Part shown: one piece after another, positions 1-41,373 of the stretch
Position numbering within the stretch: the first letter of the stretch is position 1
Layout: the number at the start of each line of letters is the position of its first letter
Origin: Bacteroidota bacterium
Lineage (GTDB): Bacteria > Bacteroidota > Bacteroidia > Bacteroidales > Paludibacteraceae
Direction: 5' to 3'
DNA length: 41,373 bases
Assembly: GCA_030706465.1 (NCBI GenBank)
Contig: JAUZOM010000010.1
Coordinates: forward strand, 1 to 41,373
The notes under the pieces: model-generated
Database searches by the model: none
Told to the model about the DNA's origin: nothing
What the model saw: only the letters and a program-made list of their open reading frames with translations
Made by a program: the position numbers and the translations under genes

Positions 1-16
1 ATTCATAACATACTGA

Positions 17-130
17 AATAAGAATATTTTATTATTCTTACTTCAGTTCTCAATCTTTTTAGTAGCATGCTCTGTAGGCGGCTCTCCCGAAATCAATGAA
101 TTGCTGCCACCTAACGCCAAAAAATATTGA
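17..130 (+). pseudogene. Possible remnant of a lipoprotein signal peptide
   Basis: After a TGA at 14-16 this frame reads a basic start, a hydrophobic run and a lipobox-like LVAC followed by about 20 residues, then stops at 128-130. It looks like the front of a Bacteroidota lipoprotein, but there is no ATG, GTG or TTG in a suitable place and it ends just past the cysteine. It lies directly before the esterase gene. It may be the scar of a deleted lipoprotein gene, or chance reading of AT-rich DNA. Confidence 0.3.
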
Positions 131-153
131 ACATAAATAATGAAAAATTAGAA

Positions 154-2853
154 ATGAATACTTTTTTATTACTACCGGGAAAATTTTTCCGTTTTTTTCT
201 TTTATCATTAATTCTATCTATAAGTCTAGGTTCGCGTGGTTGGGCTAACGTTCAGCTGCCACAGATTTTTAGCGATAATATGGTTTTACAGCACGATGCA
301 CCTGTTATCTGGGGTAAAGCAGATCCTGGTGAAAAAATTAAAATTTCTGTAGGCGAAAAGTCTGTTCGTATCACTGCCGGAACCGATGGGAAGTGGAGGG
401 TAAAACTACCTGTTTTAAAAACGGGAGAATTGGTGGAAGTTGTTGTAAAAGGCAAGAATAAAATCCTCATTAAGAATGTATTGATTGGTGATGTTTGGAT
501 AGGGGCAGGACAGTCGAATATGGTTTGGCCGCTTAAGTCGATGGAAAATGCGGATGCTGAAATGGCCGCAGCTAATTTTCCAAAAATTCGTCTTTTTACT
601 GTTAAAAATGTTGGTTCTGCCTATACTCCTCAGGACGATTTAAAAGGCCAGTGGGTAGAATGCAGTCCGCAAACCGTCAGTGATTTTTCTGCAGCCCTTT
701 ACTTTTTTGGTATCAATCTCTATAATAAACTTAAATGTCCCCTGGGCCTAATTGTTGATGCCTGGAGCGGATCGCGTATTCAATCGTGGATGCCCTTAGA
801 TGTCCTTAGAACTGATCCACAAACCAGACAAGAGAGTGATGATCGTCTTGAAACCCTTGATAATCCTGAAAATTTAAGGAAATATAATGAGAGGCAACTT
901 GCAGATTGGCAGAGTAAATGTGCTGAAGCTAAAGAAAAAGATATTGCAGCTCCAGGAAAACCGGCACCTACTACTCCTTTATATCGCGACCGTCCTGGTG
1001 GCTTGTACAATTCAATGATTGCCCCATTAGTCGGTTTGGGCATGAAGGGAGTACTTTGGTATCAAGGCGAATTTAACGCTTCGGATGCTGATCAATACGC
1101 AAGGTTGTTGCCCATGATGATCAATGACTGGCGTCAGGAATGGGAAAGTGGTGATTTCCCATTTATTGTGGTTCAGTTGCACAATGTCAATCAACCATCA
1201 ACTTATCCAACCGAATCTTTATGGGCCAGATTAAGGGAAGCACAGCTCAAGGCGCTTGACTTAAAAAATACAGCAGTAACAATAACCATAGATACAGGTG
1301 ATGGAGAATTACATCCGAAAACAAAAAGGAAGCTGGGCGAAAGAGCTGCGGCATCAGCTTTAAAACTGGCTTATGGAATGGATATCCCAGCCGATGCCCC
1401 ACTCTATGATGGTTATAAAATTGAAGAGAATAAAATACGCATCTTCTTCAAAAATACTGCTGGAGGTTTGGAGTCAAAAGATGGAAAACCAATTGTTGGC
1501 TTCACCATCGCAGGTAGTAATTATAAGTTTGTAAATGCTCAGGCAGTGATTGATGGGAATAGTGTAGTAGTATGGAATAATCAGATATCTGTGCCTGTTG
1601 CAGTGCGCTATGCCTGGGCACAATTTCCCATAGTAACCCTTTATAACAAAGCTGGATTGCCAGCCTCTTCTTTTCGCACGGATCATTGGCCTATGAATGT
1701 GAAAAATTTTAATGGTGATACTATTAAAAAAAGTGTTATAAAAAAGCTTCTTCATCCCGACTATACATCTTCACCCATGAAAGATGTGGAGAAAATATAT
1801 ACCAGTTTTGAATTTAAGGTATCAGAAAAAGATGAACAGGTATTGCCTTACAGGTTTCACCAGCCTAAAGTAGAACCAGGGAAAAAATATCCTTTGGTTC
1901 TTTTAATGCATGGTGCTGGTGAAAGAGGATTTGACAACCGTCTTCAACTCTTGCGCTTAAAAAGCCTGCCTTTTTGGGAAAAAAATCCCTGCTTTGTCAT
2001 TGCCCCGCAGTGTCCACAAAAACCGGCTGATGGTACCGATGGTGAGTCGGTATGGGTCCTGACTTCTTTCGGAGCTCCTTCCCATAGCATGAAGGATAAA
2101 CCAACCTGGCCTATGCAGATGACAATGGACCTGCTCAATAAAATTATTGCTGAATATCCTGTAGATCCAACACGAGTTTATGTTACTGGACTTTCTATGG
2201 GAGGCTTTGCTACCTGGGAACTCATACAGCGTATGCCTGACAAATTTGCGGCAGCCATTCCGGTTTGTGGAGGTGGCGATACGGCTCTGGCAAAGAAACT
2301 TGTGAATATTCCTCTTTGGATTTTTCATGGTGATGAAGATAAGACTGTAATGACCCAACGTTCGCGTGATATGGTTAAATGTATTACAAATGCCGGCGGG
2401 CACCCCAAATATACGGAATATCCCGGTGTAGGTCATGATGCCTGGGGCAGAACATACAACAACCCTGATGTCTGGGATTGGCTTTTTACCCAAAAAAAGA
2501 AAGATGTTTCAAGGGCCCCATCTGTTATAAAACCCATTGCTCATGCCCAATATACACCTCAGCGTAAGGATGATGTTGCTTGGGAAAACGATCGAATGGC
2601 TTTCCGTTTATATGGTCCGGTTTTGGAAAAGACTGAACCAACTGGCAGTGGGATAGATGTTTGGGTGAAGTCCTGTGATACTTCCGAATTGACCATGGGT
2701 ATAGGGATCGCTAAACTTAAAGGAGGTCAGCTCTATCAGAATAAAAAAAACCGTGGTGATGGCTTACTGGCAACCGGAGAATCCCAAACATGGAATCATT
2801 GGCTGTGCGGTACTTGTTTCTCCGAAGGATATGATTGGATTTGCCGAAGATAA
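154..2853 (+). CDS. Secreted SASA acetylesterase / alpha-beta hydrolase / DUF4861 fusion, frameshifted near its end
   Basis: Predicted to remove acetyl or other ester groups from a glycan in the periplasm or outside the cell. Numbering is from ATG 154, chosen because the signal peptide follows it directly; TTG 127 is an in-frame alternative. A signal peptide spans about residues 1-33. A sialate-O-acetylesterase-type SGNH domain covers about 35-530, with the block I serine S121 in GQSNM and the paired D383 and H387 in DGELH. A second esterase domain of the dienelactone hydrolase / prolyl oligopeptidase type covers about 570-785, with S681 in GLSMGG, D727 or D729 in HGDED and H761 in GVGHDAW. 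From about 790 the sequence matches the start of DUF4861 (QRKDDVAWENDR, GIDVWVK), but its middle is missing and the frame is lost at an A8 run (2743-2750). The annotated last 35 or so residues are therefore out of frame. Both esterase domains look complete. Confidence 0.85.
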   Translation: MNTFLLLPGKFFRFFLLSLILSISLGSRGWANVQLPQIFSDNMVLQHDAPVIWGKADPGEKIKISVGEKSVRITAGTDGKWRVKLPVLKTGELVEVVVKGKNKILIKNVLIGDVWIGAGQSNMVWPLKSMENADAEMAAANFPKIRLFTVKNVGSAYTPQDDLKGQWVECSPQTVSDFSAALYFFGINLYNKLKCPLGLIVDAWSGSRIQSWMPLDVLRTDPQTRQESDDRLETLDNPENLRKYNERQLADWQSKCAEAKEKDIAAPGKPAPTTPLYRDRPGGLYNSMIAPLVGLGMKGVLWYQGEFNASDADQYARLLPMMINDWRQEWESGDFPFIVVQLHNVNQPSTYPTESLWARLREAQLKALDLKNTAVTITIDTGDGELHPKTKRKLGERAAASALKLAYGMDIPADAPLYDGYKIEENKIRIFFKNTAGGLESKDGKPIVGFTIAGSNYKFVNAQAVIDGNSVVVWNNQISVPVAVRYAWAQFPIVTLYNKAGLPASSFRTDHWPMNVKNFNGDTIKKSVIKKLLHPDYTSSPMKDVEKIYTSFEFKVSEKDEQVLPYRFHQPKVEPGKKYPLVLLMHGAGERGFDNRLQLLRLKSLPFWEKNPCFVIAPQCPQKPADGTDGESVWVLTSFGAPSHSMKDKPTWPMQMTMDLLNKIIAEYPVDPTRVYVTGLSMGGFATWELIQRMPDKFAAAIPVCGGGDTALAKKLVNIPLWIFHGDEDKTVMTQRSRDMVKCITNAGGHPKYTEYPGVGHDAWGRTYNNPDVWDWLFTQKKKDVSRAPSVIKPIAHAQYTPQRKDDVAWENDRMAFRLYGPVLEKTEPTGSGIDVWVKSCDTSELTMGIGIAKLKGGQLYQNKKNRGDGLLATGESQTWNHWLCGTCFSEGYDWICRR
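2743..2750 (+). other. Frameshift site in an A8 run within the DUF4861 domain
   Basis: Eight consecutive A bases. If one base is removed, the downstream frame reads NKKTVVMAYWQPENPKHG, then a GCAVLVSP and GFAEDKLNWLT stretch that fits the C-terminal end of DUF4861, ending at a TGA near 2868. With eight A bases the frame instead ends at 2853. It could be a true inactivating or phase-variable slip, or an error in the sequence. Confidence 0.7.
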
Positions 2854-2856
2854 ACT

Positions 2857-3378
2857 TAACTGGTTGACATGAACGGTAACGGCATTTACGATGGCCCTGA
2901 TGACATGAATATTAGGTGGTGCGACATAAACGATGACGGCGTGCCCAATGTACAGGCCTTTCCCATTAATCCGAAGGAAGGGGAACTTATGCCCGAAATA
3001 CAAACTGGAAATCTGGTTTGGTTGGTATGGAAAAACCATGACCAGTGCAGGGGACTTGGCTGGATTAATTGGAAAAAGTTCAATTTTGATTCCGGGGTTT
3101 TTCCGGCACCTGCAATTGGTTACCCCATTATCACGGAAACAATGAAAGTAGGTAGTCTATATCCCGGAATTATGATGCTGGAAAAGAAAAGTAATGGAAA
3201 AATTAAGATAACTGTTGAAGATCCAACGCAAAAACTCTAGGATTTTGAATTAGTTTTTCCCTGGAAATTCTCGGGACAAAATATGATTTATGATCATAAA
3301 AAGGGACAAACAAAGATTTCTATTCCTCTTCCATTAACAGTGGATTGCAGAGGTAGTTCTGTTTCAACAGAACCATGA
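2857..3378 (+). pseudogene. Remnant of a larger protein with DxNxDG calcium-loop-like motifs
   Basis: The frame opens right after the esterase fusion and shows two Asp/Asn-rich loops, DMNGNGIYDGPDD and DINDDGVPNVQ, resembling EF-hand or dockerin-type calcium loops. Tryptophan-rich sequence follows (GLGWINWKKF). A TAG at 3238-3240 interrupts it, and the same frame continues with protein-like sequence (ELVFPWKFSG) to a TGA at 3376-3378. The longest piece with a start is 2869-3240 (123 residues). There is no signal peptide. I read it as the tail of a larger secreted protein joined to the DUF4861 scar by a deletion. I do not recognise the family. Confidence 0.55.
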
Positions 3379-3538
3379 AATATATAATACTATGTTATGC
3401 ATAGTGTCAATTTTTAAAAAATCATGTAAATAGTCCGGTATATTATGTTGCCAATTAATAGTCTAAAAATAATTAGATTTTATTTCAATCGAATATTCCT
3501 AAAAAATGAGATTTTATAAAACCTTAATTTTAAAATAA

Positions 3539-6500
3539 ATGAAAATGACTAAACAAGGGTCTTATTTTATAATAAAGTCAATATTTTTTTTCATCTCAAT
3601 CGTTTTACACTGTTCGCAAATCTCTTATGCACAACAACCTACGGGATTAAAAAACACTTCGACGACAAAGGCCAATACTATTCGAGATATTTTAAGCAGT
3701 AATATCAATGAAGAAAGCTGTAACTGTGGAGATGAGTATCAATATAAAAGTACTCTGCAGAGGGTTGAAAATGGGGGAGTAAAAAAATTGAAATTAAGTC
3801 GGCATTCTGTGGTCGATAAAACTACCCCTAAATATCTTAACCCCTCTGTACCGATAGAAGAACGTATTAACGATCTTCTTCCCCGATTGACCTTAGAGGA
3901 AAAAATCACCCAATTAAGCGATAGTTGGGGATCTAAAGGAATTCCCAGGTTAAAAGTACCTGCCATGTTAAAAACGGAAGGGTTGCATTCACAGTCATAT
4001 TCAACAGGGGCTACTGTTTTTCCTCATCCCATAAGTATGTCTACAACATTTAATACGGATTTAATCAAACAGGTTGGAAAAACAACTGCAATTGAAGCAA
4101 AGGCAGCAAATCTCCGGTGCAGTTGGTCTCCTGTACTCGATGTAGCCCGAGATGCACGTTGGGGCAGAGTAGAGGAAACATATGGGGAAGATCCATATTT
4201 GGATAGTCGCATGGGCGTTGCCTGGATTAATGGTTTTCAGGGTGAGGGCATGATTGCTGTTCCGAAGCATTTTGCCGGCCATGGTGAGCCTCTTGGAGGA
4301 CGTGATAGCCATGATGTTGGACTTTCCGACCGTGTTATGCGCAATGTACATCTGGTCCCTTTCCGGGCTGCCGTGAAAGAAGCTCATATAGGGGGGGTAA
4401 TGGCTGCATATAGTACTTGGAATGCCGTACCTGATAATGGTTCTGATGAATTACTTCAGAAGATATTGCGTGAAGAATGGGGATTCGATGGTTATGTTGT
4501 TTCGGATTGCAGTGGACCGGAAAATTTTTTAAATAAGCAAAATGTAGTAACCAGTTTGGAAGAAGCCTGCCGGATGGCCATTTTTGCAGGGGTTGATATA
4601 GAATGCGGTTCTGCATATGTAAAAGCACTTTCTTCCGCAGTCCAAAAGGGTATATTAAAAGAAAGCGATCTTGATGCAAATTTGAGGCCTGTTTTAAGAG
4701 CTAAATTTAAGCTGGGCTTGTTCGAAAATCCCGGTTCTGACAAAATGGTTTGGGATAAATTACCTGTTTATGATACTCCTGAACATCGAGCATTGGCTCG
4801 TGAGGTTTCTGTACAAGGGTCGGTTCTTTTAAAGAATGATAACAAACTTCTTCCTTTAAGTAGAAATATTAAAAGTATAGCTGTTATAGGACCTAATGCC
4901 GATGTTGCTCAAATGGGAGATTATTCTCCTAAACCTTTACCTGGTCAACTCGTTACTGTGTTACAAGGTATCAGGTCTCATGTAAGCCCCCAAACTCAGG
5001 TGTTCTATGCAAAAGGTTGTAGAGTACAATCCTTTGATACGCTTGGATTTGCCGAGGCTGTTGCAACTGCTAAAAAAGCAGACGTTGTGGTATTGGTGGT
5101 TGGCGATTATTCGACAAGAGAGTTCGACAATAGCAAGGATAAAGAAAAGGCTACGACCGGAGAAAATATTGACGGTGCAACTTTGGAAATTCCCGGCATG
5201 CAACGTCAGCTCATTAAAAGAATTCAGGCAATCGGCAAACCCGTTATTCTTGTATTAGTAAATGGGAAACCATTTACGCTTGCCTGGGAAGCTGAACATA
5301 TTCCAGCCATACTGGAAACCTGGTATCCTGGAGAAGAAGGGGGAAATGCAACTGCTGATTTGATTTTTGGCGATCGCAATCCTTCCGGACGTTTACCCAT
5401 CACCTTTCCCCGTCATGTTGGACAATTGCCTTTGTACTACAATTATCTTCCCTCAGGACGTAATTATGATTATTATGACATGCCATTTACACCTCTCTAT
5501 CGTTTTGGCTATGGCTTAAGTTATACCACATTTAAATATTCTAATCTTGTAGTTGTTCCCAAAAATGATGATCCGGGTTTTGTAAGGGTATCCGTAGATG
5601 TTGAAAACACTGGAGACCGTGATGGAGATGAGGTTGCACAATTGTATGTCACAGAGGTTTATACCTCAGTGATCACTCCGGTAATTGAACTTAAAGGAAT
5701 ACAGCGGGTTTCTTTAAAGAAGGGAGAAAAAAAGACTGTTTCGTTTGAACTAAAACCTTATGATTTATCATTACTTAATGCCGAAATGATCCGTGTTTTG
5801 GAACCAGGAAAGTTTCGTGTGCACGTAGGGGGAGTTTCTCCTGAACCTCCCTCAGGGAATAGGGAACACAAACAAAAGATTGGTTTCACTAACCCCGAAA
5901 ATGGAATTTCTGGAGAATTTGAAGTCGATAAGAAATACCAGGCTGATTTTAAGTATGATTTAACAATACCTGAAAAAGTTCGTGGGGGTGAGGTTTTCCC
6001 TGCAAGAGTGACTATTAAAAATGAAGGTAATATTCTCGATATTGCTGAAATTAAACTTTATGGAGAATCCTTGTTGGGTACCAGACGATTTGAAATTGAA
6101 CCTGGTGAAACAAAAACTTATATATTCCACCCTGTAATTTATAAGGCTGGTAAACAGAATATTACTGTTATTGTTGGGCAAAATGCCATTTCCAGTCCTA
6201 TTACAGTTTCCAAGGCCACTGCCAAACTTAATTTGGAAAATGTAAGGACTAGTATTGATGATGATGGCGTTTTAAATTACTCAGCCGATGTAAATAATTT
6301 GGGAAGTGACACTTATAAGGGAGAAATAGCAATCAAAGTGGAAAATAAAATTGTCGCTAACCGGCATTTGGAACTCTATCCTGGTGAGCACAAGAAATTA
6401 TTGTTTAATTATTCTTTTCCTCATTCCGGTACATTTCGTGTTAAAATTGGTGATGCTGCTGAGCAACAAATGGTGGTTCCTGGCGGGGTAGGAATGGCTT

Positions 6501-7486
6501 TACAGGATCCTCAGTATTACCTGACTTTCGATGCTGCCAATACTTCAGGTGTTAAGGATGAGATCAGCGGTTCTGTATTACCTGTTCAGGGCACGCCTCA
6601 ATACATCTCTGGAAAAAATGGCAAGGTTTTCAAAACCGACGATAAAACAACATTCATTAAAGCCGGTGGAGCTGATCTTTATCGTAAGTCATTTACACTG
6701 TCTGGCTGGGTTAATGTTGAAAAGCTCGAAAAGGGGCAGGCCATGTTCTTTGGCGGGCAGGCTCCCATGGGTGCCGATGTGGACAACACCGGTACATCCT
6801 TAGCAGCAGGTGTTTTTAATGAAAAACTTTTACTTTCATTTCAGGACAGGGATATTCAAGGCACAGAAAAGATACAAACCGGGAAATGGATGCATATTGC
6901 TTATACCTATGATGCCAGAAAAGAACAGGGATCACTTTATATTGATGGCCGGTTGGACAAATCGGCATCCCAAAAAGCTTATGCCGGGCCCCTGGATATG
7001 ATTGGAAGTTCTATGCGGTTTAATCACGGCAAATTTGCCCTTGATAAAGTGTTAATTACACGCAGTTGCATGGGACCAAATGCAATACGCGAACTTGCCG
7101 GCAAGGGTATAGATGCATTGCGAAATGGACAGCTAACGACCAATTGGTGCTCAATTACCTCGTCTCCTTCAATATTACAAACCTGGACAATTATTCCTTC
7201 CGAAAGCAGCATCAAAGTCAGGGTTGAAGTTGGAGATGCCGGTGGCAAGGTTATAGACTCAAAAACTGTTGAACTTAAAAACGGAGAGCAAAATATTCCT
7301 TTATCGGATTTAAAAACAGGATCCCAGATACGTCTTTGTGTGGTTATGAATATTAATAAATGGAATTCTTCTCCTTTTCTGCAAACAGCTATCCTTACTT
7401 CAGGAACTGGCGAACACATTCGTTGGTCTACTATCAGGGAATGGGAAAAAGGATCTGTTTCTGGAGGACTTAACATTGGGCATTAA
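3539..7486 (+). CDS. Secreted multidomain GH3 beta-glycosidase with a LamG-like domain
   Basis: A retaining beta-glycosidase (glucosidase or xylosidase type) expected to remove terminal beta-linked sugars in the periplasm. A signal peptide spans residues 1-31 (ends SYAQQ). The GH3 barrel covers about 95-375, with the conserved K243-H244 (PKHFAGHG) and the likely nucleophile D323 in VVSDCSG. The GH3 alpha/beta sandwich covers about 427-660, ending FGYGLSYTTF, and an Fn3-like domain about 676-770. Unusually for GH3 there is a long extension: two CARDB/NEW3-like beta-sandwiches (about 781-892 and 892-983), a concanavalin/LamG-like domain (about 991-1196, with SFTLSGWVN and YIDGRLD) and a further beta-rich tail. 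At 1315 residues it is far longer than the usual 700-800. The start ATG 3539 precedes the signal peptide; ATG 3545 is an alternative. The aglycone cannot be assigned. Confidence 0.92.
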   Translation: MKMTKQGSYFIIKSIFFFISIVLHCSQISYAQQPTGLKNTSTTKANTIRDILSSNINEESCNCGDEYQYKSTLQRVENGGVKKLKLSRHSVVDKTTPKYLNPSVPIEERINDLLPRLTLEEKITQLSDSWGSKGIPRLKVPAMLKTEGLHSQSYSTGATVFPHPISMSTTFNTDLIKQVGKTTAIEAKAANLRCSWSPVLDVARDARWGRVEETYGEDPYLDSRMGVAWINGFQGEGMIAVPKHFAGHGEPLGGRDSHDVGLSDRVMRNVHLVPFRAAVKEAHIGGVMAAYSTWNAVPDNGSDELLQKILREEWGFDGYVVSDCSGPENFLNKQNVVTSLEEACRMAIFAGVDIECGSAYVKALSSAVQKGILKESDLDANLRPVLRAKFKLGLFENPGSDKMVWDKLPVYDTPEHRALAREVSVQGSVLLKNDNKLLPLSRNIKSIAVIGPNADVAQMGDYSPKPLPGQLVTVLQGIRSHVSPQTQVFYAKGCRVQSFDTLGFAEAVATAKKADVVVLVVGDYSTREFDNSKDKEKATTGENIDGATLEIPGMQRQLIKRIQAIGKPVILVLVNGKPFTLAWEAEHIPAILETWYPGEEGGNATADLIFGDRNPSGRLPITFPRHVGQLPLYYNYLPSGRNYDYYDMPFTPLYRFGYGLSYTTFKYSNLVVVPKNDDPGFVRVSVDVENTGDRDGDEVAQLYVTEVYTSVITPVIELKGIQRVSLKKGEKKTVSFELKPYDLSLLNAEMIRVLEPGKFRVHVGGVSPEPPSGNREHKQKIGFTNPENGISGEFEVDKKYQADFKYDLTIPEKVRGGEVFPARVTIKNEGNILDIAEIKLYGESLLGTRRFEIEPGETKTYIFHPVIYKAGKQNITVIVGQNAISSPITVSKATAKLNLENVRTSIDDDGVLNYSADVNNLGSDTYKGEIAIKVENKIVANRHLELYPGEHKKLLFNYSFPHSGTFRVKIGDAAEQQMVVPGGVGMALQDPQYYLTFDAANTSGVKDEISGSVLPVQGTPQYISGKNGKVFKTDDKTTFIKAGGADLYRKSFTLSGWVNVEKLEKGQAMFFGGQAPMGADVDNTGTSLAAGVFNEKLLLSFQDRDIQGTEKIQTGKWMHIAYTYDARKEQGSLYIDGRLDKSASQKAYAGPLDMIGSSMRFNHGKFALDKVLITRSCMGPNAIRELAGKGIDALRNGQLTTNWCSITSSPSILQTWTIIPSESSIKVRVEVGDAGGKVIDSKTVELKNGEQNIPLSDLKTGSQIRLCVVMNINKWNSSPFLQTAILTSGTGEHIRWSTIREWEKGSVSGGLNIGH

Positions 7487-7545
7487 TGTCAGTAGATCTG
7501 GTTAGTTAGATGACGCTCAAAAAAAATCTAAAGGGTTAGTTTGTC

Positions 7546-7589
7546 TCCGGCAATTGTGCGCTTGGGTATCCCATCGTACAATTGCCGGA
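7546..7589 (+). terminator. Long hairpin after the GH3 gene
   Basis: Arms 7546-7560 and 7575-7589 pair over 15 positions with a single G-T (G-U in RNA) wobble, around a 14-base loop that itself contains GGGTATCCC. It begins 60 bases after the GH3 stop. No strong T-run follows, so it may be a processing or stabilising stem rather than a classical intrinsic terminator. Confidence 0.5.
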
Positions 7590-7677
7590 ATGATTATTTG
7601 ATGTGTGTTTGTGCTTATGGCCGTAGTAAAGGACGTTGGATTATTTATTGGTAAATGTCGGATTTAGAATTAAAGAG

Positions 7678-10600
7678 ATGATAAAAAAAGTAAAAATATT
7701 TGTTTTGTTATCGTTTGTCCTGGAATTCACAGTAATTATAGGTAATGCACAGGTTAACATTAAAACTATTGCAAAAGAAATCCTTGTTGGTCAAGGTTAC
7801 GAAACGGGTGCTTCGCTTGTTGGCTTGGGAAATGGTGCGAAATGGAAAGATGTTTGGAATGGCTCGAAAAGCGGGGCAACCATTCAGGAACCAGGATTAG
7901 AAGTCAGCGGAGTGCAGGTTGCATCAAAAAAGATACAACTATTGACCAACCATGAAGATGTCGCTGTTTTTCGCAGTCTCGAGCAACCACTTGGAGGGGA
8001 CGAAAGTACTGTATGGCTTAGTTTTTTGATTAAAAAAGAAAGAGGGAACCGATACTTCGGGCTGTCTTGTTTTCAGGACGGAAAAGAAAAACTGTTTGCA
8101 GGAACGCCTAATGGGGACGATAACATTAGGTTGGGAACAAATGCAATGACATCCGCCAATGCAAAAAGCGCTTTGCAGGTTGTAATACGTATCGATTTTC
8201 GCAAAGGACAGGACATTGCCTATCTTTTTATAAATCCCGGCACTGCTTCTGACCCGGATATTGAAGGCGCCAATGCTGTGTTTAAAGGCGATTTGTCATT
8301 CAATAGAATAAGGCTTGCTATCGGAGGTAGTGAAACCGAAAATAATGCCGGATGCATAGGCCCTGTTTTTATTGCAACACGGTTTGCAGATGTGGCAAAC
8401 CCTTCGCGAGTAGGGACAGTTCCTGCTGTTGCTGGCGACAAGTTACAGGTTCTCTCTTGGGAAAAGCGCGATAGAGCTCTTTTGATCACAACCCCTGGCG
8501 GAATGCTAAAGATACAACCTTTCCTTGATCAGGTCTTGCATATTCAATTTGGTACACTCAAGAGTATTGCGGAGGCAAAGAGTTTTGCCGTTTTACGCAA
8601 TCCGGATAAAATTGAATTTGACGTTCATGAAAAAGGGAATATAATAGAATTGGCTACAAAACAATTCTCGGTTCAAATAGCAAAAACCAGTAGTCAAATC
8701 TCTATTTACGATGCTTCCGGGAAAAAGATTTTACAGGAATCTCCCGAAGGTGCAAGAAGTGCTGTTTCCGGCGACAATATAAGGGTGGCGGACAGGTTTC
8801 AACTCACGTCCTCTGATGCACTGTATGGACTTGGCCAGTACAGGGATAACCTGCTAAACTTACGTGGAAAGCAGCGAGAATTAGTGCAGGTAAATACTCA
8901 GGCGGCAGTACCCGTAGTACTTTCAACAAATGGCTGGGGGCTTTTTTGGGATAATCCCTCTCGTACTATTTTTAGAGACAGTGAAAAGGGCATGTCCTTT
9001 TTGTCTGATGTCGGTAGTACGGTTAGTTTTTATGTATTTGTAGGTGCAAAGTTGGACAACATTGTCCAAGATTACCGACGATTAACTGGTGAAGCGCCTA
9101 TGATACCTTCCTGGGCATTGGGACTTCATCAGAGCAGGAATAAGTATGCAACCCAAGAGCAGGTGTTATCTGTTACTGACAGAATGCGTAAGGAGAAAAT
9201 CCCGATGAGTTCTATTTTTATAGATTATTTCTATTGGTCGAAATACGGAACTGGGTCTCACCGTTTCGATGAAGGATTGTTTCCCGATGTAAAAGGAATG
9301 ATACAAAAACTTCATAACGACTACCATACAAAAGTGGTAGTCACAGTATGGCCTTCATTTAAGCCGGGAATTAAAAATTATGAAGCATTTCATAAAGATA
9401 ACTTTTTGCTGGATGGGGCAAAAGCCCTTGATGGCATTGTGTACGATGCTTTTAACCCTAAGGCTTCTGAAATATATTGGAACCAGGTTGCAGAAAATCT
9501 GGTTCCTCTTGGTATCGACGGTTGGTTTTTAGATGGTCCAGAGCCTGATAACGTTACATCCTTTTTGTCAACAACCACGTTTGCCGGTCCGGCGCTGGCT
9601 GTTCGAAATTTATTTCCTCTGGTGCATTCCACTACATTCTACAACGGACTTCTGGCTGTTAACCCTAATTGCAGGCCATATATAATTACCAGGTGTGCAT
9701 GGGCTGGTCAGCAGCGCAATGGTACAGCTGTGTGGTCGGGCGATATTGGTTCTACATTTGCCGAATTAAAGACACAGGTAACCGCAGGGTTAAATTTTGT
9801 AGCATCAGGAATTCCATACTGGACTACCGATATCGGAGGTTATTCGGGAGGAAATCCTGCCGACTCAGTTTACAGGGAAACATTCGTTCGCTGGTGGCAG
9901 TATGGCACATTCTGTCCAATTTTTCGTACACATGGCCGAAGATACCCTGGTGATACCAAGGGTTCGAACGAACTTTGGGCTTTTGGGCCTAAAGTGCAAG
10001 ATATTTGCAACGACTTTGCTAATCTTCGTTATCGCCTTATGCCTTATATCTATTCTCTTACCGCTGAGGTAACTCAAAAAGATTATACTCCGATGAGATT
10101 GTTGGCGTTCGATTTTGCTGAAGACACTTCGGTGTTAAACATAACCGACGAGTTTATGTACGGCCCTGCGTTTCTTGTTAGTCCTGTCACATCTTTGGGT
10201 GTCGTTAATCGCGAGGTTTATCTGCCTGATAAAAACAAATGGGTTGATTTTTGGACAGGAGAGGAACAAAAGGGCGGACAAAAAATTGTAGCCCTTGCCC
10301 CTCTTAACCGCATTCCACTTTACGTTCGTGTTGGTTCGATTATTCCAATGGGTCCTGTTATGCAATATACCGGCGAAAAATCGACAACTTCTCTGGACTT
10401 ACGTATTTATAAAGGAGCAAATGGCTCATTTGAACTGTATGAAGATGACGGTGAAACATTCAATTATAAAAACGGACAATATACCCGCATTCTGTTTACC
10501 TGGGATGAGGCTTCGCAAACATTGACTATTGGTAAACGTAAAGGCAATTTCCCGGGTATGCTAAAGAAAAGGACGTTTAACATTGTTTTTGTAAAGGGAA

Positions 10601-10689
10601 ACAGTGGAGTGGGTATAAATACTGTGGAAAAGCCCGACTATAGAATAAAATATAAAGGAGAATTAACAGTAATAAAAATAAGGAATTAG
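7678..10689 (+). CDS. Secreted GH31 alpha-glycosidase (alpha-xylosidase / alpha-glucosidase type)
   Basis: A retaining exo-alpha-glycosidase of GH31, probably removing alpha-xylose or alpha-glucose from imported oligosaccharides. ATG 7678 is chosen because it directly precedes the signal peptide (residues 1-24, ending GNAQ); an upstream TTG at 7636 only adds a non-hydrophobic tail. An N-terminal concanavalin-like domain (about 25-245) is followed by the GH31 beta-sandwich (about 255-455) and the barrel (about 460-800). The catalytic nucleophile is D619 in WFLDGPEPD and the acid/base D689 in WSGDIGS, with TDIGGY downstream as in the family. The tail holds the two C-terminal beta domains (FELYEDDGETF). 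At 1003 residues it matches Bacteroidota GH31 enzymes with the extra N-terminal domain. The LDGPEPD form resembles alpha-xylosidase-type members more than starch alpha-glucosidases, but this does not settle specificity. Confidence 0.92.
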   Translation: MIKKVKIFVLLSFVLEFTVIIGNAQVNIKTIAKEILVGQGYETGASLVGLGNGAKWKDVWNGSKSGATIQEPGLEVSGVQVASKKIQLLTNHEDVAVFRSLEQPLGGDESTVWLSFLIKKERGNRYFGLSCFQDGKEKLFAGTPNGDDNIRLGTNAMTSANAKSALQVVIRIDFRKGQDIAYLFINPGTASDPDIEGANAVFKGDLSFNRIRLAIGGSETENNAGCIGPVFIATRFADVANPSRVGTVPAVAGDKLQVLSWEKRDRALLITTPGGMLKIQPFLDQVLHIQFGTLKSIAEAKSFAVLRNPDKIEFDVHEKGNIIELATKQFSVQIAKTSSQISIYDASGKKILQESPEGARSAVSGDNIRVADRFQLTSSDALYGLGQYRDNLLNLRGKQRELVQVNTQAAVPVVLSTNGWGLFWDNPSRTIFRDSEKGMSFLSDVGSTVSFYVFVGAKLDNIVQDYRRLTGEAPMIPSWALGLHQSRNKYATQEQVLSVTDRMRKEKIPMSSIFIDYFYWSKYGTGSHRFDEGLFPDVKGMIQKLHNDYHTKVVVTVWPSFKPGIKNYEAFHKDNFLLDGAKALDGIVYDAFNPKASEIYWNQVAENLVPLGIDGWFLDGPEPDNVTSFLSTTTFAGPALAVRNLFPLVHSTTFYNGLLAVNPNCRPYIITRCAWAGQQRNGTAVWSGDIGSTFAELKTQVTAGLNFVASGIPYWTTDIGGYSGGNPADSVYRETFVRWWQYGTFCPIFRTHGRRYPGDTKGSNELWAFGPKVQDICNDFANLRYRLMPYIYSLTAEVTQKDYTPMRLLAFDFAEDTSVLNITDEFMYGPAFLVSPVTSLGVVNREVYLPDKNKWVDFWTGEEQKGGQKIVALAPLNRIPLYVRVGSIIPMGPVMQYTGEKSTTSLDLRIYKGANGSFELYEDDGETFNYKNGQYTRILFTWDEASQTLTIGKRKGNFPGMLKKRTFNIVFVKGNSGVGINTVEKPDYRIKYKGELTVIKIRN

Positions 10690-10727
10690 ATTAAAAATAA
10701 TAGGCCTAGTAAAAACATCTGACTTTT

Positions 10728-11747
10728 ATGAAAAGAAAGTTCATTTTTCATCAACCCTATAACCCAAATCTCTTAAAAACGAAGTTTATCAAAGTCTTCA
10801 TTCTCGTTGTAGTTTTGTTTTACGCTCTATTTACCATCCCTCTTAGGGCTGATGAATCGGCTCCATCCCCTTGTGACAAAAGCTTTACGGTGGCAGGGGC
10901 AATCACCCACTTTAAAATGCCAGCGGCATTGAAAGTTGATCAAAAAGCGATTGAGGCTGCAAAGTCGGCTGACGTGATAATATATGTCGGCGGATTGAAT
11001 GCGGGGCTTGAAGGAGAGGAGTCGAGCCTTGTCTGTCCTGGTTTTAACCATGGCGACCGCACCCGGATTGAGTTGCCCTATGTTCAGGAGCGAATACTCC
11101 GGACGTTGCACAATATCGGTAAACCGGTTATTTTCGTCAACTGCACTGGGAGTGCCCTTGCTATGCCATGGGAAGCGGCTAATCTCGACGCAATTCTGCA
11201 GGCGTGGTATCCTGGAGGTGAGGGCGGAACGGCTGTAACTGATGTCCTTTTCGAAAACTATAACCCTGCTGGGAGATTGCCTGTTACCTTCTACGAGAAA
11301 ACCAGTGATTTGCCCGATTTTAATGATTATCGGATGTTTAAAGGCAAAGTACTTTTTCCCTTTGGTTATGGCTTAAGCTATACCACATTTCAATATCAAA
11401 CTGTCAGATTGAAGTCCACTAAGTTTAAGTTAAATGGAGAAATTCAGCTTACTTTTCCAATAAAAAACACTGGAAGTCGGAATGGGGATGAAGTGGTTCA
11501 AATATATGTTCGACATATGAATTCGCCAGTTCCTCAGCCTATTCGAAGTCTTGTTGCCTTTAAGCGGATCCATGTGGACAAAGGGGCAACGGTTATGGCC
11601 AAATTCAAAATTCCAGTCGAAAGATTCCGTTACTGGGGTGTTGAAAAGAAGGAATATGTTGTGGATTATGGAAAATACGAAATTCAGATAGGGGCTTCAT
11701 CAAACGATATCCGGCAATTCTACCAGGTTAGCGTCGTAAAGCTTTAG
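10728..11747 (+). CDS. GH3 C-terminal half (sandwich and Fn3) with its own signal segment, no catalytic barrel
   Basis: A 339-residue protein with a hydrophobic N-terminal signal segment (about 18-42, ending LRAD). It then enters directly into the GH3 alpha/beta sandwich: DVIIYVGGL, the acid/base-type loop LEGEES, DRTRIELP, AWYPGGEGG, NPAGRLPVTFYE and FGYGLSYTTF. An Fn3-like domain follows (about 225-330). The whole (beta/alpha)8 barrel with the nucleophile aspartate, about 400-600 residues in relatives, is absent, and nothing like it lies upstream. The parent was probably a beta-xylosidase-type GH3 with a PA14 insert, judged by the LEGEE and GDRTxIELP pattern. The frame is open and clean, so this is either a recent in-frame deletion or a retained non-catalytic glycan-binding protein. 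It follows GH31 after 38 bases and is probably co-transcribed with it. Confidence 0.8.
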   Translation: MKRKFIFHQPYNPNLLKTKFIKVFILVVVLFYALFTIPLRADESAPSPCDKSFTVAGAITHFKMPAALKVDQKAIEAAKSADVIIYVGGLNAGLEGEESSLVCPGFNHGDRTRIELPYVQERILRTLHNIGKPVIFVNCTGSALAMPWEAANLDAILQAWYPGGEGGTAVTDVLFENYNPAGRLPVTFYEKTSDLPDFNDYRMFKGKVLFPFGYGLSYTTFQYQTVRLKSTKFKLNGEIQLTFPIKNTGSRNGDEVVQIYVRHMNSPVPQPIRSLVAFKRIHVDKGATVMAKFKIPVERFRYWGVEKKEYVVDYGKYEIQIGASSNDIRQFYQVSVVKL

Positions 11748-11890
11748 GCTGTATTTAGCGATGGAGGATCCTTATATGTGATTTCATATTTTTAAGAGAA
11801 AGAGGAGGAAAAGTTATGTCATCATAATCGGAAGTATGAGTTAAAAGAATTTATAAAATCGTTTTTCATGTTCCTCAGCTGGCTGTGAGG

Positions 11891-13930
11891 ATGAAAAAGA
11901 TCTTTTTCATGAGAAATTCGTTTGTGAATTATAACCAATTTAAATATTTAGGAATGAGTATTCCAAAACATGTCAGGTCAATAATTTGTGGAGCATTTCT
12001 TTGTTCCCCTTTGCTGGGAGCAGCACAGGTTATTTCAGGTTCTGAAGGGACTCGTATTGGAAATTTCGATTACGGATCTGCGGCAAGCATTACGTTTATT
12101 AAGGACGATTTAGCCGCCTTTGTAATGACCCCATCCATCAACCCAAATCCGGGAATGGCTGCACCAGATAATTCCATCCACAAGTTTATCGATAAAGGGA
12201 TTCGATTTGATTGGGGAAGAGTAAAAGATGCCGTGGTGGGGCGGTTGATTTCCGATCATCCCGTGAAAGTCACCTTCAAGTTGAGTAGTGGCTGGCCGGG
12301 ACTTTTCAGTCAGTTTTCCGAACTTCCGGTGCAAAATAAGGGAGTGAAAGGAGAGGCCAGGCTAGCTGATGGCAAAAAGATTACATGGCAGGTAAGAACC
12401 TCACCAGCACCGGTTTTTATAGAAACTACAGAGCGGGTTACTAGGGATGGCAAAAGTTTGAATATTGGAGGATCTCAATTTGTCGTATCGGTGACACCTG
12501 AGGTTCCGGTTTATTTTGTAGCAGGTTTTGGTGAGCTTCCTGATTTTGACGGGATAGACAAAACGTTAAACAAAGCGGAGCAGGTCTATGAAGCAGAGCG
12601 TCCCAAAGCTATGGGAACAGCTGGGGATTTTATTGGTGCGATTGCCGATAATCTCAACAACTCCCGAATATACAGCAATGATAATCATATGGTAGCTATT
12701 TCTGTTTCGCGAGGTTGGATACGTGGTCCGAATGCGAACCCATATTTTTGTTGGGACAGTTTTTTTAATGGACTTCTTGCCAGCTTGGATGATCCACAGA
12801 TGGGGCGCGAGACTGTACGTGCAATTCTTTCGTGCCAGACAGAGGAAGGTTTGGTGCCAAATTTTGGCCATTGGGTGTCAGGTGGGCAAACAATCAGCAC
12901 TGATCGCTCACAGCCCCCCGTTGGATCCCTTTGCGTATGGAAAATGCATCTATTACAGCCTGATGTTGCTTTCCTGCAAGAGGTTTACCCTAAACTGGCC
13001 AAATGGCATGCCTGGTGGATGGTGGCTCGTAACGCCAAACACGACGGATTGCTGGAATGGGGAAGCAGCATGGGAAATATTAATTTAGCCAAGTACGAAA
13101 CGGGTTGGGATGACACACCCCAATTTGAAGGAACCAAAATGGTTGGCAAGACTATGAATGCTTACGCCATCGACCTCAATTCCCTTTGGGCCATGGATGC
13201 CCATTATTTGGCTTTAATTGCAAATGCGATTGGGCATGTTGCCGATGCGAAGAAATATCAGCAGGAAGAAAAAGAAATGATCCAACGGATCAACGTGAAA
13301 CTGTGGAACGAAGATTTGGGAATATACTGCAGTCGGCTTTGGGATAGCGATGATGGTAAGCCGGGGGCATTCCTGACTCGCATAACGCCCATGAATTTTT
13401 ATCCGTTGATTTGCGGTGCCCCTGATACGCAACGGGCGAAGCGAGTACTGTCCGTAATGACAGATCCAAAGCAATTCTGGGGGGAATGGATACTGCCAAC
13501 CGTTTCTAGGACTGATCCTCTTTTCCCCCAGCAAGGCTATTGGCATGGAACCATCTGGGGGCCGGTGAACTATCTCGTTTTTCAGGGTGTAAAGTGTTAT
13601 GCGACCCCTCAGGTTCAGGCTGATTATGCGGAAAAAAGTGTCAAACTTTTTATGAAAAATTGGGAGACGGATGGAGTTTGTGGCGAGAATTACCTAAGTA
13701 CAACCGGAGAGCAGCATACTAAACTTGCACGTTCCGATTCACATTATACCTGGGGTGCCTTGCTTTGCATTATTGGGCTGGAATCGACGGTTAATCTGTC
13801 TGATGACGGCCAGGCAATAGCGGGTACAGGTTTTAATCAAGACATAGAGATGAACAACATTCCTTGGGGTGGTCGTTTGCATCACATCAAGGTTAGAGAC
13901 AGAAAGGTTAAGATTTTAGAAAAACCCTAG
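11891..13930 (+). CDS. Secreted GH63-like alpha-glycosidase (clan GH-G)
   Basis: An inverting alpha-glycosidase with an (alpha/alpha)6 barrel, of the GH63 / mannosylglycerate hydrolase group. ATG 11891 is the first ATG after a GTG at 11885. ATG 11954 would give the cleanest signal peptide (ends LLGAAQ) and may be the true start. The N-terminal beta-sandwich covers about 45-215 and the barrel about 225-640. The likely acid is D407 in GWDDTPQF (numbered from 11891). The C-terminal motifs YWHGTIWGPVNYL and CGENY carry the expected base region of the clan. Substrates of the family include alpha-glucosides and alpha-mannosides (glucosylglycerate, mannosylglycerate, N-glycan glucose). In this locus an alpha-linked side sugar is likely. 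It looks complete. Confidence 0.85.
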   Translation: MKKIFFMRNSFVNYNQFKYLGMSIPKHVRSIICGAFLCSPLLGAAQVISGSEGTRIGNFDYGSAASITFIKDDLAAFVMTPSINPNPGMAAPDNSIHKFIDKGIRFDWGRVKDAVVGRLISDHPVKVTFKLSSGWPGLFSQFSELPVQNKGVKGEARLADGKKITWQVRTSPAPVFIETTERVTRDGKSLNIGGSQFVVSVTPEVPVYFVAGFGELPDFDGIDKTLNKAEQVYEAERPKAMGTAGDFIGAIADNLNNSRIYSNDNHMVAISVSRGWIRGPNANPYFCWDSFFNGLLASLDDPQMGRETVRAILSCQTEEGLVPNFGHWVSGGQTISTDRSQPPVGSLCVWKMHLLQPDVAFLQEVYPKLAKWHAWWMVARNAKHDGLLEWGSSMGNINLAKYETGWDDTPQFEGTKMVGKTMNAYAIDLNSLWAMDAHYLALIANAIGHVADAKKYQQEEKEMIQRINVKLWNEDLGIYCSRLWDSDDGKPGAFLTRITPMNFYPLICGAPDTQRAKRVLSVMTDPKQFWGEWILPTVSRTDPLFPQQGYWHGTIWGPVNYLVFQGVKCYATPQVQADYAEKSVKLFMKNWETDGVCGENYLSTTGEQHTKLARSDSHYTWGALLCIIGLESTVNLSDDGQAIAGTGFNQDIEMNNIPWGGRLHHIKVRDRKVKILEKP

Positions 13931-14026
13931 TCCAGAGCTGAAATTCGTTTTATTCAGAATAAAAAATCCTTTATGCAGTCGTAAACATAGATGTATTAAA
14001 CTAATAGAAAGTTTAAAAAAATAAAA

Positions 14027-14692
14027 ATGAGCAAAATATTTAACCATTTTATTTTGTTAATATTAAAAGACAGTGTTATAATTACCAGTCTGAGTAAATC
14101 ATATATGCTTTTGTGTGTTAGTATGCTTATCTTTCTTTCTGCCAATGCAGAGGTAACTCTTAATGCACTTTTTAGCAATCACATGGTGTTGCAACGCGAG
14201 CGACCTATCCCTGTTTGGGGCAAGGCTACTCCTGGTGAAAAAGTTTCAGTTACTTTCAACTTCGAGACTAAAACAACTACTACCGGAATCGATGGAAAAT
14301 GGATGGTGCTCCTTTCTTCTCAAAAAGTTTACCTCACTCCCAAAATTCTAAAGGTTCGTGGCACAAATGAAATCACTATTTCTGATGTATTGGTTGGAGA
14401 TGTTTGGTTGGGCACTGGACAGTCTAATATGGATTTTACCGTTTCCGGTACTGATGGACGGGAGCGGTTTATGAATTCAGTCGATGAACTGTATAACGGT
14501 ATCAGACTTTTTAAAGTTGAACAAGCTAAAGCCGATATGCCTGCAGAAGAAGTTGGGGGTAAATGGATGGAGCCGACCAAGCAAAACATTAATGGATTCA
14601 GTGCTATCCTTTTCTTCTTTGGAGAGGCCTTGCACGAGCGTCAACCTGGTGTGCCACTGGGATTAATTCGTTCTTCAATGGGTTACACATAG
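14027..14692 (+). pseudogene. Truncated SASA-type acetylesterase
   Basis: This is the N-terminal 221 residues of a sialate-O-acetylesterase-type protein, similar in plan to the one at the window start: a signal segment (around residues 27-42, ending SANAE), LFSNHMVLQ, a GKATPGEK beta-sandwich, and the SGNH block I in GTGQSNM. It stops at GLIRSSMGYT, where relatives continue for about 300 residues to the Asp-x-x-His block needed for catalysis. The downstream 487 bases show no recognisable continuation in any plus frame. The nucleophile serine is present but the rest of the triad is gone, so it is very probably inactive. Confidence 0.8.
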
Positions 14693-15179
14693 ATGCCTAT
14701 GCCGCTGAAGATTAATTTCTTCAATACTGATAGTTTACCTTAAGTCCATTTAGGACAGATTCTCAACCGATGCCACAAAAATAAGGACACTACTTATCGA
14801 TGTTTTCACTGAATATTCGGATTATAAAAACTAAAATTTATTCCTGTTTATTATTTGCTATACAAAGTAGAAAAATCTCAAATCGATAAAGGTTACTTTT
14901 ATCCACCCTGGGAGTTTCTGCAATCCACTTGATCTGCTCTAGCTAAGCAATTATTTCTTTGGAACAGACTGATAAAAGGGTAAGTAGAATTAGCTGAATA
15001 AAATTATAATCAGAAATTCTTCCGCAGATAACCAACAATATGAATTTTTAATGAGTATTGAAAAAATGAATGTGAGAATTAATATAAACAAAATCAAATA
15101 ACGGGCATATTCGTTATTCGATTTAAGGATAAAATCTACAAGCAGGTTTTATATCATCATAATTAAAAAATATAAAAGA
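14693..15179. other. 487-base gap with no recognised gene
   Basis: AT-rich sequence with many stops in all plus frames, beginning at the broken end of the truncated esterase and ending at the ATG of the GH99-like gene. The missing part of the esterase is not recognisable here. A minus-strand stretch of about 32 codons around 14850-14950 looks faintly protein-like but has no start and is too short to call. The promoter for the downstream gene should lie in the last 100-150 bases; no clear -33/-7 pair was found. Confidence 0.5.
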
Positions 15180-17357
15180 ATGAAAATATTACAAATAGTT
15201 TGTTTCAGAAAATCCTTCAACTTTTTACAATCATCCATTAGCAAAATTTCATTTTGGGCATTTTTAGTACTTTTGGTACAAGATTTATTCATCTGGAAGG
15301 CAATTGCCGATACAGGACAAGTTAAAATGCTGGCCATGCAAACAAATGGTATGCCGCTCGATCAGATGACGGTTCGTACTGAAAAAGGTAACGAAAGAGC
15401 TTGGGTTATCTCTGAAAGGAATTCTTACCTGACATTTCGTCCTGCCAGTCCCTATTCATTTTCTAAAGGCAGTAAACTATATTTGGCTGTAACCTATTTT
15501 GATGATTGTTATGGACGTATTAAGGTTCAGTATAATGGGAAAGATAGGAAAAACAAGTCGCCTGAACGCATATTTCGCGGTGCACCGGGGAAAACTGACC
15601 AGACTGTTACAGCAATGTTTCTTCTTGACGATATATCACCCGAAAAACAATCTGGAAATCAACCAATTATTCGCATTGGACTTGAACGCGCAAAAGGCGA
15701 TCGTTTCGTGATACTTGGGGTGACTCTGCAAAATCAACCATTTAATAATCAGCAGTTTCAATATATCCTTTCTTCCCCATGGATAGGTACTTACAATGGA
15801 CCTACTGTAAAACCGGCCGATAATACTACACTAAAGGGCAAGGTCATGGTAGGTTATCAAGGATGGTTTCGTACTCCTAATGATCCCGAGGCTCGTGGAT
15901 GGGTACATTGGGGTGATATTCAGAATGGTAACTATAATGTTGATATGTGGCCTGACATCTCGCAATATCCCAAACAGGTGCTTGAGAAAGCTGCCGATAT
16001 CAAAACACTCAGCGGGAAACCGGGATACTTGTTTTCATCTGCTTGGCCCGAAGTTGCGGATCTTCATTTCCGTTGGATGCGTGAGCATGATATTGACGGG
16101 GCTTTTCTGCAGCGTTTTGTCAGCGATAAATTTTGTTCCATATCTGGAGGGAGCGAGTGGGTACTTGCCAATGTTCGTGAAGCTGCCAATCGCGAGGGTA
16201 GAATCTGGGCGATTGAATATGATGTAAGTGGATATGCTGATGCTAAAATACTGGAAACGTTGAAAAAGGATTGGAAGTGGATGGTTGACACTTTCGGCAT
16301 TCTCAAAGATCCTAACTATGCCTATGAAAACGGCAAGCCAGTTGTATTCATTTGGGGGCTTCCATTTCCCGACCGGAATTTTACGCTCAAAACCTCCAAC
16401 GCTGTAGTTGATTTTTTTAAAAATGATCCCAAGTATGGAGTTTACTTAATTGGGGGTATTCCCGGTAATTGGCGTAAAATGGATGTCGGTTGGCAGGATC
16501 ATTTTAAAAAATACGATGCTGTTCTATCCTGGATGTCGAGAAGTTATGCTGACGATGTTGCTGATTTTGCCAAATTGGGGGTTATCTATTATCCTCACGT
16601 GAAGCCTGGATTTTCCTGGTCGAATCTTATGCATATACCTACAGGTTCTACAGAAGCCTATACACCACGGGAAGGTGGTAAATTTTACTGGAATTGTTTG
16701 TGCGATGCTGCCAAAGCTAAAGTTGACAGGCTTTTTATTGGTATGTTCGACGAATATGATGAAGGAACTGCAATTATGCCCATGAGCGACGATGCTCCCC
16801 CTACGCCTTCTCGTCCAGGACTTGCAGTTCAATTTTTCAAAAATAACAAGTTCCAGGGTAGGCCGTTTAATACTTCGTATGCAGACATAGATTTTGACCT
16901 TGCTTCAATTCCCCAATTTAAAGGGAAAGTAGTCAATGGTTTCGGTATTAGATGGATAGGCCAGATTAAACCTCCTACTCCCGGGGAATATACTTTTACC
17001 GTTGAAGGTGTGGCTGGAGATAGAGCTAGATTATTTATTAACGACAAGAGAGTTTTGGATGTGAAAGAATTTGGATTAAGCCATACTGACAGCGCTAAGG
17101 TAATGGTTGATCGTGGAGAAAAATTGCTATTGCGGCTCGACTATTCTCCTGCTTCGACTGTAGGAAAGGTCCGGCTGCTTTGGAAAGGGCCTGGAATTGT
17201 TAGTCAGCTTGTACCACAATCTGTGTTTACTGATGCATGGGGACGATTTAATAATAATGAAGGGCACAATAGTGACTGGTATCTGAAACTTACACAGTAT
17301 GGCAAAGAGATGATGCTTGGAAAACGCCCTGAGGATTCGCCAATACCTGAAAAATAA
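15180..17357 (+). CDS. Secreted GH99-like (GH71/99-type) glycosidase with PA14 domain
   Basis: A predicted endo- or exo-acting alpha-glycosidase of the GH99-like group. In GH99 the known activities are endo-alpha-mannosidase and mannanase. A signal segment lies at about residues 22-44. A beta-sandwich of unknown type spans about 50-190 and the barrel about 200-540. A PA14 domain at about 545-685 (RWIGQIKPPTPGEYTF, DRARLFINDKRV) is probably sugar-binding. Landmarks in the barrel are MVGYQGWFRTP, MWPDISQYP, DGAFLQRF, FIWGLPFPDRN and MFDEYDEGTAI. The motif E525-Y-D-E528-G-T lines up with the EWHEGT catalytic pair of GH99, so both acidic residues are kept. It is 725 residues and complete. It shares its barrel with the gene at 26365. 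Family-level assignment is good; substrate is unknown. Confidence 0.85.
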   Translation: MKILQIVCFRKSFNFLQSSISKISFWAFLVLLVQDLFIWKAIADTGQVKMLAMQTNGMPLDQMTVRTEKGNERAWVISERNSYLTFRPASPYSFSKGSKLYLAVTYFDDCYGRIKVQYNGKDRKNKSPERIFRGAPGKTDQTVTAMFLLDDISPEKQSGNQPIIRIGLERAKGDRFVILGVTLQNQPFNNQQFQYILSSPWIGTYNGPTVKPADNTTLKGKVMVGYQGWFRTPNDPEARGWVHWGDIQNGNYNVDMWPDISQYPKQVLEKAADIKTLSGKPGYLFSSAWPEVADLHFRWMREHDIDGAFLQRFVSDKFCSISGGSEWVLANVREAANREGRIWAIEYDVSGYADAKILETLKKDWKWMVDTFGILKDPNYAYENGKPVVFIWGLPFPDRNFTLKTSNAVVDFFKNDPKYGVYLIGGIPGNWRKMDVGWQDHFKKYDAVLSWMSRSYADDVADFAKLGVIYYPHVKPGFSWSNLMHIPTGSTEAYTPREGGKFYWNCLCDAAKAKVDRLFIGMFDEYDEGTAIMPMSDDAPPTPSRPGLAVQFFKNNKFQGRPFNTSYADIDFDLASIPQFKGKVVNGFGIRWIGQIKPPTPGEYTFTVEGVAGDRARLFINDKRVLDVKEFGLSHTDSAKVMVDRGEKLLLRLDYSPASTVGKVRLLWKGPGIVSQLVPQSVFTDAWGRFNNNEGHNSDWYLKLTQYGKEMMLGKRPEDSPIPEK

Positions 17358-17402
17358 TAATATTTAGTATCATTAAAAAAGGTTATTCAAATTGAGAGGA
17401 TT

Positions 17403-17941
17403 ATGAAAATTGCTGTTTCATCAGGGTTTATCCATTTATTTATTGTTGGTTGTGTTAATTAATGCCTTGCCAATGCTCGAGAAAGACGGGTTCCGGGGTA
17501 CACTCTTTGTTATCCCGTCTTTAGTACCTGAAACAGACAAACAAGTAGTAGCTTAAAAAGCTGGAGTCTGGGGCGGGTATCACTTGGACCAAGCTAAAAG
17601 AAATGGCAAAAAATGGTCATGAAATTGGTAATCATGGCCGGGCTCATATCAATTAAAAAAATGTCAATGATACCGCACTTTCTGATGAAATAATTAGGGC
17701 ATATCAAAAAATCGGCAAAAAAACAGGTCGGCCTCCCTTAACTTTTGCCTATCCTTACAACGCCTTCAACGAGCATATTCGCAATGTTGCTTTGCAAATT
17801 CTATATGAAAATTTTCTCTTAATGGATTTGAATTATTAAAAGTCGAATTTTTATAGACTTCCTGCTACAGATCATAATGGAAAAATACAGACAATTTCTT
17901 TCGGTTATACCAATTTAAATTTAACATTAATTCTTTTTTAA
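17403..17941 (+). pseudogene. Broken polysaccharide deacetylase (NodB / CE4 fold)
   Basis: Pieces of a polysaccharide deacetylase in shifted frames: a hydrophobic start at ATG 17403, then NALPMLEKDGFRGTLFVIPS (17461-17553, stop TAA 17554). Another frame follows with WTKLKEMAKNGHEIGNHGRAH from 17585, where HGRAH is the metal-binding H-x-x-x-H box. That frame is cut by TAA 17654, continues as RPPLTFAYPYNAFNEHIRN, is cut again at TAA 17837, and reads on as FYRLPATDHNGKIQ to TAA 17939. At least one frameshift and two internal stops are present, so it cannot make an active enzyme. It lies just upstream of susC. Relatives remove N- or O-acetyl groups from glycans. Confidence 0.85.
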
Positions 17942-18025
17942 GAGAAAATTAATCATTTATTAAAGGTCGAAAAGTATTATTGTACCATTAAATCAATAAA
18001 TCTGTTAATTTAAAAACAATGACTT

Positions 18026-21000
18026 ATGAGAAAAATTTTATGTGTATTTTTTTCCTTGTTTTTATGGGGTGCTTGTCAGGTGCATGCCTATTCAAATAAG
18101 GGAAGAACTTTTTTTATATCGAATGAGTTTTCTGGTACCGAAATGGAAGGGCAGCCAAACCTTTCTTTTTCAAATAAGTTACAGGGTACAGTTGTTACGG
18201 GAACGATTACCGACAATAATGGCGAACCTTTGGTCGGGGTTTATGTGAAAGTAGTTGGAACAACTTTGGGAGGTGTTACGGATGTTGACGGACATTATTC
18301 CATTAAAATCCCGGACGAACAAGCAGTTCTTAAATTTTCCTTTATGGGATTTAAGGAACAAACTATTACGGTGGGACAACAAAGGGAAATTAACGTTAAA
18401 ATGAGCGAAACTGTTAACGAGCTGAAGGAAGTGGTTGTAACAGCTCTTAACATTTCCAGAGAGTCAAAAAGTTTAGGTGTGGCCCGTCAGTCAGTAAATG
18501 TAGACGGAATGACCGAAGCTCGTGAAACCAATATTGTAAATGCCTTAGATGGGAAAGCCGCAGGTATATTTATTTCTTCAAGTGGGTCACCAACCGGCTC
18601 ATCCCACATTTCCATAAGAGGTGATAATTCCATTAGCGGGTCAAGCGAACCTCTTTTTGTAGTGGATGGCGTACCCATCAATAACTCTACCGTTATGAGT
18701 GGGAATGTTGACTATGGCAATGGAGCTATGGATATAAACCCTTCAGACGTTGCTAGCATGGAAGTTCTTCCTGGAGCTAATGCTGCAGCCTTATATGGAT
18801 CCAGGGCAGCTAATGGTGCTATTATCATTACAACCAAAAAAGCTGCTCCTGGTAGCAAATATCTTGGATTAACGGCAGATGTAAACTATGCATGGAGTAA
18901 AATTATTGAATATCCTGATTATCAGAATGTATACGGTCAGGGGAATGCCGGTATAGCTACTCAGAATGGTGCTGCTTTTAATTCTACTTATGATGCCATA
19001 AATTTAGGACAGGACGGTAGATCCTGGGGATCTCCCATGGTTGGACAACCATTAGTAAATTTTGCAGGGAAGCTGGTATCCTATGTCCCTCATCCTGATA
19101 ATGTAAAAGATTTTTTTAAGGCTGCTCTTACCTCTAATTATAATGTTGTTTTAGAGAAGAGTGATGCAAACTCAGGATTAAGAGTTTCATACACATTTCG
19201 TAATGCCGATGATATCATGCCTAATGTAAACCTAAGAAAGACTCATACACTCAGTCTGTATGCAAAGCAGAATTTTTCAAAACTCATATCACTAGAGACT
19301 TCTCTTAACTATTTATACGATAATAATCAAAATGCGTTAACCATGAACATGGACGGTTCCAGTGTGTTCTCCAGTTTCATTGGTATGCAACGAAATTTGA
19401 ATGTAAGTGATTTGCTTCCCTGGAAAAATCCGGCCAATGGATACGAATATGGTACTGACGGAAATACCAGCTACGATAATCCCTATTGGGTTCTTTATGA
19501 AAATTCCAATTCAAAAAAGAAAAACAGAATATATGGAACGGTAACAGCTACTATAAATCTTGCAAAGAATTTCTCATTCCGGGGAAAGATTGCTCCTGAT
19601 CTTTCTTTTCTGGAGACCAATCAGTTTAAACAAATGTATGCTAACACAGATAAAGATGGTCAATTAACGGTTATTAACGACAATACCTACAATTGGACTT
19701 ATGATGGGTTATTTATGTATAATACCACCATTAAGAATCTTGCGATTAATGCGTTGGCTGGATTTCAACAGTATCGATATGATGAATTGTATCGTTATGT
19801 AAACCAAAATAATCTTATTGTACCAGATGACAACTCACTGGCAAACTCAGGCAATTATGTCAACATCAATGAAAATATAAGAAAAAAGAAAACTGTTGGT
19901 GCTTATGGTTCTTTGTCTTTGGGTTATAAGAATTACTTGTATATGGATCTGACTGGACGTAATGACTGGTCCTCTTCGCTTCCGGCCAGTAACAATTCAT
20001 TTTTCTATCCTTCTATTAGCGGAAGTTTTGTATTCTCTGAGGCATTAAAAATTGATAAAATTATTTCTTTTGGAAAAATCAGGGCATCATGGGCACAAGT
20101 GGGTAACGATCCGGATATTTATAGTCTCAAAACTCAATTTAATTATGGGGGATTAATCAACGGTATTCCTTATTTAAATTGGGATAATACGATGAAAAAT
20201 CCAAATTTGAAACCTGAAATGACTACCTCCACGGAAGTAGGGACGGATCTTACCTTTTTAAATGGAAGGTTGAGCCTATCAGGTACTTTATATGATAAGA
20301 GTACAAAGAATCAGATTTTTACCAGCTACACTCCGGTTGAAGCTGGTTATTCCAAAGAAGTTGTTAATGCTGGTGAAATAGATAACAAGGGTATAGAACT
20401 TTCAGGAAAAGCCAAACTTCTTGAAGGTAATAAATTTAACTGGAGCATTTTTGGCAATTGGTCTCAAAATAACAACAAAGTAATTAAGTTACTGAATGGA
20501 GTTAATAGATTTCAATTATATTCCAATGCGGTATCAGTTAATGCTGAAGTTGGGCAGCCTTTCGGAGTAATCAGAGGTAGTGCTATTGGAAGAGATGCTG
20601 AGGGCGATGCAATGGTTCAACCTGGAGGTAACTATGTAATTGTTGACGATCAAGTGTTAGGTAATTCGCGACCTAAGTGGATTGGGTCCATCGGTTCTCA
20701 GTTCAGTTATAAGAATTTCGATTTTTCGGTTTTGGTTACCATGCGTTGGGGGGGAATACTTTACTCAAATACTTATTACAGAGCTAACATCAATGGTACT
20801 ACCAACCAAACTGTTGGAGGCAGAGATTATTGGTTATTATCTGCTTATATTTTGGGTGAAGACAACAACGAACGTCAGGGTATAGAAACCAATGCCCAGG
20901 GAGGTAATGGCGTTTATGATGAGAATAGTTCTCCCAAAGGGATACTCATTGATGGTTATTATGCGCTGAAAGACCAAAAGCTTGGCTACATAATCGATGG

Positions 21001-21337
21001 AAGTGGTCATTATGTAAAGGGGGGTAAAAATATTTCCTGGACAGCACCTTATAATTACTGGCAATCTGGTCCCCAGGAAATGTTTATATTTGATGCCAGT
21101 TATGTTAAGATAAAACAAGTCTCCGTAGGCTATAATCTTCCTAAAACTGCATTTAAGGGTATTATAAGAAGTGCAAGAATATCTCTTAATGCCAGTAACC
21201 TCTGGACTATTTTTAAGAATACGCCAAATGGTATAGATCCTGAAGCTGCCTCTAACGGCGGATCAAACATTGGTATTGATGCCGGTGGCGCTTTCCCTTA
21301 TTGTAATTATGGGTTTGACGTAAGAATTTCATTTTAA
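18026..21337 (+). CDS. SusC/RagA-family TonB-dependent outer-membrane glycan transporter
   Basis: An outer-membrane 22-strand beta-barrel that imports oligosaccharides using TonB energy, in complex with the SusD-like lipoprotein encoded next. The signal peptide is residues 1-22 (ends VHAYS). A carboxypeptidase-regulatory-like domain spans about 55-130 (GTITDNNGEPLVGVYVKV, GVTDVDGHYSI), followed by the TonB box EVVVTAL at about 138. The plug covers about 150-275 (ISIRGDNSISGSSEPLFVVDGV, YGSRAANGAIIITTKK). The barrel runs to the end, closing with the aromatic C-terminus DVRISF. At 1103 residues the length is normal. SusD starts 7 bases after the stop, so the two are co-transcribed. The gene is intact, unlike several enzymes around it. 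The transported glycan is not readable from the sequence. Confidence 0.97.
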   Translation: MRKILCVFFSLFLWGACQVHAYSNKGRTFFISNEFSGTEMEGQPNLSFSNKLQGTVVTGTITDNNGEPLVGVYVKVVGTTLGGVTDVDGHYSIKIPDEQAVLKFSFMGFKEQTITVGQQREINVKMSETVNELKEVVVTALNISRESKSLGVARQSVNVDGMTEARETNIVNALDGKAAGIFISSSGSPTGSSHISIRGDNSISGSSEPLFVVDGVPINNSTVMSGNVDYGNGAMDINPSDVASMEVLPGANAAALYGSRAANGAIIITTKKAAPGSKYLGLTADVNYAWSKIIEYPDYQNVYGQGNAGIATQNGAAFNSTYDAINLGQDGRSWGSPMVGQPLVNFAGKLVSYVPHPDNVKDFFKAALTSNYNVVLEKSDANSGLRVSYTFRNADDIMPNVNLRKTHTLSLYAKQNFSKLISLETSLNYLYDNNQNALTMNMDGSSVFSSFIGMQRNLNVSDLLPWKNPANGYEYGTDGNTSYDNPYWVLYENSNSKKKNRIYGTVTATINLAKNFSFRGKIAPDLSFLETNQFKQMYANTDKDGQLTVINDNTYNWTYDGLFMYNTTIKNLAINALAGFQQYRYDELYRYVNQNNLIVPDDNSLANSGNYVNINENIRKKKTVGAYGSLSLGYKNYLYMDLTGRNDWSSSLPASNNSFFYPSISGSFVFSEALKIDKIISFGKIRASWAQVGNDPDIYSLKTQFNYGGLINGIPYLNWDNTMKNPNLKPEMTTSTEVGTDLTFLNGRLSLSGTLYDKSTKNQIFTSYTPVEAGYSKEVVNAGEIDNKGIELSGKAKLLEGNKFNWSIFGNWSQNNNKVIKLLNGVNRFQLYSNAVSVNAEVGQPFGVIRGSAIGRDAEGDAMVQPGGNYVIVDDQVLGNSRPKWIGSIGSQFSYKNFDFSVLVTMRWGGILYSNTYYRANINGTTNQTVGGRDYWLLSAYILGEDNNERQGIETNAQGGNGVYDENSSPKGILIDGYYALKDQKLGYIIDGSGHYVKGGKNISWTAPYNYWQSGPQEMFIFDASYVKIKQVSVGYNLPKTAFKGIIRSARISLNASNLWTIFKNTPNGIDPEAASNGGSNIGIDAGGAFPYCNYGFDVRISF

Positions 21338-21344
21338 ATAAGTA

Positions 21345-23183
21345 ATGAAGATGAAGAAAATATTATATATAGTGATACTTGCATGTCTGGCGAGTGCATG
21401 TGTAAAGGATTTAAGTGAAATTAACAAAAATCCCAATCAGCTCGACCTAACTAATCCCGATCCGGTTTTTCTTGCATCGGAGCTAAATACTGTCAACTTT
21501 TTGCAAAGCGCTAATTCTAGTTGCTTATGGCAATATTCTCATTGGATAACTACTGCTACAGGAGGCTATGGAATAACCTCATATTGGTCTCAATTTTATT
21601 TGAATATGCTTTCAAACCTCAAGCAGTTGCATTTGAAATACGATAATAATTCACTTTTTAATAATCGTATGCAAGTCGTAACAATTTGGGAATGTTATAT
21701 TTATTCCATTATGGTGCAGGCTTTCGGTCCTGTGCCGAGGAGCCAGGCAATGCTTGCCGGAACTAAACCGGGTGATTTGCAATATGGACTATCAAATATC
21801 AAATTCGATTCAGAAGATTCTATTTATTACGACATTCTGAGTAAACTTCGTACTGCAGCAAATTCTATTAAGCTGTCAAACACTGCTGATGCATTTGGTA
21901 AGGTCAACGAACCTATTTTTGGAGGCGACAACGCTAAATGGCAAAGATTCGCGAACTCTCTGCGTTTAAAACTTGCGTTGGATTGCCGTAGTTTTATGCC
22001 AGATACCGCCAATGCAATGATTAAAGAACTGATGGCAAACGAAAATAATCTGTTTAATTCGTCCGATAAGGCAGCCTTTGCCTTTGGTACTTCAAGTGGA
22101 AGCGAAAGCAATTATTGGCAATCATTCTTAAAGCCTTCAGCAACTGTTTTTTATAATAAGAACGCATCTATGCCAAGTGTATCTCCTAAGATGAATGATT
22201 TTATGCTCCAGTATTTCCGAAGTTATAAGGATCCTCGCATGAATGCTTTTTTTGATTCTGCATCTTATGTGGCTAATATTCCCAATGGTGGTGCTCCATA
22301 TACTGTTACCAACGATACGATAGGGAGTGATGGCACAATGGATCCCACGGGAAAACATCGTTGGGTGCTAAACTACTATGCTCCCCATTTTGGCAAACCT
22401 ATCTTCGACAGAAGTCTTTACTGGGGTTCTTTGCCTGTTCTTTCTGCTGGCAGTGCTTATTATGATCAGCCTAAAATTAGTCTTCTCGATAAAAATCATG
22501 CATTTGTAATCATGACCTATGCTGAAATTTGTTTTATAAAAGCTGAAGCTGCCTTGTTAGGTTTGGGCGGGTCAAAAACTGCCGCTGATTATTATAATGC
22601 TGGCATTGATGCATCCATGGCTTTCTGGGGCATTGATTCAAAGGATGCTGCTGATTTTAAAAATAGAGATGGCATAAAATGGAATACTATTGGAACTGGT
22701 TTACCCTATCCCTATTTCCCTGCTACTATGAGTTGGAACATTAATGATAATTTTACACAGATTTGGGACCAACGTTGGGTAAATTATTATATTGATCAGG
22801 CTTTTGATGCCTGGGTGTTGCAAAGGCGGACCAAATCCTTGGATTTAGCTCCACTGATGTCGGGAATTGATGTAATCTGGTCACCCAATTCTTCTTTTGA
22901 AAATATTCCAGAGCGCTGGATATATCCGATTACTGGGGCCAGCAGTAGTGTAAGTACCAATCTTGCTGCGTATAATGAGGCTGTGAAAATGCTGGGTGGC
23001 ACAAACAATCAGTTTGCACTCCTGAGGTTTTCTAAAAATTATGCCTACCGGAATTGGGGTAATGAAAATAGCACATTGCCTACTCCATCGATGTATTTTA
23101 AAAAGTTATACGGCCCTTACATAGAAAGCTATCCGAATACTATACCGGGTTATACTCTTGTAAAAGAGTTTGATCTACCTTGA
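21345..23183 (+). CDS. SusD-like outer-membrane glycan-binding lipoprotein
   Basis: The surface lid and glycan-binding partner of SusC. A lipoprotein signal peptide ends at C19 in LASAC, and acidic and polar residues follow the cysteine (CVKDLSE), as in surface-exported Bacteroidota lipoproteins. It has the typical N-terminal NKNPNQ stretch, helical TPR-like repeats (LWQYSHWITT, WECYIYSIMVQAFGPVP, AKWQRFANSLRLKLALDCR) and the late helix YAEICFIKAEAALLG. This is the SusD-like branch (SusD_2 / SusD-like 2 type) rather than canonical SusD. The start ATG 21345 is followed by a second ATG at 21351. The 612-residue length is normal. It is the second gene of the five-gene uptake operon ending at the terminator near 26011. 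Confidence 0.95.
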   Translation: MKMKKILYIVILACLASACVKDLSEINKNPNQLDLTNPDPVFLASELNTVNFLQSANSSCLWQYSHWITTATGGYGITSYWSQFYLNMLSNLKQLHLKYDNNSLFNNRMQVVTIWECYIYSIMVQAFGPVPRSQAMLAGTKPGDLQYGLSNIKFDSEDSIYYDILSKLRTAANSIKLSNTADAFGKVNEPIFGGDNAKWQRFANSLRLKLALDCRSFMPDTANAMIKELMANENNLFNSSDKAAFAFGTSSGSESNYWQSFLKPSATVFYNKNASMPSVSPKMNDFMLQYFRSYKDPRMNAFFDSASYVANIPNGGAPYTVTNDTIGSDGTMDPTGKHRWVLNYYAPHFGKPIFDRSLYWGSLPVLSAGSAYYDQPKISLLDKNHAFVIMTYAEICFIKAEAALLGLGGSKTAADYYNAGIDASMAFWGIDSKDAADFKNRDGIKWNTIGTGLPYPYFPATMSWNINDNFTQIWDQRWVNYYIDQAFDAWVLQRRTKSLDLAPLMSGIDVIWSPNSSFENIPERWIYPITGASSSVSTNLAAYNEAVKMLGGTNNQFALLRFSKNYAYRNWGNENSTLPTPSMYFKKLYGPYIESYPNTIPGYTLVKEFDLP

Positions 23184-23235
23184 TAATATAAGATTTATGA
23201 AAAGTATAATTAAATTTAATAAAACTTTGAAAAAT

Positions 23236-24405
23236 ATGAATAAAAAAAGGATAATGGGTTTTAGTATATGTTTGATAACAATACTTTTTACCTCTTGTGC
23301 CAAGGATAATTCGTTGAAACTTTCAGATCAGAATCCCGATTTAGTTGGAACTACTGTGATACCTGAGGTTCCCGTGACTAAGGATTATGTTGTAGGTGCG
23401 TTTTATTATAATTTTACAAGCTGGAATACCCGAGTTACAAAAGTACCTGTTGCTTTGCCTTATTTTAGTGATAATACGGGTACTGGTACTGCTATTTGGA
23501 AAGGTGTACCGACAAATGTGATGCAGCAGCATATCCTTCAAGCTAATGCAGGAAAGCTCGATTTCTTTATTTTTTCCTTCAGGAGTTTAATGGACGTTAA
23601 CAATAACAAATCAGATACTTCGTTAATCAAATCCTTTCTGCTTGCGCCAAATGCCAATGATATGAAATTTGCTATAAGTTATGAATTGAGTACAGCTACC
23701 TTGGGTGGAATTTCTACGACTACAGCATTGGAAACTAAACAGACCCAACTCAAGGGTTTCTTAAAAGATTTTATAAGTATTGGCAGGTTTTTTAAATATT
23801 CAAATTACATGAAGGTAGGAGATAAGTACCTGGTTTATATTCATAATGCACATCAATTATATGCTAATGATAATGCAGCTCTTTATAAACGAATGAGAGA
23901 TACGGTGGAACTAACTTATGGTGTTAAGCTTTACATTGTTGCCTCCCAGCCAAATAATAGTACCAGTATTGGAACTCCCCCTGCACGTTTTATCAGTAGA
24001 TTTCAGAATGGGGTTGATGCCGTATGGTTAGACAGGCCATTAAGGTCTCTTAGCAATTCCCTGGGCTGGAGTATATATTGGCAGTATTGTCCATGGGCTA
24101 ACACTTATTTTAAATATTGCAAGGATTATTATAAAAATTACAACATCAACTACCAGCCATCACTTATGCCGGCTTACGATCCCAGGATAAATAATGCTAC
24201 TTCAACAAATCCTTTTTTTGGAAGAGCTGACACAGCAAGTTTTTTCAAGAAGATGTGCAACGTTGCTAAATTGAATGTTGATTCTACTCGTATTGTTGTT
24301 ATTGACTCGTGGAATAACTGGATTGAAGATTCTCAGCTTGAACCTTCTTTGAGTGACTCAACCTTATATTTAAGCACTCTTAGAAAGGAATTTAAGGTAA
24401 ACTAG
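23236..24405 (+). CDS. WbsX / GH99-like barrel lipoprotein in the surface glycan-binding position
   Basis: A lipoprotein directly after SusD, the slot usually held by a surface glycan-binding protein. ATG 23236 is chosen because it gives a standard signal peptide with C21 in LFTSC; ATG 23197 and TTG 23170 are in-frame alternatives. The mature protein is a GH99/WbsX-type barrel: VVGAFYYNFTSW, LDFFIFSFRSL, KYLVYIHNAHQL and the C-terminal IDSWNNWIEDSQLEPS. In WbsX-like proteins this last motif is usually WNEWxEGxxLEP. Here the first acidic position is N361 and the second is E364. GH99-type catalysis uses both acids, so this protein may be non-catalytic and act in binding, or may use a different mechanism. 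389 residues. Predicted outer-membrane surface anchoring; function inferred. Confidence 0.75.
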   Translation: MNKKRIMGFSICLITILFTSCAKDNSLKLSDQNPDLVGTTVIPEVPVTKDYVVGAFYYNFTSWNTRVTKVPVALPYFSDNTGTGTAIWKGVPTNVMQQHILQANAGKLDFFIFSFRSLMDVNNNKSDTSLIKSFLLAPNANDMKFAISYELSTATLGGISTTTALETKQTQLKGFLKDFISIGRFFKYSNYMKVGDKYLVYIHNAHQLYANDNAALYKRMRDTVELTYGVKLYIVASQPNNSTSIGTPPARFISRFQNGVDAVWLDRPLRSLSNSLGWSIYWQYCPWANTYFKYCKDYYKNYNINYQPSLMPAYDPRINNATSTNPFFGRADTASFFKKMCNVAKLNVDSTRIVVIDSWNNWIEDSQLEPSLSDSTLYLSTLRKEFKVN

Positions 24406-24447
24406 TGTGCGTAAAATCTCGGATAATTAATCATTAATAACATAGCT

Positions 24448-25350
24448 ATGAAAATTAAATTTTCACATATTTTATATCTTATTATTTTTGTTATCGTCTT
24501 TACAAATTGTAAAGATGGCAACGATATTGTCAGCCTGCCGACTCAACTTGGTTCCGGGGATACGATTTTTACTGCGGATGTTGACACTTTTGTAACGCTT
24601 AATGCTTTACCTCTGGAAAAAGGTTTAACCGGCAAATGGCAAATAGTTTCTGCTAACTCAAAACTGGGAAGCTTTCAAAACGCCGCTAGTCCTACAACCA
24701 GATTTTTTGGTAAGTATCGTCAGACTTATACATTACGTTGGACTGTAAGCAACGGCATTGATTCTGCCTCCACTAATGTGACAGTAAATTTGTTGGGCGT
24801 TTTTACCGATACTCGTGACAACCAGCAATATAAGCTGATTAAAATTGGCAACCAAATTTGGATGGCTGAGAATTTCCGTTTCCGGACCGATAGTTCTCTC
24901 ATTTATCAGAATGACTCAGTAACAAACTATAAAACGTATGGACGTTTATATACTATTGCGGATGCTAATAATTCTGCACCAGCAGGTTGGCACCTACCTA
25001 CAGTTGCCGATGACCAGATTCTCACAACTAATATCAGAAATTATGGCTTCACCAACAAGGAGGCAACAGCATTAAAAGCAACAACAGGTTGGTCCACAAC
25101 CGCATATAATGGTACTGATTATTTCGGTTTTGCTGCATTACCAAGTGGTTATTCCACTCAAATCGGTACTGCTGCTCCTACTTTTACCGGTTCTACTGCT
25201 CATTTTTGGAATACTGGCATTGATGCAAATCATAACTGCCAGTATCTTATAATAGGTACTACAGCTAACATTGGTGGAACAGGGTTAAATGCTGCTGCTA
25301 TGCCTGCAGGAACTGTGTACAGACGATCAGTAAGATACCTAAGATATTAA
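24448..25350 (+). CDS. Surface lipoprotein with FISUMP domain (Fibrobacter succinogenes major paralogous domain)
   Basis: A lipoprotein with C21 in VFTNC followed by KDGND, an acidic stretch that fits surface export. Residues about 30-110 form an Ig/PKD-like beta-sandwich (TLRWTVSNGIDSASTNVTV). Residues about 115-300 are a FISUMP domain, recognised by FTDTRDNQQYKLIKIGNQIW, MAENF, GRLYTIADA, APAGWHLPT, FWNTG and a closing VRYLRY. FISUMP proteins are abundant in some fibre degraders, but the biochemical role is unknown. Its place in the uptake operon, fourth after SusC, suggests glycan binding or adhesion at the surface. 300 residues; start ATG 24448. Complete. Confidence 0.85.
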   Translation: MKIKFSHILYLIIFVIVFTNCKDGNDIVSLPTQLGSGDTIFTADVDTFVTLNALPLEKGLTGKWQIVSANSKLGSFQNAASPTTRFFGKYRQTYTLRWTVSNGIDSASTNVTVNLLGVFTDTRDNQQYKLIKIGNQIWMAENFRFRTDSSLIYQNDSVTNYKTYGRLYTIADANNSAPAGWHLPTVADDQILTTNIRNYGFTNKEATALKATTGWSTTAYNGTDYFGFAALPSGYSTQIGTAAPTFTGSTAHFWNTGIDANHNCQYLIIGTTANIGGTGLNAAAMPAGTVYRRSVRYLRY

Positions 25351-25431
25351 AAGTCGTTTTTATGATTCGTTATTGGCAAAATCTTTAATAATCATATAAG
25401 TTTCCGAACTTTGAATTTAAAATTGATAAAT

Positions 25432-25947
25432 ATGAAAAAAAATATTTTTATGGGCTTATCCATAGTAATTGTTTTGAACCTGATTTTTTTTGCTGGTTGT
25501 TCGAAAACAGAGGATAAGGTACAAGAAGTTCTTCCTATCTCTATACAGTTTTATGCTCCTAATGTAGTAACCAAAGCAGATTCTTCTTTAGCAAAAGGTA
25601 CTGACATAGAAGGTATGGTAACTGTTGACACACTGAAATTAAATGGCACTTACAAGTTTTCGTTTTCAGTAGCTGCCAAAGCTGTTAATGGTATTTCTAA
25701 GGCCTCTACACTCGTAAAAACTTTTACCGGTACAACTGATACCATCGCTGTTAATAATTTTACTGCATCAACTTGGAACACATCAAATTCTCCTGGATAT
25801 AGAGATGGATATACAGACCTGGGTTATACCCTATCCGATAGTTTGAATTATCAAGGTACACTTTATCCAAGTGTAACGTATATTGTAAAGATTATTGATG
25901 ATTCTGATCCTCAGTTAATTAAATATAGAAAATTAATTGTTCAATAA
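25432..25947 (+). CDS. Small surface lipoprotein of unknown function
   Basis: A 171-residue lipoprotein with C23 in FFAGC followed by SKTED. ATG 25432 is chosen over the upstream TTG 25411 because the signal peptide begins there. The mature part (about 24-171) is predicted all-beta, with TYKFSFSVAAKAVNG and YPSVTYIVKIIDDSD. It looks like a single Ig-like or fibronectin-like domain; I do not recognise the family. It is last in the susCD operon, 64 bases before the terminator stem. Such terminal small lipoproteins often serve as accessory glycan-binding proteins, which is an inference here. A 15-base duplication covers its stop codon. Confidence 0.7.
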   Translation: MKKNIFMGLSIVIVLNLIFFAGCSKTEDKVQEVLPISIQFYAPNVVTKADSSLAKGTDIEGMVTVDTLKLNGTYKFSFSVAAKAVNGISKASTLVKTFTGTTDTIAVNNFTASTWNTSNSPGYRDGYTDLGYTLSDSLNYQGTLYPSVTYIVKIIDDSDPQLIKYRKLIVQ

Positions 25948-25967
25948 TTAATTGTTCAATAATTAAT
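25931..25967 (+). repeat. 15-base tandem repeat (about 2.5 copies) over a stop codon
   Basis: The unit AATTAATTGTTCAAT occurs at 25931-25945 and 25946-25960, with a partial third copy at 25961-25967. The repeat is a multiple of three and spans the end of the small lipoprotein gene, so LIVQ-stop is followed by a second in-frame LIVQ-stop. This fits a slippage duplication. Confidence 0.9.
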
Positions 25968-26010
25968 CGGATCTGTACAAGACTATATTTCGTAGTGTTT
26001 ATTTTTTATC

Positions 26011-26041
26011 CGCCGTGGATGGTTTCCACGGCGTTTTTTTA
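26011..26041 (+). terminator. Rho-independent terminator of the susCD operon
   Basis: A perfect 9-base-pair GC-rich stem (26011-26019 with 26025-26033) and a 5-base loop, followed by a run of seven T bases. The preceding strand also carries a T-run, so it may work in both directions. It marks the end of the five-gene uptake operon and separates it from the GH99-like gene at 26365. Confidence 0.9.
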
Positions 26042-26364
26042 ACTTTGAAATTGTACCTGTTATAAGAGGCTGCTTGTAACCAGTAAGATGGATATCTAAT
26101 GCTCTCTAATTTAAAAAATAGGTCGATCAGTACAATTTTATTATCGTCTGTCCTGATGGTGGCATAACAAGCTGGTAGTCCGATATGCCGTTGAAAATCA
26201 CTAAGTGCCGTTCATATTATATTGGCAAGACAACAATAATCACAATGTTCCTTCCAAAATTTTCTCCTATTATATTAATATTAATTGGATATTAATCCAT
26301 TTGTTATTTATGCAAATATATTTTTATGGAAAAATTTACTGATATATAAATACTAAAAATTATT
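26042..26364. other. 323-base gap between the terminator and the GH99-like gene
   Basis: The last 120 bases are AT-rich and should hold the promoter of the next gene, but no convincing TTTG / TAnnTTTG pair with normal spacing was found (TTTG at 26300 and TATATTTT at 26317 are too close). On the minus strand the frame between 26211 and 25999 is open for about 70 codons and reads protein-like (QRHIGLPACYATIRTDDNK, YPSYWLQAASYNRYNF), but it has no start codon and runs through the terminator stem. It may be the tail of an unrelated gene left by rearrangement, or chance. Confidence 0.4.
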
Positions 26365-27648
26365 ATGAGAAGAAAGATTTTTTACCTGGGGATACTGTCT
26401 GTTTTTTTTCTGAATGTTACAATATTTGCCCAGTCCAAACATGCTTCTTCAACAAACTATCCAACTTACAAGGGTTTGGCAATGTGCGGTTATCAAGGCT
26501 GGTTTCGTGCAGAAGGCGATGGAACGAATTCGGGATTTTCTCATTATTTTTCAAGTGAAGAGCGTTGTGGTATCGACGTGTGGCCTGATGTAAGCGAATA
26601 CTCAAAAACGTATGAAACTCCTTTTAAACTGGCTGATGGCAGCAAAGCTCGTCTTTTCAGTTCAAACGATAAAAGCACCATCGATTTGCACTTTAAATGG
26701 ATGAAAGAGTACGGAATTGATGGTGTTTTTATGCAAAGGTTTTTCAGCGTGGCAAGAAATGATGATTCCCGTAAAAAAAATGCAGCTGTTTTACAAAATG
26801 CTCTGGCAGCAGCTTCAAAATATAACAGAGCTATTGCTGTGATGTACGATCTTTCCGGATTGAAAGCTTCCGGTGAAGATTGTTCGGCACTTATAGATGA
26901 CTGGAAATACCTGGTTGATGAGCTGAAAGTGACAAATCAGCCTGGTACAAAAACCTATCTTCATCACAATGGTAAACCCGTGGTGGCCATTTGGGGTGTT
27001 GGTTTTCCTGATAGAGCCTATAACATTAGAAATATAGGTTTGCAGCGTTTGATCGATTTTTTGAAGAATGATCCTGTTTATGGTGGTTGCTCGGTAATGT
27101 TAGGTGTGCCCACTTTCTGGCGAGATTTGAATTCCGATTGCATTAACGATCCCTTTTTACACGATATCATCAGGCAGGCTGACATTGTATTACCATGGTC
27201 GGTGCAACGTTTTTCCCCACTTTTACATAACGATATGGATCGTTTTCGCGACATCATTATGGGTGATATCAAATGGTGCAAGAAAAACAAAGTGGATTAT
27301 GTTCCTAGCGTATGTCCGGGTTTTAGTTGGCATAACCTCAGTCGTTACGAATTCCCCGATGATGTGAAACCCTCAGGTTCAATCCCCCGTCAGGGTGGAC
27401 GGTTTTATTGGCAACAACTTTCTACTGCTATGCTGGCTGGTGCCGAAATGATTTATGTCGCCATGTTTGATGAAATAAATGAAGGCACAGCTATTTTTAA
27501 GTGCAGCAATACACCTCCTCTAAGCGATAAAGCAAAATTTATTGATATGGATGGAATGCCTAGTGATTATTATCTGTGGTTAACCGGAGAGGCTTCTAAA
27601 ATGTTGAAGAAAGAAAAACCTTTAAGTATTAAGATACCTAAAAGATGA
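26365..27648 (+). CDS. Secreted GH99-like (GH71/99-type) glycosidase, single domain
   Basis: A paralogue of the barrel in the gene at 15180, without its N-terminal sandwich or PA14 domain. A signal peptide spans residues 1-22 (ends IFAQS). Landmarks in order are CGYQGWFRAEGD, VWPDVSEYS, DGVFMQRF, AIWGVGFPDR, PSVCPGFSWHNL and MFDEINEGTAI. The acidic pair E370 and E373 in E-I-N-E-G-T lines up with the GH99 catalytic EWHEGT, so the enzyme is probably active. 427 residues, complete. It overlaps the following GH43 by four bases (ATGA), implying translational coupling. Expected to cut an alpha-linked, mannose-like main or side chain; substrate inferred. Confidence 0.85.
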   Translation: MRRKIFYLGILSVFFLNVTIFAQSKHASSTNYPTYKGLAMCGYQGWFRAEGDGTNSGFSHYFSSEERCGIDVWPDVSEYSKTYETPFKLADGSKARLFSSNDKSTIDLHFKWMKEYGIDGVFMQRFFSVARNDDSRKKNAAVLQNALAAASKYNRAIAVMYDLSGLKASGEDCSALIDDWKYLVDELKVTNQPGTKTYLHHNGKPVVAIWGVGFPDRAYNIRNIGLQRLIDFLKNDPVYGGCSVMLGVPTFWRDLNSDCINDPFLHDIIRQADIVLPWSVQRFSPLLHNDMDRFRDIIMGDIKWCKKNKVDYVPSVCPGFSWHNLSRYEFPDDVKPSGSIPRQGGRFYWQQLSTAMLAGAEMIYVAMFDEINEGTAIFKCSNTPPLSDKAKFIDMDGMPSDYYLWLTGEASKMLKKEKPLSIKIPKR

Positions 27649-28622
27649 AGAATATATATGTTCGGTTTATTATTGTGATTTTTTGTTTGCTTCTTATGGG
27701 TATTCCTTCATCTGCGCAGGTTATTGGCCCGGTTGAGACATACCGCAACCCTGCTGTCCCTGGCGATTTCCTTGATCCTACTGCCGTCAGGTTCGGAGAT
27801 AAATATTATGCTGCTGGAACATCCAACGATTTTGCTCCTAATTACCCGTTGTATGAGTCGACAGATTTGGTCAATTGGAAACAGATCGGCTCTATATTTA
27901 ACGAAATTCCGGAATGGGCATCGGGTAACTTCTGGGCACCTGAATTATCTTATAATAAGGGTACTTTCTACATGTATTATACTGCAAAAAGAAAGACCGA
28001 TAATTTTTCGTGCATTGGTGTAGCTACCCCCAAAGATATTCACAAAGGTTTTACTGATCATGGAATCATTGTCGAATGGGGCAAAGAGGCCATTGATGCA
28101 TTTGTTTTAAAAGATACTGATGGTAACCTGTATATTACCTGGAAAACTTATGGGTTGGACAAGGATAGACCGATAGAAATAAGGGAATTGAAAATGCCAA
28201 AACCTGAATTTTTAATCTCGACTAAAATGCTTAGACTTTCCGGCTCCGATTCAAAGGCTGTATTTGTGGATATCAGCCCTCAAACAGGTAATTATAGCAT
28301 GGAAACCTGTGTCGTTAATAATGGGGCACAGTGGAAAGGATTGTCTTTTTATGGTAATCACACATATATGCTTTGTATTACCTCTGGTTCAAACCTGGAA
28401 GTTGTAGCTATCAAAAATGGAGAAAAACAACTAATTTCGAAAAGCGACCTTCCTGCAAATGATAAAATATTTCAAAAGGTCGAATCCACTCACGGTAGTA
28501 TGTTCCGTTTTTATTGGTCTGTCAACCATATTGATCGGATTGCCCGCAAAGACAAGGACAACAATCCTTATATCAATGAGATGTTTCTTCCCAGATGGAC
28601 GTTGCCATGCCTTCAGGGTTAA
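27645..28622 (+). CDS. GH43-like glycosidase with a frameshifted C-terminus
   Basis: A five-bladed propeller of the GH43 type (arabinosidase/xylosidase family), with a signal peptide (residues 1-25, ending SSAQ). The general base D44 is in FLDPTAV and the second aspartate D151 in AIDAFVLKD. The WE...EG(P/G) segment that should supply the acid glutamate reads METCVVNNGAQ (around 28310), with asparagines where Glu is expected, so activity is doubtful. The frame ends at 28622, but the shifted frame from about 28595 reads DVAMPSGLINQDG and KVAVFSYFKLDN, a normal GH43 tail, to TAA 28685-28687, one base before the next ATG. The intact ancestor therefore ended at 28687. A one-base loss around the CCC near 28590 would explain this. 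Confidence 0.75.
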   Translation: MKNIYVRFIIVIFCLLLMGIPSSAQVIGPVETYRNPAVPGDFLDPTAVRFGDKYYAAGTSNDFAPNYPLYESTDLVNWKQIGSIFNEIPEWASGNFWAPELSYNKGTFYMYYTAKRKTDNFSCIGVATPKDIHKGFTDHGIIVEWGKEAIDAFVLKDTDGNLYITWKTYGLDKDRPIEIRELKMPKPEFLISTKMLRLSGSDSKAVFVDISPQTGNYSMETCVVNNGAQWKGLSFYGNHTYMLCITSGSNLEVVAIKNGEKQLISKSDLPANDKIFQKVESTHGSMFRFYWSVNHIDRIARKDKDNNPYINEMFLPRWTLPCLQG

Positions 28623-28688
28623 TAAACCAAGATGGTGAGGGGAAAGTTGCTGTTTTCTCATATTTTAAACTAGATAATAATTTTTAAA

Positions 28689-31607
28689 ATGAACAAAATC
28701 ATTACCCAAGTAAAAAGGTTGTTAACGATAATAGCATGTATATTGCTATTTGATCATGTATTGAATGCACAAGGCGTAAAGTTTAGGCGCGACTTTTCTC
28801 CTGCTGAAGGTATTGTTAAACCACAGGAAGCCCCTTACCGGGAGGAAATTTGTTTAAACGGGAAATGGGATTTTCAGCCTGTGAATATCCCGAAAGACTG
28901 GAAGTCCAATACAGGTAATGCTCCGGAACTAATGCCTCCGATAGAGGGGAAATGGGAACGGACCAAAATTAAAATTCCTTCTCCCTGGAATGTGAATGAA
29001 TGGGGCGGGGGTAGCAAAGTTGGAAAAGGTACCGACAGACCTTATTCGCCTTCATCGGTTTATTATCCAAGTTATCCGCAGAGTTGGGCAGATGTGAGAA
29101 TGGCATGGTTACGGCGTTCTTTTCAGATACCTTCCTCCTGGAATGGAAAAAGAATCGTATTGCATTTCGAAGCCGTGATGGGTGATTTTGTCGTTTTCGT
29201 GAATGGGGAAAAAACAGAAGAACACTTTGGCGACTACATGCCTGTCGATATAGATATTACCGACGTTGCGAAGCTGGGCCAGGTGAATGAATTGAGGGTT
29301 GGGATACGCCATCGCAAGTTGTTCGATAAAACCAGTTCTCAATATAAATATTTCCGTTCCACTTATCCACCCGGATCCAATACAGATAATTTGGTTGGCA
29401 TCTGGCAGGATGTATTTTTGCAGGCACTGCCTCCGGTAAGGGTAACCGATGTGTTTGTAAAACCTTGGGTGGATAAGGACGAGTTGGAGTTTGATGTAGA
29501 ATTGGAGAACCAGACTTCGAAAGAACAAAAATTGACGGTTTCTGGTGCCGTTAAAGAGTGGGTAAATCGGGCGTCTAAGGATGTTTTAGGCGCACCGGAA
29601 ATAAAATGGCAACTTGGTGCTAATGATCTCATTGCTGTTAATTCTGGCCAGGTTATACTCAAACCCGGTGAAAGGAAAAGGATCATCTTAAAATCTAAAG
29701 TCCAGGGAAGGTTAAAGCTATGGAGTCCTACTGAACCTAATTTATATACTATCCTTCTTCAGGTGAATGGCAAAAAGCAGGTATTAGATTGCAAGAGCCA
29801 ACGTTTCGGCTGGCGCCAGTTTACCATCCAGGGAAAGGATTTTTACCTGAATGGTAAAAAGATACAATGTTTTGCTGATATCCAACATCCTTTTGGAGCC
29901 TATATTTGCTCGCGCAGGTTTGCGTGGGCCTGGTTTAAAATGATTAAGGATTTTGGCGGCAATACTGTTAGGCTTCATGCTCAGCCCTGGCCTGAATTCT
30001 ATTATGAATTGGCTGACGAAATGGGGTTGATGGTTCTGGATGAAGGAGCTCTTTTTGGCAGTTCTCTTTCGTTAAATTTCGGGGAAGAAATTACCTGGGA
30101 ACGAACAGCCCAACATATTGACGCTTTGGTTATGAGGGACCGCAATCACCCGTCGGTTATTGGGTGGAGTGCTGGGAACGAATTATTTGCTATTAGGGCA
30201 TATAATAAGCCCACCCCGGATGTTGCTGCCTTATGGGATGAAAAGATTATAAAAATTGCCCAACGACCTGCTGCATTAGACCCAACAAGGCAATTTATTA
30301 CCGATGATGGTGACCAGGATATGAACGGACATCTTGCGGTTTGGAGCAAACATTTTGGCCATGGCTTAAAACTTGATTTGTTGCCTAAAGATCTTAATAA
30401 ACCTTTAATTATAGGGGAGTCCGGGGCAACGTATTATGGTAAGCCCAAGGACTTATATCAATTTGCCGGAGAAAAGGCATACGAATCATATTATGGTCGC
30501 AGCGAAGCATTGGCGATTGATGTATACCAAAATGCAGTTAAAATGGCTAAACCTTTTCTGGCTTATTATTCCCCTTCGGAGGTAAGCTGGTTTGGCCTCG
30601 AACATATGAATCTCGGGTATAATGACTATTCCCGCCTTCCCGATTCCAACGACGGTATATTTTTTGGCCCTTATATAGAAGGTAAACCTGGCTATCAGGT
30701 AGAACGAATCCCTCCATATGTTACAACATTTAATCCGGGGCTTGATCCTTCCTTGCCGGTATATAAACCATTACCAATGTTTGAGGCTTTGCAGGCAGCG
30801 CTCTCCAAAGCCGAACCACAGCCGTGTCCTTGGGATAATTATCAAATGCAGACAATAACAAAAAGAACGGATTTTCCTTCTGTTGTATTCCAACAAGCTT
30901 ATTTTGTGGGAAAGCAGGAAAGTGTATTGGCAAAACAACTTGGCAAATTCGGAATCAGCCTGACAATGGAAAGCAAAACAGCTAAATGTATCATTATCGA
31001 TGGCGAAAACCTTTCTGAAGATATGTTGAAAAAAGCTTCGAAAAGCATTAGTCGCGTTCAGAACGAAGGAGGTTTGATCTGGGTGATGATCTCAGACGGT
31101 AAACCTTCTGCTGCTTTGAATGCTCTAATACCTGCAAGTTTCGAACTTACTAACCGGCAGTCAACTTCATTGCAAAGTAATAAGAACGATCAGATAGGAA
31201 AGTATTTCAATTTGCCGGATCTTTATTTTTCTGAAATGGATGGTGACCGGAACATTCTGAAACAAGGTTTGACTGGCGATTTGGTAAAGAAGGGTTCTAT
31301 TGTATTTGAAGCCACAAACATCGATTGGTCATTATTTAACCAGACAGGAGAAAACAGAAAATGTGCCCAGGTAGTGCTATACGAACATCTGAAGAAACCA
31401 CAGGGTGTGGCCATGGTGACTTATCCTGTCAAGAAATCGACATTTGCACTTTCTGTCATCGATTATAAAATTACCAGTAAGGAAACTGTTACTTTTTGGA
31501 AAAATCTTTACGCTGCCATGGGACTCAAATCGGAAGGTTCTGAAGAGGAGCGCTCCACCACGAAGAAGAATCATGATTTATTGCTGGATGGACCGCTAAC
31601 TAAATAA
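28689..31607 (+). CDS. Secreted GH2 beta-glycosidase
   Basis: A retaining beta-glycosidase of GH2 (galactosidase, mannosidase or glucuronidase type), expected in the periplasm. A signal peptide spans residues 1-27 (ends LNAQG). The jelly-roll sugar-binding domain covers about 50-220 (LNGKWDFQ, RMAWLRRSFQIP), with Ig-like domains to about 375 (LWSPTEPNLY) and the barrel about 380-640. The acid/base is E498 in GWSAGNE and the nucleophile E577 in IIGESGA. About 250 further residues (from about 720 to 972) form a C-terminal region with an alpha/beta character (AKCIIIDGENLSED, GGLIWVMISDG), like a glutamine-amidotransferase-type or GH2 accessory domain. It starts one base after the ancestral end of the GH43, so it is probably translationally coupled to it. 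Substrate cannot be assigned. Confidence 0.9.
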   Translation: MNKIITQVKRLLTIIACILLFDHVLNAQGVKFRRDFSPAEGIVKPQEAPYREEICLNGKWDFQPVNIPKDWKSNTGNAPELMPPIEGKWERTKIKIPSPWNVNEWGGGSKVGKGTDRPYSPSSVYYPSYPQSWADVRMAWLRRSFQIPSSWNGKRIVLHFEAVMGDFVVFVNGEKTEEHFGDYMPVDIDITDVAKLGQVNELRVGIRHRKLFDKTSSQYKYFRSTYPPGSNTDNLVGIWQDVFLQALPPVRVTDVFVKPWVDKDELEFDVELENQTSKEQKLTVSGAVKEWVNRASKDVLGAPEIKWQLGANDLIAVNSGQVILKPGERKRIILKSKVQGRLKLWSPTEPNLYTILLQVNGKKQVLDCKSQRFGWRQFTIQGKDFYLNGKKIQCFADIQHPFGAYICSRRFAWAWFKMIKDFGGNTVRLHAQPWPEFYYELADEMGLMVLDEGALFGSSLSLNFGEEITWERTAQHIDALVMRDRNHPSVIGWSAGNELFAIRAYNKPTPDVAALWDEKIIKIAQRPAALDPTRQFITDDGDQDMNGHLAVWSKHFGHGLKLDLLPKDLNKPLIIGESGATYYGKPKDLYQFAGEKAYESYYGRSEALAIDVYQNAVKMAKPFLAYYSPSEVSWFGLEHMNLGYNDYSRLPDSNDGIFFGPYIEGKPGYQVERIPPYVTTFNPGLDPSLPVYKPLPMFEALQAALSKAEPQPCPWDNYQMQTITKRTDFPSVVFQQAYFVGKQESVLAKQLGKFGISLTMESKTAKCIIIDGENLSEDMLKKASKSISRVQNEGGLIWVMISDGKPSAALNALIPASFELTNRQSTSLQSNKNDQIGKYFNLPDLYFSEMDGDRNILKQGLTGDLVKKGSIVFEATNIDWSLFNQTGENRKCAQVVLYEHLKKPQGVAMVTYPVKKSTFALSVIDYKITSKETVTFWKNLYAAMGLKSEGSEEERSTTKKNHDLLLDGPLTK

Positions 31608-31618
31608 TGTTTTCAAGT

Positions 31619-31665
31619 GACGCTGGCAGGGTAATTTAATATCAGTGCCTTATCCTGTCAGCGTC
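31619..31665 (+). terminator. Long hairpin after the GH2 gene
   Basis: Arms 31619-31634 and 31650-31665 pair over all 16 positions with two G-T (G-U in RNA) wobbles, around a 15-base loop. It starts 12 bases after the GH2 stop. No T-run follows the stem, so it may act as an RNA end-stabiliser or processing signal rather than a standard terminator. It resembles the hairpin at 7546-7589 in design but not in sequence. Confidence 0.5.
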
Positions 31666-31742
31666 TGCACTACCAGGCGCTGTTTTGAGTTATTCAATCT
31701 TGAATCAACTGTAGCAGCTCCAGGTAATTAATAGTTTTGTGT

Positions 31743-34514
31743 ATGATCAAGTCTATGCTTCATTTAATAAAACTGCAAATAAGTATTCTTTTACTTTGTT
31801 TGTCTTATGCAGGAAGTGCCCAGATATCCACCAATAACTGGTATGTAGGTAATACGGCAGCTGGAGAATGGATTAAATTTAAAAAGGTTTGGCTATCTTC
31901 CGGGACTTATCGCTTTACAACCCGTTCCGTGGCTAAAGGGAAAAACCAGACGATTCATCTGGAATTGAATGGCCAGGTTATTCAGGAAAAAGTTCTGGTA
32001 CCATCAAATCCTCTTGATACTTTTGAACTCGTTCACCTGGGGCATAAACAATTGGCAGCAGGTTACTACGATGTAAAGCTTGTTTTTGAAACCGGAAGTG
32101 TAAACTGCGACATGATCTTCATCAGAAAAGATAATAATACTTCGAATGCGGTGTTGAGCCATGATATTGCTTATTCTATAAATCGTAACGACAGCATGCT
32201 TGTAGCCCCAATTGGTGGAGCGTGGGGGGCCAGCAACTATCTGGCAAAAGGTGGGGACAAAGGTGATGATGCAATTTGGACAGATAACAACAATCAACCT
32301 TATACCCGCAAACAAGTGCTTTCCTGGAACAAGCAACAGGTTTATGTCTATACCCCGGATGTTTCGGATCAAGCTTTGGATATGTATGTCTCTGAACAGG
32401 TAGAAGCTAAAGTGAGCTTTATCTTTTCGCACGGACGGGGGGAAGTAGATTCGATTCATAATATAGAGGACCGTCTTTATATGCCAGGAATAGGTGGATT
32501 TGGATGTAAGCAGTTAAAACGGTTAGTAGATGCTATCAATCGCAATCCTTATGCCAAGGGTAATCTGAAAATCGCGTATTTTCTGGATAATGCTGTTTTC
32601 CCTTTAGCCTGTAAACAATATCTGGGCAAAACTATGAGCTGGGGTGACCCTGAATGTCAGGAATTTCTTTGGAATTATACGTTCAAGAAGTTTTATCAAA
32701 TGATTCCCCGCGATATGCTGTTCGAACGTTCCCCTGGTGTAGTACCGATTCAATTGTGGTCGGCTGATGCAAATTACGATTACACTGTTGGTGATACAAA
32801 AATATTAGAATTCCTTCAGTTTATAAAACAAAAGATGATCAGCACTTTTAATCTTACACCTTCATTTATTTTAGATCAGACATTTCTGAAACGCGACCCT
32901 CGTGTTTCAGCAGTAGCAGAAGGATTGCAGTCTTGGTTTTCCTGGGGAAAGGAAGTAACGTCCATGGCAACATTGAATGGGAAAAATTATGCTTTTGGAT
33001 TTAATGGTGGAAGGTATCCTTTACGTAACGTGTGGCTTGCTGATTGGAATCCTGCAACCAATGAAGGAACTCATTCTTCCAGTACGGTTGATTATCATTT
33101 TTCTTCTCTGAACAGCAATGGTAGTCCTCTGATACGTCCCATATTCGAACGAGGGTTGACTCAAAAAGCAGAGTGGATTGTTTTGGAATCCTGGTTCGAT
33201 TGGAGGGAGGGTTCGACGTTTTATCGCAGTGATCATCCGGAATATGCATATCCCAATCAATATTTATCATTGGTTAGGGAATTTGCTGATCGTAATTCAA
33301 GTTCTATTATTTTGGAAGCTGAAGCATGTGATGAATTTTACGACCGCTCACCAGGAAATTCTGGTGGTGCTTATCGTGTGAACTGGTACAAAGATCTGGA
33401 TAAAAATATTTATGATGCCAATTTGGCAATTGACCTGGATATTTACCGGCCTTTACATAAACTAAGTGCTCTGCAAAGTGTGGGAACTCCAGGGACTGCC
33501 TTTAATGATTTTTCTGTAGGTTTTTACGATATCTGGGGATATGATGCTTCTGGTAAAATATCCTGTCATGAAGCCGATGGAGTTCCAGTTAGCTGGAAGG
33601 TCATCAGAAATCCATTGACCAAAGTAAGAAAACTGGCTTTAAGCCGGTATAATGCTTGGGCGTTAACTACCGATAATAAAGTGATGAAATGCGAATTACC
33701 CTCCGGATGGGACACAAATAATGCCACTGCCTGGCTTGATGTTACCGGAACACAACCCATGAAAGATCTGGATTTGAATATGACCACCGCTTGGGGGTTA
33801 GACGATAAAGGAAATGTGTTTTATCGCGACTTAAGTGCAAAAAATCCATGGACTTCTGTTCCTGGTAATGTGTCTTCCATAACTGCCGACGATGAATTTT
33901 TGTGGGGATTTACATCATCAGATAGTATAGTACGAATGTCAACTCAGAGTAAAACAAAATGGGATACAATTCCCAATCCTTACAAAATTACCAAGATTGA
34001 TGCGGGTGGCTGCGAGGTCTGGGGAGTGAATGCAACTAATGATGTTTATCGAATTAATTCTTCAGGCGAAGGTTCATGGCAGTGGGTTGCGAATGGCTAT
34101 ACCAATGTGAGCGTTGGGTACGAATATGTCTGGTTGTCAGATGCCAAAGGGAATATGTATAAATACGATATCAAGGGATTTGAAAATAAAACAAGCTTTC
34201 CGTCCGATACTTCTAATCTGTTGCCGATTACTACCGAAGTAAGAAATATAAACGAGGACCTTGCCTTACGGATTTCTCCCAATCCATTCTCAAACTATCT
34301 CAGAATTGATATCCCTTCCGATAAACAGGATGAAGTTTTATTAACTCTCTTTGATATGAGTGGGAAATTACTGTTAAAACAAAATTCGGCCTTGGAAGCC
34401 GGTAATAATATTCTAAGCCTGAATCAGGTAGGAAAGCTGAATCAGGGAGTGTACCTCCTTATAATTACAAAACATCAGAAGCAAAGAACTTATAAGGTGG
34501 TTAAAATTGAATGA
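31743..34514 (+). CDS. T9SS-exported DUF5010 (GH99-like) protein with tectonin-type beta-propeller
   Basis: A large secreted protein. ATG 31743 is chosen over TTG 31737; the signal peptide ends near residue 26 (AGSAQ). Domains in order: a CBM6/35-like beta-sandwich (about 30-130); a DUF5010 / GH99-like barrel (about 145-520) with IAYFLDNAVFPLAC and a closing LESWFDWREGS, in which E482, D485 and E489 are candidate acids; a short CBM-like stretch (LEAEACDEFYDRSPGN, about 522-575); six tectonin-like repeats (about 595-815) with the pattern WGxxxxGxVYR...W (AWALTTDNKV, AWGLDDKGNVFY, LWGFTSSDS, VWGVNATNDVY, VWLSDAKGNMY); and a T9SS type A sorting domain (about 836-923, with ISPNPF and the late GVYLLIITK). 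Expected on the cell surface or released. Probably cleaves or binds the intact polysaccharide. 923 residues, complete. Confidence 0.82.
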   Translation: MIKSMLHLIKLQISILLLCLSYAGSAQISTNNWYVGNTAAGEWIKFKKVWLSSGTYRFTTRSVAKGKNQTIHLELNGQVIQEKVLVPSNPLDTFELVHLGHKQLAAGYYDVKLVFETGSVNCDMIFIRKDNNTSNAVLSHDIAYSINRNDSMLVAPIGGAWGASNYLAKGGDKGDDAIWTDNNNQPYTRKQVLSWNKQQVYVYTPDVSDQALDMYVSEQVEAKVSFIFSHGRGEVDSIHNIEDRLYMPGIGGFGCKQLKRLVDAINRNPYAKGNLKIAYFLDNAVFPLACKQYLGKTMSWGDPECQEFLWNYTFKKFYQMIPRDMLFERSPGVVPIQLWSADANYDYTVGDTKILEFLQFIKQKMISTFNLTPSFILDQTFLKRDPRVSAVAEGLQSWFSWGKEVTSMATLNGKNYAFGFNGGRYPLRNVWLADWNPATNEGTHSSSTVDYHFSSLNSNGSPLIRPIFERGLTQKAEWIVLESWFDWREGSTFYRSDHPEYAYPNQYLSLVREFADRNSSSIILEAEACDEFYDRSPGNSGGAYRVNWYKDLDKNIYDANLAIDLDIYRPLHKLSALQSVGTPGTAFNDFSVGFYDIWGYDASGKISCHEADGVPVSWKVIRNPLTKVRKLALSRYNAWALTTDNKVMKCELPSGWDTNNATAWLDVTGTQPMKDLDLNMTTAWGLDDKGNVFYRDLSAKNPWTSVPGNVSSITADDEFLWGFTSSDSIVRMSTQSKTKWDTIPNPYKITKIDAGGCEVWGVNATNDVYRINSSGEGSWQWVANGYTNVSVGYEYVWLSDAKGNMYKYDIKGFENKTSFPSDTSNLLPITTEVRNINEDLALRISPNPFSNYLRIDIPSDKQDEVLLTLFDMSGKLLLKQNSALEAGNNILSLNQVGKLNQGVYLLIITKHQKQRTYKVVKIE

Positions 34515-34746
34515 TAGTTTATTGGAATTTGCGCAATTATGAATTTATTCCTAAGAAATAGTAGGATATTGGGACATGTTATTAAGTTGATCTTCTTATT
34601 TTTTGTATAAGCAAAACTGTCTTATAAATAGTCGTTGTAAAGAGAAATTTGGCATTTTAAAAATTCATAATAATTTTTTTTAATTTAAGTGATTGGTAAT
34701 AATGTTTATATTAAAATTTGTTAGGACAAAATAAAATTAATAATAA

Positions 34747-36168
34747 ATGATTATGAATCGTTACAATTTAATAATGGTATTAATTCTCTGGAGTATATCC
34801 ACCTATGGAATTGATATTCATGTTAAAGGTAAGGTTACTGTATATCCTGCACCTGCTGGAGAGACACTTTCTGGGGATTATCATGTTTCTGTTAATGGAA
34901 TTAATATACCTGTTTACCTGACAAAGGTTGCGCGTGCCAATCAGGGGCAAAGAGAAATTTCCGCAAATTACTATGATACGGCCGCTTTCGCATTTTTTGA
35001 CATGCTGGGTAAGGTTAATGTTACGGTAACTATCCCTGGGACTGTAAATACTGCGAAGATATTGCCATCATCGTTAGGAATTAAATATGTTATCAGAAGA
35101 AATTCACTTACGTTTACCATTACTTCACCCGGGAATTTGACTGTGGAAATCAATGGAAAATGTGTGCGATCGCTGCATATTTTTGCTAACCCTTTTGATA
35201 TTGACGCTCCCCGTCCTGATGATCCCAATATAATATATTTCGGTCCTGGCATTCATGAGATCAGTCATTTGGTGGTGGGTGACAACAAAACGCTTTATAT
35301 CGCAGGAGGCGCTATACTTCATGCCGTAATCAGAACAGAAGAAAAAAATAATAGTCACGGTGAATATCCACCTTCTATAGAGTTACTAGGACAAAACATT
35401 AAGGTATGTGGTCGAGGAATTATCGATGGAACTAACTGTAGGACCCATTCCAGAAACATGATTTTTATCCATGGCCGTAATATAAAATTGGAAGGGATCA
35501 TCCTGCGTGATGCCAGTATGTGGACAGTCCCGATCCGCCGATCCGATCATGTTGTGGTCAATAACATCAAACTTTTTGGTTATAGAAGTAATTCTGACGG
35601 AATAGATATCTGTAATAGTCGTGATGTAACGGTAGAAAACTGTTTTATCCGTACTTCCGACGACTTAATTGTTGTCAAGACTGATAAAGGGCAGGGGATG
35701 TCCAGTAACATTGTTGCTAGGGGATGCGTACTTTGGAATCAGTTTGCACATGCGCTTAGCATTGGAGCAGAGGTTAGTGAAGATGTTAACAATGTTTTGT
35801 TCACTGATTGTGATATCATTCATGACCGGGGGAGGGAATGGTCGCTGAGGATTTTTCAGTGCAATTCTGCCAGGATAAGCAATGTACACTTCGAGAATAT
35901 TCGAATTGAAGAAGCACATAAATGTATATCCTTATGGATAGGCAAAGCTGTGTGGTCGAGTGATTCTGAGCGGGGACATATCCGGGGAGTCGTATTTAAA
36001 AATATCTATGCATCAGGTTCTCCTCTCACTGTTTCACTGGTTGGAATCGATGAAGGCCATGCCATTAATGACGTGCTTTTTCAAAATGTTTTGCTCAATG
36101 GCAAGGCTCTATCTCGTGATGAAGTGAAGGCAAATGATTTCGTAAAAAAAATGGTTATAAGACCCTGA
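34747..36168 (+). CDS. GH28-like right-handed beta-helix glycosidase
   Basis: A polygalacturonase-type protein of GH28 or a close beta-helix family, predicted to hydrolyse galacturonic acid or a related linkage. A short signal peptide spans residues 1-21 (ends TYGID). An N-terminal beta-sandwich of about 140 residues precedes the helix, which starts near 155 (NIIYFGPGIHEI, LYIAGGAILHA). The GH28 motifs are present in adapted form: NSDGID with D284 (usually NTDG), TSDDL with D305 and D306, and AHALSIGAE with H335 (usually GHG). The RxK motif is not seen, and the DGIDICNSRDVTVENC pattern shows the stacked coils. Specificity may therefore differ from pectin galacturonases. 473 residues, complete; start ATG 34747 or 34753. 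Likely co-transcribed with GH38, 31 bases downstream. Confidence 0.82.
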   Translation: MIMNRYNLIMVLILWSISTYGIDIHVKGKVTVYPAPAGETLSGDYHVSVNGINIPVYLTKVARANQGQREISANYYDTAAFAFFDMLGKVNVTVTIPGTVNTAKILPSSLGIKYVIRRNSLTFTITSPGNLTVEINGKCVRSLHIFANPFDIDAPRPDDPNIIYFGPGIHEISHLVVGDNKTLYIAGGAILHAVIRTEEKNNSHGEYPPSIELLGQNIKVCGRGIIDGTNCRTHSRNMIFIHGRNIKLEGIILRDASMWTVPIRRSDHVVVNNIKLFGYRSNSDGIDICNSRDVTVENCFIRTSDDLIVVKTDKGQGMSSNIVARGCVLWNQFAHALSIGAEVSEDVNNVLFTDCDIIHDRGREWSLRIFQCNSARISNVHFENIRIEEAHKCISLWIGKAVWSSDSERGHIRGVVFKNIYASGSPLTVSLVGIDEGHAINDVLFQNVLLNGKALSRDEVKANDFVKKMVIRP

Positions 36169-36199
36169 ATTAAATTATAGTATAAACGTATGTATAAGT

Positions 36200-39100
36200 A
36201 TGATGAAAAAACAAATTTATTTGATTTCCGTTGCGCTACTTTTTTCAATGGCACTCAAGGCCCAACCCACAGAAAAACGAGAAAAGTATGATATTTCAAG
36301 GGACAAAGTTTTATATACCATTGGCTATGCTCATTTAGATACCGAATGGAATTGGGATTATCCCACTACCATTAATGAGTATATTAAAAACATTATGGAA
36401 GAGAACTTTTATTTATTTGAAAAGTATCCCGACTACGTATTTAATTTTACCGGTTCCCGAAGGTATCGGATGATGAAGGAATATTATCCTGAATTATATA
36501 AAAAGGTAAAGCAATATGTTCAACAGGGAAGGTGGTGTATTTCAGGTTCTTCTGTAGACGAAGGTGAAGTAAATATTTCTTCATCGGAATCAATTATCCG
36601 TCAGGTACTTTATGGAAATAATTATTTTAGAAAAGAGTTTGGCACTGAAAGCAAGGATTATTTGTTGCCCGATTGTTTTGGTTTTTTGGCAAATATGCCT
36701 TCTATTTGGAATCATTGTGGATTATTAGGTTTTTCTACACAGAAACTTGGTTGGCATTCCGCAGTAGGTATTCCTTTTAATGTGGGAGTATGGAATGGCC
36801 CTGACGGAAAAGGAATTATTGCAGCATTAAATGCTACAAGTTATGTGGGCAAGGTGGTCCCCAGGCTCGATCGGGACAGTACATGGAATGAAAGGCTCGA
36901 AAACAATACTAAACAATATGGTATATCATTTGATTACCGTTACTATGGCGTTGGCGACAAAGGAGGAGCGCCAAGGGAAATCGATGTGAAAAATGTATCT
37001 GGCAGTCTTCATAATACCGTCAGTAAGTTCAAGGTTGTCTTAACTTCGTCCGATCAAATGTATAAAGACATAACTCCCGAATTACGCAAAAAACTTCCTG
37101 TATACTCGGGCGATTTATTACTGATAGAGCATAGCGCCGGTTCTATGACTTCGGAAGCTTACATGAAACGGATCAATCGCAAAAATGAACTTCTCGCCCA
37201 GACAGCAGAACAGGTTGCATCAATTGCCGATTGGCTGGGAGGAGCCTCGTATCCTGCCGAAAAGCTGAATAATGCATGGGAGCTTGTATTGGGAAGCCAA
37301 TTTCATGATATTCTCCCGGGTACAGCCATTCCAAAAGCCTACGAATATGCTTGGAACGATGAATTTATTGCAGCCAATGGTTTTTCCGAAGTATTAAAAA
37401 ACTCGGTAAGTGCAATTTCAAGCGGATTAAACACTCAAACTAATGGAAGGACAATAGTTGTCTATAACCCTGTTGCGATAAACCGTGAGGATCTTGTAAC
37501 CGCAGAATTAGAATATACTCTATTGCCAGTTAATATTAAAGTATTCGATCAGAAAGGTAATGCACTGCCTACTCAAATCATTGAAAAAGAAGTAAATAAG
37601 TTGAAATTTATATTCTTGGCAAAAGTTCCTTCTGTTGGCCTTGCTGTTTTTGATGTTCGCCCAACTACAGAAAAATCAGATCAGGCTTCTTTATTGGCAG
37701 TGACTAACAGATCTATAGAAAATGAATTTTACAAAATAACCTTTACAACTAATGGGGACATCGCAAGTATTTTAGACAAGAAATCCTCTAAAAAACTGTT
37801 ATCAAAACCAGCGGGTCTTGAATTTTTAAACGAACAACCATTGATCTATCCGGCTTGGAATATGTATTGGAAAGATCGGAAAAATCCTCCCATTGGATAT
37901 TTAAATCAGGATCCATCCTTTAGGATTATCGAACAAGGCCCTGTACGTGTTGCCCTTGAGGTTAAACGCAAAGGTTTGAACTCGGAAATTGACCAGATTG
38001 TGAGCCTTTCAACCGGAGAAGCCGGCAAACGCATAGAAGTGACAAATAAAGCAGATTGGCAATCAACCGGAGTAAGCTTAAAAGCTTCCTTTCCGCTTAC
38101 CGCAAGCAATGAGTTGGCTACTTACAATCTGGGCGTTGGAACTATTCAAAGAGACAATAATAATGAAAATAAATTTGAAGTGCCATCAAAAGAATGGTTT
38201 GACCTTACCGACAAGTCAGGCACTTATGGAATATCCATTCTGGAAGATTGCAAATTTGGATCAGACAAGCCTGACGATAATACACTACGTTTAACTCTGC
38301 TATATACGCCGGATACAAAGAATGTACATGGCCATAACGAACAAAATTCTCAGGATTGGGGTATTCATGATTTTAAATATGCCATATATGGACATAAAGG
38401 TAATTGGAGCACAGGACTTACACCATGGCAGGGGGAATTTTTGAATCAGCCATTATTAGCCTTTGAAGTTCCAAAGCATAATGGAAAATTAGGTAAAAAT
38501 GTTTCATTACTCAGCATTAGTTCGCCGCAGGTGGGATTAATGGCTTTTAAAAAGATGGAAGGGGGAGATTATTATATTGTTCGTGTTAATGAGCTGTTGG
38601 GTAAGGATGCCAAAAATATTAGTATAAATTTTCCGGGCAAAATTGCCGATGCATACGAAGTCAATGGCCAGGAACAAAAAATAGGCAAAGCCGATTTTGC
38701 AAACGGTAAGTTGAATTTTGATATCACCCATTATACCATTCGCAGTTTTGCCGTAAAGTTTGCCCCAGCTTCTAATTCGTTGAAGAAGCCTGTCCAGCTA
38801 CCTGTTGATTTACCATATAACCAGGATGTCATGAGTTTCGATAATAACCGGTCTGACGGAATGTTTGCAGATGGTGCTGCTCTGCCTGCAGAATTAATCC
38901 CCGGTGAAATAATCAGTGAAGATATTAAATTTAAAATGGGGAATACGGCTGACGAACAAGACAATGTGGTGAGCTGCAAAGGTCAGAAGTTAAATCTTCC
39001 GGCTGGCAATTATACCAAATTGTATCTGTTAGCTTCTTCAGCACAAGACACCAGTGGAAATTTCATAATTGATGGGCAAAGCAATAACCTTAAGATTCAA

Positions 39101-39445
39101 AATTGGACTGGTTATATCGGGCAGTTTTATAACCGTGAATTTGCACTTGACCAGTTGACTGTTACAGGTATTGATAGTCCATTTTCAAAGATGGATAATA
39201 TTGCCTGGTTTGCTTCTCACCGTCATATTGGATATCCGACGAAGAATGATGCTTATCAGTATTGCTATATGTACAAATACGTAATCAATCTGCCTAAAGG
39301 GGCCAAAAGTCTGACTCTTCCGGTAAACAACAAGATTAAAGTATTTGCAATTACTGTCGCTGAAAATGGCAATGATAATATAAAGGTTTTACAACCCTTG
39401 TACGATGATTTTAAGAACAATAAGCCTGTGCAGTTAAGAAATTAA
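36200..39445 (+). CDS. Secreted GH38 alpha-mannosidase
   Basis: A retaining, zinc-dependent alpha-mannosidase. A signal peptide spans residues 1-21 (ends LKAQP). The catalytic barrel covers about 35-320, with zinc ligands H45 and D47 in AHLDTEWNW, the nucleophile D158 in LPDCFGF, and zinc ligand H369 in QFHDILPGTA. A helical bundle and the GH38 C-terminal beta-sandwiches follow (about 400-860). A further C-terminal region of about 200 residues (from about 870) has a jelly-roll look and is probably a carbohydrate-binding domain. At 1081 residues it is at the long end for bacterial GH38. It is the strongest single clue in the locus that alpha-linked mannose is part of the substrate. Start ATG 36200, with ATG 36203 as an alternative. 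Complete. Confidence 0.93.
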   Translation: MMKKQIYLISVALLFSMALKAQPTEKREKYDISRDKVLYTIGYAHLDTEWNWDYPTTINEYIKNIMEENFYLFEKYPDYVFNFTGSRRYRMMKEYYPELYKKVKQYVQQGRWCISGSSVDEGEVNISSSESIIRQVLYGNNYFRKEFGTESKDYLLPDCFGFLANMPSIWNHCGLLGFSTQKLGWHSAVGIPFNVGVWNGPDGKGIIAALNATSYVGKVVPRLDRDSTWNERLENNTKQYGISFDYRYYGVGDKGGAPREIDVKNVSGSLHNTVSKFKVVLTSSDQMYKDITPELRKKLPVYSGDLLLIEHSAGSMTSEAYMKRINRKNELLAQTAEQVASIADWLGGASYPAEKLNNAWELVLGSQFHDILPGTAIPKAYEYAWNDEFIAANGFSEVLKNSVSAISSGLNTQTNGRTIVVYNPVAINREDLVTAELEYTLLPVNIKVFDQKGNALPTQIIEKEVNKLKFIFLAKVPSVGLAVFDVRPTTEKSDQASLLAVTNRSIENEFYKITFTTNGDIASILDKKSSKKLLSKPAGLEFLNEQPLIYPAWNMYWKDRKNPPIGYLNQDPSFRIIEQGPVRVALEVKRKGLNSEIDQIVSLSTGEAGKRIEVTNKADWQSTGVSLKASFPLTASNELATYNLGVGTIQRDNNNENKFEVPSKEWFDLTDKSGTYGISILEDCKFGSDKPDDNTLRLTLLYTPDTKNVHGHNEQNSQDWGIHDFKYAIYGHKGNWSTGLTPWQGEFLNQPLLAFEVPKHNGKLGKNVSLLSISSPQVGLMAFKKMEGGDYYIVRVNELLGKDAKNISINFPGKIADAYEVNGQEQKIGKADFANGKLNFDITHYTIRSFAVKFAPASNSLKKPVQLPVDLPYNQDVMSFDNNRSDGMFADGAALPAELIPGEIISEDIKFKMGNTADEQDNVVSCKGQKLNLPAGNYTKLYLLASSAQDTSGNFIIDGQSNNLKIQNWTGYIGQFYNREFALDQLTVTGIDSPFSKMDNIAWFASHRHIGYPTKNDAYQYCYMYKYVINLPKGAKSLTLPVNNKIKVFAITVAENGNDNIKVLQPLYDDFKNNKPVQLRN

Positions 39446-39519
39446 TAACAGTCAATTTAAAAGGTTATGTTGATTTTAAGGGGAATGGGATATTTATAAA
39501 AATTGAGGGCCGGTTCCCC

Positions 39520-40029
39520 ATAATTCCACCGGTAAAGTAATTCAAGAAAGGGGAGATAATCGGGAGATAATCAATATGCTTTCGTTGGTGGGGAGGGTAC
39601 AATGCGTATCTATTCTTATCCGGAACTCAGTGCGTTGGGTGAACTCAAATTCGATCTTCCTCCAAATTGGCCAAGAACTCCGGGTAGAATTTGGTCCAAT
39701 ATTATCTTCTAACCAGCAGGTTTCCTTTATCGATACATAATACAAACAATGGACTTTCTTAACTTTCCTGGTGTAAAGAGAGATAATTGGAGTTACGGAG
39801 CCCTGTATGACTATGGGGCTTGGAAGAGATCAGTAATCCATGATGAATAGTTACGCCTTATTCGCTTTAAACGTGGATGTAAATTGAAAAATAGTAAAAC
39901 TGGCTTTTATCCAGATAACTTTTTCTTACAGTTGATCTTTGAGTTGAACATGTGGCTATCGATGTTTTTTATACCGGCAATAGTGACAAAAAATATAATT
40001 TACTGTTGATGGATGGAACGCATCGGTAG
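39520..40029 (+). pseudogene. Decayed gene of an unrecognised secreted protein family
   Basis: Between GH38 and the last GH43 there are protein-like pieces in broken frames. From 39563 one frame reads YAFVGGEGTMRIYSYPELS, DLPPNWPRTPGRIW, a TAA at 39710, PAGFLYRYIIQTMDFLNFPG and NWSYGALYDYGAW, then TAG 39848. A different frame further on reads AIDVFYTGNSDKKYN and LLLMDGTHR, to TAG 40027. At least one frameshift, one internal stop and an 11-base duplication are present. The pattern recalls conserved uncharacterised secreted proteins found with sugar-degradation genes in Bacteroidota, but I cannot name the family. Nothing else is evident in 39446-39520 or in 40030-40105. Confidence 0.6.
39551..39572 (+). 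repeat. 11-base tandem duplication that breaks a reading frame
   Basis: The unit GGGAGATAATC occurs twice in direct succession (39551-39561 and 39562-39572). Removing one copy joins an upstream stretch (TGKVIQERGDN) in frame with the protein-like stretch that follows. Eleven is not a multiple of three, so this duplication is a likely lesion in the decayed gene described next. Confidence 0.85.
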
Positions 40030-40105
40030 TTAAAAAACGAATGCCACTAGGTAATTGGATATAGATTTGATTCGAATAAACCATTAAAAAGTAAAAAGTA
40101 ACAGA

Positions 40106-41373
40106 ATGAAAAACCTTAATGTATTTTTCTCGGCAGTTAGCTTTATACTAGTTGTAAGTTATTCAAACGTAAATGCTAGTGAGAAGGTTACGGAACAAGG
40201 CCCTGGTAAGAAAAAACCTTCTACCAGTGGAAACCCTTTCATAACCAGTATGTATACGGCAGATCCGTCTGCCCATGTATGGTCGGATGGGCGACTTTAT
40301 GTTTATCCTTCCCGTGATATGGATCCGCCTAAAGGGTGTGACTTAATGGACAAATATCATGCATATTCAACAGCCGATATGGTAAATTGGAGAGACGAAG
40401 GAGAGATCCTTAACGCCAGTCAGGTATCATGGGGCAGGCCGGAAGGTGGTTTTATGTGGGCTCCGGATTGCGCCTATAAAAATGGCACATACTATTTCTA
40501 CTTTCCTCATCCCAGTGGAACTGATTGGAATCATACTTGGAAAATAGGGGTTGCAACAAGCAAGAAACCCGCCAGTGAATTTAAATCTGTCGGATATATA
40601 CAAGGTCTTAGTGGTAAGGCAATGATTGATCCTGCTGTATTTGTTGACACCGATGGCAAGGCTTATTTCTATTATGGCGGTGGTGGAGTTTGCCAGGGTG
40701 GGAAACTAAAAGGGAATATGGTAGAAATTGATGGAGAAATGCAGAATATGACCGGTTTAGTAGATTTCCATGAGGCTACATGGGTATTTAAAAGAAATGG
40801 GATTTATTATTTAACCTATGCTGATAATAATCCGAAAGTCAACCAGTTGAGATATGCAACAAGCTCTAGTCCCTTGGGGCCATGGCAATATCATGGAGTA
40901 TACTTAGATCCAACAGGTTGTGATACAAGCCATGGCTCTATAGTAGAATATAAGGGTCAGTGGTATGCTTTTTACCATAATAAGGCGATTTCTGGAAGAG
41001 GGAATTTAAGATCAATATGTGTAGATCGTTTGGAATTTAATGAAGACGGAACTTTAAAAAAGGTTATCCAAACAACAACTGGTGTACCTTCCGTAGGACC
41101 TGCCCCTGCCCCAAATCCCAAAACGGCTATATATCAAGCTGAAAATGCTGCTCTGGGGAATGGAGCAACTATTGAAAAAAATACTGCTGCTTCGAGAGGT
41201 AAGAGTATTACAAATTTACAAATAACTAATTCTTATTTACAATTTAACAAAGTAAAAGCTAGCAAGAGCGGCCGAACTACTATAGATATCTGTCATGCTG
41301 GGGTTGCTAATGCAAAAATAAGATTAACAGTAAATAATGTTGATTATTCGTTTCTGAATACATTATCTACCGG
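40106..41373 (+). CDS. GH43 glycosidase with C-terminal CBM6, cut by the window end
   Basis: A five-bladed propeller enzyme of GH43 (arabinofuranosidase/xylosidase type), open at the 3' end. The start is ATG 40106. A signal peptide spans about residues 1-27 (ends VNASE). Catalytic residues are visible: general base D53 in YTADPSAHVW, second aspartate D175 in MIDPAVFVD, and the acid E223 in FHEATWVFKRNGIYY. The propeller ends near residue 325. From about 341 a CBM6-like domain begins (AIYQAENAALGNGATIEKN) and is incomplete. 422 codons are seen. Unlike the GH43 at 27645, its three catalytic positions are all kept. It probably removes arabinose or xylose groups in the same pathway. Confidence 0.9.
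   Translation, partial: MKNLNVFFSAVSFILVVSYSNVNASEKVTEQGPGKKKPSTSGNPFITSMYTADPSAHVWSDGRLYVYPSRDMDPPKGCDLMDKYHAYSTADMVNWRDEGEILNASQVSWGRPEGGFMWAPDCAYKNGTYYFYFPHPSGTDWNHTWKIGVATSKKPASEFKSVGYIQGLSGKAMIDPAVFVDTDGKAYFYYGGGGVCQGGKLKGNMVEIDGEMQNMTGLVDFHEATWVFKRNGIYYLTYADNNPKVNQLRYATSSSPLGPWQYHGVYLDPTGCDTSHGSIVEYKGQWYAFYHNKAISGRGNLRSICVDRLEFNEDGTLKKVIQTTTGVPSVGPAPAPNPKTAIYQAENAALGNGATIEKNTAASRGKSITNLQITNSYLQFNKVKASKSGRTTIDICHAGVANAKIRLTVNNVDYSFLNTLST

Follow-up and report, generated by a model that had tools for sequence, protein, structure and literature searches.

GH99-type barrels in a Paludibacteraceae PUL include a probable pseudo-enzyme encoded next to SusD

The window analysed here (the whole stretch of DNA under study, 41,373 nucleotides) is the entire contig C2 of a 4.34-Mb Bacteroidota genome in 337 contigs (GCA_030706465.1, Paludibacteraceae). 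All gene-like ORFs of the window lie on the forward strand. The first part encodes, in order, an esterase-like protein, GH3, GH31, the C-terminal half of a GH3, a GH63-like protein, a short esterase fragment and a protein designated A; the second part encodes SusC, SusD, B, two small lipoproteins, C, GH43 and GH2; and the last part encodes D, GH28, GH38 and GH43 (Table 1). A preliminary description of this DNA had placed related barrel genes at 15180, 23236, 26365 and 31743, and ORFs are present at all four places, corresponding to A, B, C and D. A tRNA scan of the window found none, and no Rfam family reached its gathering score in the window. No sulfatase family matched among the window proteins scanned with Pfam, and the window contains no GH92 match.

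Two further genes of the first part were inspected. The secreted GH3-type protein encoded at 10728-11747 matches only the C-terminal GH3 domain and Fn3 in Pfam, and it lies only 38 bases from GH31, leaving no space for an N-terminal GH3 domain; it is possibly another non-catalytic remnant, in addition to B (see below). The esterase gene at 14027-14692 (SASA-like, a weak match) has an early stop, with no obvious continuation within the next 487 bases in three frames.

Table 1. Features of the window. Residue numbers of B follow P0002 (start 23170) and those of D follow P0004 (start 31737).
Feature	Position	Strand	Basis
Gene A, secreted GH99-like barrel with inserted PA14	15180..17357	+	PF16317 26.9 bits, PA14 47.5 bits; 36% identity to C
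Acid pair of A, E525-x-x-E528	16752..16763	+	Alignment with C; both columns invariant in 37-sequence set including A
PA14 inside A, before barrel end	16809..17216	+	PA14 = residues 544-679; barrel resumes at 688
SusC-type TonB-dependent transporter	18026..21337	+	TIGR04056 624 bits
SusD-like lipoprotein	21345..23183	+	PF12771 165 bits
Gene B, probable surface glycan-binding lipoprotein; pseudo-GH99 of WbsX type, related to OpGH99A	23236..24405	+	5ngw E=1.5e-29
Eroded motif of B, S-W-N-N-W-I-E-D	24307..24330	+	Asn383 replaces first Glu; Glu386 kept
Fib_succ_major lipoprotein, presumed SusC-SusD-B transcription unit	24448..25350	+	PF09603 79 bits; lipobox by eye
Small lipoprotein (178 aa) without Pfam family	25411..25947	+	No Pfam match; lipobox by eye
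Terminator-like hairpin and T-run, 3′ of SusC-SusD-B unit	26011..26033	+	9 pairs, 7 GC; consensus match only
Gene C, secreted GH99-like protein	26365..27648	+	PF16317 42 bits; model pLDDT 93.2; top Foldseek rows GH99
Acid pair of C, E370-x-x-E373	27472..27483	+	Both kept in 117/118 relatives, first in 118/118
GH43	27645..28622	+	PF04616; 4-base overlap with end of C
GH2	28689..31607	+	Pfam
Gene D: CBM35, DUF5010 (divergent), tectonin, T9SS tail	31743..34514	+	PF16402 106 bits, TIGR04183 44.7 bits
Acid pair of D, D488-x-x-E491	33198..33209	+	Invariant in 8 DUF5010 proteins; hhalign onto C E-x-x-E
GH28	34747..36168	+	Pfam
GH38 alpha-mannosidase family protein	36200..39445	+	PF01074 136.6 bits
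GH43, open at contig end	40106..41371	+	PF04616 142 bits

A and C are 36% identical across 360 aligned positions, indicating that they are paralogues of one family. The earlier proposal of four different barrel families is therefore rejected in favour of three kinds of barrel, and, because A and C each carry a plain signal peptide (read by eye), the four export routes proposed with it are reduced to three. C exceeds the Pfam GH99 cut-off (PF16317, 33 bits), whereas A falls under it. The PA14 domain of A interrupts the barrel downstream of the acid pair, with residues 688-725 of A aligning with residues 390-427 of C. Of the domain packages described previously, PA14 in A, the lipobox of B, the bare secreted form of C and the CBM35, tectonin and T9SS tail of D are all present, but PA14 is an insertion and not a terminal fusion.

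C aligns with human MANEA (E=5.4e-6), with E-I-N-E of C positioned over E-W-H-E of MANEA. In the chain of the MANEA E404Q variant, the letter aligned to the first Glu of C is Q; the altered residue is the first Glu, and the structure carries the title 'inactive'. An AlphaFold2 model of C, computed from 37 input sequences, has a pLDDT of 93.2, and in a Foldseek search of the PDB rows 1-36 are all GH99 (best E 6e-19), followed by GH71. The model of C thus matches the GH99 (beta/alpha)8 fold, so that the structure prediction suggested in the preliminary description as a check bears out the assignment for C, to which A is related as given above. Both acids of E-x-x-E are invariant across the 37 sequences of the C alignment, including A. 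Among the A/C-type proteins in the fetched loci, the first Glu is kept in 118 of 118 and both acids in 117; L076:9905-11254 is the sole protein with an altered second acid (E to K). The A/C family is widespread, with at least 541 relatives in genome contigs, the best 80 of which are 66-77% identical over the best segment. From these sequences, A and C are predicted to be periplasmic GH99-type alpha-glycosidases, and their family is a likely tool for alpha-mannoside glycans.

The window genome carries at least eight A/C-type, two B-type and two DUF5010 genes. A 24.8-kb contig of the same genome, C274 (L150, L151), contains four A/C-type GH99-like genes encoding 411-697 aa, alongside relatives of GH3 and GH2 and a GH92 match; four GH99-like genes together are therefore not unique even in this genome. 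In another genome of the class (G202), a GH99-like barrel (L013:1459-4260) heads a reading frame of ~2076 aa.

The genes for SusC, SusD, B, the Fib_succ_major lipoprotein and the 178-aa lipoprotein are separated by gaps of 7-60 bases. B, which has a lipobox seen by eye, starts 52 bases after SusD and is presumably co-transcribed with SusC and SusD. The hairpin at 26011-26033 has the most G-C pairs among eight such sites, but 9.4 sites are expected by chance, so it is suggestive only. C begins 417 bases past the ORF of the 178-aa lipoprotein and overlaps the GH43 gene by 4 bases.

B matches Pfam WbsX with 41.6 bits (cut-off 25.1). Its only clear solved relative is OpGH99A from Ochrovirga pacifica (5NGW; E=1.5e-29, query residues 62-394), and the title of the corresponding paper (Robb 2017, as cited in PMC13063451) describes a GH99-related protein lacking catalytic machinery. 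The motif reads W-N-E-W-A-E in canonical WbsX, S-F-N-N-W-N-I in OpGH99A and S-W-N-N-W-I-E-D in B. Specifically, the catalytic Glu pair is not intact in B, the first Glu being replaced by Asn383 and the second being Glu386, so that B shows both the sequence kinship and the lost first Glu of an OpGH99A-type pseudo-GH99. All four strings previously listed as related acidic motifs are found, but that of B is what remains of E-x-x-E after loss of the first acid, and a set of four equivalent enzymes is rejected on this ground.

A family model was built from four B proteins. Its strong matches (E<=2.3e-40) are present in 19 of 48 C-bearing genomes, 16 of which are new, since two of the 19 had contributed sequences to the model and another one is a near-copy. 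Among 48 unselected genomes of the class, for which all candidates were scored, none has a strong match and one has a weak match (3e-15), at a canonical WbsX gene; genome size tends to be greater in the C-bearing set, and the lineages of the two sets may differ. Two wider samples gave a strong match in 1 of 295 and 1 of 345 genomes, the window's own genome each time, and the absence elsewhere is not used alone because only some candidates per genome were scored.

The B family comprises 22 members: the matches of the 19 C-bearing genomes, B itself and a second copy on contig C332. Every one of the 22 genes lies directly after SusD, B being a lipoprotein encoded beside SusD and its relatives following suit in 21 of 21 cases. 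The acid pair is gone in all 21 readable members; the remaining gene is truncated where its contig ends. At the first position eleven proteins have N, five K, four D and one Q, while the second acid is kept in 11 and lost in 10 and is never kept together with D at the first position. A first-position D is not by itself proof of inactivity, because GH71, DUF5010 and the WbsX match L129 (W-N-D-F-G-E-G) have D-x-x-E. All nine weak B matches that were read keep E-x-x-E, with no SusD in their short flanks. The window genome encodes a second SusC-SusD-B unit (L153:3931-5163), with both acids altered in the motif W-N-D-F-A-S.

A 40-row tree places the 21 B proteins together with OpGH99A on one side of a branch with support 97/93; the tree is unrooted, its 18 enzyme rows are a selection that includes two long branches meeting each other, and the C332 copy is a long row. 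Because the root is not inferred, a single loss is only the simplest reading. B is most likely a pseudo-enzyme and, by prediction, a surface glycan-binding protein. One dead GH99-type protein was already known, as a crystal structure; new here is the family as recognised from its sequences, together with its position after SusD, the loss of its acid pair and its grouping on one branch. Annotators could drop the names 'glycosyltransferase WbsX' or 'GH99 enzyme' for such proteins, and glycan binding by the family becomes a direct test. Among open-licence papers, we found none treating WbsX together with GH99 and none treating a surface glycan binding protein together with GH99.

D belongs to DUF5010 (Pfam cut-off 23.7). 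The closest relative identified is a paralogue from contig C124, which shares 52% identity with D over 917 positions and 60% over the barrel; this second DUF5010 protein of the genome (L152:10657-13404) belongs to another PUL, where relatives of GH2 and GH31 are also encoded. Identity of D to six classical DUF5010 proteins is 22-27%, and E-x3-D-x2-E is invariant across eight DUF5010 proteins. In an hhalign comparison with the C family, D-W-R-E of D aligns onto E-I-N-E (probability 56.9, E=1.1e-4); the comparison of D with B is weaker (15.1), and that of B with C gives 87. The model of D, computed from eight sequences, is poor (pLDDT 54.8) and has no Foldseek match at E<=1e-3, and a search of the PDB by sequence gave D no GH71 or GH99 match. 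The GH99-type kinship claimed for all four barrels is thus supported for A, B and C but only suggestive for D. DUF5010 may well be a tool for alpha-mannoside glycans; a search for DUF5010 among open-licence papers found none.

The neighbourhoods of relatives were compared in 18 B loci of ~18 kb each, with Pfam names checked on ten neighbours. A C-type gene is present in 8, a GH92 match in 7, GH130 in 2 and DUF5010 in 1; within the fetched 18 kb, 10 loci have no C-type gene and 11 have no GH92 match. The locus of Sphingobacterium corticibacterium, with the order SusC-SusD-B-GH2-C-GH92-GH2-DUF5010, is the only one of the 18 with B, C and DUF5010. C loci of 20 kb or more number 45, some of them from a shared genome; 23 contain a GH92 match, 3 contain B and 1 contains GH38. 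DUF5010 is present in 6 of the 48 C-bearing genomes, and among 295 class genomes only that of the window has a DUF5010 match above the cut-off. DUF5010 adjoins C in L020, L095, L203 and L207 and GH92 in L095, L206 and L207, with neither in L204 and L205, and so lies near C or GH92 in 5 of 7 places examined outside the window genome. For A, the 48 C-bearing genomes yielded no close relative at E<=1e-70, in a search without a positive control. With these counts (A 0/48, DUF5010 6/48, and B, C and DUF5010 together 1/18), a conserved four-gene cassette, for which a co-occurrence search had been suggested earlier, is rejected, but the pairing of B with C survives in part.

Inferring function and substrate from these observations, we consider it probable that the locus is an alpha-mannoside-glycan PUL in which GH99-type barrels play three roles, B being a converted binder. 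The glycan would be branched and perhaps acetylated, with alpha-mannoside linkages. D, exported by T9SS, would act on the still intact polymer outside the cell, probably cutting or anchoring it with its D-x-x-E pair. B would be an enzyme turned surface lipoprotein, its barrel sequence kept and its first catalytic Glu gone, and together with SusD it would hold the chain at the surface for SusC/SusD uptake. SusC would import pieces of the glycan, A and C would cut the imported oligosaccharides in the periplasm with their E-x-x-E pairs, and GH38, GH43, GH2 and others would trim the remainder. The compartments in this scheme are assigned from signals read by eye and from the T9SS profile. A staged surface and periplasm layout, as first envisaged, is plausible, and the idea that a surface member might hold the polymer gains support, but one of the barrels is most likely no enzyme.

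An alpha-mannoside glycan is the likely target, because GH92 matches occur in 23 of the 45 long C loci, which together with GH38 in the window agrees with the mannose-related substrate proposed at the outset. The window also encodes GH28, GH31, GH3 and a GH63-like protein, so the main sugar may be one other than mannose. A rather unlikely alternative, although the foremost one, is that the target is a pectin- or hemicellulose-like plant polymer, with the GH99-type genes acting on a minor side chain, perhaps an alpha-glucosyl one as for GH71. The GH28, two GH43, GH2, GH3, GH31 and esterase genes of the window would suit such a polymer, the D-x-x-E pair of D is similar to the DYGE consensus of GH71 (PMC13421300), and GH71 ranks second, after GH99, among the fold matches of C. 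However, E-x-x-E of A and C is GH99-like and not GH71-like, GH92 and GH130 adjoin relatives of B and C, and the window itself has GH38, all of which favour the alpha-mannoside reading.

It is improbable that the barrel genes lie together by chance in a PUL-rich genome with many GH99-type genes: the numbers of A/C-type, B-type and DUF5010 genes in this genome and the failure to find A and D in most related genomes would fit, but B follows SusD in 22 of 22 cases and shares 8 of 18 loci with C, and DUF5010 lies beside C or GH92 in 5 of 7 places. Less probable again is that all four barrels are enzymes, B using Glu386 with a residue from elsewhere or a one-acid chemistry. In its favour, B has Glu386, the second Glu persists in 11 of the 21 family members, and GH99 is considered to use substrate-assisted chemistry, so that one acid might suffice. 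Against it, none of the 21 has Glu at the first position, where N, K, D or Q stands instead, the second acid is lost too in 10 of 21, the MANEA E404Q structure is titled inactive and the solved B relative OpGH99A is titled as lacking catalytic machinery.

Beyond the three-role reading of this locus, a broader proposal, to which we give somewhat less than even credence, is that the catalytic Glu was lost in a single ancestor, an enzyme of GH99 type, from which widespread SusD-linked glycan-binding lipoproteins of Bacteroidota arose, often encoded in the same loci as living relatives, with D as a third, exported D-x-x-E branch and DUF5010 as a new family of alpha-mannan or alpha-glucan hydrolases. 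If this is true, one fold both holds and cuts alpha-mannoside glycan.

Among known systems, the GH99 enzymes MANEA, BtGH99 and BxGH99 (endo-alpha-1,2-mannosidase/mannanase) resemble C in fold and A and C in E-x-x-E. The identity of C in the fold match is, however, 14-18%, and the motif differs, being D-E-x-x-E-G in A and C and N-E-W-H-E-G in known GH99. The GH71 alpha-1,3-glucanases share D-x-x-E with D, according to the DYGE consensus in PMC13421300, and are the second fold match of C, but D has no GH71 match in the PDB by sequence and none by fold at E<=1e-3. OpGH99A is in the same protein family and on the same branch as B, and both have Asn for the first catalytic Glu; they differ at the second acid, which is Ile in OpGH99A and Glu in B. 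The bacterium that encodes OpGH99A is marine and has a PUL for sulfated mannan, whereas no sulfatase was found among the scanned window proteins.

The nearest published case is the Polaribacter/Ochrovirga GH195 PUL. As described in PMC13063451, the Polaribacter PUL for a diatom sulfated alpha-1,3-mannan uses a T9SS-exported, GH99-related GH195 endo-mannanase to open the polymer, followed by a periplasmic GH92, and the Ochrovirga version is cited to the OpGH99A paper. According to the same text, 18 other putative enzymes of the Polaribacter PUL appeared inactive on mannan, so PUL membership is no proof of substrate. Compared with that system, the window has no GH92 match and no detected sulfatase; it instead combines a DUF5010 on a T9SS tail with GH38 and two GH99-like secreted proteins.
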